64,000 nucleotides of DNA from Mycolicibacterium holsaticum DSM 44478 = JCM 12374 (GTDB lineage Bacteria; Actinomycetota; Actinomycetes; Mycobacteriales; Mycobacteriaceae). The stretch covers positions 3,348,001-3,412,000 of the forward strand of contig NZ_CP080998.1 of assembly GCF_019645835.1 (NCBI RefSeq), given 5' to 3'. This document shows positions 1-64,000 of the stretch, piece after piece (position 1 is the stretch's first letter; each line of letters begins with the position of its first letter). The notes below the pieces were generated by a model that was given only the letters and a program-made list of their open reading frames with translations, did not search any database and was not told the origin of the DNA. Made by a program: the position numbers and the translations under genes.

Positions 1-459
1 CCGCAGGATGCCGGCGCGGGGCCGGGCCTCGTCGCGGTACTTGGTCTGGATCTGGAACAGCAGCAGCGGAAAGTCCTTGTAGCTGCTGTACTCGCCCTCG
101 ACCGTCATCGTGAAGAACTCTTCGTGGGTCGGCCCGAGCATGTAGTCGTTGCCGCGCCGGTCCTGCAGCCGAAACACGCCGTCGCCGTACTCGGTCCACC
201 GGTTCGTCGTCTCGTACGGCGCGCGGGGCAGCAACGCCGGAAACAAGATCTCCTGGCCGCCGATCGCGGTCATCTCCTCGCGCACCACGTTCTCGATCTT
301 GCGCAGCACCCGCAGGCCCAGCGGCAGCCAGCTGTACAGCCCGGGGCCGACCGGGCGGATGTAGCCGGCCCGGATCAGCAGCTTGTGGCTGGGAACCTCG
401 GCGTCGGCCGGGTCGTCGCGCAACGTACGCAGAAACAGCTCCGACATGCGGGTGATCAC
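1..459 (-). CDS. proS: Prolyl-tRNA synthetase, N-terminal part (cut by window edge)
   Basis: This is the first 153 codons of a class II prolyl-tRNA synthetase, which charges tRNA-Pro in the cytoplasm. The reading begins at a GTG ([15 protein letters not shown]), the start I recall for the mycobacterial protein; an ATG four codons later (447) is the alternative. The motif 1 region ([17 protein letters not shown]), the segment [13 protein letters not shown], and the motif 2 loop ([15 protein letters not shown]) are all readable and intact. The remainder lies outside the window. It is followed upstream on the same strand by two EfpA-type pumps, as proS neighbours efpA in M. tuberculosis. Identification is firm; only completeness is unknown. 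Confidence 0.96.
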
Positions 460-488
460 AGGCGACAACCTTACTGATCGCGCCAGCG

Positions 489-1973
489 TCAAAGCTCGCC
501 CGCCTCCACCGCTTCCCGGGTGTGCTGGGCGGTGGCGATCTGGCGGGCGGAGAACCCGATCCAGAATGCGGCGACGCCGACGATGACCGCGACACCGGCC
601 ACCCACAGCAGCGAGTACGTGTAGCCGTGGCCCAACGCGTCGAGTTGAGCGGGTGTCATGTCCTTGACCGGCCCGGTGGTGCCGCCCAGATACAGCGTGC
701 GCGACGTCTGCACGGCCTGGATGACGACGAGCACCAGCGGGCCGCCCAGGTTCTGCACCATCAGCGTGATCGAGGACACCGGGCCGATCTCACCGGGACC
801 GACCCCGGCGATCGCGCACAGCGGCAGGATCACCGCGATGGCGCCGATGCCGAAGCCGCCGACGACGATCGGCGCGAACAGGTTCGGGAAGTACGGGATG
901 CTGCGGTCCAGCGTCGAGCCGTACAGCATCGCCCCGAGGACGAACACCCCGCCGCCAATGATCAGCCAGCGCGGCGCGATACGCGGGGCGAGCTTGGCAG
1001 CGACCGCGCTGCCCACCCCGAACGCCAGCGCGAACGGGATGAAGCAGATGCCCGCCTTCAGCGCCGAGTAGCCGAGCACGTCCTGCACCAGCAGCCCGAT
1101 CATCACCGTCAGGGTGAGCAGCACCCCGCCGGCCAGGAACAGCGATACGAACGTCATCACCCGGTTGCGGTTGTCGAACACCGAGAACGGGACGATGGGG
1201 TGCTGGGCGGTGCGCTCGACGAGCAGGAAGCTGACGAAGAACACCGCAGCGGCCACCGCGGCGCCGATCACCAGCGGGTCGATCCAGCCGCGCGGTGGGC
1301 CCTGGGTGAAGACCAGCACCGCCGACGTGCAGCCCAGCGTGGCCAGCAGCGCCCCGGTGACGTCGAGCTTGAGCCGTTCGTGATGGGTCTCGGCCAATTT
1401 GACCACCGCGACGGCGACGATCACGATGCCGATCGGCACGTTGATGAGAAACGCCAGCCGCCACGAGATCACCGTCAGCGCGCCGCCGAGCACCAGCCCC
1501 AGCACCGAGCCGATGCCCTGCATGGCCGCCGAGATCGCCAGGGCCCGGTTGCGGGCCTGGCCGACCGCGTACGTCGTCGCGATCAGCGCGAGCCCGGTGG
1601 GCGCGGCGACGGCCGCCCCGGTGCCCTGCACCGCACGCGCCACGATCAGCGTGGTCGGGTCGTTGGCCAGCCCGCAGGCCAGCGAGGCGATCGTGAACAC
1701 CCCGACGCCGGACAGAAACGCGCGCTTGTGCCCGATCGCGTCGCCGACGCGCCCGCCGAGCAGCAGCAGCCCGCCGAACGCCAACACGTAGGCGGTGATC
1801 ACCCAGCTCTTGCTGGCGTCGGTGAGGCCGAGGTCGGCCTGCATCCGCGGCAGCGCGACGATGACGATGGTGCCGTCGAGCGTCGACATCAACTGCATGC
1901 CGGTGATCGCGAAGATCGCCGGGCCCAACACCTTCGACGCCAGCGGAAGCGACGACGGCGACCCGGCAGACAT
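489..1973 (-). CDS. EfpA-like MFS drug efflux transporter, tandem paralogue of efpA
   Basis: A 494-residue integral membrane protein of the 14-helix DHA2 (EmrB/QacA/EfpA) branch of the major facilitator superfamily, expected to export drugs or lipids by proton antiport. The helix 1 motif ([20 protein letters not shown]), the loop motif [12 protein letters not shown] and the antiporter helix LGLVLGGAL are present. It aligns along its whole length with the next gene (2075-3655), sharing blocks such as [13 protein letters not shown] and [13 protein letters not shown] and both ending in GEL. The ATG at 1973 starts just before the conserved helix 1; further in-frame codons upstream encode no family sequence and run into an inverted repeat. 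The pair looks like a tandem duplication followed by divergence; substrates cannot be inferred. Confidence 0.9.
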
Positions 1974-2002
1974 GGGTAGCCAGCCTACCCACAGGTGATT
2001 TC

Positions 2003-2039
2003 GGTGTAGTTGGTCACGGACAGCGTGACCAACTACACC
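2003..2039. terminator. Perfect 15-bp inverted repeat between the two efflux genes
   Basis: The arms ggtgtagttggtcac (2003-2017) and its exact reverse complement (2025-2039) enclose a 7-base loop. It lies after the efpA stop (2075) and before the paralogue start (1973). It could act as a terminator or attenuator after efpA, although no T-run follows on either strand, or as an operator for the paralogue. The sequence cannot decide between these. Confidence 0.6.
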
Positions 2040-2074
2040 CGAATCGCTAGAGCTCGCCGGGGTCGAATGTCGAG

Positions 2075-3655
2075 CTAAAGCTCTCCTTGGTCCAGCGCGT
2101 CCTTGACCTCTTGGGCGTGCGCGACCTGCGCGGCGGTGTAGCCGATGAACAGCGCCGCACAGCCGACGATCACCGCCACCGCGGCCACCCACAGCAGGCC
2201 GTAGGTGTAGCCCTGGTCCAGTGCGTGCAACTGCGCGCTGTCCATGTTGTGCACCGGGCCGGTGGTGCCGCCCAGATACAGCGTGCGCGAGGTGATCACG
2301 GCCTGGATGACCGCCAGCACCAGCGGGCCGCCCAGGTTCTGCAGCATCAGCGCGATCGCCGACACCGGGCCGATCTGGTCGAAGCCGACGCCGGCGATCG
2401 CCGACACGGTCAGCGGGACGACGATCATGCCGATGCCCAAACCTCCGACGGTGATCGGTATCACCAGGTTCGGGAAGTACGGGATGTCACCGTGCAGCGT
2501 GGAGCCGTAGATCATCGCGCCCAGCACCAGCACGCCACCGGCGATCACCAGCAGGCGCGGCGGGAACAGCGACACCAGATGCGACGACAGGCCGAGCCCG
2601 ATGCCGAGTGCGATGACGAACGGGATGAAGCCGATCCCGGCCCGCAGCGGCGTGTAACCCATGATGTCCTGCACGTACAGCCCGATCAGCACGGTCAGCG
2701 TGAACATCACCCCGCCGGCCAGGAAGATCGCGGCGAACGTGGCGACCCGGTTGCGGTCCTTGAACAGTTCGAACGGCACGACGGGGTTCTCCGCGGTGCG
2801 TTCGACGTAGAGGAACGCGACCAGGAAGGTCAGCGCGGCGATCCCGGAGCCCAGCGTGATCGGGGACAGCCAGCCTTGCTCGGGGCCCATCGAGAACCCG
2901 AACACCGCGGCGGTGCAGCCCAGCGTGGCCAGGATCGCCCCTGCGGCGTCGAGCTTGAGCCGCTCGCGGAGCGTCTCGCGCAGGGTGGTGCGGGCCAGGT
3001 AGATCACCAGCAGCCCGATCGGGACGTTCACCAGGAACGCCCACCGCCAGGACACTTCGGTCAGCGCGCCGCCGACGACCAGGCCCATCACCGAGCCGAC
3101 GCCGGTCATCGCGGCGAACACCGCGGTGGCCGCGTTGCGGGCGGGCCCCTTGGGGAACGTCGTCGCGATCAGCGCCAAACCGGTCGGTGAGGCGATCGCG
3201 GCGCCCACGCCCTGCAGCAGCCGGGCGATCACCAGGGTGGTCTCGTCCCAGGCGATGCCGCACAGGATCGAGGCGATCGTGAACAGGGTGACGCCGACGA
3301 TGAAGGTGCGCTTGCGGCCGATGGTGTCGCCGAGCCGGCCGCCCAGCAGCATCAGCCCGCCGAAGGCCAGTACATATGCGGTGATGACCCAGCTGCGGCC
3401 CGCGTCGGACAGGTTGAGCTCGTCCTGGATCTTCGGGAGAGCGACGATGGCGATCGTGCTGTCCATCGTGGCCAGCAACTGCATCCCGCCGATGGCGATG
3501 ACCGCGGCGAAGAACCGCCGCGACGGTTGCCACACGGGGGTCCGACCAGTTCGCTCGGCAGCGGCGCGGTCTCCGCGTACGGGCTGCGACCGATTTGCCC
3601 CGCCCTCGGCGTCACGGCGCATGGCTGCGCGCGCTGCGTCATTGAGAGCCGTCAT
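2075..3655 (-). CDS. efpA: EfpA, essential-type MFS efflux pump
   Basis: A 526-residue, 14-helix MFS transporter close to M. tuberculosis EfpA (about 530 residues). It begins MTALND as I recall EfpA does, then has a hydrophilic N-terminus of about 45 residues before helix 1 (GGMQLLATMDSTIAIVALP). The loop motif GGRLGDTIGRKR and the antiporter-type helix GSVMGLVVGGAL are clear. EfpA is an inner-membrane efflux or lipid-export protein induced by isoniazid in tuberculosis (known of the family, not shown here). It sits between proS and cysG exactly as in M. tuberculosis, but is followed here by an extra paralogue at 489-1973. Upstream, ttacagtaa (3667-3675) is a short dyad that could bind a regulator. 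Confidence 0.94.
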   Translation of the reverse strand: MTALNDAARAAMRRDAEGGANRSQPVRGDRAAAERTGRTPVWQPSRRFFAAVIAIGGMQLLATMDSTIAIVALPKIQDELNLSDAGRSWVITAYVLAFGGLMLLGGRLGDTIGRKRTFIVGVTLFTIASILCGIAWDETTLVIARLLQGVGAAIASPTGLALIATTFPKGPARNAATAVFAAMTGVGSVMGLVVGGALTEVSWRWAFLVNVPIGLLVIYLARTTLRETLRERLKLDAAGAILATLGCTAAVFGFSMGPEQGWLSPITLGSGIAALTFLVAFLYVERTAENPVVPFELFKDRNRVATFAAIFLAGGVMFTLTVLIGLYVQDIMGYTPLRAGIGFIPFVIALGIGLGLSSHLVSLFPPRLLVIAGGVLVLGAMIYGSTLHGDIPYFPNLVIPITVGGLGIGMIVVPLTVSAIAGVGFDQIGPVSAIALMLQNLGGPLVLAVIQAVITSRTLYLGGTTGPVHNMDSAQLHALDQGYTYGLLWVAAVAVIVGCAALFIGYTAAQVAHAQEVKDALDQGEL

Positions 3656-3688
3656 AACGGGTTACCTTACAGTAATCTTAGAAATCCT

Positions 3689-4900
3689 TTAACCGCCGAA
3701 CGCCGCCACCGAGCCGATCACGATGATCGCCGGCGGTCGAATCCCTTCTTCCCGTATCCGTTCTGGCGCGTCGGCCAGCGTGGCCCGCAACGTTCGCTGC
3801 GCGGAGGTGGTGCCGTGCTGCACCACCAGCACCGGGGTATCCGCAGGTCGACCGCCCGCCAACAGCGCATTGCTGAACAATTCGATGCGTTCCACGGCCA
3901 TCAGCAAAACGATAGTGCCGGACAGCGCGGCCAGGGCATCCCAATTCACTAACGATTCGGGATGCCCCGGCGCAACATGGCCGCTGACCACCACGAACTC
4001 ATGGGTTACCCCGCGGTGCGTGACCGGAACGCCCGCCAGCGCAGGTACGGCTATGGCGCTCGTCACGCCGGGCACGACGGTGACGGGGATTCCGGCGTCC
4101 ACGCAGGCCAGCACCTCTTCGTAGCCGCGCGCGAACACGAACGGATCGCCGCCTTTGAGCCGCACGACGAACTTGCCGGCCCTGGCCCGCTCGATCAGCA
4201 CGTCGTTGATCGCGTCCTGGGCCATCGCGCGCCCGTACGGGATCTTGGCGGCGTCGATCACCTCGACGTGCGGCGCCAGTTCGGCAAGCAGTTCCTGGGG
4301 GGCGAGGCGGTCGGCGACGACGACGTCGGCGTGTGAGAGCAGCCGCCGGCCGCGCACGGTGATCAGCTCGGGATCGCCGGGTCCGCCGCCGACCAGGGCG
4401 ATACCGCCCGCAACGACGCCGGGCGTGTCGCCGGGGGCGATCAGCCCGCTCTGCATCGCCTCGTGGATCGCCGACCGGATGGCCGCCGAGCGCCGGTGTT
4501 CGCCGCCGGCCAGCACACCGACCGAAAGACCTTCGTACTCGAACGACGCCGGTGTCACCGCGGTGCCCTCCCGCGCCACGTCGGCGCGCACGCAGAAGAT
4601 GCGGTGCCGTTCGGCTTCGGCGACGACGGCGGCGTTCACGGCCGGATCGTCGGTGGCCGCGATGACGTACCAGGCGCCCTCGAGATCGCCGTCGCGAAAA
4701 TCCCTGAGTTCAAGGGTTATTCCGGGTCGCTGCCTGCTGAGGGCCTCGACCGCCGGGGTGGCTGCGCGGGTGATGACGTGCACGTCGGCGCCGTTGGCCA
4801 CCAGCAGCGGCAGCCTGCGCTGCGCCACCGTACCGCCCCCGACGACGACGACTTTCTTACCGGTCAGGCGCAGGCCGACAAGGTAGGCGATCTCGCTCAC
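3689..4900 (-). CDS. cysG: Siroheme synthase: precorrin-2 dehydrogenase fused to uroporphyrinogen-III methyltransferase
   Basis: A 403-residue fusion. Residues 1-150 form the NAD-binding precorrin-2 dehydrogenase/ferrochelatase half (GKKVVVVGGGTVAQRR at 15-30). Residues 163-403 form the SAM-dependent uroporphyrinogen-III C-methyltransferase (GGGPGDPELITVRG near 172-185, KGGDPFVF at 249-256, VPGVTSAIAVPALAGVPVTHRG). It converts uroporphyrinogen III to precorrin-2 and on to siroheme for sulfite and nitrite reductases, and can feed cobalamin synthesis. The start is a GTG at 4900 overlapping the cobB stop (GTGA), so it is the last gene of the cobalamin operon and probably translationally coupled. 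The N-terminal GGGTV loop and SUMT motifs are intact, so both activities are expected. Confidence 0.94.
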   Translation of the reverse strand: MSEIAYLVGLRLTGKKVVVVGGGTVAQRRLPLLVANGADVHVITRAATPAVEALSRQRPGITLELRDFRDGDLEGAWYVIAATDDPAVNAAVVAEAERHRIFCVRADVAREGTAVTPASFEYEGLSVGVLAGGEHRRSAAIRSAIHEAMQSGLIAPGDTPGVVAGGIALVGGGPGDPELITVRGRRLLSHADVVVADRLAPQELLAELAPHVEVIDAAKIPYGRAMAQDAINDVLIERARAGKFVVRLKGGDPFVFARGYEEVLACVDAGIPVTVVPGVTSAIAVPALAGVPVTHRGVTHEFVVVSGHVAPGHPESLVNWDALAALSGTIVLLMAVERIELFSNALLAGGRPADTPVLVVQHGTTSAQRTLRATLADAPERIREEGIRPPAIIVIGSVAAFGG

Positions 4901-6339
4901 CGTGCGAGCCTAGAGGTTGCGGCCGCGTCCGAACATTCGCGGCCCGCCGCGTCCGAACATTCGCGGCCCGCCGCGTCCGAACATTCGCGGCCCGCCGCGG
5001 CTACGAAACGGGCGATCGCCCCCGGATGGGCGGCCGGGTGGGTGTGCAGATAGCCGGCGTGCACGCCGGCGTCGACGGCACCGTCGCGCACGCCCGTCTC
5101 CGTGTTGCCCGCGTAAACCCACGCGGGCGGGTAGCTGTCGGTGAACTCGACTGTGGTGCGGTGAAATTCGTGTCCCATGATCCGTTCGCCGACGGTGTGC
5201 AACGGCGACTCGGCGACGGCGACGCCCTGCCGGTAGCCCAGGGTGAGCCGGTCGGTGAAGCGCGCAGAGCCAGACAGCGCGCCGCACATCGGGTACCCGT
5301 CGAGTTCGTCGACCAGGTAGGTCAGGCCGGCGCATTCGGCGTGTACCGGTGCGCCGGATGCGGCGAGCGCCTTGATCTGTTGGCGCACAAGGTCGTTGCC
5401 CGACAGTTCGGTGGCGAACTGCTCGGGGAACCCGCCGGGGATGACCAGTGCGGCGGTGTCGGGCGGCAGCGGATCGGTCAGCGGATCGAACTCGACCACC
5501 TCGGCGCCGGCGGCCGCCAGCAGTTCACGGTGTTCGGCGTAGCCGAAGCTGAATGCCTTGCCCGCCGCGAACGCGACGGTGACACCGGTCACGGCGGCGT
5601 CGTTCACGGCGGGCTCCCACGGTTCGTCGGCCACCTCGCAGGCGGCCACCGCCGCCAGGCCCGCGAGATCGACGTGGCGCGCCACCAGCGCGATCATCGC
5701 ATCCACCGCGGCGCGCGCCCGCTCACCGTGCTCGACGGCGGTGACAAGCCCGAGATGTCTTGAGGGAAGCGATAGTTCGTCGGTGCGCGGAAGGGCGCCG
5801 AACACCGGGACACCGGCGTATTCACACGCCTGACGCAGCACCTCTTCGTGGCGGGCCGATCCGACCCGGTTCAGGATGACCCCCGCGATTCGCACCGACC
5901 GGTCGAACGTCGAAAAGCCGTGCAGCAGCGCGGCGATACTGTGGCTCTGGCCGCGGGCGTCGACGACCAGGACGACCGGCGCGCGCAGCATGCCCGCAAC
6001 CTGGGCCGTGGAACCGGCGGCGGTGCCCGACGGGTTGGCGTTGTCATCGATGCGCCCGTCGAACAAGCCCATGACCCCTTCGATGACCGCGATGTCGGCG
6101 CCTGCGCTGCCGTGCCGGTACAGCGGGCCGATCAGGTGCTCGCCGACCAGCACCGGGTCCAGGTTGCGCCCGGGCCGGTGCGCGGCCAGCGTGTGGTAGC
6201 CGGGGTCGATGTAGTCGGGTCCGACCTTGAACGGCGCGACGACGTGTCCCGCGCGCCGCAGCGCACCCATCAAACCCGTTGCCACAGTCGTCTTTCCGCT
6301 ACCGGACGCCGGTGCGGCCACAACAAGGGCAGGCGTCAC
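4897..6339 (-). CDS. cobB: Cobyrinate a,c-diamide synthase
   Basis: A 480-residue CobB/CbiA enzyme that amidates the a and c side chains of (hydrogeno)byrinate using glutamine and ATP. The N-terminal ATPase P-loop is APASGSGKTT (9-18); the class I glutaminase domain follows from about residue 250 with nucleophile Cys336 in VHAECAGLTY and His residues in YLHTHP near 431-436. The GTG at 6339 overlaps the cobO stop; another GTG immediately before it is equally possible. The last 30 or so residues are unusual: three exact copies of AAGRECSD encoded by a 24-bp tandem repeat extend the protein past the usual family end. The core is complete, so activity is expected. Confidence 0.93.
   Translation of the reverse strand: MTPALVVAAPASGSGKTTVATGLMGALRRAGHVVAPFKVGPDYIDPGYHTLAAHRPGRNLDPVLVGEHLIGPLYRHGSAGADIAVIEGVMGLFDGRIDDNANPSGTAAGSTAQVAGMLRAPVVLVVDARGQSHSIAALLHGFSTFDRSVRIAGVILNRVGSARHEEVLRQACEYAGVPVFGALPRTDELSLPSRHLGLVTAVEHGERARAAVDAMIALVARHVDLAGLAAVAACEVADEPWEPAVNDAAVTGVTVAFAAGKAFSFGYAEHRELLAAAGAEVVEFDPLTDPLPPDTAALVIPGGFPEQFATELSGNDLVRQQIKALAASGAPVHAECAGLTYLVDELDGYPMCGALSGSARFTDRLTLGYRQGVAVAESPLHTVGERIMGHEFHRTTVEFTDSYPPAWVYAGNTETGVRDGAVDAGVHAGYLHTHPAAHPGAIARFVAAAGRECSDAAGRECSDAAGRECSDAAATSRLAR
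4925..4996. repeat. Three perfect 24-bp tandem repeats inside the 3' end of cobB
   Basis: Three identical 24-bp units occupy 4925-4948, 4949-4972 and 4973-4996; each carries the core gaacattcgcggcccgcc. The unit length is a multiple of three, so the array adds eight residues per copy to the CobB tail without shifting frame. It is a candidate variable-number tandem repeat. Confidence 0.93.
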
Positions 6340-6950
6340 CACTCGATGCCCTTCTGGCCCTTGCGGCCGACGTCCATGGGGTGCTTGACCTTGGTCATCT
6401 CGGTGACCAGGTCGGCGGCGTCGAGCAGGGCGGGCGGGGCGTGGCGGCCGGTGATGACGACGTGCTGCGTGCCGGGACGGGCCGTCAACGTGGCGACCAC
6501 TTCGTCGACGTCGACCCAGCCCCACTTCAGCGGGTAGGTGAACTCGTCGAGCACATAGAAATCGTGGCGCTGCTCGGCGAGTCGGCGCGCGATCTCGGCC
6601 CAGCCGTCGGAGGCGGCCGCGGCGTGATCGTCGTCGCTGCCGGATTTGCGCGTCCACGACCAGCCCGAGCCCATCTTGTGCCACTCCACGGGGCCGCCGA
6701 CGCCCTGCTCGTCGTGCAGGCGACCCAGTTGGCGAAACGCCGCCTCCTCGCCGACCTTCCACTTGGCACTCTTGACGAACTGGAACACCGCGACGTCGAA
6801 ACCCTGGTTCCAGGCCCGCAGCGCCATCCCGAACGCCGCGGTGGACTTGCCCTTACCCGCGCCGGTGTGCACCGCGAGCAGCGGGGCGTTGCGCCGTGCC
6901 CGGGTGGTCAACCCGTCGTCGGGAACGCTGAGCGGTTGGCCCTGCGGCAT
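6336..6950 (-). CDS. cobO: Cob(I)yrinic acid a,c-diamide adenosyltransferase
   Basis: A 204-residue CobO/BtuR-type corrinoid adenosyltransferase that transfers the adenosyl group of ATP to the cobalt of corrinoids. The P-loop is HTGAGKGKST near residue 30; AFGMALRAWNQGFDVAVFQF, GSGWSW, LDEFTYPLKWGWVD and KHPMDVGRKGQKGIEW are characteristic and almost unchanged from the tuberculosis enzyme. I chose the ATG at 6950 because GGGGAG lies 8 bases upstream of it; a GTG three codons earlier would have no room for a ribosome binding site. Its stop overlaps the cobB start, and the chelatase gene lies 34 bases upstream. Confidence 0.95.
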   Translation of the reverse strand: MPQGQPLSVPDDGLTTRARRNAPLLAVHTGAGKGKSTAAFGMALRAWNQGFDVAVFQFVKSAKWKVGEEAAFRQLGRLHDEQGVGGPVEWHKMGSGWSWTRKSGSDDDHAAAASDGWAEIARRLAEQRHDFYVLDEFTYPLKWGWVDVDEVVATLTARPGTQHVVITGRHAPPALLDAADLVTEMTKVKHPMDVGRKGQKGIEW

Positions 6951-6984
6951 GTCGAACACTCCCCTACTTCGTGTGGATCCCAGA

Positions 6985-8820
6985 TCAGGCGGCGGTGCGG
7001 ATCACGTCGGTGAGGTTGTCGGCGCGCAGTTGCGCCAGCCGCACCGCGGGCGCACCCAGCTGATCGGCCAGCTGCTGGGCCAAACCCAGTCGCACATAGG
7101 ACGTTTCACAGTCGACCACGACGGCCGCCGCTCCCTCGGCCACCAGCCGGGCCGCGGCTTGGCGGGTGCGTCCCAGCGGGTCGGGACCACCGGTCGCGCG
7201 CCCGTCGGTGAGCACCACCACCAGGCTGCGTCGCGCCCGATCCCGCGCCTTCTCCCGGACCACCACATCGCGCGCGGCCAACAGGCCTTGTGCCAGCGGT
7301 GTTTTCCCGCCGGTATCGAAGCGGGCCAACCGGCGGCTGGCGATGTGCACCGACGACGTCGGCGGCAACAGCAGCTGGGCGTCCTGCTGGCGGAACGTGA
7401 TCACCGCGACCTTGTCGCGGCGCTGGTAGGCATCGCGCAGCAGCGACAGCGCGGCACCGCCCACGGCTGCCATCCGGTCGCGCGCGGCCATCGACCCCGA
7501 CGCGTCGACGACGAAGATCACCAGGTTGCCCTCCCGGCCCTCCCGGATGGCGCGGCGCACGTCGTCAGGCCCCGGACGCGGCCGGCCCGCGCCACGTTGG
7601 CGCTCCGCGGCGGCCAGCACCGTGCCGAACACGTGCACGCCGTGGCCAGCCTCCCGGTCGGGGGTGGCCGCGATCGTCTTACCGGTGCGGTTGCGTGCCC
7701 GCGACCGACGGCCGGGTGCGCCCTCCCCCACCCCGGGAACCACCAGCGAACGCGTCCGGTACACCGCCGACGGCGACGCGCTCGGCTTGGTGGTGCTGCT
7801 CGTGCTGCCTTGCGGCCCAGTATCTCCGGGGGTCGCCTCGCCGCCGCCAGGCGGATCGAAGTCCGGATCCGGGTCGGGCTCGGGTTCCTGTTCCGGTTCG
7901 GCGGACTGACCGGCCTCTTCCATCGCCTGGTCGAGCTGTTCGGGATCCAGCCCGGGATCGTCGAACGGATCGCGGCGCCGACGGTGCGGTAACGCCAGCT
8001 CGGCTGCGACCCGAATGTCTTCTTCGACGACGGTGTCGGCGCCCCGCCATGCGGCATGGGCCACGGCCGTGCGCGCGACCACGAGGTCGGCGCGCATACC
8101 GTCGACGTCGAACGCTGCGCACAGCGCTGCGATACGCCGTAACTCGCTGTCCGGCAACGTCACTGCGTTGACGGCCGCGCGGGCGGTGGCGATCCGCCGG
8201 GCCAGCTCGGCGTCGTCGCCGGCGTAGGACCCGGCGAACCCCGTCGGATCGGCCTCGTAGGCCATGCGCTGCCGGATGACGTCGACGCGGACGTCGACGT
8301 CGCGGGAGGCCCGCACGTCCACGGTCAGGCCGAACCTGTCCAGCAGCTGCGGACGCAGTTCGCCCTCTTCGGGATTCATGGTGCCGATGAGCACGAAGCG
8401 GGCGTCGTGGCTGTGCGAGACGCCGTCGCGTTCGATGTGCACCCGACCCATCGCCGCCGCGTCCAGCAGCACGTCGACCAGGTGGTCGTGCAGCAGGTTC
8501 ACCTCGTCGACGTAGAGCACGCCGCCGTGCGCGCGGGCCAGCAGCCCCGGTGAGAACGCATGCTCGCCGTCGCGCAGCACCTTCTGCAGGTCCAGCGAGC
8601 CGACCACGCGGTCTTCGGTGGCGCCGATCGGCAACTCGACCAGCGACGCCCCCTCGTCCACGGCGGCCAGTACCGCGGCCAGGCCGCGCACGGCGGTCGA
8701 CTTCGCGGTGCCCTTCTCCCCCCGGATCAGCACACCGCCGATGTCCGGGCGAATCGCGCACAACACCAGGGCCAGCCGTAACCGGTCGTGGCCGACGATC
8801 GCGCTGAACGGGTACGTCAT
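6985..8820 (-). CDS. Magnesium-chelatase-like AAA+/VWA protein of the cobalamin operon
   Basis: A 611-residue protein combining a ChlI-like AAA+ ATPase and a ChlD-like von Willebrand A domain in one chain. The Walker A loop is GEKGTAKST (34-42), Walker B is [11 protein letters not shown], an acidic proline-rich linker ([17 protein letters not shown]) lies near 300-320, and the MIDAS motif DASGSMAAR is in the C-terminal third. Its place between a GNAT gene and cobO matches Rv2850c. In this position it may supply the small subunits of a cobaltochelatase together with a CobN-type subunit encoded elsewhere, but that is inference from context. Start ATG 8820 overlaps the upstream gene's stop (ATGA). 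Confidence 0.88.
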
Positions 8821-9263
8821 CGCTTCACCATCGGCACATGAGGGATGCCGTCGTCAAGAAACTCTTCGCCGTCACGGACGAACCCGTGGTGGGCATACAT
8901 CTCCTCCAGGTAGATCTGCGCGTCGATGCGGCACGGGTAGTCGCCGACTTCGGCCAGCGCGGCCTGCAGCAGCCGGGTGGCCTGGCCCTGTCCGCGCGCG
9001 TCGCGTTTGGTGCACACCCGGCCGATCCGAAATCCTTTCTGCCCACCCGGATGTTCCTCCATCAGCCGCAGCGTGCAGATGACTTCGCCGTCGGCGCCTT
9101 CCAGCCAGAAGTGCCGGGTCTCGGCGAGCAGGTCACGACCGTCCAGCTCGGGATAGGGGGTGGCCTGCTCGACGACGAACACCTCGACGCGCAGCTTGAG
9201 CAGCTCGTAGAGCGTCGCGGCGTCGAGGTCCTTGGCCCAACTGCGACGCAGCGCGACGGTCAT
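8817..9263 (-). CDS. GNAT N-acetyltransferase, ElaA-like
   Basis: A 148-residue single-domain acetyltransferase of the ElaA type. The N-terminus ([27 protein letters not shown]) is typical of ElaA, and the acetyl-CoA loop is [18 protein letters not shown]. The substrate is unknown. It is the first gene of the chelatase-cobO-cobB-cysG operon, with its stop overlapping the next start, and corresponds in position and length to Rv2851c. The gap upstream (9264-9409) separates it from the divergent hydrolase and must hold both promoters; no clear promoter was recognised. Confidence 0.86.
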
Positions 9264-9409
9264 TGCGCGGCCACCGCCATCGGTACGTGGTCAGGCACTG
9301 GTTGTCGGTCCTCCGTCGTCGCATCACCCGTTGGGCACAGTCATCTCAGGTTAGCCCGCCGCGTTAACGGGAAACCGCCGCCCGTATGTCGGCGACTAAG
9401 GTTGCAAGC

Positions 9410-10426
9410 GTGCCCGAATGGCAGGCCGATGTGCTGCCCGGTTACCGGCAGCATTCGTTTCTGCTCGGTACCGACCCCGACGGGGAAGGTGAGCTGGTGG
9501 CCACCCTGGTGCGCCGCGGGGCGGCCGACCCGGCGGCGACCCGCGCCGTGCTGCTGGTGCACGGGTTCACCGACTACTTCTTCAACACCGAACTCGCGGA
9601 TCACTTCGCCGCGCGCGGCTTCGCGTTCTACGCGTTGGATCTGCACAAATGCGGCCGGTCCTGGCGCGAGGGGCAGACACCGCACTTCACCACCGACCTG
9701 TCGCGGTACGACACCGAACTCGAACAGGCGCTCGACGTGATCGCCACCGAGCTGCAGGCGGCCAGCGTGCTGGTCTACGGGCACTCGGCGGGCGGTCTGA
9801 TCGTGTCGCTGTGGCTGGACCGGCTGCGCCGCCGGGGCCTGACCGCACGCAAGCGGGTGGCCGGCCTGGTCCTCAACAGCCCGTGGCTGGATCTGCAGGG
9901 GCCGGCGGTGCTGCGCACGGTGCCGACGACCGCGGCGATCCGCGCGGCATCGCGCTGGCGCAAGCGCATGATCGTGCGTCGTCCCGCCGACGGTGGCTAC
10001 GGCGCGACGCTGCATCGCGACTATTACGGCGAATTCGACTACGACCTGAAATGGAAACCGATCGGCGGGTTTCCGGTGACGCTCGGCTGGCTGCACGCCA
10101 TCCGGCGCGGCCAAGCCCGGCTGCACCGCGGCCTCGACGTCGGGGTGCCCAACCTCATCCTGCGCTCGGACCGCAGCGTGCGAGAGGTCACCGACCAGGT
10201 CGAGACGATCCAACGCGGCGACGCGGTACTGGATGTCGGTCAGATCGCCCGATGGGCGGGCTGTATCGGCAACCGCAGCACCGTTGTGCCGATCGTCGAC
10301 GCCAAACATGACGTGTTCCTGTCCGTCCCGCAGTCCCGCCAGCAGGCCTACCGCGAGCTCGACCGGTGGCTCGACTGGTACGTGAACGAATCACCGGACA
10401 CCGTCCCGCAATCCGAACGAGGATGA
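9410..10426 (+). CDS. Alpha/beta-hydrolase, monoglyceride-lipase-like
   Basis: A 338-residue alpha/beta-hydrolase fold protein. [12 protein letters not shown] carries the oxyanion region, [14 protein letters not shown] the GxSxG nucleophile elbow, and [18 protein letters not shown] the probable catalytic His near the end. It resembles serine-aminopeptidase/lysophospholipase-type hydrolases (Hydrolase_4) and occupies the place of Rv2854. I prefer the GTG at 9410 because AAGG lies 8 bases before it; an ATG at 9386 would add eight residues. The stop lies 5 bases before the mtr start chosen here and overlaps an alternative mtr ATG, so the two are probably co-transcribed. The substrate is not known. 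Confidence 0.85.
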
Positions 10427-10431
10427 ACACC

Positions 10432-11847
10432 ATGGCCCACTTCGACATCGCGATCATCGGCACCGGTTCGGGCAACTCGATTCTCGACGAGCGCTACACC
10501 GACAAGACGGTGGCGATCTGCGAACAAGGGGTGTTCGGCGGTACCTGCCTCAACGTCGGCTGCATCCCGACGAAGATGTTCGTCTACGCCGCCGACATCG
10601 CCCAACACATCAGGGAGTCAGCGCGATACGGCGTCGACGCCGAGCTCGAGGGGGTGCGGTGGCCCGACATCGTCTCGCGGGTCTTCGGCCGCGTCGATCC
10701 GATCGCGCTCAGCGGCGAGAACTACCGCCGTGCATCACCCAACGTCGAGGTGTTCGCCAGCCATACCCGGTTCGGGCCGACGAGACCCGACGGCCGCTAC
10801 ACGCTGCGCACGGCCGACGGCGACGAGTTCACCGCCGATCAGGTCGTGGTCGCGGCCGGCTCACGGGCGGTGATTCCGGAAGCCATCGCCGAATGCGGGG
10901 TGCCCTACCACACCAGCGACACCATCATGCGCATCGCCGACGTGCCCGAACATCTGATCATCGTCGGCGGCGGCTTCATCGGCTGCGAGTTCGCCCACAT
11001 CTTCTCCGCGCTGGGCAGTCAGGTCACCCTGTTGCTGCGCGGTAGCACGCTGCTGCGCGGCCACGACGACGAAATCACCATGCGCTTCACTGATCTCGCG
11101 GCCAAGAAGTGGTCGATCCGCGACCATCACGAAGTGGCCGACGCGCGGCGAGTCGGCGACGGTGTCGAGATCACGTGTCAGGACGGCACCAAGGTGCGCG
11201 GTGACGCGCTGCTGGTGGCGACCGGCCGGGTGCCCAACGGTGATCTGCTCGACGCCGAACAGGCCGGGGTCAAGGTGACCGGCGACGGCCGCGTCGTCGT
11301 CGACGAGTACCAGCGAACCACCGCCCGGGGTGTTTTCGCCCTCGGTGACGTGTCGTCGGAGTACCAGCTCAAACACGTGGCCAACCACGAAGCCCGGGTG
11401 GTGCGACACAACCTGCTGCAGGACTGGGACGACACCGACGCGCTGATGACCTCCGATCACCGCTACGTGCCGTCGGCGGTGTTCACCGACCCGCAGATCG
11501 CCAGCGTCGGGCTCACCGAAAACCAGGCGCGGGCACAGGGTTTCGATGTCCGGGTCAAAGTGCAGGACTACGGCGACGTCGCCTACGGATGGGCGATGGA
11601 AGACACCACCGGCATCGTCAAGGTGATCGTCGACGGTGACACCGGCCTCATCCTGGGCGCACACATCATGGGCCACCAGGCGTCGTCGCTGATTCAGCCC
11701 GTTATTCAGGCGATGAGTTTCGGCCTGCCGGCCCAGGAGATGGCGCGCGGTCAGTACTGGATCCACCCCGCGCTGCCCGAGGTCGTCGAGAACGCGTTGC
11801 TGGCGCTGTGCGGTGAACCGCCGTGGCCGCCGTCGAAGCGGCACTAG
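10432..11847 (+). CDS. mtr: Mycothione reductase
   Basis: A 471-residue flavoprotein disulfide reductase that uses NADPH to reduce oxidised mycothiol, the main low-molecular-weight thiol of actinobacteria. The FAD-binding GTGSGN (10-15), redox pair Cys39/Cys44 in [13 protein letters not shown], the NADPH-binding [11 protein letters not shown] and the C-terminal His-Glu active-site segment [15 protein letters not shown] are intact. The ATG at 10432 has GAGG 9 bases upstream; an in-frame ATG at 10423 that overlaps the upstream stop is the alternative. Presence of this gene supports an actinobacterial, mycothiol-using host. Confidence 0.95.
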
Positions 11848-11860
11848 CGGTTGGGTGCGA

Positions 11861-12592
11861 TCAGGTGGTGACCGAGAACCCCCACGGCAGCTCGAGGCGG
11901 TGCGCGGCGAGCAGGTCGGCGTCGGCGAGGATCTCGTTGATCGCGCCGTCGGCGACGATGACACCGCTGTCCATCACGACCGCCCGCTCGCACAGTTGGG
12001 CCGCATAGGGCAGGTCGTGGGTGACGATCAGCATCGTGGCCTCCAGCCCGGCCAGCGCCTCGGCCAGCTCCCGGCGCGCGACCGGGTCGAGATTGGCCGA
12101 CGGTTCGTCGAGAACGAGAATGTCGGGCTCGCAGGCCAACACGGTGGCCAGCGCGGCGCGCCTGCGCTGCCCGGCGGACAGATGCGTCGGGCTGCGGTCG
12201 GCGTGGTCGGCCAACGACACCGCGTCCAACGCCCGGGTCACGCGGGTGGCCAGCGCGTCACCGCGCACACCGAAATTGGCCGGGCCGAACGCGACGTCCT
12301 GCGCGACGGTCGGCATGAACAGCTGGTCGTCGGGGTCCTGGAACACCAACCCGACCCGTCGGCGGATGTCTTGAACCGTCTTGCGGTTCAACGGGATACC
12401 GCAGATCTCGACCGCACCGGACGTGGCGGTGAGCACACCGTTGAGGTGCAGCATCAGCGTGGTCTTACCCGCGCCGTTGGGGCCCAGGACGGCGATCCGC
12501 TCGCCGGGTGCGACGGTGAGGTCGACATGGTCGAGCGCGACCTGCCCGTCGGGGTAGACGTAGCGCAACGCCTCGATGTCGATCGCCGTCAT
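11861..12592 (-). CDS. cbiO: Cobalt ECF transporter ATPase CbiO
   Basis: A 243-residue ABC ATPase that powers an energy-coupling-factor metal transporter. Walker A GPNGAGKTT lies near residues 37-45, the signature is LSAGQRRR, Walker B ILVLDEPSANLDP, and the H-loop LIVTHD. The ATG at 12592 overlaps the cbiQ stop. It is the last gene of a four-gene metal uptake operon and converges on mtr with only 13 bases between them. Cobalt rather than nickel is inferred from the neighbouring cobalamin genes. Confidence 0.92.
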   Translation of the reverse strand: MTAIDIEALRYVYPDGQVALDHVDLTVAPGERIAVLGPNGAGKTTLMLHLNGVLTATSGAVEICGIPLNRKTVQDIRRRVGLVFQDPDDQLFMPTVAQDVAFGPANFGVRGDALATRVTRALDAVSLADHADRSPTHLSAGQRRRAALATVLACEPDILVLDEPSANLDPVARRELAEALAGLEATMLIVTHDLPYAAQLCERAVVMDSGVIVADGAINEILADADLLAAHRLELPWGFSVTT

Positions 12593-13362
12593 CGCGTCAC
12601 CCACGCCAGCACCGAAACCGCGACGGCGGCGTACGCCGGGATCAGCGCGACGGCCCACTGCGCGGCGGCCGCCCGCGGCGGCGCCCCGATGACCGCCAGA
12701 TCCGGTGCCCTGCCGTCGAATCCGCGGGACAGCATCGCGACGTACACCCGCTCACCACGCTCGTAGGACCGCAGGAACAACGCACCGATGCCCTTGGCGA
12801 TCGCACCGGCCTGATGCAGTGCCCGCGGGGAGTCGCCGCGCGAGATCCGGGCCATCCGCATCCGGCCGGCCTCAGCGGCCAGCAGGTCGACGTATCGGAT
12901 CATCAGCACCAGCACCGACGTCGCCACGGCGGGCACACCCAGCCGGCCCAGCGCGGCGGGCAACTCGGTCGTCGAGGTAGTGGCCGCGACGGTCAGCGCG
13001 GCGGCCACGCCGAGCGTGCCCTTGATGACGATGCCCCACGCAGCCCACAGCCCGCTCACCGAAAGCTGCAGTCCGGCAACCTCGACGCCGGTACCGCCCT
13101 CGGCGAACGGCAGCAGCACCGCCAGCACCAGAAACGGGGCCTCGATCAGCATCCGCGGCAGCACCCAGCGCAGCGGGATCCGCGCCAGCCGCCACACCGC
13201 GACGATGACCGTCGCGTAAACGGCGAACGGCCAGAACATCTCCCGCGGGGTGGCCACGACGGCGAGCACGAACACCAGCAGGCAGACGATCTTCACCTCG
13301 GCGGGTGCCCGGTGCACCGCCGAATCGTCGTGGCGGTAGAGCGGGTGGGCACCAGCGCCCAT
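12589..13362 (-). CDS. cbiQ: Cobalt ECF transporter transmembrane protein CbiQ
   Basis: A 257-residue membrane protein, the T-component that couples CbiO to CbiM. It has about five to six hydrophobic segments (for example VCLLVFVLAVVA and APFLVLAVLLPFA) and the cytoplasmic coupling motifs AGRMRMARISRGDSPRA and ERVYVAMLSRGFDG, whose ARG-type turns contact the ATPase. It starts at ATG 13362, two bases after the PDGLE gene, and overlaps cbiO. Confidence 0.9.
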   Translation of the reverse strand: MGAGAHPLYRHDDSAVHRAPAEVKIVCLLVFVLAVVATPREMFWPFAVYATVIVAVWRLARIPLRWVLPRMLIEAPFLVLAVLLPFAEGGTGVEVAGLQLSVSGLWAAWGIVIKGTLGVAAALTVAATTSTTELPAALGRLGVPAVATSVLVLMIRYVDLLAAEAGRMRMARISRGDSPRALHQAGAIAKGIGALFLRSYERGERVYVAMLSRGFDGRAPDLAVIGAPPRAAAAQWAVALIPAYAAVAVSVLAWVTR

Positions 13363-13364
13363 CG

Positions 13365-13724
13365 CTAGCGTCGGCTCTCGGCGTCGTCGCCGGTCCGGCG
13401 GGTGCGGCTGATCAACCAGAACGCCGAGCCCGCGACCACGACCGTGGCCAGCACCCCGACGATCCCGGCCAGTCCACCGGTGCCGTCACGTCCGCCGATC
13501 GCGTAGTCGGCCAGCGGTGACGCCGCGAGGCCATGCTCGTCGGCGTGCTGGGCGATGCAGTCGCCGCGCAACTGCTCACCGTCGGCGGTCTCGATGACCT
13601 CGCAGCCGCGCAGCGTCGTGGCGTCCAGGCCGTCCGGGCTGGAGCTGGCGAAGTACGACACCACCCCCGCGATCAGCAGCGTGACGACCGCGAACCCGAC
13701 CCAGAACTGCCAACGCGACTTCAT
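13365..13724 (-). CDS. PDGLE-domain membrane protein (CbiN-like ECF component)
   Basis: A 119-residue protein with an N-terminal membrane segment (FWVGFAVVTLLIAGVVSYF), the PDGLE-type motif SSPDGLDATT, an extracytoplasmic loop with two Cys residues (GCEVIE, GDCIA) and a second membrane segment near residues 85-105. Such proteins replace or resemble CbiN, the small subunit that helps CbiM load metal. Its ATG overlaps the cbiM stop (ATGA), so it belongs to the transporter. Confidence 0.82.
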   Translation of the reverse strand: MKSRWQFWVGFAVVTLLIAGVVSYFASSSPDGLDATTLRGCEVIETADGEQLRGDCIAQHADEHGLAASPLADYAIGGRDGTGGLAGIVGVLATVVVAGSAFWLISRTRRTGDDAESRR

Positions 13725-14398
13725 GCGGGCACCCCGGTGCGTGCCCGGCGCAGAAGGTAGACCAGATCGGGGCGCGCCCGCGCGACCGCCATCACGGTCA
13801 CCGCGGTGATCAGGCCCTCACCGACTCCGATCAGCGCGTGGGTGCCCAGCATGTAGCCGGTGACCGCGCCCATCGACGTGGCCGAAGCTCCACCGATCGC
13901 GTACTCGACGACGAATCCCATTGCCGCGCACACGGTGCCGACCAGCCCAGCGATAAAAGCCACGATGCCCAGGGCGCCTACCGGGATTTCCGCGCGCCTG
14001 CGGGCCAGGCTGTACAGCGCCACCGCCGTCGCGTAGCCGGCCGCGACGCCGATGACCGCCATGTTGATGATGTTGGTGCCCAGCGCGGTGACGCCGCCAT
14101 CGGCGAACAGCAGCGACTGCACCACCAGCACGATCGCGATGCACAGCGCCCCGGTGTACGGACCGACCAGGATCGCCGCCAGCGCGCCACCCAGCAGGTG
14201 GCCGCTGACGCCGGGCAGAATCGGGAAGTTGATCATCTGCACCGCGAAGATGAACGCCGCGACGAGACCGGCCAACGGCACGGTGCGCTCGTCGAGTTCG
14301 GTGCGCGCCTTCATCGCGCTGAACCCGACGACGACCACCGCGATGAGGCCGCACACCGCCGACGTCGGCGCGTTGACGATGCCGTCGCTCATATGCAT
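13721..14398 (-). CDS. cbiM: Cobalt/nickel ECF substrate-binding component CbiM
   Basis: A 225-residue membrane protein that captures Co2+ or Ni2+. I placed the start at ATG 14398, which gives MHMSDGIV: the family binds metal with the N-terminal amine and a His at position 2, so longer starts such as GTG 14422 would destroy the site. Downstream, the His in LPGVSGHLLGGALAA matches another conserved metal ligand. About seven membrane segments follow. In M. tuberculosis the neighbouring position is occupied by the unrelated transporter nicT, so this operon is a different solution for cobalt or nickel uptake beside cobalamin genes. Confidence 0.9.
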   Translation of the reverse strand: MHMSDGIVNAPTSAVCGLIAVVVVGFSAMKARTELDERTVPLAGLVAAFIFAVQMINFPILPGVSGHLLGGALAAILVGPYTGALCIAIVLVVQSLLFADGGVTALGTNIINMAVIGVAAGYATAVALYSLARRRAEIPVGALGIVAFIAGLVGTVCAAMGFVVEYAIGGASATSMGAVTGYMLGTHALIGVGEGLITAVTVMAVARARPDLVYLLRRARTGVPA

Positions 14399-14443
14399 GG
14401 CGACGTGTTGGACAGTCACCACCCGAGCCTAAGACCGGGCACC

Positions 14444-14474
14444 TATATATGTCTAGCTGAACAGGTGTTCATGT
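14444..14474 (-). promoter_or_regulatory. Candidate promoter/operator of the cbiM operon
   Basis: On the minus strand a TATATA-type -10 (about 14444-14450) is preceded by TGAACA-CC-TGTTCA (14458-14471), a perfect dyad with a 2-base centre, overlapping a second dyad GTTCA-N2-TGAAC. The dyad covers the expected -35 zone and also the stop codon of the upstream methyltransferase. A metal-responsive repressor site is plausible but the regulator is unknown. Confidence 0.45.
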
Positions 14475-15320
14475 GAACGTGGCGGGCTCCCGCTTTGTCG
14501 CGGTGACCAGCAGGTACTCCGCCTCCCAGTACGCCCGCCCCGGCTGGCCGCGGTTCCAGTCGGTGAGGAAGTCGAGGAAGTCACGGTCGAGCGCCTGGAC
14601 CTGATCGGGCCGACCGGCGTTGAACGCGTACGTCGCGATGGTGGGGCCGTAGTTGCGTTTCCAGTACTCGCGGAACTCTGTCGGGTCGGCACACCCGTCG
14701 AGTACGACGGTCTGCCGTCGCATCGTCAGGGCGCTGACCCGGTCACCGAACAGGGCCAAGACGTACGCCTCGTCGCCCCACAGCGGCGGCGCGACGGCAC
14801 CCGGTGGTGGCGGCGGGGCGTACGGCTTCATCGTCGCGAACAGGTTTCCGATGAAACCCTGCGGCGTCCAGTTGATCATCGCGATCGTCCCGCCGGGACG
14901 TACCACCCGAACCATCTCGTCGGCAGCGGCCTGGTGATGCGGAGCGAACATCACACCGACACAGGACATCACGATGTCAAAGCTGCTGTCGGCGAACGGC
15001 AACGCCTCGGCATCGGCTTCGACCCATTCCAACTCGACACCGTGCTGGTCGGCGGATGTCTTTCCGGGTGCGAAGAGTTCCGGTGTGAGATCGCTGGCGG
15101 TGACGATGCCGCCGGCGGCCGCGGCTGGGATCGACGCGTTGCCGGAGCCGGCTGCCACGTCGAGGACCCGGTCGCCCGGTCGAACGCCGCAGGCACGTAC
15201 GAGTTCTCGGCCCAACTCCGCGATCATCTGCGTGGCCAACGCCGGGTAATCGCCGGACGCCCACATCGTCCGGTGGTTTGCCTTCAGTTTCCGGTCTGCT
15301 TCGACGTCGACAGCAGTCAT
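14469..15320 (-). CDS. Class I SAM-dependent methyltransferase
   Basis: A 283-residue methyltransferase with motif I VLDVAAGSGNASIPAA, an acidic loop (ASDLTPEL), motif III around ADALPFADSSFDIVMSCVGVMFAPH and a post-motif MVRVVRPGGTIAMINW. It resembles UbiE/type 11 methyltransferases of small molecules; the substrate is unknown. The ATG at 15320 has a strong ribosome binding site, AAGGAG, 6 bases upstream. It stands alone, between the cobalt transporter and a divergent secreted-protein gene. Confidence 0.85.
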   Translation of the reverse strand: MTAVDVEADRKLKANHRTMWASGDYPALATQMIAELGRELVRACGVRPGDRVLDVAAGSGNASIPAAAAGGIVTASDLTPELFAPGKTSADQHGVELEWVEADAEALPFADSSFDIVMSCVGVMFAPHHQAAADEMVRVVRPGGTIAMINWTPQGFIGNLFATMKPYAPPPPPGAVAPPLWGDEAYVLALFGDRVSALTMRRQTVVLDGCADPTEFREYWKRNYGPTIATYAFNAGRPDQVQALDRDFLDFLTDWNRGQPGRAYWEAEYLLVTATKREPATFT

Positions 15321-15556
15321 TTCGATCTCCTTCGGGTTTGGTGAGTGACGATTCCAGGTTGCGGCCCCGACGTTCGGCAGGCCTTCGACCATCGTGAAAT
15401 CGCCTGCTCATTCGTCGGTCGCGTCGGCATGAGTGCTGCGAGCCGGGCTCGACGAGCACATTTCATGAACGCGTCAGCGTCACCGAAACGTCTCCGCACA
15501 CCGTTGAACCGTCTATCCCAAGCCGTAATGCGGCTCATCAGAACAGGAGAAGTGAA

Positions 15557-16084
15557 ATGAAAGCACGAAAAGCAGTGGCATGGATGACGAGTGGTGCGGC
15601 AGCGGTCGGCACCGCTTTCGGGCTGATGACCGGTCCGGCGCCGGCTTCGGCGGCGCCCGGCCCGACGGGCGCGACGCTGCACATCATCCAGGACCCTCAG
15701 AACCAGGGAAACTACCTGCTGGCCATACTTGGACGCTTTCCGATGCCGCAAGCCGACGCGGTCGGCTTCCTCAACAACATCAACAACGGTGACTGCCAAG
15801 GCGGTATGAACTACTACGTCTTCGGCGACGACGAGGGAAACGAAGACGCCCGATACATACACTTCAAGCCGGTCCTCGGTGCCCACGACAACCCTGATGG
15901 CTACCTGAAGGCGACTTCGCAAGGCTTGGAGTACCGAACCCAGATCCAGCTGAGGAAGAGTTTCTTGAACGAGGACAGCGGCGTTCTCGACGACAACGAC
16001 GAGATCTATGCCCAAGCGCACTTCAAGGACTCCGATTGTAAGATCAGGATTCAGACCTCGCAGGTCATCACCGGCCTCTTCTGA
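15557..16084 (+). CDS. Small secreted protein of unknown function
   Basis: A 175-residue protein that I do not recognise. It has a clear Sec signal peptide (hydrophobic stretch WMTSGAAAVGTAFGLMTG, likely cleavage after ASA near residue 32). The mature part of about 143 residues contains two cysteines (GDCQGG and DSDCKIR), which could form one disulfide, and many charged residues (GDDEGNEDAR, NEDSGVLDDNDE). The ribosome binding site AGGAGAAG precedes the ATG by 5 bases. It converges on the SARP-type regulator and is divergent from the methyltransferase. Its codon choice is slightly less GC-rich than that of its neighbours, which hints at an accessory gene. Confidence 0.75.
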   Translation: MKARKAVAWMTSGAAAVGTAFGLMTGPAPASAAPGPTGATLHIIQDPQNQGNYLLAILGRFPMPQADAVGFLNNINNGDCQGGMNYYVFGDDEGNEDARYIHFKPVLGAHDNPDGYLKATSQGLEYRTQIQLRKSFLNEDSGVLDDNDEIYAQAHFKDSDCKIRIQTSQVITGLF

Positions 16085-16140
16085 TCCGACGTACGACGGG
16101 CCGCCGTACCGCGAAATCAATTGCAGCGGAGGGTGTTGTT

Positions 16141-18996
16141 TCAGAAGTAGCGCAGCAGCGCGGTACGCGCGCGTGCGACCGCTGCGGCGGCGGTCAGCAC
16201 GTCGTCGGGGTCTTGGGGCACGGTGGCCATCTGCGCGAGGATCGTCGGCGATGCCTTGCCGGCGTCGACGAGGACACGGTGCAGTGCTCGAGCATCATCT
16301 CCGGCACCGAGGCGGACCAGCAACTTCGCCACGTACTGCAGGCTTGGCCACTGATTGCTCCAATCGCCAACCCGGTCCCAAATATCCAGCACTTCAACGA
16401 ATATCCGCGCAGCGGTCGCTGGATCAGCATGCACGGCACGGATGGCGGCGGCCTCCCTCAACGCGAGGCCGTGCCACCCGAAGTTCTGCACCGATGCGGC
16501 AAGTTCTGCCGCCTCATCGAACAGCGCTTGCGCCCGCTGCGGATCGGCCTTCTTGAGCACCTGGCCCAGCGCGTAGCGAGCCATCGACTGTGCCGTCGGA
16601 TTGGCCGTTGCGTCCGCGACGCGTACTGATTCCTCGGCAAAAGGCAGGCCGGCGTGCGGGGTGTGCAACAGCGCGTGGCATATCGCTACGTAGTACAGGG
16701 TCCACACCAAGCGGATCGGATCACCATCACCACGGGCCCGTTCCAATTCTGATGTGTAGTACGCCAGCACCGAGGCGACGTCCCCCTCGTACATGGCCAC
16801 GTCGGCGAGCACGTCAGCTGGGTACGCCACCCGACCGCTTCCTGCACCGGGGGCACGCCCCTCTGCAAGCGCCGCCAACGCTCGCGACCGCGGGTAATCG
16901 CCGCGGTTCCAGGCACCCCGGGCGGCTAGGCCCACGGCAGCGGCGTAGAGGCGGTGGTCAGGCTTGGCCAGTGGGAGAACTCGTTGCGCCCAGTCCGCCG
17001 ACTCGTAACCGACCCGCAGATGTATGAGTTCGGCCGACGACGCGATGAGCCGGAGCGCGACGTCGACGTCGCCGTCGAGCATCGCGCGGTCGAAGGCCAC
17101 GCGAAAGTTGTCGTAGTCCGGCAGCGTCCGCTCCACCCACGCTTTCTCGTCGGCGCCATGCATTCCGACAGCCGCGCGCTCGCCGAGCTCAGCGAAGTAC
17201 ACCGCGTGCCGCAGCGCGTATTCGGTGTCGCGTCCGTTCTCGCGCAGCCGTTGGCGGCCGTATTCGCGCAGAGTTTCCAGAATCCCGTAGCGGGTCCTGT
17301 CGGCGCCGCTGCGTACCGTCACCATCGACTTGTCGACCAGCCCGATAAGCAGCTCGAGTGTGTCGTCCTCGGCCGCGCCGTCCGCCCCGCAAACCGCGTG
17401 CGCTGCAGCGAGATCGAACCCGCCGGCGAAGATCGACAGCCGCGCGAACAACGATTGTTCGTCTTCGTCGAGAAGTCGGTATGACCAGTCGATCGTCGCA
17501 GCCAGGCTCTGCTGCCTGGGGTGCGCGCTACGTGCACCCCCACTGAGCAGCCGGAGCCGGTCCAGGCGACGGGCCACTTCCAGGCTGTTCATCACTCGCA
17601 TTCGGGCGGCGGCCAACTCGATCGCGAGTGGCAGTCCATCGACGCGTCGGCAGATCTCGGCGACCGCACCGACCGGCTCCTTGTCGAGGTCGAAATCCGG
17701 CCGGCTGGCCTTCGCCCGCTCGGCGAACAGTTCGGCGGCCGGCCCGCCCGGGAGGGTGTCGACGGGAATGACCTGCTCACCTGCGAGGGCGAGCGGTCTT
17801 CTGCTGGTGGCCAGCACGCAGACCTGCGGGCACTCGCGCGTGATCCGTTCGACCAGGTGTGCGCATGCGTCGAGAACGTGCTCGCAGTTGTCGATCACCA
17901 ACAAGACCTGGCGCGCGCGCAGGAATTCGATCACCGTCCCCTCGATTCCCACCCCCGCCTTCTCCTGTAACCGCAGGCTCGCCGCGACGGCGTGGCCCAC
18001 CGCCGCGCCGTCGTCGAGCGGCGCGAGTTCGCAGAACCAGGCGCCGTCGGCGAAACGGCTCTGATTCCGACCGGCCACCTCGAGCGCGAGGACGGTCTTG
18101 CCGACCCCTCCCACCCCGGTGAGCGTGACCAGCGAGCCGTTTGTCACGGCGGCTCCGACGCGGACCGTGTCGTCGTCGCGGCCGATGAGCCGGGTGGTCC
18201 GGCGGGGCAGCCCGCCGCGCGAATGCGCATCGCGCGATGCGGTGGTGGGTTGTTCGATCGGATGCGTCAGGTCGCCATCGAGAATCTGTCGGTGCACCGC
18301 TTGCAGCGACGGGCTCGGGTCCACACCGAGCTGCTCGACGAGCCGCTCACGCATCGCGCGGTAGGTGTCCAACGCATCGGCCTGGCGTCCGCTGCGGTAC
18401 TGGGCGAGCATCAACTGGCCGGCCATCCGTTCGTCAAGCGAATGCTGGTCCAGTGCCGTGGTCAGTTCCGCAAGCACATCGAAGTGCCTACCGGCATCCA
18501 ACGCGACATCGTTGCGGTCCAACATCACTGAAAGACGATCCAGTTCGAGGGCTTCGCGCACGCCGTTCGCCCACGGCGCATCGATGAGCTCGAACGGCTT
18601 ACCCCGCCAAAGGTCCAGGGCCTCATTGAAAAGCACTGTCGCCTCACCAGAATTCGCACATGCTCGTGCCGCGGAAGCCAGGTGCCGGAACCGATGCAGG
18701 TCGATCGACATCGGATCGGCCCTCAGCACGTAACCGGCGGGCCCGCGGACGATCTCGACATCATCGGTCGCCAACAGCTGCCGCAACCGGGATATGTAGG
18801 CTGCCAATGCGTTACGCGCCTTGTACGGGGGGTCATCGGCCCATACCCGGTTGATCAGCTGATCTGTCGAGATGGGCCGGTTGACGTCGACGAGCAGGCA
18901 GACGAGCACGCAGCGTTGGCGCGCATGACCGATGTCGAGGCGCCGCCCGTCGCTGTACGCCTCGACTTCGCCGAGTATCCGGAACTCCACCGCCAT
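16141..18996 (-). CDS. SARP/AfsR-type regulator with ATPase domain
   Basis: A 951-residue transcriptional regulator. Residues 1-95 form an OmpR-like winged-helix DNA-binding domain (LLVDVNRPISTDQLINRVW, ARNALAAYISRLRQLL). Residues 95-245 form the bacterial transcriptional activation domain (BTAD). From about 265 an NB-ARC/AAA-type ATPase follows with Walker A GVGGVGKT (294-301), Walker B VLLVIDNCEHV near 364-374 and DGLPLAIELAAARM. A long helical, TPR-like C-terminus ends the chain. Such proteins activate secondary-metabolism or envelope genes in actinobacteria, using ATP-driven oligomerisation. The nearby PGRS-like gene (same strand, upstream) and the convergent secreted protein are possible targets, but nothing in the sequence proves this. 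Confidence 0.9.
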   Translation of the reverse strand: MAVEFRILGEVEAYSDGRRLDIGHARQRCVLVCLLVDVNRPISTDQLINRVWADDPPYKARNALAAYISRLRQLLATDDVEIVRGPAGYVLRADPMSIDLHRFRHLASAARACANSGEATVLFNEALDLWRGKPFELIDAPWANGVREALELDRLSVMLDRNDVALDAGRHFDVLAELTTALDQHSLDERMAGQLMLAQYRSGRQADALDTYRAMRERLVEQLGVDPSPSLQAVHRQILDGDLTHPIEQPTTASRDAHSRGGLPRRTTRLIGRDDDTVRVGAAVTNGSLVTLTGVGGVGKTVLALEVAGRNQSRFADGAWFCELAPLDDGAAVGHAVAASLRLQEKAGVGIEGTVIEFLRARQVLLVIDNCEHVLDACAHLVERITRECPQVCVLATSRRPLALAGEQVIPVDTLPGGPAAELFAERAKASRPDFDLDKEPVGAVAEICRRVDGLPLAIELAAARMRVMNSLEVARRLDRLRLLSGGARSAHPRQQSLAATIDWSYRLLDEDEQSLFARLSIFAGGFDLAAAHAVCGADGAAEDDTLELLIGLVDKSMVTVRSGADRTRYGILETLREYGRQRLRENGRDTEYALRHAVYFAELGERAAVGMHGADEKAWVERTLPDYDNFRVAFDRAMLDGDVDVALRLIASSAELIHLRVGYESADWAQRVLPLAKPDHRLYAAAVGLAARGAWNRGDYPRSRALAALAEGRAPGAGSGRVAYPADVLADVAMYEGDVASVLAYYTSELERARGDGDPIRLVWTLYYVAICHALLHTPHAGLPFAEESVRVADATANPTAQSMARYALGQVLKKADPQRAQALFDEAAELAASVQNFGWHGLALREAAAIRAVHADPATAARIFVEVLDIWDRVGDWSNQWPSLQYVAKLLVRLGAGDDARALHRVLVDAGKASPTILAQMATVPQDPDDVLTAAAAVARARTALLRYF

Positions 18997-19070
18997 CGGG
19001 ATACAGCGTCCCTCAGTTGTCCACGGCCCGGGGCCGGTTTCGGGGGTAACCGGGCCGCTGGCCTGCGGCG

Positions 19071-20501
19071 CTAGCCGGCTGCGCCGTTGCTGCCGTTGGC
19101 ACCGTTCTTGCTCGTCGGGTTCCCGTTTCCGGTACCTCCGGTGCCGCCGGTTCCGCCTGCTGCCCCCGCACCGCCGTCGCCGCCGTCGCCGCCGTCACCA
19201 CCGACGGCCTGACCTGTGGTGGACTTGGCCCCGCCGCCGTCGCCGCCGCGGCCACCCGGTGACCTCGGGCCACCGTGCCCCCCTTCGCCGCCGGTGCCGC
19301 CTGCGGCCCGCGTTGAGACGCTCGTTCCATCACCTCCCGCGCCGCCGTTGCCCGCTGCACCGGAAAGGGCGCCGCCGTCACCCCCGTCTCCTCCGGCGTT
19401 ACCGCCGGCGAATCCGCCGGTCCCGGCGGCGGTCCCATCGCCGCCGTCACCCCCGCTGCCACCGTCGCCAAGCGCCTTGGCGTCGCCGCCATTGCCGCCC
19501 GCGCCTGGATTGGCGGTGCCGCTGATGGTTACCGCGTTGCCGCCGTTGCCGCCGGCACCGCCGTTGCCGAACGTCCCGGGTGCGCCTCCGTTGCCACCGG
19601 TTCCGGCGGTCGCTACGCCCTTGTCGGTTTGTGCAAACGCGCCGTTTCCACCTCGACCGCCATTGCCTCTGATGGCGCCGCCGTTGCCGCCGTTTCCACC
19701 GTGGCCGCCGATGGCGCTGGCGACGTTCGAACTGACCGCGGCACCGCCGTGCCCGCCGTCGCCGCCATTGCCGAACATCACCGCGTTACCGCCGTCGCCA
19801 CCGCGTGCACCCGCTCCGCCGAGACCACCGTTGCCACCGTTGCCGAACAACCCGGCCTGTCCGCCGTCACCGCCGCGCTGGCCGTACACACCGTTTCCAC
19901 CGTTGCCGCCGTTGCCCAGCAGCAACCCGCCGCGACCGCCGTTCTGCCCCGGCCCGCCATCGGCACCGTTGCCGATCAACAGTCCACCGTTCTCACCTGG
20001 TTCGTCGCCGTTGCTGATGAACACACCGATCATCGCGCTGATCGGGTCGCGACCGGGCGCGAGGCCGGTGACCGCGGGCAGGGCCGTCGCGGGCCCGCGA
20101 GTGGGTGCGACGGTTCGCGCGGGAGTGCGCGCCGCGGTGGTGAACACGAGCGAGGTATGGCCGGCAACTCGAGCCCACGGCGAAGCGTCGTCGTCGGCGC
20201 GGATCGAAGCGGAAGCACCCCCGTCGCCCGGTTCCGGGGATACCGGGGCCGACGGCACCGGCGTGACCGACGGCAACGGTAGTCGCGCGACCACGGGTGC
20301 CGGCGCAGGCAACTGCGTTGCCGACAGCGTAGACACTGCCGCAGCCGGGTTGGCCGTTGTCGTCGATCGCAGTTCCGGCGTCCCTCCGGACGCCGGTGCA
20401 AGCGCGAACACCCCGAACGCGACCGCGAGCACCCCGACGCGCCCGACGTACACGCCGTGACGGGTATCGGACTTCGTGACGAGTCCCATGTGTTTGACCA
20501 T
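19071..20501 (-). CDS. Signal-anchor PGRS-repeat protein lacking a PE domain
   Basis: A 476-residue protein with a glycine-asparagine-rich PGRS region (about residues 165-476, units such as GGNGGNG and GGAGGNGG). At its beginning are the motifs [11 protein letters not shown] and LFGNGGNGG typical of mycobacterial PE_PGRS proteins. Instead of a PE domain it has a short basic N-terminus, one hydrophobic segment ([19 protein letters not shown], near 23-41) and an Ala/Pro-rich linker. I chose ATG 20501 because GGAG lies 6 bases upstream. Export by Sec and cell-wall exposure are inferred; ESX-5 export normally needs the PE domain. The strongly periodic sequence gives a long spurious reading frame on the other strand. 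Confidence 0.82.
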
Positions 20502-20659
20502 CGTCATCTCCAAAACGTCATGCCGGCCGCAGCCCAGCGTTGCCATCTGATGGCTCAACGGTGATCCGCGTACGTTCAACGACGCTGAAGCGGCGATGAA
20601 ATGCTCAGGTGACAGCCGCCAATGCGATGTTCACGCGCCAAGGAGGCGTGGAACGGCTC

Positions 20660-20989
20660 TCAGCCGTGCCGGGCACCGATCCAGTGCAGCAGGTCGTGCA
20701 CGATCTCGTCTTCGAGTCGGTAGCTGACCGAGCGCCCGACCCGTGTCGAGCTCACCCAGCCCTGCTGGCGCAGCACCCGAAGGGCCTGCGATACGGCGTT
20801 CTCCGACCGGCCCAGCGCGGCGGCGAGGTCACCCACGCAGATGCCCGGCGCGCGGTGCAGGGTGAGCAGGATCTCCAGCCGGTTGGGGTCCGACAGCAGG
20901 TCGAAGCGCTGCGTCCACACCGCGGAGTCGACGTCGGCCAGTGCCGACGCCGCCCGTTCCACCTTTGCCTGGTCGCTGCGCGTTTCCAC
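20660..20989 (-). CDS. ArsR-family transcriptional regulator
   Basis: A 109-residue winged-helix repressor of the ArsR/SmtB family. The recognition helix region is CVGDLAAALGRSENAVSQALRVLRQQGW, followed by the beta wing STRVGRSVSYRLED. The C-terminal helix EIVHDLLHWIGARH carries His and acidic residues placed like the alpha-5 metal sites of NmtR/SmtB, so Ni, Co or Zn sensing is possible but unproven. The GTG at 20989 gives a family-length protein; a GTG at 21025 would add 12 residues. It stands alone between the PGRS-like gene and the GntR gene. The cbiM operon, with its dyad at 14458, would be one candidate target. Confidence 0.85.
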   Translation of the reverse strand: METRSDQAKVERAASALADVDSAVWTQRFDLLSDPNRLEILLTLHRAPGICVGDLAAALGRSENAVSQALRVLRQQGWVSSTRVGRSVSYRLEDEIVHDLLHWIGARHG

Positions 20990-21043
20990 TGCCCACAATC
21001 TAATCCAGCCGGGACCGAAATCCACGTAACGGCGGCGTCCGCC

Positions 21044-21766
21044 CTAGTCCAGGAAGCCGTGCAACAGCGTGGCCGAGCCTTCGACGTGGACTCGCATCGC
21101 CTCGGCTGCGGCGTCGGCATCGCCGGCGAGGATAGCCATCACGATCGCTTCGTGCTGTTCATCGGAGTGCTCGATGTTGCGCCGCAGTAACGGTATCCGG
21201 TCCAGCAGCGCGTTGAGACACATCCTGTTCTCGGCGAGTACCGGCACCAGCGATGGCGATCCGGCGGCTTCGGCGATGGTCAGGTGCAGCCGGGAGTCCA
21301 GTCGCCGGTAGTCGTCGGGCGCCGCACCACGCACATCGGTCAAGCGGGTCCACAGCACGTCGCGCTCAGCGGCGGTCAGCGTGCGGCCGGCCGCCATCCG
21401 CGCGGCGCCCACCTCGAGGATCTCCCGCAGCCGCAGCGCGTCGTCGATCTGCGCACGGGTCACCTCGTCCGCGTCGTCGGTGATCCTGGGCAGCTCGTCG
21501 GCCAGGAACGTGCCGCCGTAGCGACCGCGCCGCGACACCAGGTAGCCCGCGTCGGCCAGCGATTTGATCGCCTCGCGCACGGTGTCGCGGCTGACGCCGA
21601 GCCGCGCGGCGAGTTCGCGTTCGGGCGGCAGCGATTCGCCCGGCTGCAGCACGCCGAGCTTGATCGTCTGCAACAGCCGCCCGACGGTGTCCTCGAACGC
21701 GTTGCCGAGCCGCACCGGCCGCAGCAGCGCCTCGCTGACCAGTGGGGCATCCGGATCGGCAGTCAT
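21044..21766 (-). CDS. GntR/FadR-family regulator of the glutamyl-amine operon
   Basis: A 240-residue regulator with an N-terminal GntR winged helix (LQPGESLPPERELAARLGVSRDTVREAIKSLADAGYL) and a C-terminal all-helical FCD ligand domain (residues 95-235) with the metal-binding His pattern (DSRLHLTIAEAAG, HDEQHEAI-like SDEQHEAIVMAILAG). It is the last gene of the glnA4-hydrolase-aldehyde dehydrogenase-SDR operon, 4 bases after the SDR gene, so it probably autoregulates that operon. The dyads at 26121-26164 upstream of glnA4 are the obvious candidate operators. Confidence 0.88.
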   Translation of the reverse strand: MTADPDAPLVSEALLRPVRLGNAFEDTVGRLLQTIKLGVLQPGESLPPERELAARLGVSRDTVREAIKSLADAGYLVSRRGRYGGTFLADELPRITDDADEVTRAQIDDALRLREILEVGAARMAAGRTLTAAERDVLWTRLTDVRGAAPDDYRRLDSRLHLTIAEAAGSPSLVPVLAENRMCLNALLDRIPLLRRNIEHSDEQHEAIVMAILAGDADAAAEAMRVHVEGSATLLHGFLD

Positions 21767-21770
21767 GGTC

Positions 21771-22544
21771 TTAGAGCGGGGTCACGTAGTGGCCGCTGAT
21801 ACCGCCGTCGACCAGGAACGTCGATGCGGTGATGAACGACGCGTCGTCGCTGGCCAAAAACGCCACCGCGGCGGCGATCTCGTCGGGTTCGGCGAACCGG
21901 CCGACCGGCACGTGCACCAGCCGCCGCGCGGCCCGTTCTGGATCCTTGGCGAACAGTTCCTGTAACAGCGGGGTGTTCACCGGGCCCGGGCACAGCGCGT
22001 TGACCCGGATGCCCTGACGCGCGTACTGCACCCCGAGTTCGCGCGATACCGCCAGCACGCCGCCCTTGGAGGCGGTGTAGGAGATCTGCGAGGTCGCCGA
22101 CCCCATCACCGCGACGAACGACGCGGTGTTGATGATCGACCCGCGCTGATGGGGCACCATGTGGCGCAGGGCCGCCTTGCAACAGAAGAACACCGATTTG
22201 AGGTTGACGTCCTGCACGCGGTCCCACGCGTCGGTGCTGGTGTTCTCGATGAGGTCGTCCTCCGGCGGGCTGATGCCGGCGTTGTTGAACGCGATGTCGA
22301 CCGCGCCGTGCAATTCGAATGCGGTGTCGAACAAGCGGTCCACCTCGACCTGGTCGGAGACGTCGACCTGCACGAAGGTCACGTTGAGGTCGTTCGCGAC
22401 AGATTTGCCAACCGTCGCGTCGACGTCGCCGATGACGACGATCGCCCCTTCGTCGCGCATCCGCTTGACGGCCGCCAGCCCGATACCGCTCGCCCCGCCG
22501 GTGACAACGGCGACCTTGTCTTTGAGTCGCTGCGACAGGTCCAT
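21771..22544 (-). CDS. Short-chain dehydrogenase/reductase
   Basis: A 257-residue classical SDR. The NAD-binding TGGASGIG is at residues 15-22, FNNAGISPPED is the structural motif, and the catalytic Ser-Tyr-Lys set lies in NTASFVAVMG and YTASKGG. GDVDAT after beta 2 has an Asp, which favours NAD over NADP. It lies between the aldehyde dehydrogenase (same strand, no gap) and the GntR regulator, in the place of Rv2857c. A role in oxidising an alcohol or aldehyde released from a glutamylated amine is inference. Confidence 0.88.
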   Translation of the reverse strand: MDLSQRLKDKVAVVTGGASGIGLAAVKRMRDEGAIVVIGDVDATVGKSVANDLNVTFVQVDVSDQVEVDRLFDTAFELHGAVDIAFNNAGISPPEDDLIENTSTDAWDRVQDVNLKSVFFCCKAALRHMVPHQRGSIINTASFVAVMGSATSQISYTASKGGVLAVSRELGVQYARQGIRVNALCPGPVNTPLLQELFAKDPERAARRLVHVPVGRFAEPDEIAAAVAFLASDDASFITASTFLVDGGISGHYVTPL

Positions 22545-23909
22545 TCAGCTCTCCTCGACTGCGAAGAAGACGTTCTTGGTTTCGGTGAACGACAGCGGCG
22601 CATCGGGGCCGAGTTCACGGCCGAGCCCGGACTGCTTGAACCCGCCGAACGGGGTGTGGTAACGCACCGACGAGTGCGAATTCACCGACAGGTTCCCGGC
22701 TTCCACGGCCCGCGACACCCGCACCGCCCGCGACAGGTTGTCGGTCCAGATCGAACCGGACAACCCGTAGGCCGTGTCGTTGGCCAGTGCGATCGCGTCG
22801 GCTTCGTCGTCGAACGCCAGCACCGTGACCACCGGACCGAAGATCTCCTCGCGCACGGTGCGGTCGGTGCGCTGCGGCGTCAGGACCGTGGGCGCAAACC
22901 AGTAGCCCGGACCCGACGGGGCGTGACCCCGGAACGCGACGGCCGCGTCGTCGGGCACGTAGGACGCGACGGTGTCGAAGTGCGTCCTGGACACCAGCGG
23001 CCCCATCTCGGTGCCTTCGGCGCGGGGGTCACCCACCACCACCCCCTTGACCGCGGGCTCCAACAGCTCCATGAACCGGTCATAAACGTTGCGTTGCACC
23101 AGGATCCGGCTGCGCGCACAGCAGTCCTGGCCGGCGTTGTCGAACACCCCGTACGGGGCGGTGGCCGCCGCCTTCTCCAGGTCGCAGTCGTCGAACACGA
23201 TGTTGGCGCTCTTGCCGCCCAACTCCAACGTGACGCGTTTGACCTGCGCGGCGGCCCCGGCCATCACGCGGGTGCCGACCTCGGTGGAACCGGTGAACAC
23301 GATCTTGCGCACATCGGGGTGCGTGACGAACCGTTCCCCCACCACCGAACCCTTGCCCGGCAGCACACAGAACAGGTCGGCGGGCAGCCCGGCCTCGACG
23401 GCCAACTCCCCGAGCCGGATCGTGGTCAGCGGGGTCCATTCGGCGGGTTTGACGAGCACGGCGTTGCCCGCGGCCAGCGCGGGGGCGAACCCCCACGAGG
23501 CGATCGTCATCGGGAAGTTCCACGGAGTGATGACGCCGACGACGCCCAGCGGTTCGTGGAACGTGACGTCGAGGCCACCGGCGACCGGGATCTGCTTGCC
23601 CGACAGCCGTTCCGGGCTGGCGGCGTAATAGTGCAGCACGTCGCGCACATGGCCGGCCTCCCATGCGGCGTTGCCGATCGGGTGCCCGGAGTTGGCCACC
23701 TCCAACTCGGCCAACTCGTCGACATGGGTGTCGACCACCTCGGCGAACGACCGCAGCGCGGCGGCCCGCTCGGCCGGGGCCAGACGCGCCCATGCGCGCT
23801 GTGCGGCCGAGGCCCGCGCGACCGCATCGTCCACACCGGCCTCGTCGGTCTGCTCGACGGTGTCCAGCACCTCCTCGGTGGCCGGATTGATGATCGTCGA
23901 TGTCGTCAT
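22545..23909 (-). CDS. aldC: Aldehyde dehydrogenase (gamma-glutamyl-aminoaldehyde type)
   Basis: A 454-residue NAD(P)-dependent aldehyde dehydrogenase. The general base Glu lies in LELGGKSANIVF, the nucleophile Cys in AGQDCCARSRI, the cofactor motif is FTGSTEVG, and EIFGPVV plus VNSHSSVRYHTPFGGFKQSG complete the family pattern. Start ATG 23909 overlaps the stop of the upstream glutaminase-type hydrolase. By operon context it probably oxidises a gamma-glutamyl aldehyde, as PuuC does in putrescine breakdown, but the natural substrate is not shown. The position matches Rv2858c. Confidence 0.9.
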   Translation of the reverse strand: MTTSTIINPATEEVLDTVEQTDEAGVDDAVARASAAQRAWARLAPAERAAALRSFAEVVDTHVDELAELEVANSGHPIGNAAWEAGHVRDVLHYYAASPERLSGKQIPVAGGLDVTFHEPLGVVGVITPWNFPMTIASWGFAPALAAGNAVLVKPAEWTPLTTIRLGELAVEAGLPADLFCVLPGKGSVVGERFVTHPDVRKIVFTGSTEVGTRVMAGAAAQVKRVTLELGGKSANIVFDDCDLEKAAATAPYGVFDNAGQDCCARSRILVQRNVYDRFMELLEPAVKGVVVGDPRAEGTEMGPLVSRTHFDTVASYVPDDAAVAFRGHAPSGPGYWFAPTVLTPQRTDRTVREEIFGPVVTVLAFDDEADAIALANDTAYGLSGSIWTDNLSRAVRVSRAVEAGNLSVNSHSSVRYHTPFGGFKQSGLGRELGPDAPLSFTETKNVFFAVEES

Positions 23910-24661
23910 GCGCCCAACCTCTCGGTTGCATAGTCGGCCGCCGCGGCCACCACACCCGCGAACAACCGCAGATCGTCGAGCCGTTCCTCGGGATGCCACT
24001 GCACCGCCAAAACAAAGGTGTCACCGGGAATTTCCACCGCCTCGATGACGCCGTCGGCGTCGCGGGCGCCGACGACCAACCCCTCGCCGAGCCGGTCGAT
24101 GGCCTGATGGTGATAACACTGGGCATCCGATGATTCGCCGATCAGCGCGGCCAGTCGCGTACCCGGCACCGTGCGCACCGACGACGTGGAGAACACCGCG
24201 TTGCCCTGCTGGTGATGGGTGTGGCCCACCACGTCGGGCAGATGCTGATGCAGTGTGCCGCCCAGCGCGACGTTGAGCACCTGCGCGCCGCGGCAGATGC
24301 CCAGCAGCGGCATCCCGCGCCGCATCGCGCCGCGCACCAGCGCGAACTCCAACGCGTCGCGCATGCGGTTGTCGGCGAGGTCCTCATCGGTGGCCGGGTG
24401 TGGCCGCTGGCCGTAGCTGGCGGGCATGACATCTCGCCCGCCGGTGATGATGAGCCCGTCGAGCCCGGCGAGGAGCCGGTCGGCGATTCCGTCGTCGACG
24501 GGCTGGGGCGGCAGCAGCGCCGCGATACCGCCTGCGCGGCTGACGCCGTCGAGGTAGATCGCCGGAAGAAAGCTGGCCCGCACGTCCCACACCCCGGTCT
24601 GGGCCTGCTGCAGATAAGTCGTCAACCCGAGGACAGGACGAACAGAATCAGAGCCGCTCAA
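23906..24661 (-). CDS. Gamma-glutamyl-gamma-aminobutyrate hydrolase-like amidase
   Basis: A 251-residue class I glutamine-amidotransferase-type hydrolase of the PuuD/peptidase C26 family. The nucleophile Cys is in PLLGICRGAQVLNVALGG, and the His-Glu pair is in FVLAVQWHPEERLDD near residues 220-232. It would release glutamate from a gamma-glutamyl product made by the neighbouring GlnA4-type ligase. Its start overlaps the 3' end of glnA4 by 14 bases, a sign of tight coupling. The position matches Rv2859c. Confidence 0.9.
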   Translation of the reverse strand: MSGSDSVRPVLGLTTYLQQAQTGVWDVRASFLPAIYLDGVSRAGGIAALLPPQPVDDGIADRLLAGLDGLIITGGRDVMPASYGQRPHPATDEDLADNRMRDALEFALVRGAMRRGMPLLGICRGAQVLNVALGGTLHQHLPDVVGHTHHQQGNAVFSTSSVRTVPGTRLAALIGESSDAQCYHHQAIDRLGEGLVVGARDADGVIEAVEIPGDTFVLAVQWHPEERLDDLRLFAGVVAAAADYATERLGA

Positions 24662-26015
24662 AACCGCGCACCCTCTCCCAGTCGGTCACCGCGGAGTTGA
24701 ACGCCTCCAGTTCCACCCGCGCATTGTTGAGGTAGTGCTCGACGACGTCGTCGCCGAACGCCGCGCGGGCAACCTCGGATTTCCCGAACAGCTCGGCGGC
24801 CTCGGCCAGCGTCGTCGGCAGCCGTTGCGCACTGCTGGCATAGGCGTTGCCGCGCATGGGATCTGGAAGCTCCAGCTCACGCTCGATGCCATAGATGCCG
24901 CCGGCGATAAGCGCCGACACCGCGAGATACTGGTTCACGTCGCCGCCGGGTGCGCGGTTCTCCATCCGCATGCCGTGGCCGTGGCCGACGACGCGCAGCG
25001 CACACGTTCGGTTGTCCAGCCCCCAGGCGATCGCCGTCGGCGCGAAGCTACCGTCGACAAAACGCTTGTAGGAGTTGATGTTCGGAGCGCACATCAACGT
25101 CATCTCCCGCATCGTGGCCAACTGCCCCGCGACGAAACTGCGAAACATCGGCGACATGCCGAGCTCATCGTCGGGATCGGCGAACACCGCCGAGCCTTGC
25201 TGATCGCGCAGCGAGATGTGAATGTGGCAGCTGTTGCCTTCGCGGACATCGAACTTCGCCATGAACGTCAGGCTCTTGCCGTGCTGGTCGGCGATCTCCT
25301 TGGCGCCGTTGCGGTAGATCGTGTGGTTATCGCAGGTGATTCGGGCGTGGTCGTAGCGGAACGCGATCTCCTGCTGGCCGCGGTTGCATTCGCCCTTGAC
25401 GCCCTCGCAGTACATGCCCGCACCGGCCATGCCGAGCCGGATGTCGCGCAGCAGCGGCTCCATGCGTGTCGAGGCCATCATCGCGTAGTCGACGTTGTAG
25501 TCGGAGGCCGGCGTCAGCCCGCGGTACCCCTTCGCCCAGGCGTCGCGAAACCCGTCGTCGAACACCATGAACTCGAGTTCGGTGCCGACGTAGGGCACCA
25601 GGCCGCGGTCGGCGAGCCGGTCGATCTGGCGGTTGAGCACGCTGCGCGGTGCGGCGGTCACCGGGCTGCGGTCATGCCAGCACAGGTCGGCGATCACCAG
25701 CGCGGTTCCCGGTAGCCAGGGGATGCGCCGCAACGTCGAGAAGTCCGGCGTCATCACCATGTCCCCGTAGCCGGTGTCCCAACTCGACGTGGCGTAGCCG
25801 TCGACGGTGTTCATGTCGACGTCGACCGCCATCAGGTAGTTACAGCACTCCGCACCGTGTTCGGCGACCTCTTCGACAAACAGCCGACCCGACACCCGTT
25901 TACCGGTCAGCCGGCCCTGCATATCGCAGAACCCGACGATCACCGTGTCGATCTCGCCGGCGGCCACCAGGCGTTCGAGGTCGGCGCGCGACAACATCCC
26001 TGCTGTGGTGCTCAT
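24648..26015 (-). CDS. glnA4: GlnA4-type gamma-glutamyl-amine ligase (glutamine-synthetase fold)
   Basis: A 455-residue glutamine synthetase-like enzyme. GTELEFMVFDD, GECNRGQQEIAFRY, SCHIHISLRDQ and RMENRAPGGDVNQYLAVSALIAGG match the glutamate, metal and ATP sites of the family. In Streptomyces, GlnA3 and GlnA4 glutamylate polyamines or ethanolamine instead of ammonia; with a PuuD-like hydrolase and an aldehyde dehydrogenase in the same operon this enzyme most likely does the same. It is first in the operon; the ATG at 26015 has GAGGAGG 6 bases upstream. Whether it retains true glutamine synthesis is not readable. Confidence 0.88.
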   Translation of the reverse strand: MSTTAGMLSRADLERLVAAGEIDTVIVGFCDMQGRLTGKRVSGRLFVEEVAEHGAECCNYLMAVDVDMNTVDGYATSSWDTGYGDMVMTPDFSTLRRIPWLPGTALVIADLCWHDRSPVTAAPRSVLNRQIDRLADRGLVPYVGTELEFMVFDDGFRDAWAKGYRGLTPASDYNVDYAMMASTRMEPLLRDIRLGMAGAGMYCEGVKGECNRGQQEIAFRYDHARITCDNHTIYRNGAKEIADQHGKSLTFMAKFDVREGNSCHIHISLRDQQGSAVFADPDDELGMSPMFRSFVAGQLATMREMTLMCAPNINSYKRFVDGSFAPTAIAWGLDNRTCALRVVGHGHGMRMENRAPGGDVNQYLAVSALIAGGIYGIERELELPDPMRGNAYASSAQRLPTTLAEAAELFGKSEVARAAFGDDVVEHYLNNARVELEAFNSAVTDWERVRGFERL

Positions 26016-26120
26016 CCGCAGCCTCCTCGACCTCCACTATGACGAGAGATGACGATCAGTCAACCATTGAAGCTTGTCCGCCTGGCCTGTACCCCGAGAA
26101 GTTAACGGATTTATCACTCC

Positions 26121-26164
26121 AAAGGTAGGACATCAGACCTTTACGGAGGTAATTCTCCGTAAGG
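26121..26164. promoter_or_regulatory. Two overlapping dyads upstream of glnA4
   Basis: AAAGGT-N10-ACCTTT (26121-26142) overlaps TTACGGAG-N6-CTCCGTAA (26141-26162), both perfect in their arms. They lie about 105-150 bases upstream of the glnA4 start. They are candidate operators for the GntR regulator encoded at the end of that operon; the second could alternatively be a transcription barrier. The rest of 26016-26204 shows nothing else recognisable. Confidence 0.5.
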
Positions 26165-26204
26165 CCCACATCGCCGACAACGGGAGAGCGAACGCACAGC
26201 GGCG

Positions 26205-26375
26205 ATGACGTTCGTCGGCGTGCTGCTGAACCCGGCGTACCGCCCGGCGATCATCGCGATCGTGGTGTTCTACGTGATCGGGCTGCTGGTGTTCGGGCTC
26301 TACACCCGCCACGTGGGCGGTCGGGGGGCGCGGCGGCACAACGCCGGAAAGCGCGCACCGCCGATCAACGGGTAG
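26205..26375 (+). pseudogene. C-terminal remnant of an APC-type amino acid/amine permease
   Basis: A 56-codon frame encodes NPAYRPAIIAIVVFYVIGLL followed by VFGLYTRHVGGRG and a basic tail. This resembles the last membrane helix and cytoplasmic tail of amino-acid/ethanolamine permeases of the APC superfamily, and no sequence for the preceding helices is present because an in-frame stop lies at 26160. It sits 11 bases before the amidotransferase gene and upstream of glnA4. I read it as the leftover end of a deleted permease that may once have imported the amine degraded by the glnA4 operon. A newly expressed one-helix small protein cannot be excluded. Confidence 0.5.
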
Positions 26376-26385
26376 GGTCGAATGC

Positions 26386-28203
26386 GTGTGCGGAGCCACC
26401 GGCGAGGTACGTCTCGACGGCCAGACACCCGACATCGCTGCCGTCTCGGCCATGGCCCAGGCGATGGCAGCGCGGGGTCCGGATTCGGCGGGTGTGTGGT
26501 CACAGGGTCGGGTCGCGCTCGGCCATCGCCGCCTGAAAATCATCGACCTGTCGGCAGCAGGCGGCCAACCCATGGTCGACGCCGACCTGGGGCTCTCGGT
26601 GGCCTGGAACGGCTGCATCTACAACTACAAGCAGCTGCGCCGCGAGCTCGGCGAGCACGGCTACCGCTTCTTCTCCCACAGCGACACCGAGGTGCTGCTC
26701 AAGGGCTACCACCACTGGGGTGACCGGTTCGTCGAGCGCCTGCACGGCATGTTCGCGTTCGCGATCGTCGAACGTGACAGCGGCCGGGTGCTGCTCGGAC
26801 GCGACCGGCTGGGCATCAAACCGCTGTACCTGACCGAGAACTCGTCGCGCATCCGCTTTGCCTCGTCGCTGCCTGCGCTGCTGGCCGGCGCCGACCGGGA
26901 CAACTCGATAGACACCCGGATCGACCCCGTCGCGCTGCACCACTACCTGAGCTTCCATTCCGTGGTCCCGCCGCCGCGCACCATCCTGCGCGGCGTGACA
27001 AAGGTTCCGCCCGCCTCGCTCGTGGCGATCGAACCCGACGGCACCACCAAGACAACGACGTACTGGACACCCGATTTCACCCGGCACAGCGACCGCGCCG
27101 ACTGGTCCGAACGCGACTGGGAAGACGCCGTTTTGGAGTCGCTGCGCGTCGCGGTCGACCGGCGCCTGGTCGCCGACGTCCCGGTGGGGTGCCTGCTCTC
27201 GGGGGGCGTGGACTCCAGCCTCATCGTCGGGTTGCTCGCCGAAGCCGGCCAGCACGGACTCGCGACCTTCTCCATCGGGTTCGAATCGGTGGGTGGGGTC
27301 AAAGGTGACGAATTCCGGTACTCCGACGTCGTCGCCGAGCGCTTTGACACCGACCACCACCAAATCCGCATCGACACCGCACGGATGCTGCCCGCGCTCG
27401 ACGGCGCGATCGGCGCGATGAGCGAGCCCATGGTCAGCCACGACTGCGTCGCGTTCTACCTGCTGAGCCAGGAGGTCGCCAAGCACGTGAAGGTCGTGCA
27501 GTCCGGGCAGGGCGCCGACGAGGTGTTCGCCGGGTACCACTGGTATCCACCGATGGGAGAACCCGCGGCCGCAACGCTGCAGGGTTCGGTGGACAGCTAC
27601 CGCACGGCGTTCTTCGACCGCGATCCCAGCGGGGTGGCCGCCCTGGTCACGCCGGCCTTCCTCGCCGATGGCGATCCCAGCGGCGCGTTCGTCGCCGAGC
27701 ATTTCGGGCGCGACGGCGCCCAGACGGGTATCGACCGGGCGTTGCGGCTGGACACCACGGTGATGCTCGTCGACGACCCGGTCAAGCGCGTCGACAACAT
27801 GACGATGGCCTGGGGACTGGAAGGCCGGGTCCCGTTCCTGGACCACGAACTCGTCGAGCTCGCCGCCACCTGCCCGCCCGAGCTGAAGACCGCGCACGGC
27901 GGCAAGGGCGTGCTCAAGCAGGCCGCCCGCCGGGTGATACCCGCGGAGGTCATCGACCGCCCGAAGGGGTATTTCCCGGTGCCGGCGCTGACGCACCTCG
28001 AGGGGCCGTACCTGGACCTGATCCGCGACGCGCTCTACGCGCCCGCCGCCAAGGAGCGGGGCCTGTTCCGGCCCGAAGCCGTCGACCGGCTGCTCGCCGA
28101 CCCCAACGGACGGCTCACCCCGCTGCGCGGCAACGAGCTGTGGCAGCTCGCGCTGCTGGAGCTGTGGCTGCAAAAACACGGCATCACCGGGTCCGCGGCA
28201 TGA
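26386..28203 (+). CDS. N-acetylglutaminylglutamine amidotransferase (AsnB-like)
   Basis: A 605-residue asparagine-synthetase-like enzyme. The GTG at 26386 puts Cys at position 2 (V-C-G-A-T-G), the N-terminal nucleophile of the class II glutaminase domain (1-200), which fixes the start. The synthetase domain carries the ATP-pyrophosphatase loop LLSGGVDSSLIVG and QSGQGADEVFAGYHWYPP. Together with the next gene, which it overlaps (ATGA), it matches the two-enzyme pathway for N-acetylglutaminylglutamine amide, a dipeptide osmolyte made under salt stress in several bacteria. This enzyme would perform the final amidation. A simple asparagine synthetase is less likely given the partner gene. Confidence 0.88.
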   Translation: MCGATGEVRLDGQTPDIAAVSAMAQAMAARGPDSAGVWSQGRVALGHRRLKIIDLSAAGGQPMVDADLGLSVAWNGCIYNYKQLRRELGEHGYRFFSHSDTEVLLKGYHHWGDRFVERLHGMFAFAIVERDSGRVLLGRDRLGIKPLYLTENSSRIRFASSLPALLAGADRDNSIDTRIDPVALHHYLSFHSVVPPPRTILRGVTKVPPASLVAIEPDGTTKTTTYWTPDFTRHSDRADWSERDWEDAVLESLRVAVDRRLVADVPVGCLLSGGVDSSLIVGLLAEAGQHGLATFSIGFESVGGVKGDEFRYSDVVAERFDTDHHQIRIDTARMLPALDGAIGAMSEPMVSHDCVAFYLLSQEVAKHVKVVQSGQGADEVFAGYHWYPPMGEPAAATLQGSVDSYRTAFFDRDPSGVAALVTPAFLADGDPSGAFVAEHFGRDGAQTGIDRALRLDTTVMLVDDPVKRVDNMTMAWGLEGRVPFLDHELVELAATCPPELKTAHGGKGVLKQAARRVIPAEVIDRPKGYFPVPALTHLEGPYLDLIRDALYAPAAKERGLFRPEAVDRLLADPNGRLTPLRGNELWQLALLELWLQKHGITGSAA

Positions 28204-29987
28204 CCGGGCTCGACGACAACGCCACCCCGCCGGGAACCGACCACACCGAAGCCATCACCCTCGGCCTGCACGACGCCTCCCCCCAGCACCTGGTCGACGC
28301 CATGGCCAACGATGTCGTCGTCGAAATGGGTTGGGGCCGGTTGGTTTTCGGGCAGACATTCGCCCACCCGGAGAAACTCGCCGAGGTGTTGCGCCAGGAA
28401 GGTCCCGGCAGGCGTGACATCTGCATCTACGCCCGCGAGCCGCATGTGCTCGTGGCCAAGGCGCCCGCCGAATTGTTCATCGACCCCAGCCACACCTACC
28501 GGTTGCGCTTCACCGAGGCCGACGCGCCCCATCCCACCACGAACGGGTTCAGCGTGCGTCGGCTGGAAAGCCTCGCCGACGCCGACGAGATGAACCGCGT
28601 CTACGTGCGCTGCGGCATGGTGCCCGCGCGCGTCGACGTCATCTGGAACAACCACCTGCAGCAGGGCGCTGTCGACTATCTGCTCGCCGTCCGCGACGAC
28701 GACGGGTCGGTGGTGGGCACGGTCACCGGCGTCGACCACAAGCGGTTGTTCTCCGATCCGGAGGACGGTTCGAGCCTGTGGACCCTGGCCGTCGACCCCG
28801 CCTCCAGCCTTCCCGGCGTCGGCGCCGCGCTGACCGGGGCGCTGGCCAAGCTGTACCGCGACCGCGGCCGCGCCTACATGGACCTGTCGGTGGCGCACGA
28901 CAACGACGCCGCGATCTCGCTGTACGAGAAGCTGGGCTTCGAACGCGTCCCCGTCATGGCGGTCAAACGCAAGAACGCCATCAACGAACCGTTGTTCACC
29001 CACCCGCCCGAGACCGTCGACGACCTCAACCCGTACGCGCGGATCATCGCCGACGAGGCCATGCGTCGCGGCATCTGGGTGGAGGTGCTCGACGCCGAGG
29101 CCGGTGAGATCCGGCTGTCGCACGGCGGACGCACTGTGATCACCCGAGAGTCCTTGTCGGAGTTCACCTCCGCGGTGGCGATGGCGCGCTGTGACGACAA
29201 GCGGCTGACCCGGCGCATCGTGTCCGAAGCCGGTATCAACGTCGCGCGCGGTCGCCTGGCCACCTTCGACGACCGAGACCAGGCCTTCCTCGACGAGGTC
29301 GGCGACGTCGTGGTCAAGCCGACCCGCGGCGAGCAGGGTAAGGGCATCACCGTGGGCATCGACACCCCGGCCGAGTTGGAAGCCGCGCTGGCGCGCGCCC
29401 GTGAACAGCACCCCGAGGTGCTGATCGAACAGCGCGCGGCGGGCGACGATCTGCGGCTGGTGGTGATCGACGGGAAGGTGGTGGCCGCCGCGCTGCGGAT
29501 GCCCGCAGAGGTTCTCGGCACCGGTCACCACACCATCCGCGAGCTCATCGAGGCGCAGAGCCGGCGCCGGGCCGCCGCCACCGGCGGTGAGTCGCGCATC
29601 CCGATGGACGACGTCACCGAAGCGACGGTGCGAGAAGCCGGATGGTCGTTCGACGACGTCTTGCCCGAAGGCAAGCGGCTGCGGGTTCGCCGGACCGCGA
29701 ACCTGCATCAGGGCGGCACGATCCACGACGTGACGGCCAAGGTCCACCCGCATCTGTGCGAGGTGGCAGTCAAGGCGGCCGACGCGATCGGCATCCCGGT
29801 GACCGGTGTCGATCTCCTGGTGCCCGACGTGACGCAGCCGGAGTACGTGTTCATCGAGGCCAACGAGCGTCCCGGGCTGGCCAATCACGAGCCGCAGCCC
29901 ACCGCAAAGGCGTTCGTGGACTTCCTGTTCCCGGGTAGCCCGGCCCTGCCGTCGGCGTGGACGCCGGAAGAGTCGCCGACGCCCTGA
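28200..29987 (+). CDS. ngg: N-acetylglutaminylglutamine synthetase (GNAT-ATP-grasp fusion)
   Basis: A 595-residue fusion. Residues 110-270 are a GNAT acetyltransferase (VDPASSLPGVGAALTGALAKLY, acetyl-CoA loop; YEKLGFERVPV). Residues 290-580 form an ATP-grasp ligase (VVKPTRGEQGKGITVGI, DLRLVVIDGKVVAAALRMPA, VFIEANERPGL). It would acetylate glutamine and ligate it to a second glutamine, giving the dipeptide that the upstream amidotransferase caps. The ATG overlaps the upstream stop. The M42-type peptidase often found as a third gene in this locus is not present in this window. Confidence 0.9.
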   Translation: MTGLDDNATPPGTDHTEAITLGLHDASPQHLVDAMANDVVVEMGWGRLVFGQTFAHPEKLAEVLRQEGPGRRDICIYAREPHVLVAKAPAELFIDPSHTYRLRFTEADAPHPTTNGFSVRRLESLADADEMNRVYVRCGMVPARVDVIWNNHLQQGAVDYLLAVRDDDGSVVGTVTGVDHKRLFSDPEDGSSLWTLAVDPASSLPGVGAALTGALAKLYRDRGRAYMDLSVAHDNDAAISLYEKLGFERVPVMAVKRKNAINEPLFTHPPETVDDLNPYARIIADEAMRRGIWVEVLDAEAGEIRLSHGGRTVITRESLSEFTSAVAMARCDDKRLTRRIVSEAGINVARGRLATFDDRDQAFLDEVGDVVVKPTRGEQGKGITVGIDTPAELEAALARAREQHPEVLIEQRAAGDDLRLVVIDGKVVAAALRMPAEVLGTGHHTIRELIEAQSRRRAAATGGESRIPMDDVTEATVREAGWSFDDVLPEGKRLRVRRTANLHQGGTIHDVTAKVHPHLCEVAVKAADAIGIPVTGVDLLVPDVTQPEYVFIEANERPGLANHEPQPTAKAFVDFLFPGSPALPSAWTPEESPTP

Positions 29988-29990
29988 GGG

Positions 29991-30542
29991 CTACCAGGTG
30001 CTCGAGCGCATCACGATCTCGGCGGCCAGTTGCGCGGTCGCGTCGTCGTTGTTGCGCCGGCCCAGCAGATCCACCATCCGGTAGTCGCCGTACACATAGC
30101 GCTGACTGGCCCGCGCGACCGCGCGCGCGGCCGGCGAGCTCACCAGGGCCGTGGTGTTGAGTTCCACCGGCGGACAGTGCTCGTCGCGCACCGCCCCGGA
30201 CGCGTCGGCGACGCACGGGTGGCCGCGGTCGATCACCACCAACCCGATGAACCGGTCCAGCCGGGTCGCGGCAAGCTCCCACGCCAACTCCCCGCCGACC
30301 CGGTCCCCCACCAACAGCGCCCACTTCACGCCGAGCGTGTCGAGGATGCCGATCACCGATTTGGCGGTCAGCCGGGGGTCGGCGCCGACGATGATGGTCC
30401 GCAGCGACGCGGTGTGCAACCGCTGACACACCGCGTCGTACGCCGTGGGTGCGTGGTGGGCAGCGCACAACAGCAGGACGACCGAGCCCTTCTCGGGCCC
30501 GGACACGTCGACGGGCACGCTGAACCCGTCGACGGTGACCAT
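29991..30542 (-). CDS. Alpha/beta-hydrolase-like protein with altered nucleophile elbow
   Basis: A 183-residue protein with alpha/beta-hydrolase topology: VVLLLCAAHHAPTAYDAVCQRL follows strand 3, and LLVGDRVGGELAWELAA sits where the GxSxGG nucleophile elbow should be. There the Ser position reads Arg (G-D-R-V-G-G), and the usual HG oxyanion motif is also absent, so it is probably not a serine hydrolase. It is shorter than typical members (250-300). It converges on the osmolyte operon with 3 bases between stops. Start ATG 30542 is chosen; a GTG at 30554 would add four residues. Function unknown; a binding or structural role is possible. Confidence 0.68.
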   Translation of the reverse strand: MVTVDGFSVPVDVSGPEKGSVVLLLCAAHHAPTAYDAVCQRLHTASLRTIIVGADPRLTAKSVIGILDTLGVKWALLVGDRVGGELAWELAATRLDRFIGLVVIDRGHPCVADASGAVRDEHCPPVELNTTALVSSPAARAVARASQRYVYGDYRMVDLLGRRNNDDATAQLAAEIVMRSSTW

Positions 30543-30614
30543 GGAGGACGGCACTGGGTCACGCTAGCGCGGGTTGCCCGGCCATGGGCGGGTTTGACGG
30601 AGTGCCAGATCGCG

Positions 30615-31274
30615 TCATGCCGACTCGACGCGCCGGACCTGGTTGGCCGTGACATCCAGAAAAGTCTGTGGCAGCGAACCTTTGACTGCGACCGTCGGGT
30701 TCGGGGTGGGAAACGCCACACCGAAAACCGCCATCGCGCCGACGTTTTCGAACGAGAAGTACACGCTGTTGTCGATGTCGCCCAACCGCATCGTCTGCTG
30801 ATACACCAACGCGTGCTCGCGCGGGCTCGCCAGCTTGGTGGTGGTGATCGGGATGCCCGGCGAGGACGGGTCGAAGAACGTCTCGAATGACGCGCAGCGA
30901 TTTGCGGTCGCGGCCAACCGGTCCAGATCGAGCGGCCAGGTGAGCACGGTGATCACCATCCGGGCGCCGTCGTAGCCGAGGAGGTATTCGGCGGCGCTGC
31001 CCGGACCACGCTCACCGGAGTCGGCGATCACCTGGGTGAGCCCGTCAGAACAACCGGCTGGTACCGACCGCATCGACGGTGCGCCGAGGCCACCGTTGGG
31101 CTGGCCGGCATCATCGGTGAGCCGCTCGTACTGCACACCGGGCGGGAAGTCGGCAGCGCTGAGCACCACCTTGTCCAACCGGGCGCCGGGCCAGGTCGCG
31201 GTGCCTGCGGTGTGGTGGGCGCAGCCGGCCATTGTCGCGGCGAACAGCGCCAGCACGGCGTAGCGCCACGTCAC
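30615..31274 (-). CDS. Lipoprotein, DUF5642/PknH-sensor-like
   Basis: A 219-residue lipoprotein. The signal sequence [15 protein letters not shown] ends in a lipobox (MAGC) with the lipidated Cys at about residue 18. The mature domain contains [15 protein letters not shown], four or so Cys residues (AGCSDG, NRCASF) and a C-terminal [11 protein letters not shown] typical of mycobacterial sensor-like lipoproteins. The GTG at 31274 overlaps the cobQ stop, so it is probably co-transcribed behind cobQ, although no link to cobalamin is evident. The ligand is unknown. Confidence 0.72.
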
Positions 31275-32770
31275 GGTGTCAGCCCCGCGGTGATCGTCGG
31301 CCGCGGCGGTGGGCCACCGTCGAGCAGGTCCAGCACCGCGTCCACGTCGAGGTGGACGGCCAGCAGATCGGCCATCACGTCGAGTTGGGCGTCGCGGCGC
31401 GCACGGACGTCGACGTCGTCGGCGACCACGAAGGCCGGCCGGCCCGCGGCCGCGGCCGCTTCCGAAAGCCATTGCCGCCGCACCTCGTTGTTGTCGAGCA
31501 GCCCGTGCCAGTGGGTGCCGAACACCATCGCGCGCCGGACGCCGACGGCGGTGCCCCCGGGTTGCCAGTCCTCCTCGGCGCACCGGGTGAGCCGGCCATG
31601 GTGGATCTCGTAGCCGTGCAGCGGGAACTCATGGTGGCGCAGAATCTTGTCCGGGGCGAACACGATGTCGGCGTCGAGCAGGCCCAAGCCGCTGGTGTCG
31701 CCGGCGCCAGACTCCACCGGATCGTCGATGCGCCGGCACAGCATCTGAAAGCCACCGCACACACCGAGCACCGGCTTGCCCGCGTCGGCGTGCGCGCGGA
31801 TGGGCTCGGCCAGCCCGCGCCCGCGCAGCCAATCCAGGTCGGTGACGGTGGATTTGCTTCCGGGGATCACGATCACATCGGCGTCGGCCAGGTCGGCGGG
31901 GTCGGCGACCCAGCGCACCAGCACGCCAGGCTCACACGCCAACGCTTCGACGTCGGTGGAGTTGGAGATGCGCGGCAACCGGAGCGCGGCCACCCGTAGC
32001 CACTGCTCGCCACGTGGGGGCTGCGGATCTCCGAGGACCTGCTGTGCCAGCACGGAGACCGAGTCCTCGGTGTCCAGCCACAGCCCGTCGGCATAGGGTA
32101 TGACGCCGTAGGTGGGCCGACCGGTCAACTGCTGCAACTGATCCAGACCCGGCGCCAGCAGCGCCGGGTCGCCGCGGAACTTGTTGACGACGAAGCCGGC
32201 GATGAGCCGTTGGTCGTCGGCGTCGAGCACCGCGACCGTGCCGTACAGGTGGGCCAGCAGCCCGCCGCGGTCGATGTCCCCGACCACGATGACCGGCAGG
32301 TTCGCCGCTCTGGCCAGCCCCATGTTGGTCAGATCGGTTGCCCGCAGGTTGATTTCGGCCGGGGAGCCGGCGCCTTCGCAGATCACGGCGTCGAATTCGC
32401 TTTGCAGCCCCTGTAGTTCGTCGGCCACTATTCCTGCGAGGCGTTCGCGGTGGGTGAAGTAGTCGCGGGCGCTGACGGTGTCGGTGACCTGACCGCGCAC
32501 CACCAGCTGTGAGGTGCGGTCGCCCCCGGGCTTGAGCAGGATCGGGTTGAACCGGGTGTGGGGGGCCAACCCGGCCGCGCGGGCCTGCACCGCCTGGGCC
32601 CGCCCGATCTCACCGCCGTCGACGGTGACCGCCGAGTTGTTGGACATGTTCTGCGCCTTGAACGGCGCGACCCGGATGCCCTTGCGCGACAACAACCGGC
32701 ACAGCCCGGCGACCACCATCGACTTGCCGGCATCCGATGTGGTGCCGGCGACCAGCAGCGCGCCGCTCAT
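31271..32770 (-). CDS. cobQ: Cobyric acid synthase
   Basis: A 499-residue CobQ amidotransferase that amidates the b, d, e and g side chains of adenosyl-cobyrinate diamide. The N-terminal ATPase motif is [15 protein letters not shown] (about 9-23), with [13 protein letters not shown] and [14 protein letters not shown] typical of CobQ rather than CobB. The glutaminase nucleophile is in [12 protein letters not shown] and the His in [12 protein letters not shown]. It supplies the same pathway as the distant cobB-cobO operon and the cobalt transporter. The map gene lies 43 bases upstream on the same strand. In M. tuberculosis cobQ lies elsewhere, so its place here differs. Confidence 0.95.
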
Positions 32771-32813
32771 GTCCCCGACGCGAGCAGGACTTGCAGTGCT
32801 CGCGGGAAGACGG

Positions 32814-33671
32814 TCACAGCTGGGTCAGGATGTCGGCGCCGTCGTCGGTGACCACCAGGGTGTGCTCGAACTGTGCGGTCCACTTCTTGTCCTTGGTGGC
32901 GACGGTCCAGTCGTCATCCCAGATCTCGTAGTCCAGCCCGCCGAGGTTGATCATCGGTTCGATGGTGAACGTCATCCCCGGTTCCAGCACCGTCTCCACC
33001 GCGGGCTGGTCGTAGTGCAACACCACCAGCCCGTTGTGAAACGTGGTGCCGATGCCGTGTCCGGTGAAGTCGCGAACCACGTTGTAGCCGAACCGGTTTG
33101 CATACGACTCGATGACGCGGCCGACGACCGACAGCTGGCGTCCCGGTTTGACGGCCTTGATGGCGCGCATCGTGGCCTCGTGGGTGCGTTCGACGAGCAA
33201 CCGGTGTTCCTCGGAGACGTCGCCGGCCAGGAAGGTGGCGTTGGTGTCGCCGTGCACACCGTGGATGTAGGCGGTGACGTCGATGTTGACGATGTCGCCG
33301 TCCTCGATCACCGTCGAGTCCGGGATGCCGTGGCAGATGATCTCGTTGAGCGACGTGCAGCACGACTTCGGATAGCCCTTGTAGCCCAGCGTGGAGGGGT
33401 AGGCGCCGTGGTCGACCATGTATTCGTGGGCGATGCGGTCCAGTTCGTCGGTGGTGACACCGGGCGCGACGGCCTTGCCTGCCTCGGCCAGCGCACCGGC
33501 GGCGATCCGGCCGGCGATGCGCATCTTGTCGATCACCTCGGGGGTCTGCACCCACGGTTCGCTGCCCTCGCGCGCCGTCTGCTTGCCCACGTACTCCGGG
33601 CGGGCGATGTGCTTGGGCACCGGCAGGGTCGGTGACACCACGCCGGGGCTAAGGGCGGTGCGAACAGGCAT
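32814..33671 (-). CDS. map: Methionine aminopeptidase, type I
   Basis: A 285-residue cytoplasmic metalloprotease that removes the initiator methionine. An N-terminal SH3-ligand-like extension of about 40 residues ([17 protein letters not shown]) precedes the catalytic domain, as in the mycobacterial MapB. Metal and active-site segments are readable: [45 protein letters not shown] and AQFEHTLVV. The ATG at 33671 starts [10 protein letters not shown]. It is divergent from a short SnoaL-like gene. Confidence 0.95.
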
Positions 33672-33712
33672 GACGCCAGAATAGTCGGACCGTCGCGCTA
33701 GATTCGGTGGCG

Positions 33713-33928
33713 ATGACGATCGACGAGGTTGACGAGCAGTTCGCGACCAGGTTCGCCGAGCGCTTCGCCGATGCCTGGCGCAGTCCCGACCTGGCCAAAC
33801 ACGAGGCGATGTGGGCGGAGGACATCGTGCTGAGCCAGCCGATGATGGGCACGCTGCGCGGCAAGCAGGCCTGCCCGGCCGGCTGGGACCGGCTGGTGCG
33901 CATCGGATCGCAGCTGTTTCGGCGCTAA
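33713..33928 (+). CDS. Short SnoaL/NTF2-like protein, probably truncated
   Basis: A 71-residue frame whose N-terminal half ([38 protein letters not shown]) looks like the first helices and strand of a SnoaL/NTF2-fold protein, a family usually 120-150 residues long. After that it switches to [18 protein letters not shown] and stops, overlapping the stop of the convergent DUF1707 gene. The C-terminal sheet that makes the ligand pocket is missing, so it is either a decayed gene or a misassembled domain. An ATG two codons earlier (33707) is also possible. Confidence 0.55.
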
Positions 33929-34509
33929 CGGTCGAACGGGCCGAACCGCCACGGCTTGCGCGGCCCGCGGATGTCCACCGATCCGCACACCACCTTGCCG
34001 GTGAGCACGACGTGCGGCCTGCCCTCGGCGGGCGCATCCTTGCGGTGGTCGTGGGCGGTGCCGACGACCACCTCGACGTCGTCGATCGACGCGCTGGCGC
34101 CCTCGGGCAGCCGCAGGTCCAGCCCACCGAACTTGAGGTCGAGTTCGACGACGATCATCGGGCCGGCGAACCGGGCCCTGGTCAGGTCGAGATCGATGGA
34201 GCCCATCCTGCGGTGCAGCGCCAGCCGGGTCGGCACCGTCCACTCGCCCTGGCGTCTGAGCGAGCCGAGCACCCCGCGCAGCTCCACCCGGTCGGCGGCC
34301 GACGTGACGATCGCACCGGGGCCGGGCAGGTCGTCGACGAGCGCGTCGAGGTCGGAGTGCAGCCGCGCCCGCGACACCGCCGCCGAACGCTCCTCGAACT
34401 CGTCGATGTCGATCAGGCCCAGCGCGACGGCGTTGTGCAGCCGCCGCAGCGTGCCGTTGCGGTCGGCGTCGGATACCCGCATGAACGCGTGGTCGTCGAT
34501 CCCTGTCAT
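33925..34509 (-). CDS. DUF1707 protein with LiaF-like C-terminal domain
   Basis: A 194-residue protein. Residues 8-60 match DUF1707 ([35 protein letters not shown]), a small helical domain of actinobacteria. The rest forms a repetitive beta domain ([38 protein letters not shown]) like the cell-wall-active antibiotic response proteins. No membrane segment or signal peptide is visible. It lies 19 bases after the penicillin-binding lipoprotein gene on the same strand, which fits an envelope-stress role, but this is inference. Confidence 0.82.
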
Positions 34510-34528
34510 AGCCCTTACGACAGGCTAC

Positions 34529-36334
34529 TCAGGCTTGATAGTCGGGCGGCAATCCGTCGAGCATGCCCTTGAGCATGCGGACCGCGTACTCCGAGGACCC
34601 ACCGCCGACGATCAGCGCCGCGAACGCCAAATCGCCGCGGTAACCGGCGAACCAGGAATGCGAGCCGCCGGCGAACTCCGCTTCACCGGTCTTGCCGCGC
34701 ACGTCGCCGGCGCCCTGCAGGTCCTCGGCGGTGCCGTTGGTCACCACCAGCCGCATCATCGGCCGCAGCCCGTCGAGGATCTTGTCGCCGATCGGCTCCA
34801 TCTCGCCGTGCACCACGGTCTGGCGGCCCTGGATCAGTTGGGGCACTGGGGTTTTCCCGGCCGCGACGGTGGCCGCGGCCAACGCCATGCCGAACGGGCT
34901 GGCCACCACCTTGCCCTGCCCGAAGCCGTCTTCGGTGCGTTCGGCCAGGTTCACCGTCGGCGGCACCGAACCGGTCACGGTGTTGAGCCCCTCGATCTCG
35001 AAGTCGGCGCCGATACCGTACTTGGCGGCCGCGTTCGTCAGCCCGCGCGGCGGCATCCGGCTGGCCAGCTCGGCGAAGGTGGTGTTGCACGAGCTCGCGA
35101 ACGCCCGGGACATCGGCACGGTGCCCAGGTCGAAGCCGCCGTAGTTGGGCACGGTGCGATGCCCGATGTCGATGGTGCCCGGGCACGGCAGCAACGTGTT
35201 GGGCGTGGCCATGTCGCGTTCGATGGCCGCACCCGCGGTGATCATCTTGAACGTCGAACCGGGCGGGTACAGGCCGGTGGTGGCGATCAGCCCCTCGGCG
35301 TCGGCGGCGGTGTTCTGCGCCACCGCGAGGATCTCACCGGTGGACGGTTTGATCGCCACGATCATGGCCTGCTTGCCGGTGGTGTTGACGGCCTGCTGCG
35401 CGGCGTTCTGCACGGTGCGGTCGATGCTGATCCGGATCGACGGCGCCGGTTGTCCGGGCACCTCGTGGAGCACGTCGACGTCGACGCCGTTCTGGTTGAC
35501 CGTCACCACACGCCAGCCGGCCTGTCCGTCGAGTTCGCCCTGCACCGCGGTCCTGACCTGGTTGATGATGGCCGGTGCGAAGGTTTCGTCGGTAGGCAAC
35601 AACGCGGCCTGCGGGGTGATCACCACGCCCGGGCGCGCGGCGATGGCGCCTGCTACCCGGTCATGGTCGGCCTGGCGCAGGATGATCAGGTGCAGCGGTG
35701 TTTTCGATGAGCTGGCCAGCTCGGCGAGCCGTTGCGGGTCCATGGTGTTGTCGAAGGGCCGCAGCGCGTCGGCGACCGCGCGCGCCGTCGGCATCAACGC
35801 GTCCCCGGCGGCCTTGGCGTCCAGCGAGTAGCTGTACCGGTATCCGGGCAACAGCACCTCGGTGCCGCTGCGCTCGATGACCGATGCGCGTGGCGGCTGA
35901 TCGGCGCGCAGCGTGAAGCTCTGGTTCTCGCCCAGTGACGGGTGCAGCCCGGTGGCACTCCAACGCACCTTCCAGCGGCCCTCGTCGCGGACCATGTTGA
36001 GCCGACCGTCGTAGGTCCAGGTCCGGTCCTTGGGCAGGTGCCAGGTGTAGCGATAGGTGATGCTGCCGGTGTCCTCGGTGTACTTGGAGCCCAGGATCTG
36101 CGCGTCCAGGTGGGTAGCCTGCAGCCCGGCCCACGCTTCGTTGAGCGCTTGACGCGCCTCGGCGGGGTGATCGGCGAACTCGGCGGCCGTCGTGGTGTCG
36201 CCGGTGGCCAGCGCGGAGAAGAACTCCTCGGCGGTCGGCTCGGGCCCGCTCGGTCTGGGGGTGCACGCGCTGAGGCCGACGATCAGCGCAGCGACCGCGA
36301 GCGCATTCGCTACTCGTGAGACTGAAGTTGCCAT
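34529..36334 (-). CDS. Penicillin-binding lipoprotein (class B transpeptidase)
   Basis: A 601-residue class B penicillin-binding protein with a lipoprotein signal: LIVGLSAC with lipid Cys at 24. An NTF2-like MecA-N domain (30-145) is followed by a dimerisation region and the transpeptidase domain, with catalytic Ser360 in GSTFKM, the SCN triad at 415-417 and KTG at 548-550. It cross-links peptidoglycan outside the membrane and would bind beta-lactams. It corresponds to Rv2864c in M. tuberculosis. The ATG at 36334 is preceded by a repeat-containing gap of 178 bases. All catalytic motifs are intact. Confidence 0.93.
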   Translation of the reverse strand: MATSVSRVANALAVAALIVGLSACTPRPSGPEPTAEEFFSALATGDTTTAAEFADHPAEARQALNEAWAGLQATHLDAQILGSKYTEDTGSITYRYTWHLPKDRTWTYDGRLNMVRDEGRWKVRWSATGLHPSLGENQSFTLRADQPPRASVIERSGTEVLLPGYRYSYSLDAKAAGDALMPTARAVADALRPFDNTMDPQRLAELASSSKTPLHLIILRQADHDRVAGAIAARPGVVITPQAALLPTDETFAPAIINQVRTAVQGELDGQAGWRVVTVNQNGVDVDVLHEVPGQPAPSIRISIDRTVQNAAQQAVNTTGKQAMIVAIKPSTGEILAVAQNTAADAEGLIATTGLYPPGSTFKMITAGAAIERDMATPNTLLPCPGTIDIGHRTVPNYGGFDLGTVPMSRAFASSCNTTFAELASRMPPRGLTNAAAKYGIGADFEIEGLNTVTGSVPPTVNLAERTEDGFGQGKVVASPFGMALAAATVAAGKTPVPQLIQGRQTVVHGEMEPIGDKILDGLRPMMRLVVTNGTAEDLQGAGDVRGKTGEAEFAGGSHSWFAGYRGDLAFAALIVGGGSSEYAVRMLKGMLDGLPPDYQA

Positions 36335-36437
36335 TGGGGCAGATGTTACGAAGTCGAGACCTGAATCCGGGGTAGGCGCGCTCCAATCTTTCGCCGAAAC
36401 CGCCGTGTTGGCGGAAACCGCCCCGCGCGAAATCGAC

Positions 36438-36483
36438 CAAAGCGTCGGTCTCGGCGCAATCAAAGCGTCGGTCTCGGCGCAAT
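36438..36483. repeat. Perfect 23-bp tandem duplication in an intergenic gap
   Basis: Two identical 23-bp units (36438-36460 and 36461-36483), each beginning caaagcgtcggtctcggcgc, lie between the penicillin-binding lipoprotein start and the GNAT stop. A related short repeat, cggaaaccgcc, precedes them. The gap 36335-36512 contains nothing else recognised. Confidence 0.9.
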
Positions 36484-36512
36484 CAGAACGCCGACGAGCG
36501 GGACGCGGCGCC

Positions 36513-37172
36513 CTAAGACCCCGCGGCCGGGGCGCGAACCACCAACGGCACCGCCGGGAAGTAGGCGGCCATCTCCGAGCGGGACTTGCGCAGCGCAGCG
36601 GTGCCGTAGCCCTGCTTGCGGTGGTCGGGGTGAATCCAGATGCGCACGTTGACCTCGCCGGCCACCAGGTCACCGAACACCATCCCGACCTTGTGCGGGC
36701 CGTGCACCGCCACCAGCCACGCCGCCTCTTCGGCGTTGACGCGTCGCAGCCCGGCGCGGATCTCCTCGTCGAGGTCACCGGCGGGCGCCCGTGACCCGTC
36801 CCCCGACTCGCGCACGTCGGCCGTGCGCGCCGCGAAAACCTCACGGTCCTGCTCGGGGGCGAACGGGCGCAGCACCATGGTGTCCACCGGACGGACCGGC
36901 TCCCCCATGGTGAAGCTCAGCTGGTTGTTCAGATCCTCGAGTTCGGCGACGATCCGGCGCCGCGCCACCTTGGTGAGCCGGTCGAAGGACAGCCGCAGCA
37001 CCGCTTCGGCGGCCCGGGCCGAGGTGCCCAGGTGCGCGGCGATCGCCTCGATGGCCGCGTCGTAGTCCTCGGCCTCGACGACGACGTCGAGCAGTTCATG
37101 ACGGTGTTCGAGCGCACGCATCAACGCGTCGGCGATCTCCCTGCGCGCCACTCTCGGATCGACATCGGTCAT
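36513..37172 (-). CDS. GNAT acetyltransferase fused to a gyrase-A-like helical segment
   Basis: A 219-residue protein. Residues 8-85 (DALMRALEHRHELLDVVVEAEDYDAAIEAI and AEAVLRLSFDRLTKVARRRI) resemble the helical region near the GyrA C-gate, where a similar AxxIL-R-L-T-xxE pattern occurs. Residues 95-215 form a GNAT domain with the acetyl-CoA loop RKQGYGTAALRKSR and VNVRIWIHPDHR. The start is ATG 37172. The gyrase-like part lacks the catalytic Tyr domain, so it cannot be a topoisomerase; it may mediate dimerisation or binding to gyrase. The substrate is unknown. Confidence 0.78.
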   Translation of the reverse strand: MTDVDPRVARREIADALMRALEHRHELLDVVVEAEDYDAAIEAIAAHLGTSARAAEAVLRLSFDRLTKVARRRIVAELEDLNNQLSFTMGEPVRPVDTMVLRPFAPEQDREVFAARTADVRESGDGSRAPAGDLDEEIRAGLRRVNAEEAAWLVAVHGPHKVGMVFGDLVAGEVNVRIWIHPDHRKQGYGTAALRKSRSEMAAYFPAVPLVVRAPAAGS

Positions 37173-37318
37173 TGGCTGAGCGTAACGACCGCAGTGCTGC
37201 CCGGTCGCGAATCCCGGGGCGACCAACATCGCCCGATGGCGAAGTACAGGCTTACGCCGCAGTCTGACTGTGTGCGCCCGCAGTTCTCACGAGCGCCCCG
37301 ACAGACACCGCCAAACGT

Positions 37319-37359
37319 ACGTTAGCGAGCACCCGACTCACACTTTTCCTCGCTAACGT
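37319..37359. terminator. 11-bp inverted repeat, possible terminator or operator
   Basis: acgttagcgag (37319-37329) and its exact complement (37349-37359) enclose 19 bases. It lies just downstream of the GNAT stop at 37383 (minus strand) and upstream of the next GNAT gene, so a terminator for the former is plausible. No T-run is present. The rest of 37173-37382 shows nothing else. Confidence 0.5.
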
Positions 37360-37382
37360 GCATCTCGCGGATGCAGGCGAGT

Positions 37383-38237
37383 TTAGTCGAGCAGAACCGT
37401 CGCGAACGTGCCGACCTCGGTGAAACCGATGCGCGCGTACGTCGCGCGGGCCACGGTGTTGAAGCTGTTGACGTACAGGCTGGCGATGCGGCCGCTGCGC
37501 ACGATCGCCGACGCCAGCGTCGCGGTGCCTGCGGTGCCCAGCCCGCGGCCGCGGTAGTCGGGATGCACCCACACGCCCTGGATCTGCCCGACCGACGGTG
37601 ACTGCGAACCGACTTCGGCCTTGAACACCACTTGGCCCCGGTCGAACCGCGCCCACGCCCGGCCCGTCGCGATCAGCCCGGCCACCCGACGGCGGTAGCC
37701 GCGTCCACCGTCGCCGATGCGCGGGTCGATGCCGACCTCGCCGATGAACATGTCGATGGCCGCCACCAGGTAGGCGTCGAGTTCGTCGGCGCGCACCGGC
37801 CGCACGGCCGGGTCGGTGGCACACTGCGGCGACGTGCTCAACGCCATCAACGGCTGGTCCTCACGCACGTCACGGGCGGTGCCCCAGGCCCGCTCCAGAC
37901 GCTGCCACAGCGGCAGCACCAACTCTGCGCGACCCACCAGCGAGGAACAGCGCCGCGCGGTGCTCATCGCCTTGTCGGCGAAGGCCTCCAGATCGGCCGT
38001 CTCGCCGCGCAACGGGATGAGATTCGCCCCGGCGTAGCACAGGGATTCGCTCACCCGCCGCCGCGTCCAGAGTTCGCCGCCGATGGCCGACGGTTCGACG
38101 CCGTGCTCGGCGACCCGGGACGTGACCATGCAGGACCCGACCGGGTCCTCGTCGAGTACCCGCAGCACCGCGCCGACGTCGCGCACCACCGACACCCGTC
38201 GCTCCTCGGCGAGACGGAAAAGCGGCGGAGCCGACAT
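37383..38237 (-). CDS. GNAT acetyltransferase with DUF4081 N-terminal domain
   Basis: A 284-residue protein, the same length as I recall for Rv2867c, which precedes ispG in M. tuberculosis as here. The N-terminal half is a DUF4081-type domain (SAPPLFRLAEERRVSVVRDV, LWTRRRVSESLCYAGANLIPL). The C-terminal GNAT domain has IQGVWVHPDYRGRGLGTAGTATLASAI and ASLYVNSFNTVARATYARIGF. It probably acetylates a small molecule or protein; target unknown. It is separated from ispG by 55 bases and is on the same strand. Confidence 0.87.
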   Translation of the reverse strand: MSAPPLFRLAEERRVSVVRDVGAVLRVLDEDPVGSCMVTSRVAEHGVEPSAIGGELWTRRRVSESLCYAGANLIPLRGETADLEAFADKAMSTARRCSSLVGRAELVLPLWQRLERAWGTARDVREDQPLMALSTSPQCATDPAVRPVRADELDAYLVAAIDMFIGEVGIDPRIGDGGRGYRRRVAGLIATGRAWARFDRGQVVFKAEVGSQSPSVGQIQGVWVHPDYRGRGLGTAGTATLASAIVRSGRIASLYVNSFNTVARATYARIGFTEVGTFATVLLD

Positions 38238-38292
38238 GGAGACTCTTTCTAACGAATCCCGGCGATGGGTGGGTGCGCTGGCGAAGCCACTT

Positions 38293-39480
38293 TCAGCTTA
38301 CGGTGATAATCGGAGAACCGCTGGCAGATGTTTGGCCGTCGCCGCCCTCGACGGGCTCGCCGAGTTCGGCGGCCAACCGCATCGCCTCCTCGATCAGCGT
38401 CTCCACGATCTGCGCCTCGGGAACCGTCTTGATCACCTCGCCCTTGACGAAGATCTGGCCCTTACCGTTGCCCGACGCCACACCGAGATCCGCCTCACGG
38501 GCCTCACCGGGACCGTTGACGACACAACCCATCACCGCCACGCGCAGCGGCACGTCCAGGCCCTCCAGCCCGGCGGTGACCTCGTTGGCCAACTTGTAGA
38601 CATCGACCTGTGCGCGGCCGCACGACGGGCACGACACGATCTCCAGGCCCCGCGGGCGCAGGTTGAGCGATTCCAGGATCTGGGTGCCGACCTTGACCTC
38701 TTCGACCGGCGGCGCCGACAACGACACCCGGATCGTGTCACCGATACCGCGCGACAGCAGCGCACCGAAGGCCACCGCGGACTTGATGGTGCCCTGGAAC
38801 GCCGGGCCGGCCTCGGTCACGCCGAGGTGCAGCGGGTAGTCGCACTGCGCGGCCAGTTGCTCATAGGCGGCGACCATGACGACGGGATCGTTGTGCTTGA
38901 CGCTGATCTTGATGTCGCCGAAGCCGTGTTCCTCGAACAGCGAGGCCTCCCACAGCGCGGACTCGACCAGCGCCTCCGGGGTGGCCTTGCCGTACTTCTC
39001 CATGAAGCGTTTGTCCAGGGATCCGGCGTTGACGCCGATGCGGATCGGGATGCCCGCCGCGCCTGCCGCCTTGGCGACTTCGCCGACGCGCCCGTCGAAC
39101 TCCTTGATGTTGCCGGGGTTCACCCGCACGGCGGCACAACCGGCGTCGATCGCGGCGAAGATGTACTTGGGCTGGAAGTGGATGTCGGCGATCACCGGGA
39201 TCTGGCTGTGCTTGGCGATCTCGGACAGCGCGTCGGCGTCCTCCTGGCGCGGGCAGGCCACCCGGACGATGTCGCAGCCGGTGGCGGTCAACGCCGCGAT
39301 CTGTTGCAGGGTCGAGTTGACGTCGTGGGTCTTGGTCGTCGTCATCGACTGCACCGCGATCGGATGGTCGCTGCCGATGCCGACGTCGCCGACCATCAGC
39401 TGACGGGTTTTGCGCCGCGGCGCCAACGTCGGGGCGGGTAGGCCCGGCATTCCGAGACCCACACCGGCGACGGAAGTCAT
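38293..39480 (-). CDS. ispG: 4-hydroxy-3-methylbut-2-en-1-yl diphosphate synthase
   Basis: A 395-residue iron-sulfur enzyme of the MEP isoprenoid pathway. The TIM barrel begins at [15 protein letters not shown] and [13 protein letters not shown]; the 4Fe-4S ligands are in [11 protein letters not shown] and [17 protein letters not shown]. The ATG at 39480 has GGAGAG 5 bases upstream. It is followed upstream on the same strand by rip1 and dxr, the conserved mycobacterial order ispG-rip1-dxr, so two pathway enzymes flank the intramembrane protease. Confidence 0.96.
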
Positions 39481-39490
39481 GAAATCTCTC

Positions 39491-40720
39491 CTACTGGAAG
39501 AGCCTGATCGGGTTGACCAGGTCAGCGGTCACGGTCAGCAGCATGTAGCCGACCACCACCAACAAGACTACGTAAGTAGCGGGCATGAGCTTGAGGTAGT
39601 TCACCGGGGTCGCCGCCACCATGCCGCGCGCCGACCGGAACATGTTGCGGATCTTCTCGTACACCGCGATCGCGATGTGCCCGCCGTCAAACGGCAGCAG
39701 CGGAACGAGGTTGATCGCACCGAGCACGAAGTTCAACTGTGCCAAGAAGAACCAGAACGCCACCCACAGCCCGGCTTCGACGGTGTCGCCGCCGATGATG
39801 CTGGCGCCGACCACGCTGATCGGGGTCTCCGGATCGCGTTCGCCACCGCCGATGGAGTGCACCAGCGCGCCGACCTTGGTGGGGATCTTGGCCAGCGACT
39901 TGCCGAGTTCGACGGTCAGGTCACCGGTGAACGCGAACGTCGCAGGCACCGCCGAGAGCGGGTTGTACTGCGTGGGGCCGAACTGGGCGGCGCTGACCCC
40001 GATCGCCCCGACCGTCGACGGGCCGTTGTCGTTGGCGGCGGTCCAGCGCTGGGTCGGGGTGACGTCGACGACGGTGGTGAACTCGCGCGTCTGGCCGTTC
40101 TCGTCACGCTGCACGGTCAGCTGGGTCGGCCCGAGCCGTTCGCGCACCGCGGCCGCCATCTCCTCGAAGTTGGCCACCGGGGTGTCGCCGACCTTGACCA
40201 CGACGTCGCCGCCCTGGATGCCGGCCAGGGCGGCCGGGCCCGGACCGGCGCAGTCGCCGAGTTCACCCTTGACGACTTCTGATGCGACGCAACCGGTTTC
40301 GCCGACGACGGCGGTGGTCGGCGGGTGCAGGTTGGGCAGCCCCCACACGACGGCGATGCCGTAGATCAGGACCAGGCCGATGAGGAAGTTCATCGCGGGC
40401 CCCGCGGCCAGCACCGCGGAGCGCTTCCACGTCTTCTGCTTGTACATGGCGTACTTCTGCTCGTCGGGCGCCAGTTCCTCCACCGAGGTCATGCCGGCGA
40501 TATCGCAGAAGCCGCCCAACGGGATGGCCTTGAGGCCGTACTCCGTCTCGCCGAGCTTGTTGGCTCGCCGCGTCGACCACAGCGTCGGACCGAAGCCGAC
40601 GAAGTAGCGGCGCACCTTCATGCCCGTCGCGCGCGCCACCCACATGTGGCCGCACTCGTGCAGGGCCACCGAAATCAGGATGGCCAGCGCGAACAGCACG
40701 ACACCAATCACGAACATCAT
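39491..40720 (-). CDS. rip1: Site-2 zinc metalloprotease Rip1
   Basis: A 409-residue intramembrane protease. The zinc motif HECGH is at 21-25 in the first membrane helix, the third ligand region [20 protein letters not shown] is near residue 340, and a PDZ domain with [22 protein letters not shown] lies between. In M. tuberculosis Rip1 cleaves anti-sigma factors and controls envelope lipids and virulence. The ATG at 40720 overlaps the dxr stop (ATGA). Its C-terminus ([18 protein letters not shown]) is nearly identical to the tuberculosis protein. Confidence 0.95.
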
Positions 40721-41877
40721 CTGGTGGCGACAACCTCCCGCTCGACCGCACTGCGCGCCCGGTCCCGTGCCCACTGTTGGGCGTCAAGTACTTCTTCCAC
40801 GGTAGCGGGTTCGGCCGCCCATCCGTCGGCAGCGCGCAGCACGTCCTCGATGGTGCGCACGATGCCGGGAAACGGGATCCGGCCGTCCAGAAACGCCGCG
40901 GCGGCTTCTTCGTTGGCGGCGTTGTACACCGCGGTCAGGCAGCCGCCCTGGGCGCCGGCCCGGCGGGCCAGGTCGACGGCCGGAAACACCTTGTCGTCCA
41001 GCGGTTCGAAATCCCACCGCGACGCGGTGGTGAAATCGCAGGCCAGCGCCGCGTCGGGGACCCGCGCCGGCCAGCCCAGCGCCAGCCCGATCGGCAGCTT
41101 CATATCGGGTGGGCTGGCCTGGGCCAGCGTGGAGCCGTCGGTGAACGTCACCATCGAGTGCACGATCGACTGGGGATGCACGACCACCTCGATGCGGTCG
41201 TAGGGCACCGCAAACAGCAGGTGCGTTTCGATCAGTTCCAGGCCCTTGTTCACCATCGACGCCGAGTTCAGCGTGTTCATCGGCCCCATCGACCAGGTGG
41301 GGTGCGCACCGGCCTGCTCGGGGGTGACGGTCTCGAGTTGCTCGGCGCTCCAGCCGCGGAACGGGCCGCCCGAGGCGGTGAGCACGATCTTGGCGACCTC
41401 CTCGGGGGTGCCGCCGCGCAGGCACTGCGCCATCGCCGAATGCTCGGAGTCCACCGGCACGAGCTGGCCGGGTTTGGCGGCCTTGAGCACCAGCGGCCCG
41501 CCGGCGACCAACGACTCCTTGTTGGCCAGCGCCAGCCGGGCGCCGGTGGCCAGCGCGGCGAGGGTGGGCTTGAGGCCCAGGGCGCCGACGAGCGCGTTGA
41601 GCACGACGTCGGCTTCGGTGTTTTCCACCAGCTGGGTGGCGGCGTCGGGGCCGGCGTAGGTGACCTCACCGACATGTTCGGCGGCGGCGACGTCGGCGAC
41701 GGCGATGTTGGTCACCCCGGTCTCGGCGCGCTGCCTGGCCAGCAGGTCGGGGTTGCCGCCGCCCGCGGCCAGCCCGACGACCTCGAAGCGATCCGGGTTG
41801 GCGGCGATGACCTCCAGCGCCTGCGTGCCGATCGAGCCGGTACTGCCGAGCAGCAGCACCCGCTGTCTGTTGTTCAC
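40717..41877 (-). CDS. dxr: 1-deoxy-D-xylulose 5-phosphate reductoisomerase
   Basis: A 386-residue NADPH-dependent enzyme, the second step of the MEP pathway and the fosmidomycin target. The NADPH loop [13 protein letters not shown] is at the N-terminus; [30 protein letters not shown] and [15 protein letters not shown] form the metal and substrate site. The GTG at 41877 leads directly into the first strand; no upstream start carries family sequence. It is first in the dxr-rip1-ispG block. Confidence 0.95.
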
Positions 41878-42015
41878 CGATCCATTGTGCCCTCTCGTGA
41901 AGTCGGCGAGCTGGGCCCACGCGCCAGCTGGGGAACACAACGGGGTGACGCGCCGCGTTTCCGTCCGCTTCGGCGTCCGCTCGCGCGAGATCGCCGGGCG
42001 CAGGGCAGCGCGGCG

Positions 42016-42423
42016 CTACCGCCCGAGCTGCCGCAACAGCCCGTGCATGTCCAGCTGCCCACGGTGCGCCACCAGCGCGTCACCCTGGAACCGGTCGATG
42101 TGGATGCCGGCCACCGAGACCTTGGTGCCGGTCGCCGCGATACCGCGGAAATCGCCGCGATGGGTTCCGACGAAACGACATCGCGACACCCCGTGCGACC
42201 CGTCGACCAGCACTTCCTCCATGACGTGGTGGCCGTCGGGAAACGCCTGGGAGAACCCCTGCAGGTGGGCCAGCCACGCGTCCCAGCCGATCGGTGCACC
42301 GCTGCCGACCTCGACGACCACCCGTGGCGACACCAGCGCCTCGAGCGTCGACCAATCGCGCCGGTCGATCGCGCCGTAAAGGCACTCCACCAGTTCGCGG
42401 ACTTCGTCGGCTTCGAAAGTCAT
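42016..42423 (-). CDS. SnoaL-like / ester-cyclase-family protein
   Basis: A 135-residue NTF2-fold protein: FEADEVRELVECLYGAIDRRDWSTLEAL is the helical start, followed by IGWDAWLAHLQGFSQAFPDGHHVMEEVL and a beta sheet ending VAHRGQLDMHGLLRQLG. Related proteins act as polyketide cyclases or small isomerases, or bind hydrophobic ligands. It lies 31 bases after an LLM oxidoreductase and probably shares its transcript with that gene and the SDR, at the edge of the catabolic region. Confidence 0.8.
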   Translation of the reverse strand: MTFEADEVRELVECLYGAIDRRDWSTLEALVSPRVVVEVGSGAPIGWDAWLAHLQGFSQAFPDGHHVMEEVLVDGSHGVSRCRFVGTHRGDFRGIAATGTKVSVAGIHIDRFQGDALVAHRGQLDMHGLLRQLGR

Positions 42424-42454
42424 GCGCGATCCGCCTTCGGCGCCTCGCTGGCCC

Positions 42455-43327
42455 TCATGTGCGCACCTTCTCGATGACGTTCTCCGCGAAGCGCTCGATC
42501 GGTGCGCGGAACCGCTCCACGTCGCCCGGCGGCAGGTTCAGCCCGGCCCACGGACTGCACATCACCGCCGTGATGCCCAGCTCTTCGGCGCGTTTGTACA
42601 GATCCGGTGAGGGCGGGTCGAGCAGCGCCAGGATGATCTGGAAAGGCTCGTTGTCCCTGCCGTATTCGCGGCGCAGCTCCGAAAGCCTGCGAACGTAGCC
42701 GGTGGCGTCGTCCAGCAGGTAGGCGTAACCGACCCAGCCGTCGCACAACCGCGCGGCCCGGCGCAGCGCCGCCTCGGACTCACCGCCGCACAGGATCGGC
42801 ACCGCGTGCGGCGGATGGGGTTCGATCATCATCTCGGGGACCTGGTAGTGCTTGCCGTGCCACGACACCCATCCGCCGCGCCACAGTTCCCGCAGCGCGG
42901 GGATCATCTCGTCGAGCCGGGCGCCGCGGGTGGTGAAGTCCTGACCCATCAGGTCGTACTCCTCACGCATCCACCCCACCCCGGCCGCCAGCGACACCCG
43001 GCCGTCCGAGACCACCGAGGCGGTGGCGACCTGTTTGGCCACCTCCAGCAGGGGCCGCGCGGGCGCGACGTAGACGGCGTTGGAGAACCGCACCCGGCGC
43101 GTCACCGCGGCCATCGCGCCGATCATCACCCAGCAGTCCGGCCACGCCGTCTCGGGCGCCCACATCGGCTTACCCGTCGGCGAGTCCGGGTACGGCGACG
43201 ACAGCTCGCGCGGATAGATGAGGTGATCGGAACAGACGATGCCGTCGTAGCCGGCCTCGTCGAACATCTGCGCCAACGGCACGGCCTCGGAGGTCTTCAT
43301 GAACGCCGTGCCGGACCAGAACTCCAT
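42455..43327 (-). CDS. LLM-class F420-dependent oxidoreductase
   Basis: A 290-residue luciferase-like TIM-barrel oxidoreductase, predicted to use coenzyme F420. The barrel start (MEFWSGTAFMKTSEAVPLAQMFDEAGYDG), SDHLIYPRE, LAAGVGWMREEYDLMGQDF and PILCGGESEAALRRAARLCDGW are typical. The substrate is unknown. It lies 10 bases after the mycofactocin-type SDR and before the SnoaL-like gene, forming a three-gene minus-strand group. Confidence 0.87.
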   Translation of the reverse strand: MEFWSGTAFMKTSEAVPLAQMFDEAGYDGIVCSDHLIYPRELSSPYPDSPTGKPMWAPETAWPDCWVMIGAMAAVTRRVRFSNAVYVAPARPLLEVAKQVATASVVSDGRVSLAAGVGWMREEYDLMGQDFTTRGARLDEMIPALRELWRGGWVSWHGKHYQVPEMMIEPHPPHAVPILCGGESEAALRRAARLCDGWVGYAYLLDDATGYVRRLSELRREYGRDNEPFQIILALLDPPSPDLYKRAEELGITAVMCSPWAGLNLPPGDVERFRAPIERFAENVIEKVRT

Positions 43328-43337
43328 GCCGCATCTC

Positions 43338-44171
43338 CTATTTGGCCGTCAGGCCGCCGTCGACAGGCAGCGCCACCCCGGTCAGATACCGGCCCGACGG
43401 CCCGCACAGGTAGACCATCGCATCGCTGATGGCCTCGGGCTCCACCGGCGCGATGGGCAACAGCGGCTGTTGCGCGGCACCGAAGCCGGCGTGCTCCTCG
43501 ACGAAGCGACCGGCGGCCTCGTTGAAGATCATCGGGGTCGCCACCCCGCCCGGATGCACGGAGTTGACGCGGATGTTCTTGGTCGCCAACGAGTTCGCGT
43601 AGTGCCGCATCAGGCCGACGACGCCGTGCTTGGCCGCGGTGTAGCCCGCGGCACCGTGGCTCATCGTGTCGAAGCCGGAGCTGACGGACTTCAGGCCGGC
43701 CGCCGAACTGGTGATGACGACGACGCCGCCGTCGCCGTGATCCAGCACGGCGGGCAGCGCGGCCTCGATGGTGTAGTACACGCCCTTGAGCATGATGTCG
43801 ACGGCGTCGATGAACGACGCCATCGTGTTGCGCTGGTCCCCGATCGCCGGGAAGACGCCCGCGTTGGCGAGAACGAAGTCGATGCGCCCGAATTCGTCGA
43901 CCCCGCGCCCGACGACCTCGGTCAACCGGTCGAAATCGCGCACGTCGCCCCGCTCGGCGACGATACGCCTACCGGTCTTTTCGACCAGGTTGACGGTCTC
44001 GTCGAGGTCCTCCGGCGTCGCCATCGGATACCCGACGGAGTCCACCTGCTCGCACAGGTCGAAGGCGATGATGTCCGCGCCTTCCTCGGCGAACCGGACG
44101 GCGTGCGCACGGCCCTGACCGCGCGCGGCGCCGGTGATGAACGCGACCTTGCCTTCGAACTGGGATGTCAT
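43338..44171 (-). CDS. Mycofactocin-type short-chain dehydrogenase
   Basis: A 277-residue SDR. TGAARGQGRAHAVRFAEEGADIIAFDLCEQ is the signature of the mycofactocin-coupled SDR subfamily, whose bound NAD is recycled by the redox peptide mycofactocin. FVLANAGVFPAIGD, ITSSAAGLKSV and YTAAKHGVVGLM carry the structural and catalytic Asn, Ser, Tyr and Lys. The N-terminus begins at ATG 44171. It probably oxidises a secondary or primary alcohol; the substrate is unknown. Confidence 0.9.
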   Translation of the reverse strand: MTSQFEGKVAFITGAARGQGRAHAVRFAEEGADIIAFDLCEQVDSVGYPMATPEDLDETVNLVEKTGRRIVAERGDVRDFDRLTEVVGRGVDEFGRIDFVLANAGVFPAIGDQRNTMASFIDAVDIMLKGVYYTIEAALPAVLDHGDGGVVVITSSAAGLKSVSSGFDTMSHGAAGYTAAKHGVVGLMRHYANSLATKNIRVNSVHPGGVATPMIFNEAAGRFVEEHAGFGAAQQPLLPIAPVEPEAISDAMVYLCGPSGRYLTGVALPVDGGLTAK

Positions 44172-44253
44172 GAGGCATCACCCTACGGCGGGGCGTAGTA
44201 GGCCTATGCCAGAATGTCGGCTAGCACCGAAGACCGACCGTTAAGGAGCAGCC

Positions 44254-44517
44254 GTGCCGAGCACCGAGGTTGAGCGACACACCGGCGCAAACTCTGTTGA
44301 CGTCGAGGATGTGCCGTCGGCCCAGTGGGGCTGGTCCAAGGAGAACCCCAAGTTCATCCACATCGGCGGGCTGTTGGCGGCCGCGTTTCTGTTGGCCATG
44401 TTGCACGGCAACCACGTCGGTCGCGTCGAGGACCTGTTCCTCATCGGCTTCGCCGCGCTCATCGTGGCTGCGGTCGTGCGCGACTGGTGGTTACGCCGCC
44501 GCGGCTGGATCCGCTAG
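44254..44517 (+). CDS. DUF2631 two-helix membrane protein
   Basis: An 87-residue protein with an acidic N-terminus, the motif [15 protein letters not shown] and two membrane segments ([13 protein letters not shown] and [16 protein letters not shown]). It matches DUF2631, a conserved mycobacterial family (Rv2876 by position). AAGGAG lies 5 bases before the GTG start. Function unknown. Its TAG stop shares a palindromic CTAG with the stop of the convergent gene. Confidence 0.88.
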
Positions 44518-45074
44518 ACCGAGTACAGCGGCCGAAACGTCTGCGCCCCGAGGTCGAACAGGGTCTCGGTGGTAGCGACACCGTGATCGCGGACCCGCGC
44601 GGCAGCCAACGCGTGGGCCTTGAACGCCCGCGCGGCAACGCTCAACCGGTGCTCCCGCGGATCGATGCGACCGCCCAGGTCCTCGGGCCAGTGCTCGCCC
44701 CACACCGTCACCTCGGTTTCCCCGGCGTTCCACAGCGCCAGCACCCGGTCGCGTAGCCGCGCGTCGCGGCTCAGCACGTCAGCGCTGACGGCGACCGCGT
44801 CAGCCCCTGTCGCGGCCTCCAGCATCGACGTCGCGGTCGAGGGAAGCGGTGCCGCGCCCAGGATCGCCAGCGGCCGCACATCCCCCGGGTCGTCGACCAG
44901 CACGTTGACGCTCCAGCCCGCGCGGGCGCGGTCGAAAAGCCACCCGCCCGACGAGGCCACCAGATCGGCAAGGCCCGCGGCGATCACAGTGAGCCGGTGC
45001 CGATCGCTCGATGCAGCGCCGTCGTGCGCACCCTCGTCCACGTTGCCGGGGGCGCTGATGGGTCGGGTCGCCAT
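44514..45074 (-). CDS. Hypothetical actinobacterial protein
   Basis: A 186-residue soluble protein that I do not recognise. It contains [45 protein letters not shown] and a segment rich in Ala and Arg ([17 protein letters not shown]). No signal peptide, membrane segment or catalytic motif is visible. It is divergent from the DUF427 gene, with the GTGACA-N14-TGTAAA element in the 149-base gap, and its stop overlaps that of the DUF2631 gene. Confidence 0.75.
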
Positions 45075-45111
45075 GTGAGTCCTATCCGATAGTCCATCGA
45101 GTGCATAGAGC

Positions 45112-45137
45112 GTGACATTTTTACGGCGATCTGTAAA
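45112..45137 (+). promoter_or_regulatory. Shared element copy 1: GTGACA-N14-TGTAAA
   Basis: GTGACA (45112-45117) and TGTAAA (45132-45137) flank 14 bases, between the hypothetical gene at 44514 and the DUF427 gene at 45224. An internal TTTAC-N8-GTAAA dyad (45120-45137) is also present. See the other copies at 49095, 56478, 61510 and 63249. Confidence 0.6.
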
Positions 45138-45223
45138 GGTCCGGCGCGCGGTGACGACGCCGAAACGTGCCGGAATTCGGCTTCGACGGCTCAGCGCGGG
45201 CCGATGTTTGTCAGAGTGAGTGC

Positions 45224-45916
45224 ATGAGTCTGGTCGCCGGGCGGGGCCCGCTGAGCAAGAATCGCGCCGGTTGGTTCTCCCCCCCGCTGCCCGAGGCGGT
45301 CTATGTCGAACCGCACCCCCGCCGCGTCCAGGGTCTGCGCGACGGCCGGGTGGTCATCGACACCGAACGCGTGCTGCTGGTGCACCGGTGCGATCACCCG
45401 CTGAGCTACGCGTTCGCCGCCGACGAGGTCGGTGACCTTCCGCATGAGCCGGTGCCGGAGGCGCCCGGGTTCGTGCGGGTGCCGTGGGACGCGGTCGAGA
45501 CGTGGCTGGAGGAAGGACGCCGGCTCGTGCGCTATCCGCCGAACCCCTATCACCGGGTGGACTGTCGCCCGACGACACGTCGATTGCGCGTCGCGGTCGG
45601 CGACACCACGCTCGTGGACACCGCCGACACCGTGATCGTGTTCGAGACCTCGGTGCAGACACGGCTTTACGTCGATCGTTCGCATGTCCGCACCGATCTG
45701 CTGAGACGCTCCGCGACCACCAGCTACTGCAACTACAAGGGCTACGCCACCTACTGGTCGGCGGTGATCGGTGGCGATGTCGTCGAGGACGTGGCCTGGA
45801 GTTATCCGGACCCGCTGCCCGAAAGCGCGCCCATCAGGGGGTTTTTCAGCTTCGACACCGAGCGCGTCGACGTGCTGGCCGAACTGCCCGCAGCGCCCCT
45901 CGATCGCCGAACGTGA
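45224..45916 (+). CDS. Double DUF427-domain protein
   Basis: A 230-residue protein with two DUF427 (SMa0103-like) beta domains: the first around AVYVEPHPRRVQGLRDGRVVIDTERVLL and the second around RRLRVAVGDTTLVDTADTVIVFET, followed by TSYCNYKGYATYWSAVIGG and VAWSYPDPLPESAPIRGFFSF, the family signature. The ATG at 45224 begins MSLVAGRG; earlier codons lack family sequence. Function of DUF427 is not known. It is probably transcribed alone and converges on an LLM gene. Confidence 0.85.
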   Translation: MSLVAGRGPLSKNRAGWFSPPLPEAVYVEPHPRRVQGLRDGRVVIDTERVLLVHRCDHPLSYAFAADEVGDLPHEPVPEAPGFVRVPWDAVETWLEEGRRLVRYPPNPYHRVDCRPTTRRLRVAVGDTTLVDTADTVIVFETSVQTRLYVDRSHVRTDLLRRSATTSYCNYKGYATYWSAVIGGDVVEDVAWSYPDPLPESAPIRGFFSFDTERVDVLAELPAAPLDRRT

Positions 45917-45955
45917 GCTTGTGTTCGATCAGACGGCGAAACCTCGCACAGAACT

Positions 45956-46873
45956 TCACGTTCGGCCGATCACCGAACTCCCGAATTCCTCGATGGTGTC
46001 GAGGACATGGGCGAGGCTGTCCCCGGGCAGGCCCACCTGCACCCAGGTGACGCCCACGGCGGCCAGCTTTTCCAGCCCGGACAGGTAGGCGTCGGCGTTG
46101 AACCCGTCGCTGCCGGGAGTTCCGCCGTCGGGGTTGGTGAACGTGATCTCGATATCGGCGAAGTCCCGCCCGGCCTCGTCGAACCGCCGGCGAAGATCGT
46201 CGATGCCCGCGGCCAGACCGTCGGCATCCATCGCCGCGGTGCGCGCGGTCTGCGCCAACAACGCCGGCGCGGCGAACGGGCACCAGCCGTCACCGAACTT
46301 GACGACCCGTCTGCGGGCCGCTGCGGTGTTGCCGCCGATCCAGATCGGCGGGTGCGGATCGCTCACCGGGCGCGGATGCGCGGTGATACCGCTCGCGCTG
46401 AAATGGCGGCCCTCGTAGGAGAAGTCGTCGGTGGTCCAGATGCCCCGGATGACCTCCAGCGCCTCTTCGAACAGTACGGCGCGTTCGTCGAACTCCACCC
46501 CCAGCGCCGTGAACTCCCGCTTGAGATAGCCCACCCCGACCGCGAGCGTGAACCGGCCCTGCGACAACAGATCCAACGTGGCGCCCGCCTTGGCCACCAC
46601 GAACGGGTTGCGGTACGGCAGCACCACGATGTTGGGGATCAGCCGCAACGTCGTCGTGGTGGCCGCGGCGAAACCCATTGCCACGAACGGGTCGACCGCG
46701 TCGTGCCCGCCGGCCTTCAGCCACCGCTCGGTGGGTGCGGGATGGTCGGTGAACCCGAAGCCGTCGAAGCCGGCCTTCTCGGCCGCCGCGGCCACCGCGG
46801 CGATGCCCGCACCCGTCACCAACTCCGGGTTGTAGGGATGGCTGTGCATCGGATGGGTGAACGTGAACCGCAT
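45956..46873 (-). CDS. LLM-class F420-dependent oxidoreductase
   Basis: A 305-residue luciferase-like monooxygenase-family enzyme. FGFTDHPAPTERWL, VLPYRNPFVVAKAGATLDLLSQGRFTLAVGVGYLKREF and PPIWIGGNTAAARRRVVKFGDGW are family hallmarks, and a C-terminal GVTWVQVGLPGDSLAHVLDTIEEFG closes the barrel. GGAG lies 7 bases before ATG 46873. It is divergent from a second, different LLM gene (46993). Confidence 0.88.
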   Translation of the reverse strand: MRFTFTHPMHSHPYNPELVTGAGIAAVAAAAEKAGFDGFGFTDHPAPTERWLKAGGHDAVDPFVAMGFAAATTTTLRLIPNIVVLPYRNPFVVAKAGATLDLLSQGRFTLAVGVGYLKREFTALGVEFDERAVLFEEALEVIRGIWTTDDFSYEGRHFSASGITAHPRPVSDPHPPIWIGGNTAAARRRVVKFGDGWCPFAAPALLAQTARTAAMDADGLAAGIDDLRRRFDEAGRDFADIEITFTNPDGGTPGSDGFNADAYLSGLEKLAAVGVTWVQVGLPGDSLAHVLDTIEEFGSSVIGRT

Positions 46874-46887
46874 GCAGGTGCTCCGCT

Positions 46888-46921
46888 CTAGAACATTCTT
46901 CTCGATTTGTGAGAATGTCGT
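46888..46921. promoter_or_regulatory. Dyad between divergent LLM genes
   Basis: acattct and agaatgt are 7-base inverted arms around 12 bases. The rightward reading also gives TAGAAC-N16-GAGAAT, the same hexamer spacing as the shared element, but the hexamers differ, so I do not count it as a copy. Confidence 0.35.
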
Positions 46922-46992
46922 TACCATGCGGGCAGTCGAAAGTACAGCCCCACGCGCCGCACACCGCCAACCGAAGATGGGAACCCGCGTCC

Positions 46993-47925
46993 ATGAGCAA
47001 GCCCGAGATCGGCGTCTACCTACCCCAGATGGGCTTCACCTACGACGAGGTCCTGCACCGGACCCGTCGGTGCGAGCAGCTCGGCATCGACTCGGTGTGG
47101 CTCTATGACCACCTCTACGGACCGGGCGTTCCCGACTACCCGTCGCTGGAGGCGTGGACGCTGGCGACCGCGCTGCTCAGCAACACTGAGCGCATCGAGA
47201 TCGGACACATGGTGTTGTGCAACCAATTCCGTCATCCCGCGGTGCTGGCCAAGATGGCCACGACGCTCGATCAGATCTCGGCGGGTCGCCTGCAATTGGG
47301 AATCGGCAGCGGGTCGATCGAGGACGAGCACCACCGGGTGGGCCTGGACTGGGGAACGTTTCGGGAGCGCTCCGAGCGGCTGGGCGAGACGCTGGAGATC
47401 CTGCATCAGGCGTTCGCCGACGAGGTGATCGACTTCACCGGTAAACATTTCACCGTGCAGGACATGCCGATCAAACCGGGACCGGCCCGCCGGCCGCGCC
47501 CGCCGATCGTGGTGGGCGGTGTCGGCGAGAAGTACACGCTGCCGTTGGTGGCGCGGTATGCCGATGTGTGGAACGTGCCCACCTACGCGTTGGGCGAACT
47601 GGAATCGAAGACGTCGGTGCTGCGCCGGCTCTGCGAGCAGGCCGGCCGCGATCCGTCGACGATTGTGCTGTCGGTGGAGGCGGTGATGGCGCTGGCGCCC
47701 GATGACGCGTCGCTGCCGTCCGTGCGGCAGCTGGCCGAAAAGCGTTTCGGAGCACCGGCGTTCGGGCTGAAGGAGGGCGGGCTGGTCGGCACGGCGCCTG
47801 CCATCCTCGACCGCCTGCATCAGCTTCGGGAACTCGGCTTCGGCCAGATCGTATTGTTCACCCACGACCGCGCATCCGATGAGACGCTCGAGCTGCTGGC
47901 CGCCGAGGTGATCGCCAAGCTCTAG
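46993..47925 (+). CDS. LLM-class F420-dependent oxidoreductase
   Basis: A 310-residue luciferase-like enzyme. DSVWLYDHLYGPGVPDYPSLE, NTERIEIGHMVLCNQFRHPAVLAKMATTLDQ, LQLGIGSGSIEDEHHRVGL and PPIVVGGVGEKYTLPLVARYADVWN fit the F420-dependent TIGR/LLM group, and it is clearly distinct from the two other LLM genes here. The ATG at 46993 begins MSKPEIGVYLPQ; no strong ribosome binding site is visible. Its stop shares CTAG with the stop of the convergent acyl-CoA dehydrogenase. Confidence 0.87.
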   Translation: MSKPEIGVYLPQMGFTYDEVLHRTRRCEQLGIDSVWLYDHLYGPGVPDYPSLEAWTLATALLSNTERIEIGHMVLCNQFRHPAVLAKMATTLDQISAGRLQLGIGSGSIEDEHHRVGLDWGTFRERSERLGETLEILHQAFADEVIDFTGKHFTVQDMPIKPGPARRPRPPIVVGGVGEKYTLPLVARYADVWNVPTYALGELESKTSVLRRLCEQAGRDPSTIVLSVEAVMALAPDDASLPSVRQLAEKRFGAPAFGLKEGGLVGTAPAILDRLHQLRELGFGQIVLFTHDRASDETLELLAAEVIAKL

Positions 47926-49091
47926 CCGGGTCGCTTCGCCGGCGGCGAGTAGTTCGGGCGGCCCAGGCCCAACGCGTGCTGGGCGATCATGTTGCGGAAC
48001 ACCTCCAGCGTGCCGCCGTAGATGCCGGTGGGCACCGCCAACCGGAACAGGTACTCGCACGCCCCGTCGGCTGCGGCGCCGTCGGCCTCCACGGGCAGGG
48101 TCCCCGCGGCGCCGAGGATGTCCATCAGCTCCGGGGTGACCTCACGCATGGTCTGCGCGTTGGCGACCCGGCCGAACATGCCCGGGGTGCTGATCGCCGC
48201 CTCCATCCGGGAAATAGCGTGGCCCAGCCGATATTTCACCGCGTCGTCGTCGCCGGCGAGCGCGGCGACCTTGTCGATCGCCTCGCCGACCAGCAGGAGG
48301 TGTTCGGTCATGGTGGCGAGCTTCTGCAGCCCCTGGTCGTCGCGTTCGACGGTGCCGTGTTCGGCGTTGAGCGCTTCGCGCAGCACCGTCCAGCCGCCGT
48401 TGACCTCGCCGACCCGGTACCGGTCGGCGACGCGTACGTCGCTGTAGTAGGTGATGTTGGTGCGGTCGCCGTCGACGGTGCGCAACGGCTGGATCTCCAC
48501 ACCCGTGGTGTCCAGCGGCACCAGGAACATGGTCAGGCTCTGATGTTTGGGTGCATCCGGAGCGGTGTTGGTGATCAGGAAGACGTACTGGGCGTTGTGG
48601 GCGTTGGAGGTGAACATCTTGGAGCCGTTGATCACCCAGCCCTCACCGTCGCGCACCGCGCGTGTCTTGCAGGTGGCGACGTCCGAGCCGCCTTCGGGTT
48701 CGGTGTAGCCCAGACACAACCGCACGCGACCCGACAACACCTCCGGCAGCAGTTCGTCGAGCAACTCCGGTGCGGCGAACTGCTGCAGGCAGCGCGCCAC
48801 CATCATCGTGGTGGGCCAGTGGAACCACGGGGTGTGCGCGCGGCCGATCTCCAGTTCCCAGATGCGCCGGCACACGGCGGAGAAGCCGCCCTCGGACTCG
48901 GGTTTGAAGTCGGCGGCCAGATAGCCCTGCGCACCGAGCGCCAGATGCACACCCTCGTCGAAGTTCTCACCCGTCTCGCGGTCACGCCGGATGACGTCGT
49001 CGGTCACCAGGGTGCGCAGGACGCCGCGCAGTTCATCGCGGAACGCCCGGTCTTCGTCGGACAGTTGCACGTGCGAGAAATCCACCACCAC
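47922..49091 (-). CDS. Acyl-CoA dehydrogenase
   Basis: A 389-residue flavoenzyme of the acyl-CoA dehydrogenase family (N-terminal helical, beta and C-terminal helical domains). LCLGYTEPEGGSDVATCKTRAVRDGEGWVINGSKMFTS is the conserved FAD/substrate segment; TGIYGGTLEVFRNMIAQHALGLGRP is the C-terminal family signature. It would introduce a double bond into an acyl-CoA. Start is one of three consecutive GTG codons (49085, 49088, 49091) directly before DFSHVQLSDEDRAF. The catalytic base could not be placed with certainty. Confidence 0.88.
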   Translation of the reverse strand: MVVDFSHVQLSDEDRAFRDELRGVLRTLVTDDVIRRDRETGENFDEGVHLALGAQGYLAADFKPESEGGFSAVCRRIWELEIGRAHTPWFHWPTTMMVARCLQQFAAPELLDELLPEVLSGRVRLCLGYTEPEGGSDVATCKTRAVRDGEGWVINGSKMFTSNAHNAQYVFLITNTAPDAPKHQSLTMFLVPLDTTGVEIQPLRTVDGDRTNITYYSDVRVADRYRVGEVNGGWTVLREALNAEHGTVERDDQGLQKLATMTEHLLLVGEAIDKVAALAGDDDAVKYRLGHAISRMEAAISTPGMFGRVANAQTMREVTPELMDILGAAGTLPVEADGAAADGACEYLFRLAVPTGIYGGTLEVFRNMIAQHALGLGRPNYSPPAKRPG

Positions 49092-49094
49092 ACC

Positions 49095-49120
49095 GTGACA
49101 TTCAGCCGCATTTTTGTAAA
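49095..49120 (+). promoter_or_regulatory. Shared element copy 2: GTGACA-N14-TGTAAA
   Basis: GTGACA (49095-49100) and TGTAAA (49115-49120) flank 14 bases. Read as a promoter, TAAAGT (49117-49122) would be the -10 hexamer, 16 bases after GTGACA, and the ATG at 49129 starts 6 bases downstream, which fits leaderless transcription of the SRPBCC gene. Confidence 0.65.
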
Positions 49121-49128
49121 GTGAGCGG

Positions 49129-49596
49129 ATGGGTATCGTGACGACGACTTCGGAGACCACCTTTCACCAGGCACCGGAGGTGATCTACGACTTCGTCACC
49201 AACCCGGCGAACTGGACGAAGACCTATCCGGGCAGTGCGCACATCGGTGGCCTGCCCGCGAACCTGCCGCTGAAGGTCGGCGATACCTGGACCGAGGCGG
49301 GGCCTGACGGCGACCGCATCTTCACCTGGCACCTGGCCATCGCCATGCGTCCCACCATGTGGGTGTTCAACTCGGTCGGCCGCCTCGGTCACGACGCCGA
49401 GGGCAACGGCGGCATGGCGGGACGCATCACGGTGCACTATCACTTCACCCAACCCGGGGCCGGGATCACGTTGTTCACCAGGACCATGACGGTCGAGGCC
49501 TACAAGCACGCACCCCTGCCCGACGGGTTCTTCCGCACGGTCAACCCCGCCCACATCGACGCCTACCACGCCGCGGTCGCTAGGGAATTGACGTGA
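49129..49596 (+). CDS. SRPBCC-fold (polyketide cyclase-like) protein
   Basis: A 155-residue START/SRPBCC-type protein: SETTFHQAPEVIYDFVTNPANWTKTYPGSA is the first strand and helices, LPLKVGDTWTEAG follows, and a final long helix ends the chain after RTMTVEAYKHAPLPDG. These proteins have a hydrophobic cavity and may bind or modify lipids or aromatic compounds. The start is ATG 49129, close behind element copy 2. Its stop codon lies inside the left arm of a strong hairpin. Confidence 0.83.
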   Translation: MGIVTTTSETTFHQAPEVIYDFVTNPANWTKTYPGSAHIGGLPANLPLKVGDTWTEAGPDGDRIFTWHLAIAMRPTMWVFNSVGRLGHDAEGNGGMAGRITVHYHFTQPGAGITLFTRTMTVEAYKHAPLPDGFFRTVNPAHIDAYHAAVARELT

Positions 49597-49646
49597 TTTG
49601 TGTGCGTTTAGGCGCGCCACGCGCAACAAAACGCACACAAATCACG
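49592..49646. terminator. Strong bidirectional hairpin with 18-bp perfect stem
   Basis: cgtgatttgtgtgcgttt (49592-49609) pairs exactly with 49629-49646 around a 19-base loop. The TGA of the SRPBCC gene (49594-49596) is in the left arm and the stop of the convergent esterase (49642-49644) in the right arm, so it can terminate both transcripts. Arm ends are T-rich on either strand. Confidence 0.82.
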
Positions 49647-50559
49647 AGGGGCGGTGCAGTGCCCTGCGCAGCGCGGCGCCCTGCAGCGCGAACAACTGCT
49701 CGCTGATCTCCCAGTCCGGCAGCAGCGAATCGAACCCGTGACACGTGCCCGGGTACACGTGCAGCTCGGTCGACACCCCGGCCCGCAGCAACCGGCTCGC
49801 GTAGTCGATGGCTTCGTCGCGCAGCGGGTCGAGCTCCGAGCAGGTGATCAGAGCCGCTGGTACACCGGACAACTGGGTGCTGCGGGCCGGTGCGGCATCG
49901 TCGGACACCGGCTGTTCGCCCAGATAGTGGCGCCACATCCACCGCGCGGCCGGACCGTCGAATCCGGGGGTCGTGCCGAACTCGCCCTTCGACGGTGTCG
50001 CCCGATCGTCGAGCACCGGCTGATGCAGCAGCTGAAATACCACCGGCGGTGCGGATCCGGCGGCGGCGCGCTGGGCCAGCCGGGCCGCCAGCGCACCACC
50101 GGCGCTGCTACCCGCCACCGCCAGCCGGGCGGTGTCGATCCCCAGCTCCGCCGCGTTGGACACCGCCCCGCCCAGCACCGCCACGGCGTCGTCGAGCCCG
50201 GCCGGATACGGGTGCTCGGGGGCCAACCGGTAGTCGACGGAGATCACCGTGCAGCGGCCGCGTCTGGCGAACTCCACGCACTGTCGGTGATCGGTATCGA
50301 GGTTGCCCAGCACGAACGCCCCTGAGTGGCAGTAGATCACCGCCGGGGCCGGTGACGACGTGCCACGGTAGATCCGCACCGGGACCGAGCCCACCGCTCG
50401 GTTCTCGATCTCGACGCCGATGGTGTCGACACCGCGTGCGGCGTCGGCGCGGCGCTGGTTCAGCGAATCGCGGACCACGCCGAGCACACCCGGCGACAGG
50501 TCGGTGCGCGCGTCGGCGAAGTGGCGAAGCGCGGGGTCGAGCCGATCGACGATGTCCAC
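49642..50559 (-). CDS. HSL-family alpha/beta-hydrolase (esterase), last gene of the BVMO operon
   Basis: A 305-residue esterase of the hormone-sensitive-lipase family. The nucleophile Ser is in VAGSSAGGALAARL, Asp in CSELDPLRDEAIDYA and His in YPGTCHGFDSLLPDW. The oxyanion motif is YCHSGAFVLG, so the usual HGGG reads HSGA, a variation that may alter substrate preference. It begins at GTG 50559, 6 bases after the Baeyer-Villiger monooxygenase, which suggests it hydrolyses the ester or lactone made by that enzyme. The gene ends in the strong hairpin at 49592-49646. Confidence 0.9.
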   Translation of the reverse strand: MDIVDRLDPALRHFADARTDLSPGVLGVVRDSLNQRRADAARGVDTIGVEIENRAVGSVPVRIYRGTSSPAPAVIYCHSGAFVLGNLDTDHRQCVEFARRGRCTVISVDYRLAPEHPYPAGLDDAVAVLGGAVSNAAELGIDTARLAVAGSSAGGALAARLAQRAAAGSAPPVVFQLLHQPVLDDRATPSKGEFGTTPGFDGPAARWMWRHYLGEQPVSDDAAPARSTQLSGVPAALITCSELDPLRDEAIDYASRLLRAGVSTELHVYPGTCHGFDSLLPDWEISEQLFALQGAALRRALHRPS

Positions 50560-50565
50560 GGCCGG

Positions 50566-52068
50566 CTACCGGTGTGCCGCCGAATGCGACTCGGCGCCAG
50601 CGGTATTCGAGAGAACCGGTGGGTCGAACGTGTAGTCGGCGGGCCGGAAGCGACGCGTCATCGCCCAGAACGCCCGCGCGCTGCGCGGCCACTGGGTGAC
50701 CACTCGGCCGTTGGCGGCGCGGAAGTAGTTGCTGCACCGGGTGAGCCACACGGTGCCCTGCATCCATTCGTCGATCCTGGCCAGAAACTCGGCCGTGGTC
50801 GACGGCCGCACCGCCACATACGATTTGTTCTTGCGCCGCAGGTATTTGAGTGCGCGCACCACGTAGCGGGCCTGCGCCTCGAGGATGAAGATGACGCTGT
50901 TGGAGCCGACGTTGGTGTTGGGACCGTAGAGCATGAAGAAGTTCGGGAAGTCAGGGACGGTCATGCCCAGGTAGGCGTGCGCCCCGTCGCGCCACGTGTG
51001 CCGCAGCGTCGTTCCGTGCTCGCCGACGACGTCGATCTGACCGAGGTAGTCCGCCGCGGCGTAGCCGGTCGCGCAGAGCACGACGTCGACGTCGAGTTCG
51101 GTGCCGTCCTCGGTGACCAGGCTGCGTGCGCGTAGCGAGCGCGCGGGGCTGGCGATCACCTCGACGTGCCGTTGGGTCAACGTCTGCAGGTAGTCGGTGG
51201 CGAACACCAGCCGTTTACAGCCCAGCGGGTGCTCCGGGGTGAGCTTGGTCCGCAGGTCGGCGTCGGGCACGGTGGCCTCCAGCACGCGCAGCGCGATGTC
51301 CCTGAACTCCTGGGTCTTGTCGCTGCCGTGCTCGATCACCGAGATGTTGGACTCGCTGCGCAGCCACAGCCGGGTGCGGTAGATCTTCTTGGCGAACGGG
51401 ACGTAGCGGAAGGCCCACTTCTCGCGCTCGGAGTAGGACCGATCGGGTTTGGGCAGCACCCACGTCGGCGAGCGCTGCACCGAGTACACCTTCCTGGCCA
51501 CCTTCGCGACCTCGGGGATCAGCTGTGCCGCGGTGGATCCGGTGCCCAGCACGGCCACCCGGGCGTCGGCGAGGTCCACGGTGTGGTCCCAGCGGGCGGT
51601 GTGCATCAGCGTTCCGGTGAACGGCTCTTCTTCGGCCAGTTCGGGCAGCACGGGCCGGGTGAACAGCCCGACCGCGGAGACCACGATGTCGAATTCGTAG
51701 GTGGCGCTGTCGGCGGCGGTCAGCCGCCATCTGCCAGCCTCACTGTCCCAGTGTGCCGCGACGATCTCGGTGTGCAGCCGCAGGTTCGGTTCGAGCGCAT
51801 AGCGCCGGGCACAGTTCTCGAAGTACTCGAGGATCTCCGGCTGCGCCGACCACAACCGCGACCAGTTCGCGTTCAAGTCAAACGAGTAGGAGTACAAATG
51901 CGACTTGACGTCGCACGCCAGCCCCGGATACGTATTGATCCGCCAGGTTCCGCCGACACCGTCTTCCCGGTCGAAGATCGTGAAGTTCTCAAATCCGGCT
52001 TTTCGCAGGAAGATTCCCAGCGCCAGCCCACCCGGTCCGGCGCCGATGATGCCGACCGAGGGGCTCAT
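50566..52068 (-). CDS. Flavin monooxygenase of the Baeyer-Villiger type
   Basis: A 500-residue NADPH- and FAD-dependent monooxygenase. Rossmann motifs GAGPGG (9-14) and GTGSTA (175-180) flank the type I Baeyer-Villiger fingerprint F-x-G-x3-H-x3-W-D, read as FTGTLMHTARWD at 150-161. It would insert oxygen next to a ketone, giving an ester or lactone. The ATG at 52068 overlaps the SDR stop. Partner genes fit this chemistry: P450, alcohol dehydrogenase and SDR could generate the ketone, and the following esterase could cleave the product. The substrate, perhaps a steroid, terpenoid or long-chain ketone, is not readable. Confidence 0.92.
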   Translation of the reverse strand: MSPSVGIIGAGPGGLALGIFLRKAGFENFTIFDREDGVGGTWRINTYPGLACDVKSHLYSYSFDLNANWSRLWSAQPEILEYFENCARRYALEPNLRLHTEIVAAHWDSEAGRWRLTAADSATYEFDIVVSAVGLFTRPVLPELAEEEPFTGTLMHTARWDHTVDLADARVAVLGTGSTAAQLIPEVAKVARKVYSVQRSPTWVLPKPDRSYSEREKWAFRYVPFAKKIYRTRLWLRSESNISVIEHGSDKTQEFRDIALRVLEATVPDADLRTKLTPEHPLGCKRLVFATDYLQTLTQRHVEVIASPARSLRARSLVTEDGTELDVDVVLCATGYAAADYLGQIDVVGEHGTTLRHTWRDGAHAYLGMTVPDFPNFFMLYGPNTNVGSNSVIFILEAQARYVVRALKYLRRKNKSYVAVRPSTTAEFLARIDEWMQGTVWLTRCSNYFRAANGRVVTQWPRSARAFWAMTRRFRPADYTFDPPVLSNTAGAESHSAAHR

Positions 52069-52772
52069 CCGATTCGCAGGCATTGCCCTCCGTCGACCAC
52101 AAGCTCGCTTCCCGTGATGAACGACGCGTGCTCGGAGACCAGGAACGCCACCGCGTCGGCGACCTCGACCGGTCGGCCGAGACGGCCGAACGACGCGGTG
52201 AGCCTGCTCTGCGTGGCGTCGTCGAGCATCGGTGTCTCGATCGGCCCGGGAAACACCGCGTTCACCCGGATGTCGTCGCGGGCGAGTTCGGCGGCGGCGA
52301 TCTGGGTCAGCCCGCGCAGCGCCCATTTCGACGATCCGTAGGCGGCGTGGTTGGGGAACGGCCGCATCGCGCCGGTGCTGCACGTGTTCACGATCGCCGC
52401 CCCTTCGGCCGCCCGGAGCTGGTCAAGGGCGGCCTGGATGCCCAGGAACGGACCGAGACAGTTGACCCGCCAACTGCTTTCGAAGCCCTGCGCGGTCTCC
52501 TCGCCGAGCCCGGCCCGGTGCAGCACCCCGGCGTTGTTGATCAACGTGGTGAGCGCCCCGAACCGTTCGACCGTCGCATCGACCGCCACGCGCCACTGCG
52601 CTTCGGAGGTGACGTCGAGCCCGACCGCGAAAACACCGTCGTCGGGTGCGTGGACGGGCAGCACATCGCACGCGGCGACCAGGAACCCGTCCGCGCGCAG
52701 CCGCGCCACGATCGCCGCGCCCTGCCCGCGCGCGGCACCGGTCACCAGCGCCACCCCGGCGGTCGCCGTCAC
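52065..52772 (-). CDS. Short-chain dehydrogenase/reductase of the BVMO operon
   Basis: A 235-residue SDR with TGAARGQGAAIVARL (NAD site), INNAGVLHRAG, NTCSTGAMRPFPNHAAYGSSKWAL (catalytic Ser, Tyr, Lys) and FITGSELVVDGG. ACDVL after the second strand has an Asp, so NAD is likely. The GTG at 52772 overlaps the aldolase stop and its own stop overlaps the monooxygenase start, so it lies inside the operon. Its probable job is oxidation of an alcohol to the ketone used by the monooxygenase, by inference. Confidence 0.9.
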   Translation of the reverse strand: MTATAGVALVTGAARGQGAAIVARLRADGFLVAACDVLPVHAPDDGVFAVGLDVTSEAQWRVAVDATVERFGALTTLINNAGVLHRAGLGEETAQGFESSWRVNCLGPFLGIQAALDQLRAAEGAAIVNTCSTGAMRPFPNHAAYGSSKWALRGLTQIAAAELARDDIRVNAVFPGPIETPMLDDATQSRLTASFGRLGRPVEVADAVAFLVSEHASFITGSELVVDGGQCLRIG

Positions 52773-53515
52773 TGCGCCTCCCGCAGATGTTCGGCGACGC
52801 CGCGACGCAGTGCCTGCGTCTCCGACGCCAGCGTGATCATCTGAAATCCCAGTCGTGCCATAGCCTTTCCCGGCACTCCCGCGCCGGCATGGACGCCGGC
52901 GATCAGCCCTGCCGCTGCGGCGGTGGCATGGATCCGGGCGATGGCCTCCTGCACGACGGGTGCGGTCCAGGCCTGCGCGGGGCGGTGTCCGAGGCAGATG
53001 GCCAGGTCCGCCGGGCCCACGTAGATCCCCGAAAGCCCGGGTACGGCGCAGATCTCGTCAAGTGCCGCGAGCCCGCGTGCGGTCTCGACCATGGCGAACA
53101 CCGTTGCCCGCGCTTCGTGCCCGGCGGGGTCGAGACCCAGGTCGGCGCGCAGCGGGCCGTAGCTGCGGACCCCGGCGGGCGCGTACCGCGTCGCGGCCAC
53201 CGCCGCGGCGGCCTGTTCGGCGGACTCGACCATCGCGACGATCACCGCGTCGGCCCCGGCGTCGAGTACCCGGCCGATCGGCGCGGGGTCCGCCGACGGC
53301 AGCCGCACCGCCGTGCCGATCGGCACGTGCTCGAGCCGGCGCAACAGCAGGGCGGCGTCGGCGTCGTCGAGATAGCCGTGCTGGACGTCGAATCCGACGT
53401 AGTCGTAACCGGCGCGGGCGAACTCTTCGGGGCCGTTGCTGGTCGGGCCCACCACCCAGCCGCCCCACACGTGTTCTTTGGTGGCCAGCGCCTGCTGCAG
53501 CCTGCTGGGGTTCAC
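52769..53515 (-). CDS. HpcH/HpaI-family aldolase/lyase
   Basis: A 248-residue class II metal-dependent aldolase of the HpcH/HpaI family. VGFDVQHGYLDDADAALLLRRL has the His that acts as base, VFAMVETARGLAALDEICAVPGLSGIYVGPADLAICLGH carries the metal ligands Glu and Asp, and GVHAGAG ends the barrel. It would split a hydroxy-oxo acid to pyruvate and an aldehyde, or act in reverse. The GTG at 53515 overlaps the alcohol dehydrogenase stop (GTGA). Confidence 0.9.
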   Translation of the reverse strand: MNPSRLQQALATKEHVWGGWVVGPTSNGPEEFARAGYDYVGFDVQHGYLDDADAALLLRRLEHVPIGTAVRLPSADPAPIGRVLDAGADAVIVAMVESAEQAAAAVAATRYAPAGVRSYGPLRADLGLDPAGHEARATVFAMVETARGLAALDEICAVPGLSGIYVGPADLAICLGHRPAQAWTAPVVQEAIARIHATAAAAGLIAGVHAGAGVPGKAMARLGFQMITLASETQALRRGVAEHLREAQ

Positions 53516-54480
53516 TCGACGATCGCTATCTTGATGCGTTCGGGCACCGGGCGGCAGGCCAGTTCGAACGCCGCCTGAACCTGCTCGACGCCGAACGTGT
53601 GGGTGAGGTATGCGGGAAGCAGGTCGGGATGGCGGCGGGCGAAGTCGTCGGCGGCGCATAACATTCGGCGCCGGTCCAGGGTCACGCCCGATTTGAGCGT
53701 CAGGTTGTTGCGCAGCATGGTGCGCATGCTGATCGGATAGCTGTCGTCGTCGGGCACGCCGAAGTAGAACACGGTGCCACCGGGTGCGGCGGCCTCGACG
53801 GCGTGTCCGAGGGTGGCAACCTGGTGCCCGACGGCCTCGATCACGACGTCGGGACGGTCGTCGGGCCTCAGGTGGCTGACCCACCGGTCGCTGGTGGCGC
53901 GCACGATGGTGTCGACGCCGAACTGCGCTCCGATTCCGTCACGGTCGACGGGATCCACACCGGTCACCCGGCGGGCACCGAACGCCTTTGCCGCGTAGGA
54001 GAACAGCAGTCCGATGGAGCCCTGTCCGATGACCGCGACGTGGCGGCCCTTGAGGCTGCCGATCTGCTCGATCGCGTACAGCACACACGCCAGCGGCTGC
54101 AGGGCGACCGCGTGCTGGGGGCTCAGCGCCGGGTCGTATGGCGCCAACCCGTCACCGTCGGCCACGACGTGTTGCATGAGACCGTCGAAGCCCGATGCCC
54201 AACCCACGACGGGATCGCCGATCCCGTGGCTGCGGTGCCGGCTCGCGACCACCTCGCCGACGACCTCGTGAATCGGGAAGCCCGGCTTCTCCGCGGCGGA
54301 TTGTCCCGCGTCGCCGGCGATTTTGCCGCGCACACCGCGAAACGGCGGCAGATCGCTGCCGCACACCCCGGCCGCGCGGAACCGCAGCAGCACCTGCCGG
54401 TCGCCCAGCGATTCAGGTGAGATCTCGGCGACGTCGTGACGTTCGAAGGTGTAGGGCGCCACCAACCGGTATGACCACAC
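53512..54480 (-). CDS. Zinc-type alcohol dehydrogenase (threonine dehydrogenase-like MDR)
   Basis: A 322-residue medium-chain dehydrogenase. The catalytic Zn Cys is in AAGVCGSDLPPFRG, the Glu/His region is FPIHEVVGEVVASRH, the NAD motif GQGSIGLLFSYAAKAFGARRVTGVDP. The four-Cys structural zinc lobe of classical alcohol dehydrogenases is absent, as in some shorter members. The start is GTG 54480, one base after the P450 stop. It probably oxidises an alcohol released by the P450; the substrate is unknown. Confidence 0.87.
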   Translation of the reverse strand: MWSYRLVAPYTFERHDVAEISPESLGDRQVLLRFRAAGVCGSDLPPFRGVRGKIAGDAGQSAAEKPGFPIHEVVGEVVASRHRSHGIGDPVVGWASGFDGLMQHVVADGDGLAPYDPALSPQHAVALQPLACVLYAIEQIGSLKGRHVAVIGQGSIGLLFSYAAKAFGARRVTGVDPVDRDGIGAQFGVDTIVRATSDRWVSHLRPDDRPDVVIEAVGHQVATLGHAVEAAAPGGTVFYFGVPDDDSYPISMRTMLRNNLTLKSGVTLDRRRMLCAADDFARRHPDLLPAYLTHTFGVEQVQAAFELACRPVPERIKIAIVE

Positions 54481-54481
54481 G

Positions 54482-55711
54482 TCAGACCTCCACCTGGACG
54501 GGAACGCTGTTCCAGCCCCACTGGAAGCTCGACGGCGGACGCGATGCGGCCTCGCCGATGATGCGCCACTCGGGGACCCGACGCAGCCACTCCTGCACCA
54601 GGACGGCGATCTCGAGGCGCGCGAGATGCACGCCGAGGCAGAAGTGTTGGCCGCGGCCGAATGCCAGCAGGCGCTCGATCGGGCGGTTCCAGATGAACGC
54701 GTCGGGGTCGGGGTATTCGCGTTCGTCGCGGTTGGCCGAGGCCAGCAGCGTGATGACTCTGCTGCCCGGGACCAACGTGGTGCCTGCGACGGTGAACGGT
54801 TTGCGTACGGTGCGGGCGAACCATTGCGCGGGTGCGCAGTAGCGGATCATCTCTTCGCGCGCGACCGGCACGTTGGCCGCCGGGTCGGTCCGCACGGCCC
54901 CCAGTTGGCCGGGATGTTTGGCGAGTTCCCATAACCCGTGCGCCACGATTTTCGGCACGGTCTCGGTGCCGCCGATGAAGACGGCCAGCATCTGCGTGGC
55001 GGCTTCGACGTCGTTGAACGCCGAACCGTCGGGCAGCCGGTACTCGACGAGGTTATCGGCGATCGGATTGTGTCCGGCCTCGGCGCGACTGCGCTGCACC
55101 AGCGGGATGAGGTATTCCAGATACCCGGGCCGGGCGTTGGCCACCTCCACGCCGCTGCCCGGCTGAGCGAGGTTGCCCGCGTTGACGGTGGCCAGCACCT
55201 CGGGCGCGAGTTCGGTTGGCATGCGCAGCAAGTCGCAGACGATCGAGGCGGCCACGATACCGCCGTACTCCTGGGTGAGGTCGAATGTCCCCCGCGGCAG
55301 CAGTTCGTCGAGGCGCTCGTTGGCAAGGACGCGGATCCGGTCGGCCAGCGCGGTGACGGGCTTGGGCCGGAACTGCCCGGCGGTGCAGCGGCGCACGCCC
55401 TCGTAGATCGGGCTGTCGAAGTTGGCGTGAAACGGCATCGGGTGCAGCGGCGGGTCGGGCACCGGGCCGTTGTTGTGGCGCGCCAGAACGGTTGCGGCGG
55501 GCAGCGTCCCCTCCGACGCGACGAAGGTGCCGTCGTTGACCTCCAGCACCCGCCAGATGTCGTCGAACCGCGACAGCGCATAGGTGTCCCACTTGTCGAT
55601 GTAGTACACCGGATACTCGTCGCGCAGCACCCGGTAGTACGACAGCGGATCGGCCATCACGGCCGGATCGAACGGATCGTAGGAAAAGCCTTGCTGCACG
55701 GTCGTCGTCAT
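54482..55711 (-). CDS. Cytochrome P450
   Basis: A 409-residue soluble bacterial P450. The heme-binding loop FGRGQHFCLGVHLA places the Cys ligand at 358; the ExxR helix is in REEMIRYCAP, with meander RPIERLLAFGRG. The I-helix oxygen-activation motif reads IGGTETVPK instead of the more usual GxDTT, with Glu in place of Asp. It is second in the operon: its ATG overlaps the NIPSNAP-like stop. No ferredoxin is adjacent, so electrons must come from another ferredoxin, for example the one at 60048-60239. Confidence 0.92.
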   Translation of the reverse strand: MTTTVQQGFSYDPFDPAVMADPLSYYRVLRDEYPVYYIDKWDTYALSRFDDIWRVLEVNDGTFVASEGTLPAATVLARHNNGPVPDPPLHPMPFHANFDSPIYEGVRRCTAGQFRPKPVTALADRIRVLANERLDELLPRGTFDLTQEYGGIVAASIVCDLLRMPTELAPEVLATVNAGNLAQPGSGVEVANARPGYLEYLIPLVQRSRAEAGHNPIADNLVEYRLPDGSAFNDVEAATQMLAVFIGGTETVPKIVAHGLWELAKHPGQLGAVRTDPAANVPVAREEMIRYCAPAQWFARTVRKPFTVAGTTLVPGSRVITLLASANRDEREYPDPDAFIWNRPIERLLAFGRGQHFCLGVHLARLEIAVLVQEWLRRVPEWRIIGEAASRPPSSFQWGWNSVPVQVEV

Positions 55712-56442
55712 TGCAGTGGTGAAGGGGGTAGGGCCGTCAGAATCGAGTCTTCCCAGCCGTCGCGCAGCGCGGGCGCGACGCTCATCCAGGTGACGATCTC
55801 GGCGGGCGGGTTGTCTTTCCAGGACGGGTAATGGTTGGCGAAGCAGTCCCAGTCCCCCTCCAGCGCCCAGTAGTGGATCACCTCGTTGAACCGGAAGGTC
55901 GTGATGAACGAACCGAGCCAACGCTTTCCGGTCCGCTCCGACCACGGCACGTAGAGCCGTTCGAGCTCGCGGATGTAGTCGTCCTGGCGGCCGGGCTTGG
56001 TCTGCATGATCTCCTGGATCACCAGGCCCGCGGTGAACCCGGTCTCCTGCAGCTGCGCCAGTGTCCGGTTGCTCCTGCCCGCGTACATGATCCGGCCCTC
56101 ACCGCGGGCGCCGATCTCGGCCAGGAACGACGACCATTTCGCCGCGGCCGCTTCGTGGCTGCCGCCGCGGGCCTGTGCCGCGCCGATGCGCGCGTAGTCG
56201 GCGAACTCGTCGATCTCCCAGATGATCGTCACCTGGGGCCAGTGCCCGTTGTACGGAGTGGTCTCCCAGATCGCGAACAACCGCGCCCCGAGTTCGGCCA
56301 TCATCGGGTGGTACACGTCGCTGAACGTCTCGGTGAACCGGCCGTCGCCCTGGCCTTCGCTTCGGTGGTGTCCTCCGCGGCCTGATCCGAGGTCGATGGT
56401 TTCGTGGAGATAGAGAAGCGTATGGCCGTGGTATCGCTTCAT
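55708..56442 (-). CDS. NIPSNAP-like protein, first gene of the BVMO operon
   Basis: A 244-residue protein made of two ferredoxin-like (dimeric alpha-beta barrel) repeats. MKRYHGHTLLYLHETIDLG begins the first, with ETFSDVYHPMMAELGARLFAIWETTPYNGHWPQVTIIWEI; the second includes LVIQEIMQTKPGRQDDYIRELERLYVPW and RFNEVIHYWALEGDWDCFANHYPSW. NIPSNAP-type proteins are poorly understood and may bind small molecules or lipids. The ATG at 56442 gives the natural start. It opens the seven-gene operon, so it is likely required for the pathway, perhaps in substrate handling. Confidence 0.78.
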   Translation of the reverse strand: MKRYHGHTLLYLHETIDLGSGRGGHHRSEGQGDGRFTETFSDVYHPMMAELGARLFAIWETTPYNGHWPQVTIIWEIDEFADYARIGAAQARGGSHEAAAAKWSSFLAEIGARGEGRIMYAGRSNRTLAQLQETGFTAGLVIQEIMQTKPGRQDDYIRELERLYVPWSERTGKRWLGSFITTFRFNEVIHYWALEGDWDCFANHYPSWKDNPPAEIVTWMSVAPALRDGWEDSILTALPPSPLQ

Positions 56443-56477
56443 GACCTGCGCCCATTTGACAGTGACACCCTGCGAGC

Positions 56478-56503
56478 GTGACACTTACCGCGTGATTTGT
56501 AAA
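56478..56503 (+). promoter_or_regulatory. Shared element copy 3: GTGACA-N14-TGTAAA
   Basis: GTGACA (56478-56483) and TGTAAA (56498-56503) flank 14 bases, 36 bases upstream of the seven-gene operon. The GTG chosen as the SMP-30 start (56492) lies within it, which argues for an operator acting on the minus-strand operon, or for a different SMP-30 start. Confidence 0.6.
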
Positions 56504-57328
56504 GGCGTCGACACGCTGAGCCCGCTCGCGCAGGGGTTCTGCTTCGGGGAGGGCCCGCGCTGGTTCGAAGGGCTGCTGTGGTTCTCCGACATGCTCGGTG
56601 AAGCCGTGCACACCGTCACCCTGCACGGCGCGATGACCACGCTGCCGCTGCCCGGTCACGCACCCTCGGGGTTGGGCTTCTCCCCCGACGGGTCCCTGCT
56701 GATCGTCTCGACCGAGAAACGCGCGGTGCTGCGCTACGACGGTGACGTCGTGACGACCGTCGCCGACCTGTCCGGGACCGTACCGGCCGACCTGGGCGAT
56801 CTGGTCGTCGACGACCGCGGCCGCGCCTACGTCGGGGCGCAGGCGTTCGAAGGCGGTGTGATCGTGCGAGTCGACAGCGACGGCTCCTCGACCGTCGTTG
56901 CCGAGGACCTCGCCTTCCCCAACGGGATGGTGATCACGCCGGGGGGCGACACGCTGATCGTCGCGGAGTCGATCGGCAGGCGGCTGACCGCGTTCACCGT
57001 CGCGCGCGACGGGTCGCTGACCGACCGGCGGGTGTTCGCCGACGCGCTCGACGGTCCGCCCGACGGGATCTGCCTGGACGCCGACGGCGGAGTCTGGGTG
57101 GCGATGACCCTTGCGCACCAGTTCGAGCGAATCATCGAGGGCGGCAACGTCACCGAACGTATCGACATCGGTGATCGGGCCGCGATCGCGTGCACGCTCG
57201 GCGGCCCCGAGCGCCGCACGTTGTTCCTGGTGTCGGCCGCCGACGCCTACCCGAAGCAGTTGATCGGCACGAAGCTGTCCCGCGTCGACACCATTACCGT
57301 CGAGATCCCCGGAGCCGGGCTGCCATGA
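56492..57328 (+). CDS. SMP-30/gluconolactonase/LRE-like protein
   Basis: A 278-residue six-bladed beta-propeller hydrolase. QGFCFGEGPRWFEGLLWFSDM holds the first metal-binding Glu, FPNGMVITPGGDTLIVAES the Asn, and LDGPPDGICLDADGGVWVAM the Asp of the Ca/Zn centre. These enzymes hydrolyse lactones, which would suit lactones made by the divergent Baeyer-Villiger operon. The GTG at 56492 is the first start that keeps the conserved GEGPRW motif. The thioesterase gene overlaps its stop. Confidence 0.86.
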   Translation: MICKGVDTLSPLAQGFCFGEGPRWFEGLLWFSDMLGEAVHTVTLHGAMTTLPLPGHAPSGLGFSPDGSLLIVSTEKRAVLRYDGDVVTTVADLSGTVPADLGDLVVDDRGRAYVGAQAFEGGVIVRVDSDGSSTVVAEDLAFPNGMVITPGGDTLIVAESIGRRLTAFTVARDGSLTDRRVFADALDGPPDGICLDADGGVWVAMTLAHQFERIIEGGNVTERIDIGDRAAIACTLGGPERRTLFLVSAADAYPKQLIGTKLSRVDTITVEIPGAGLP

Positions 57329-58140
57329 GCGATGCGTACTACGAGCTGATCGACGGCACCGACCCGCTCGGTGAACGTTTCGCCGCAACCGATCTCGTGC
57401 GCAGCACCTGGTCGGCCGCGATCCAGCACGGCGCGCCGGTGTCGGCTCTGCTGGTGCGCGGTCTGCAGCGTTGTGAGGCGCGGCCCGACACGCGGTTGAG
57501 CCGGGTGATGGTGGACCTGCTCGGCGGTGTTCCCGCCGAGGGGGATCTGTGGGTGCGGTCGCGGATCGAGCGCCCGGGCAAGCAGATCGAGTTGGTCAGC
57601 GCCGAGATGCTCGCGCGCGGACCCGACGGTGCGCCGCGGCCGGTGGCCAAGGCCAGCGGGTGGCGGCTCAAGACGTTCGACACCCCCTCGCTGCTGCATG
57701 CGCCGGCGCCGCCGCTGCGCCCGCTCAGCGAGGCACGCGGCCACGACATGAAGAAAGACTGGGACCGCAACTACGTGCACAGCCTGGACTGGCGGTGGCT
57801 GACCAAGCCGCTCAGCGACGGGCCCGGCGAATCCTGGATCAAGCCGGAGGTCGACCTGGTCGCCGGCGAGTCGATGACCCAGCTGGAGCGGCTGTTCGCC
57901 GTCGCCGATGACGCCAACGGGATCGGCACCAAGCTCAACCCCGCGAACTGGACGTTCATGAACACCGACCTCGTCGTCCACGTCCACCGGGTCCCCGACG
58001 GGGAGTGGATCGGCATCCGGGCCGACACCAAGTACGGGCCCGACGGCATCGCCACGACGATCGGCACGCTGTTCGATGAAACCGGCGCTGTCGGAGGCAT
58101 TCAGCAGTCGGTGCTGGTGCGGCCGATGCCGGGCCGCTGA
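57325..58140 (+). CDS. TesB-like acyl-CoA thioesterase
   Basis: A 271-residue double-hotdog thioesterase. YYELIDGTDPLGERFAATDLVRSTWSAAIQHGAPVSALLVRGLQ is the first hotdog helix and GGVPAEGDLWVRSRIERPGKQIELVSAEMLARG its sheet; NWTFMNTDLVVHVHRVPDGEWIGIRADT forms the second fold with the catalytic Asp-type residues. It would release free acid from acyl-CoA. Its ATG overlaps the SMP-30 stop. An IS481 element begins 11 bases after its stop, so any original downstream partner could be separated. Confidence 0.84.
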   Translation: MSDAYYELIDGTDPLGERFAATDLVRSTWSAAIQHGAPVSALLVRGLQRCEARPDTRLSRVMVDLLGGVPAEGDLWVRSRIERPGKQIELVSAEMLARGPDGAPRPVAKASGWRLKTFDTPSLLHAPAPPLRPLSEARGHDMKKDWDRNYVHSLDWRWLTKPLSDGPGESWIKPEVDLVAGESMTQLERLFAVADDANGIGTKLNPANWTFMNTDLVVHVHRVPDGEWIGIRADTKYGPDGIATTIGTLFDETGAVGGIQQSVLVRPMPGR

Positions 58141-58151
58141 CCCCCGCTAGC

Positions 58152-59228
58152 TGTAATGACCAGGCAGGTTGTGGACGGCGTGGCGTGAGGAAGTAGGTGA
58201 GGACCTCCGGTATCGGTGTGGTTACCACACTCACATCGATCACCGAGAGGTCCTCATGTCTCACGCTAATGCCTTGTTGACCCCGAAGGGGCGACTGCGC
58301 CTGGCCCGCTGTGTCGTGGATCAGGGTTGGCCGCTGCGCCGGGCTGCTGAGCGGTTCCAATGCTCACCGACCACAGCGAAGAAGTGGGCGGAGCGCTATC
58401 GCGTCGGCGGCGTGGCGGCGATGGTCGATCGCTCCAGCCGTCCGTCGGTCAGCCCGAACCGGACTCCGAAGAAGACCGAGCGTCGAATCATCAACCTGCG
58501 TTTCACGCGCCGGTGGGGACCACATCGAATTGCCTATCACCTGCACCTATCGCGCTCGACGGTGCAGGCGGTGCTGCGCCGTCACCGGATGCCGCTGCTG
58601 CGCCATCTGGATCACAACACCGGCCTGGCGGTACGTCGGCCGACCCCGCACCGGTATGAACATCTGGCGCCGGGGGATCTGGTGCACGTGGACATCAAAA
58701 AGCTTGGTCGTATCCCCGATGGTGGCGGGCATCGCAAACTCGGTCGCACGATCGGCAACCGGCACAACAACAAGCACGGCCGCGGCTATGCCTATCTGCA
58801 TCACGCCGTCGATGACCACTCCCGGTTGGCCTACTCCGAGATTCTCGACGACGAGCGCAAGGAAACCGCCGTAGCCTTCTGGCAGCGGGCCAAACAATCC
58901 TTCGCCGAGCATGGCATCGTCATCAAAGCGGTGCTGACTGACAACGGATCCTGTTACCGTTCAAAGCTTTTCGCCCAAGCGCTTGGTTCCGATGTCAAGC
59001 ATAAGAAGACCCGCCCGTACCGGCCGCAAACCAACGGGAAAGTCGAGCGATTCAACCGCACCCTCAACCAGGAATGGGCCTACGCCCAGACCTACCTCAC
59101 CGACGAGGCCCGCGCAGCGACCTACCAGGCATGGATTCACCACTACAATCACCACCGACCCCACACCGGCATCAAGGGCAAGACACCTATCGAACGCCTC
59201 GACGTTCACAACCTCCCCGCGAAGAACA
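58152..59228 (+). mobile_element. IS481-family insertion sequence, intact, with target duplication
   Basis: The element of 1077 bp begins TGT and ends ACA. Imperfect terminal inverted repeats (58152-58185 and 59195-59228) share AGGTTGTGNACGNCGNGGCG-type sequence. It is flanked by a 6-bp direct duplication gctagc (58146-58151 and 59229-59234), matching the NCTAGN target known for IS481. It carries one transposase gene whose stop codon is provided by the flanking target copy. Confidence 0.93.
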
Positions 59229-59233
59229 GCTAG
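58256..59233 (+). CDS. IS481-family transposase
   Basis: A 325-residue transposase with an N-terminal helix-turn-helix (RLARCVVDQGWPLRRAAERFQCSPTTAKKWAERY) and an rve/DDE integrase core: first Asp in GDLVHVDIKKLG, second Asp in KAVLTDNGSCYRS, Glu in RPYRPQTNGKVERFNRTLNQEWAY. All three acidic residues are present, so it may be active. The codons for Asn-Ser and the TAG stop (59231-59233) extend past the IS end into the target duplication. A TTG upstream at 58169 would be an alternative start but the ATG at 58256 matches the family. Confidence 0.93.
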   Translation: MSHANALLTPKGRLRLARCVVDQGWPLRRAAERFQCSPTTAKKWAERYRVGGVAAMVDRSSRPSVSPNRTPKKTERRIINLRFTRRWGPHRIAYHLHLSRSTVQAVLRRHRMPLLRHLDHNTGLAVRRPTPHRYEHLAPGDLVHVDIKKLGRIPDGGGHRKLGRTIGNRHNNKHGRGYAYLHHAVDDHSRLAYSEILDDERKETAVAFWQRAKQSFAEHGIVIKAVLTDNGSCYRSKLFAQALGSDVKHKKTRPYRPQTNGKVERFNRTLNQEWAYAQTYLTDEARAATYQAWIHHYNHHRPHTGIKGKTPIERLDVHNLPAKNS

Positions 59234-60003
59234 CCGACGCAGTCACCGGTGGGGACGGGCGCCGAGCTGTCGGCGTTGACCGCGATGCCGAAGAGCTGTT
59301 TGCCGGTGAGCACGAAACTGGAGTCGGGATCCTCCACGGACGCCCCGAACGCCAGGCCGAGAATCCGGCTGTTCAGGTCGATGAGGGGTCCGCCGGATCC
59401 GCCCTGCCGGACGCCGCCGCGCACGATGTACACCTCACGGTGCACGGTCTTGGTGCGGTAGATGTCGGGTCCGCTGAGCTCGATGAGGTCGCGCACCCGC
59501 GCCGGGGTGGCGACGAACGGCCCGCCGCCCGGGTAACCCAGGATCAACGCGTCTGCGCCCGATGGCGCCGTCTCTTCGGCGAACGCCAGCGCCGGGGCCT
59601 CCAACCCGGGCACGTCGAGGATCGAGACGTCGGCGTCGGGGTCGTAGAACACCACCGTGGCGGGATACTCACCGCCGTCGACCGACACGGTGATCTCGGT
59701 GGCGCCCGCCACACCGTGGGCACTGGACATCACCCGGTGCGGCGCGAAGACCACGCCGCTGCCGTCCAGCAGCTTCTGGCACGACGGCGCCATGCTGTGG
59801 ACCTTGGCCACACTGCGGTGCGCCTGGGCGATCACCGGACTGTTCGCCAACGCGGCGTCGGGCGGGTCCACCGCGGCAATCGTCGCCGCCTCGACCGGTG
59901 GCATCGCCACCTCGGCTGCGGGCCATGGGCCCGAGCAGCCGGATATCCCGGCCGCGGTCAGAGCGGCGGCGAGCACCGTCACCACCCGTCGAATCGGTCT
60001 CAT
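59230..60003 (-). CDS. MarP-like serine protease, lipoprotein form
   Basis: A 257-residue trypsin-like protease. Its N-terminus VVTVLAAALTAAGISGC ends in a lipobox-like site (Cys near 23), so it is probably a lipoprotein, unlike MarP, which has four membrane helices. The protease domain resembles MarP: His in RVMSSAHGVAG, Asp in YDPDADVSIL, Ser in VRQGGSGGPLIDLN. Most of a MarP-type periplasmic domain is present, including the C-terminal Cys in PTGDCVG. It starts at ATG 60003, and its stop lies in the IS target duplication. Confidence 0.83.
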   Translation of the reverse strand: MRPIRRVVTVLAAALTAAGISGCSGPWPAAEVAMPPVEAATIAAVDPPDAALANSPVIAQAHRSVAKVHSMAPSCQKLLDGSGVVFAPHRVMSSAHGVAGATEITVSVDGGEYPATVVFYDPDADVSILDVPGLEAPALAFAEETAPSGADALILGYPGGGPFVATPARVRDLIELSGPDIYRTKTVHREVYIVRGGVRQGGSGGPLIDLNSRILGLAFGASVEDPDSSFVLTGKQLFGIAVNADSSAPVPTGDCVG

Positions 60004-60047
60004 TGCGGAAACGATAGATGCCGGTCGCGGCGCGGGCATTCGGTGGT

Positions 60048-60239
60048 TCAGTCGATCACGCGCAGCGCGGCCACCGGGCACTGCGTGACGGCCTGGTGCA
60101 TCCGGTCACGATCGGATTCGGGCCGTTCATTGCCGTGGATCACCACGGTGCCGTCGTCGGTCACCTCGAACACGTCGTCGGCGATCGATTCGCAGACGCC
60201 GTGCCCGGTGCACTTGTCGAGGTCCACTTCGACGCGCAT
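60048..60239 (-). CDS. 3Fe-4S ferredoxin for a P450
   Basis: A 63-residue ferredoxin with Cys10, Cys16 and Cys54 as cluster ligands and His13 at the position of the fourth ligand (CTGHGVC, QCPVAAL). This CxxHxxC pattern is known for mycobacterial P450 ferredoxins with a 3Fe-4S cluster. It lies 7 bases after the P450 gene and most likely passes electrons to it, and perhaps to the P450 at 54482. The first codon is ATG 60239. Confidence 0.93.
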   Translation of the reverse strand: MRVEVDLDKCTGHGVCESIADDVFEVTDDGTVVIHGNERPESDRDRMHQAVTQCPVAALRVID

Positions 60240-60246
60240 ACGTCTC

Positions 60247-61500
60247 CTACTGGATGTGCGCCGGCAGGCGCTTGATTCCGTGTACGAAGTTGCTGAGCAG
60301 CAGGTCGGGCTCGCCGAATTCCACGCATTTGAGCCGAGTCAACAACTCGCGGAACAAGTTTCGCAGTTCGGTCTTTGCGAGCTGATTCCCGAGGCAAAAG
60401 TGTGGCCCACCGCCGCCGAAACCCAGGTGCGGGTTGGGTGAGCGTTGCAGGTTGAACGTGTGCGGTGCGTCGAACACGGTGTCGTCGCGGTTGGCCGAGC
60501 AGTAGAACAGGCCCAGCTTGTCGCCTGCGCTGATCTGCTGGCCGGCGACCTCGGTGTCCTGGGTGGCGAACCGCGCGAACTGCAACACCGGCGTAGACCA
60601 ACGGACGAATTCTTCGACAGCCCAGGTGATCCGGCCGTCGAAGTCCTCCATCAGCCAGTCCCGCTGCGCCGGGTTGTTCACCAGCGCCAGCATCGCGTGT
60701 GACGTCGTCTGCTTCGTGGTGTCGTTGCCGGCCGACGCGAGCAGCAGCAGGAACGCGCCGACCTCCTCATCGGTCAGCCGGTGCCCGTCCACTTGAGCCT
60801 CGACCATGCTGGTCATCAGGTCGTCACCGGGATTGCTGCGGCGGAACTTCGCGAGTTCGATGCCGGTGTTGACCAACAACATCATCTCGTTCATGGTGTT
60901 CTGCGCCCGCTCCTCCAGTGAGGAGTACTCGTCATCGCTCATCGAGAACAGCTTCTCGGCCGCCTTGGCGACCGCTTCGCGTTCCGACGGTGCCACCCCG
61001 AGCATTTCGGAGATGGTCATCATCGGCAGCCGGGCCGAACATGCCGTCACGAAGTCGACGTCCCCCGCGCCGATCAGGTCGTCGACGACGCTGACCGCGT
61101 TCTTGTGGATCTGGTCCTCGATCTGGCGCACGTTGCGCGGGGTGAACGCCGAACTGACCAATCGGCGGTAGACGGTGTGCTGCGGGGGATCCATCCCCAG
61201 AAAGAACGTGGCGATTTTCTGAATCTCGGCCGGCATCGGATCGAGCGCGACGCCCTGGGCCGACGTGAACAGTTCGGGGTGCTGGCTGACATGGACGATG
61301 TCGGCCCGACGCGTCACCGCCCAGAAGCCCGGCTCGACGGTGTCGAACAGCGACGGCAGCGGCTGATGCCAGCTGAGCCCTTCACCGGCGCGCAGTTTCG
61401 CGAACGTCTGGTCACGCACATCGAAGGGTTGGCACCAGAATTCGCGCGTGGAAAGGTCGTGCGGGCTGTATTCACGGAACTGCGGGCTCAGGACAGTCAC
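60247..61500 (-). CDS. Cytochrome P450
   Basis: A 417-residue P450. The heme loop is LGFGGGGPHFCLGNQLAK, the I-helix motif SAGNDTTKQTTSHA with the standard Asp-Thr pair, and the ExxR helix AVEEFVRW. FWAVTRRADIVHVSQHPELFTSAQG and GMDPPQHTVYRRLVSSAF resemble steroid/lipid-oxidising actinobacterial P450s, such as the CYP125/CYP142 group, but the exact family cannot be assigned. It starts at GTG 61500, divergent from the TetR gene, with the shared element between them. Confidence 0.9.
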   Translation of the reverse strand: MTVLSPQFREYSPHDLSTREFWCQPFDVRDQTFAKLRAGEGLSWHQPLPSLFDTVEPGFWAVTRRADIVHVSQHPELFTSAQGVALDPMPAEIQKIATFFLGMDPPQHTVYRRLVSSAFTPRNVRQIEDQIHKNAVSVVDDLIGAGDVDFVTACSARLPMMTISEMLGVAPSEREAVAKAAEKLFSMSDDEYSSLEERAQNTMNEMMLLVNTGIELAKFRRSNPGDDLMTSMVEAQVDGHRLTDEEVGAFLLLLASAGNDTTKQTTSHAMLALVNNPAQRDWLMEDFDGRITWAVEEFVRWSTPVLQFARFATQDTEVAGQQISAGDKLGLFYCSANRDDTVFDAPHTFNLQRSPNPHLGFGGGGPHFCLGNQLAKTELRNLFRELLTRLKCVEFGEPDLLLSNFVHGIKRLPAHIQ

Positions 61501-61509
61501 CGATTTAGC

Positions 61510-61535
61510 GTGACACTCCGACAAATTTTTGTAAA
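61510..61535 (+). promoter_or_regulatory. Shared element copy 4: GTGACA-N14-TGTAAA
   Basis: GTGACA (61510-61515) and TGTAAA (61530-61535) flank 14 bases, between the P450 and TetR starts. TAAAGC at 61532-61537 would be a -10 hexamer 16 bases after GTGACA, and the ATG at 61545 lies 7 bases further on. Confidence 0.65.
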
Positions 61536-61544
61536 GCTATGACG

Positions 61545-62081
61545 ATGCCGCACTCCTCGGCTGAACCCGATATCCCGACCCGTGAGCGGCTGTTGGCGGC
61601 CACGGCGGAGGTGCTGGGTCGCCACGGCATGACCAAGCTCAGCCTGTCGGACGTGGCGCTGGAGGCCGGGGTGTCACGGCCCACGCTGTACCGGTGGTTC
61701 GCCTCCAAACGGGAGCTGCTCGACGCGTTCGTGGTCTGGGAGCGGCAGTTTTACGAGCGCGCGGTGGCCGACGCGACGGCCGACCTGCCCGAGCACGAGC
61801 GGCTGGACGCGGCGTTGCGGGTGATCGTGGACTACCAGCATTCCTATCCGGGGCTGCGGATGATCGATGTCGAGCCCGAGCGGGTCATCAAGCGGCTGTC
61901 CCGGGTGATTCCATTGATGCGCCACCGGCTCGAACGGCTGGCCACCGGACCCGATCCCGCGCTGGCCGTCGCGACCGCCGTGCGCGTCGCGGTCTCGCAC
62001 TACCTGGTCCGCAGCGACGACGACGACGATTTCCTCGGCCAGCTGCGGCACGCGGCACGCATCAAGTACCGCTCGCCCTGA
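61545..62081 (+). CDS. TetR-family regulator
   Basis: A 178-residue repressor. The N-terminal helix-turn-helix is RERLLAATAEVLGRHGMTKL followed by SDVALEAGVSRPTLYRWFASKRELLDAF; the rest is the ligand and dimer domain, ending near LGQLRHAARIKY. The ATG at 61545 fits a leaderless transcript; ATG 61539 is two codons earlier. It is divergent from the P450-ferredoxin genes and its own promoter region carries shared element copy 4, so it is the best candidate to bind that element. Its 3' end overlaps the convergent CoA-transferase by 20 bases. Confidence 0.88.
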   Translation: MPHSSAEPDIPTRERLLAATAEVLGRHGMTKLSLSDVALEAGVSRPTLYRWFASKRELLDAFVVWERQFYERAVADATADLPEHERLDAALRVIVDYQHSYPGLRMIDVEPERVIKRLSRVIPLMRHRLERLATGPDPALAVATAVRVAVSHYLVRSDDDDDFLGQLRHAARIKYRSP

Positions 62082-63228
62082 GTTCGGCGAGCACCTCTGC
62101 GGTGTGCTCGCCGAGCTGCGGCGCCGCCGAACGCGGCGCCCATGGCGTGCCGGAGAAGTCGGCGGGCGAGGCGACCATCGGCACGGCCGCGTCGCCGTCG
62201 GGCACGTACACGATGCCGCCCGCGGCGTGAAACTGATCGTCGGACACCACGTCTTCGACGGAATTGATTGGCGCCCAGAACAATTCCGGTTCCGCGGCAA
62301 AAACCTCGGCCCATTCGTCGAGGGCTCTGGTGGCGAAGATCTCGTCGAGTTCGGCGATGAGCTCGACCGCGTGCACGGCGCGCGACCGCGCCGTCTCGTA
62401 GCGCGGATCGGTCAACCACTCGGGCCGGCCGGCCGCCCGGCACAGCGGCGGCCAGTGCCGGCCCGCCTCCAGGCCCACGAGCCAGAATCGCCGCCCGTCG
62501 GCGGCGACGTAATTGTTCATACAGGGGTTGCCCATCGTCTCGCGATCCCCGATGGCGATCGTATGGCCGGTCAACAAGAACGTGTTGAGGTCGAAGCTGA
62601 CCGTGTAGGCGCCCTGCCGGTACAGCGACGTGCTCACCAATTGGCCCTCGCCGGTGCGGGTTCGCGCCACCAACGCCGCGCACACCGCCGCGGCCAGCGT
62701 CATCCCGGCCGCGTGATCGCCCATTCCGCCGCGTTGAAACGGCGGCGCCTGGCCGGGCCGGGTGAGCAGGTGCGCCAGCCCGGCCCTGGCCCAGAACGCC
62801 GCGACGTCGTAGGCCGCCCGGTCGGCGTCGGGGCCGCTCTGGCCGTAGCCGGTGATCAGGCCGTACACCAGTCGGGGGTTGCCTGCCGCCACCGTCGCGA
62901 AGTCCAGCCCCATCCGCCGCAGCGCACCGACCCGCACGTTGGTGAGGAAAACATCTGCCGCCCCGAGTAATTCGAGCGCGGTGGCGCGCCCCTGCTCGGT
63001 GGTGATATCGAGCACGATGCTGCGCTTGCCGCGGTTGTCCATCTCGAACGGCGGGCTGCCGTCCCCCTCGATGCCCATGATCCGACCGAACGTGCGCGCC
63101 GGATCACCGGTCGGCGGTTCGATTTTGATGACGTCGGCGCCCCAGTCCGCCAGGATCCCGCCCGCGGCCGGCCCCGCGACCCACACCCCGAGTTCGACGA
63201 TCCGTATGCCTTCCAACGGTCCGGCCAT
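62062..63228 (-). CDS. Family III CoA-transferase
   Basis: A 388-residue CaiB/BaiF-type CoA-transferase. The N-terminal MAGPLEGIRIVELGVWVAGPAAGGILADWGADVIKIEPP and NRGKRSIVLDITTEQGRA are highly typical; LVYGLITGYGQSGPDADRAAYD carries the conserved Asp that forms the acyl anhydride (GPDADR region). It activates an acid as CoA thioester by transfer from another CoA ester. AAGGG lies 6 bases before ATG 63228. It would prepare substrates for the acyl-CoA dehydrogenase and thioesterase nearby. Confidence 0.91.
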   Translation of the reverse strand: MAGPLEGIRIVELGVWVAGPAAGGILADWGADVIKIEPPTGDPARTFGRIMGIEGDGSPPFEMDNRGKRSIVLDITTEQGRATALELLGAADVFLTNVRVGALRRMGLDFATVAAGNPRLVYGLITGYGQSGPDADRAAYDVAAFWARAGLAHLLTRPGQAPPFQRGGMGDHAAGMTLAAAVCAALVARTRTGEGQLVSTSLYRQGAYTVSFDLNTFLLTGHTIAIGDRETMGNPCMNNYVAADGRRFWLVGLEAGRHWPPLCRAAGRPEWLTDPRYETARSRAVHAVELIAELDEIFATRALDEWAEVFAAEPELFWAPINSVEDVVSDDQFHAAGGIVYVPDGDAAVPMVASPADFSGTPWAPRSAAPQLGEHTAEVLAELRASGT

Positions 63229-63248
63229 GCACATCCCTTCCGAGGTGA

Positions 63249-63274
63249 TTTACAAACTCCGCGAAATTTGTAAA
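63249..63274 (+). promoter_or_regulatory. Shared element copy 5: TTTACA-N14-TGTAAA (perfect dyad)
   Basis: The arms tttacaaa (63249-63256) and tttgtaaa (63267-63274) form an exact 8-bp dyad with a 10-base centre, using the same N14 spacing between TTTACA and TGTAAA. TAAACT (63271-63276) would be a -10 hexamer and the GTG at 63283 follows 6 bases later. Confidence 0.7.
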
Positions 63275-63282
63275 CTGGCGAG

Positions 63283-64000
63283 GTGAATCGGGTTTCGTCG
63301 GTCGTCGGCCTTGTGTCGCATCTTGGGCGCGGTGTACAACGTATCGCCACCGACGCCGCCGTCGGCAGGCTCCGTTCGATTCCGCGCACGGTCGACGAAC
63401 TCGACGCCGCGGCGCTGAGCCGGATCCTGGGCCGCACCGTCACCTCGGTGTCGGTGCTGGGCGGTGACGCGGGCACCTCGTCGCGGGCGCGCGTGGCGTT
63501 GACCGGTGACGGCGTGCCGGCCTCGGTCTTCGTCAAGATGTCCGCGGAAACCGTCGCGACCCGGCTGATGGGTGAGCTGGGCAGGCTCGCCGACACCGAA
63601 ACCCGGTTTTACCGTGAGCTTTCCGCGCGACTGACCGGCGTACCCCGTTCCTACGGATCGGCGTTCGACTCGTTGACCGGACGCTTCGTGCTGGTGCTCG
63701 AAGACCTGCCCGTCGACGAGTGCCAGTTTCCCGACACCCTTCATCCGCTGCACCGCGATCAGGCCGCCCTGATCGTCGAACTGCTCGCCCGGCTGCACGC
63801 GACGTTCTGGGAGCGGGTGCCCGCATGGGCGTATACGGCGTCGGGCGACAGCGCCTCGCTGCTCACCGGAGCCCTGTTGAAGACGTCGGCGCGCCGGATC
63901 GCCGCGCGCACCGACATCCCCGTCGAGCGCGGCCGGTTCATCGACGACAACTACCGGGCGGTGGCCCGGCTGATCGACCGGCCGCCGCACACGGTCATGC
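63283..64000 (+). CDS. APH/ecdysteroid-kinase-like phosphotransferase, 3' end outside window
   Basis: The visible 239 codons match the N-lobe and hinge of the aminoglycoside-phosphotransferase/EcKinase fold: LGGDAGTSSRARVALTGDG is a glycine-rich segment, PASVFVKMSAET holds the ATP-binding Lys, ETRFYRELSARL the helix C Glu, and FVLVLEDLPVDECQFPD the hinge. HDQAAL-like RDQAALIVELLARLHATFW then starts the C-lobe. The catalytic HxD loop lies beyond the window. GTG 63283 fits a leaderless start behind element copy 5. The substrate is unknown; some relatives phosphorylate lipid-like alcohols. Confidence 0.85.
   Translation, partial: MNRVSSVVGLVSHLGRGVQRIATDAAVGRLRSIPRTVDELDAAALSRILGRTVTSVSVLGGDAGTSSRARVALTGDGVPASVFVKMSAETVATRLMGELGRLADTETRFYRELSARLTGVPRSYGSAFDSLTGRFVLVLEDLPVDECQFPDTLHPLHRDQAALIVELLARLHATFWERVPAWAYTASGDSASLLTGALLKTSARRIAARTDIPVERGRFIDDNYRAVARLIDRPPHTVM

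Follow-up and report, generated by a model that had tools for sequence, protein, structure and literature searches.

The regulatory system proposed here is a fresh case of a known type with an unusual geometry, and Rv0078, a TetR protein of M. tuberculosis, is a close precedent. As set out in the text of PMC6016246, its gene is divergent from that of its target, Rv0077c, with the two start codons 61 bp apart; the operator—a 21 bp inverted repeat, with outer TTTAC/GTAAC elements 13 bases apart and inner GCAG/CTGC elements—overlaps both transcription starts and takes two dimers. The text of PMC4482099 likewise describes palindromic operators for KstR, KstR2 and BkaR, and for QacR a 28 bp palindrome to which four subunits bind. 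For promoters, PMC6448022 describes a mycobacterial -10 of the form ANNNT and no conserved -35, whilst in the account of E. coli bidirectional promoters in PMC12825309 the DNA is symmetrical and could position RNA polymerase either way, one at a time, the -10 is shared, and distances between starts are commonly 18, 10 or 23 bp.

In the window (the whole 64-kb stretch of DNA analysed), the 26-base near-palindrome KTKACA-N14-TGTAAA is present in five copies, each with a spacer of exactly 14 bases; our pattern scan thereby reproduces the copies, spacing and positions reported in an earlier note (a sixth row in the scan is the dyad at 63249 read in reverse, rather than an extra copy). One hundred dinucleotide shuffles of the window gave a mean of 0.00 copies. 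Across the whole genome the pattern occupies 10 places (11 strand matches) against an iid expectation of 0.13, with a reversed-pattern control giving 0 matches, so that occurrence at random frequency, which the earlier note had named as a refutation, is not what we see. Six of the ten places fall in this cluster and two flank a distant paralogous tetR gene (tetR3); those at 5007785 and 5039936 are without related context and may be chance matches. Relaxing the scan to ≤3 mismatches gained little (11 sites versus 3 control matches).

Moving from left to right, and treating the sites themselves as without strand, sites 1 to 4 read GTGACA-N14-TGTAAA. Site 1 (45112..45137) lies between HypA186 (44514..45074, minus strand), for which a Pfam search returned no match, and a DUF427 protein gene (45167..45916, plus strand, coordinates being those of the longest ORF). 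Site 2 (49095..49120) separates the acyl-CoA dehydrogenase gene ACAD (47922..49085, minus strand), its GTG start 9 bases outside the site, from Hyp155 (49129..49596, plus strand), with an ATG 8 bases outside and a weak, below cut-off similarity to Polyketide_cyc2. Site 3 (56478..56503) sits between a NIPSNAP-like gene (55708..56442, minus strand; 21.7 bits, under the cut-off of 22.3), upstream of the same-strand P450a, and the SMP-30/gluconolactonase-like gene SGL (56441..57328, plus strand, again the longest ORF); a 9-codon micro-ORF (56439..56468, minus strand) has its GTG 9 bases outside this site and a stop that overlaps the NIPSNAP-like ATG. That copy 3 overlaps a start codon, as previously proposed, we consider doubtful, because the in-frame GTG inside it meets a stop in one relative (L018). 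Site 4 (61510..61535) is flanked by the CYP268A2-like P450b (60247..61500, minus strand, GTG start 9 bases outside) and by TetR1, the candidate regulator (61545..62081, plus strand), with 45 bases separating their start codons. Site 5 (63249..63274), an exact outer dyad of the form TTTACA-N14-TGTAAA, stands between a family III CoA-transferase gene (62062..63234, minus strand), which begins 14 bases outside it and has a Shine-Dalgarno-like GGAAGG, and an APH-like kinase gene (63283..64000, plus strand), which has a GTG 8 bases outside and extends past the window end. The suggested link with ketone or lipid catabolism fits this gene content, and all five copies do lie between divergent genes; the rule is broken by the sixth cluster copy, at C1:3413014 just beyond the window, which is found between the co-directional TetR2 and ALDH genes.

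The fixed spacing and the positions are both retained in relatives. Among 75 related loci, picked by TetR similarity, computed matches with the 14-base spacer number 246, versus 1 for 13 other spacers. Orthologous gaps keep the element across mycobacteria, and two gap types also do so in other genera; by row, the gaps with a site number 58 for SGL, 53 for TetR1, 50 for APH, 49 for CoA-transferase and 48 for ALDH (the APH and CoA-transferase rows both count the site at 63249 and hence count it twice). A lack of such conservation, the other refutation that had been put forward, was thus looked for and did not materialise. Among 248 Mycobacterium genomes, the computed presence or absence of the TetR family and of the pattern coincides in 235; outside Mycobacterium, the pattern appears in 4/5 TetR-positive and 1/20 TetR-negative genomes.

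TetR1 is assigned to the TetR family by a TetR_N domain scoring above the curated cut-off (54.7 bits versus 24), and its model is all-helical and near TetR folds by fold comparison; the fold-neighbour search found no close relative. Its start at 61545, the conserved second RTG, agrees with that given earlier: an ATG or GTG stands there, at +9 from the site, in 53/53 rows. An inverted repeat at the regulator's own or a neighbouring promoter, as expected of a TetR operator, is present at site 4 and in these 53 rows. TetR2, encoded just beyond the window, is a near-twin of TetR1, and TetR3 a paralogue 2.3 Mb distant, whose loci show the same site architecture with a neighbouring base shifted; at least two such places occur in 16/16 TetR3 loci, and an A inside TGTAAA is found at 62 of 78 half-sites there versus 29 of 398. 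A residue of the recognition helix also differs: at TetR1/2 loci it is W (105 of the 109 helix matches counted), and in all 12 pattern-matching TetR3 loci (12 of 16 loci) it is H or Y. We rejected this single residue as a specificity switch: homologues in other genera carry F, L or Y, and for that reason a shift is claimed at the level of the clade only. As a separate observation, a search for a counterpart in M. tuberculosis did not identify one; Rv1255c is a lead, and only that.

Set against Rv0078, the locus shares a TetR gene divergent from a target, an operator (here predicted) across both starts and an outer repeat of the TTTAC/GTAAC type. It differs in that the outer halves are 16 bases apart (293 matches, versus 10–43 at each of the other 11 spacings in the range 9–20), that inner GCAG-N-CTGC occurs in 0/5 window sites, which sets them apart from operators of the Rv0078 type, and that six gaps in one cluster are involved in place of the single Rv0077c/Rv0078 gap. 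Rv0078 is one of the weak neighbours of TetR1 in sequence and in fold, with only 17–18% identity in the fold alignment; FasR lies near in the fold comparison, at ranks 2 and 4 and with 23–24% identity. With KstR, KstR2, BkaR and FasR the system has in common a TetR protein and a palindromic operator (here putative) at genes of lipid catabolism or lipid synthesis. The KstR operator, TNNAACNNGTTNNA, differs from KTKACA-N14-TGTAAA. QacR, an efflux regulator and in this respect unlike TetR1, may offer a model for the TetR1 site in its long palindrome with half-sites far apart. Among the titles and listings that our literature search covered, none has GTGACA/TGTAAA as a mycobacterial TetR operator; a match may lie in the motif logos of PMC4482099 (30 TetR genes), which are images.

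The element also looks like a core promoter, and seems to lie on the start signals of the adjoining genes. ANNNT-N6-RTG, a leaderless-transcript geometry that places ANNNT ~7–11 bases ahead of an ATG or GTG, is matched by sequence on 197 of 494 sides, versus 9 when the geometry is displaced by 14 bases; 27 of 247 places fit on both sides. Six of the ten window sides conform, namely both sides of sites 2 and 4, the left side of site 3 (at the micro-ORF) and the kinase side of site 5. Within the -10, AAAGCT, little is kept beyond the A and T. The P450b/TetR1 gap is not of the published E. coli bidirectional kind, as its predicted starts (61500/61545) are 45 bases apart, its -10s are separate, and what is shared is the -35/-10 halves.

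Operator and core promoter had been posed as alternatives; from the sequence, we would favour both at once. The 26-base near-palindrome is very probably bound as an operator by a small family of TetR repressors; we also consider it probable that this operator, of the TetR1/TetR2/TetR3 family, overlies a leaderless core promoter and is released by a pathway compound. From the computed features we infer binding by TetR, repression, a sigma factor, transcription starts and a ligand as follows. TetR1 and TetR2 would bind KTKACA-N14-TGTAAA, with TetR3 using a slightly different operator; KTKACA would serve as the -35; at -11 to -7 would lie ANNNT, with the A falling within TGTMAM and the T in the flank, and the leaderless transcript would start at the ATG or GTG 6 bases past it. 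At places such as site 4 this may apply in both directions, each half providing one gene with its -35 and the opposite gene with its -10. Once bound, TetR would exclude RNA polymerase, blocking both genes where both sides fit the geometry, until some compound of the pathway, an acyl-CoA or a ketone perhaps, frees the operator.

A core promoter only—read by sigma-A or another sigma factor, with the TetR neighbours incidental—would explain the resemblance of GTGACA/TTTACA to TTGACA, the spacing of 16–17 to ANNNT and the fixed start-codon distance on many sides; yet we judge it unlikely, given an almost invariant spacer in organisms whose promoters are described as without a conserved -35 (PMC6448022), a palindromic motif with TGT outside the -10, the company of three TetR paralogues, and 297 of 494 sides that have the motif but lack the start-codon geometry. 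Operation by some other regulator, unlinked and having evolved together with these genes, is improbable too, if by a hair less so. It can draw on one genome (G240) in which two sites persist at the expected gaps and our search found no TetR of the TetR1/2 family, and on ten genomes with the TetR in which no strict site was found. Both observations also count against the favoured reading, as do the sides that lack the promoter geometry and two g20 genomes whose tetR has no strict site within the ~1.5 kb or less covered around it. Against an unlinked regulator, sites stand at the tetR1 promoter, ahead of ALDH beside tetR2 and, base shifted, at the tetR3 promoter, and in G360, G401 and G410, three genomes from other genera that are TetR-positive, sites precede the genome's own tetR; the other TetR-type gene near the cluster end (L011:4571-5215), which we considered and rejected as regulator, has relatives in just 2 of the 75 loci.

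To the idea that A+T-rich words clustered here by chance, in a genome rich in G+C, we attach practically no weight: two of the ten genome places do lack related context, but the shuffles, the reversed control, the expected count and the spacer test rule such an origin out, and orthologous-gap conservation contradicts it.

Extending the favoured reading of an operator overlying a leaderless promoter, we suggest tentatively, and at somewhat below even confidence, that the regulon is built from one reusable palindrome of 26–32 bases, at once TetR operator and two-way leaderless promoter, at which polymerase would face one way at a time and both directions would be gated by a single repressor or by a near-identical pair responding to different ligands; duplicated tetR genes would then have taken the module along to further sets of genes, changing a base of the code.

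The database matches seen for this cluster bear generic names only. For this P450/BVMO-like/CoA-ester breakdown cluster, which is widespread in mycobacteria, we now propose a likely regulator together with its operator and its set of targets, such that one kind of protein could turn a whole breakdown pathway on or off. As likely start codons and promoters are placed to the base, the proposal is directly testable, and the three TetR paralogues, a natural series sharing a single operator architecture, would allow a change in DNA specificity to be measured. The two-way overlay, if true, would be a compact design for the co-regulation of divergent leaderless genes.

A pattern scan recovers the five copies of KTKACA-N14-TGTAAA that the earlier note had placed in the window, at 45112, 49095, 56478, 61510 and 63249 (sites 1–5), with 0.00 matches in the shuffled window. 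Genome-wide (5,623,714 bases), this 26-base near-palindrome is found at 10 places against an iid expectation of 0.13, and its reversed-pattern control at 0; the random frequency that the earlier note had named as refuting its reading was not observed. Six of the ten lie inside 20 kb—the five window sites plus C1:3413014 (C1 being the contig of this genome)—and C1:1097350 and 1097965 sit on either flank of a paralogous tetR. The other two are without related gene context and may be chance matches: one (5007785) lies ahead of a UDP-glucose dehydrogenase-like gene, the other (5039936) falls within the end of an MMPL gene. A near-identical sequence pair, 12.7 kb apart at C1:4981321 and 4994044, carries 3 mismatches per copy to the operator consensus.

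The candidate regulator gene of the window, tetR1 (61545), has a near-twin just beyond the window's edge, with the APH-like gene on one side and ALDH on the other (TetR2, 64% identical to TetR1), and a distant paralogue 2.3 Mb away (TetR3, 48% identical); an AlphaFold2 model of TetR1 (mean pLDDT 88, 23 sequences) is that of a typical all-helical TetR. Amongst fetched named loci the closest TetR1 is from Mycolicibacterium elephantis (92%; locus L071). The 75 loci fetched as encoding TetR1 relatives were picked for the similarity of their TetR, from the best 80 of 235 confirmed stretches; any enrichment beside tetR is therefore partly conditional on that choice. Counting strand matches, in which a dyad scores twice, the strict pattern occurs 246 times at spacer 14 across their 1,355,307 bases and once at the other 13 spacers from 8 to 21 combined. 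The element is kept at orthologous gaps, as the reading of the earlier note requires: 58 rows (site-bearing gaps compared) for SGL, 53 for TetR1, 50 for APH, 49 for CoA-transferase and 48 for ALDH, counts that include the window and locus L011 and that enter the site at 63249 twice; 46 more rows hold a site without an assigned gene under the method used. Ten loci were viewed in full, where those of M. palustre, M. persicum and M. nebraskense present a compact version of the cluster (HypA186, CoA-transferase, DUF427, LLM_F420 and TetR2). Within the spacer of site 3 (56489–56495), a GCGTG is conserved in the SGL class beyond the operator halves, at 84–96% per base over most of the stretch.

Candidate regulator and pattern also travel together. 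Of 248 Mycobacterium genomes, 200 contain the pattern and 207 the TetR (E <= 1e-20): both in 197, TetR only in 10, pattern only in 3 and neither in 38, in a comparison of two listings where 21 of the 41 TetR-negative genomes were assigned by elimination (Fisher p = 6e-32, ignoring kinship and genome size). Rescoring the three pattern-only genomes with all first-look candidates gave no TetR at E <= 1e-12. G092 and G210 have one site each, without related genes in the surrounding 1.7–3 kb; G240, with 2 of 4 matches at the correct orthologous gaps, is a true exception to the link. Its locus L175 keeps catabolic genes and two sites, the search having found no TetR of this family in the genome. In the TetR-only genomes G084 and G149 the tested catabolic genes and sites are absent from 16 and 17 kb; a third, G042, has a looser site preceding a CoA-transferase gene. 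Outside Mycobacterium (201 genomes of the family searched), the TetR occurs in 5 genomes of 3 genera, four with the strict pattern and the fifth with a one-base variant before tetR; 1 of 20 TetR-negative genomes matches, via a repeated unrelated palindrome. G261 (L166, L173), which lacks this TetR, bears the perfect palindrome TTTACACCCGCAGCTGCGGGTGTAAA on many contigs, an unrelated repeat family. The two g20 genomes gave no site in the DNA examined around tetR; in one of them, G266, a site lies between the SGL and NIPSNAP-like genes. In L152 (G401) and L153 (G360) two N14 pairs overlap with a 9-base offset before tetR homologues.

Relatives of TetR3 (E <= 1e-60) are present in 16 of 118 genomes searched, and all 16 loci have at least two N14 places, one preceding tetR3. 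The base inside TGTAAA is A in 62/78 half-sites of these loci versus 29/398 in TetR1/2 loci, counted over unique sites with a loosened pattern and without independence between related sequences. At one place in the recognition helix TetR1/2 mostly have W, where TetR3 proteins have H or Y, a difference not upheld in other genera. TetR3 loci (L122, L123, L126, L128, L130) often have two N14 sites, about 35–37 bases apart, before a kinase gene.

In several gap classes start codons keep a close register with the element. ATG or GTG stands 9 bases past TGTAAA in 53/53 rows of the TetR1 class; in the ALDH class ATG does so in 32 of 48 and lies one base further in the other 16, and 39/50 APH rows have ATG/GTG at offset 8. 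On the P450b side 40 of 53 rows have the codon at 8, 9 or 10, and the remaining 13 have it nowhere from 7 to 10. Over 247 unique places (494 sides, or single flanks), ATG/GTG is counted 77, 166 and 43 times at offsets 8, 9 and 10, against 2–50 at each remaining offset from 0 to 30. ANNNT-N6-RTG, the geometry of a leaderless transcript, occurs on 197/494 sides versus 9 when displaced by 14 bases, and on both sides at 27 of the 247 places; the majority of sides do not fit it. In the window it is seen on 6/10 sides (ACAD, Hyp155, micro-ORF, P450b, TetR1 and APH), and also at ALDH just outside. For APH and Hyp155 both the T of ANNNT and the start codon lie one base nearer; because the two shift together, the sequences suggest that starts track the -10 rather than the operator edge. 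On that reading KTKACA would be the -35 element, separated from the putative -10 by a spacer of 16 or 17. According to PMC6448022, the -10 of M. smegmatis is usually ANNNT, and leaderless transcripts make up 24% of the total.

Starting 9 bases outside site 3, a micro-ORF of 9 codons (56439–56468, minus strand) looks leaderless, its stop overlapping the start of the NIPSNAP-like gene. GTG/ATG is found at its start position in 50/58 SGL rows, and 40 of the 47 rows with a stop within 150 bases end in NTGA, the overlap itself being observed in few frames only.

The literature searches that were run turned up no paper with this motif, and the first 120 of 2537 homologues bear generic names or none. 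Nearest in design is Rv0078, which (PMC6016246) places two dimers on a single operator of 21 bp lying across the starts of two divergent genes, and because of this precedent we regard the element as kin of an already known design. The two share the outer TTTAC/GTAAC letters, spaced by 13 in Rv0078 but by 16 here, a spacing that gives 293 matches versus 10–43 at 11 others from 9 to 20. TetR1 or TetR2 would have to span half-sites 20 bases apart, for which the paired Rv0078 dimers on one operator offer one precedent; QacR, as quoted in PMC4482099, offers another, with a tetramer on 28 bp.

The cluster encodes two P450s (P450b against CYP268A2, E = 1.3e-126), a BVMO-like flavoprotein whose PDB matches span only residues about 90–330, an acyl-CoA dehydrogenase, luciferase-like oxidoreductases, an alpha/beta hydrolase, a zinc alcohol dehydrogenase, an HpcH-type lyase, an SGL lactonase-like protein, a 4HBT thioesterase, a CoA-transferase III, an APH-like kinase and an aldehyde dehydrogenase. 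An IS481-type transposase gene also lies within it (58169–59233), with none among best hits in the 75 relatives. By predicted function, this content fits a pathway that breaks down a ketone or lipid by oxidation. The likeliest mechanism is that TetR1 and/or TetR2 would bind the palindrome and so keep RNA polymerase off, until a compound of the pathway released them.
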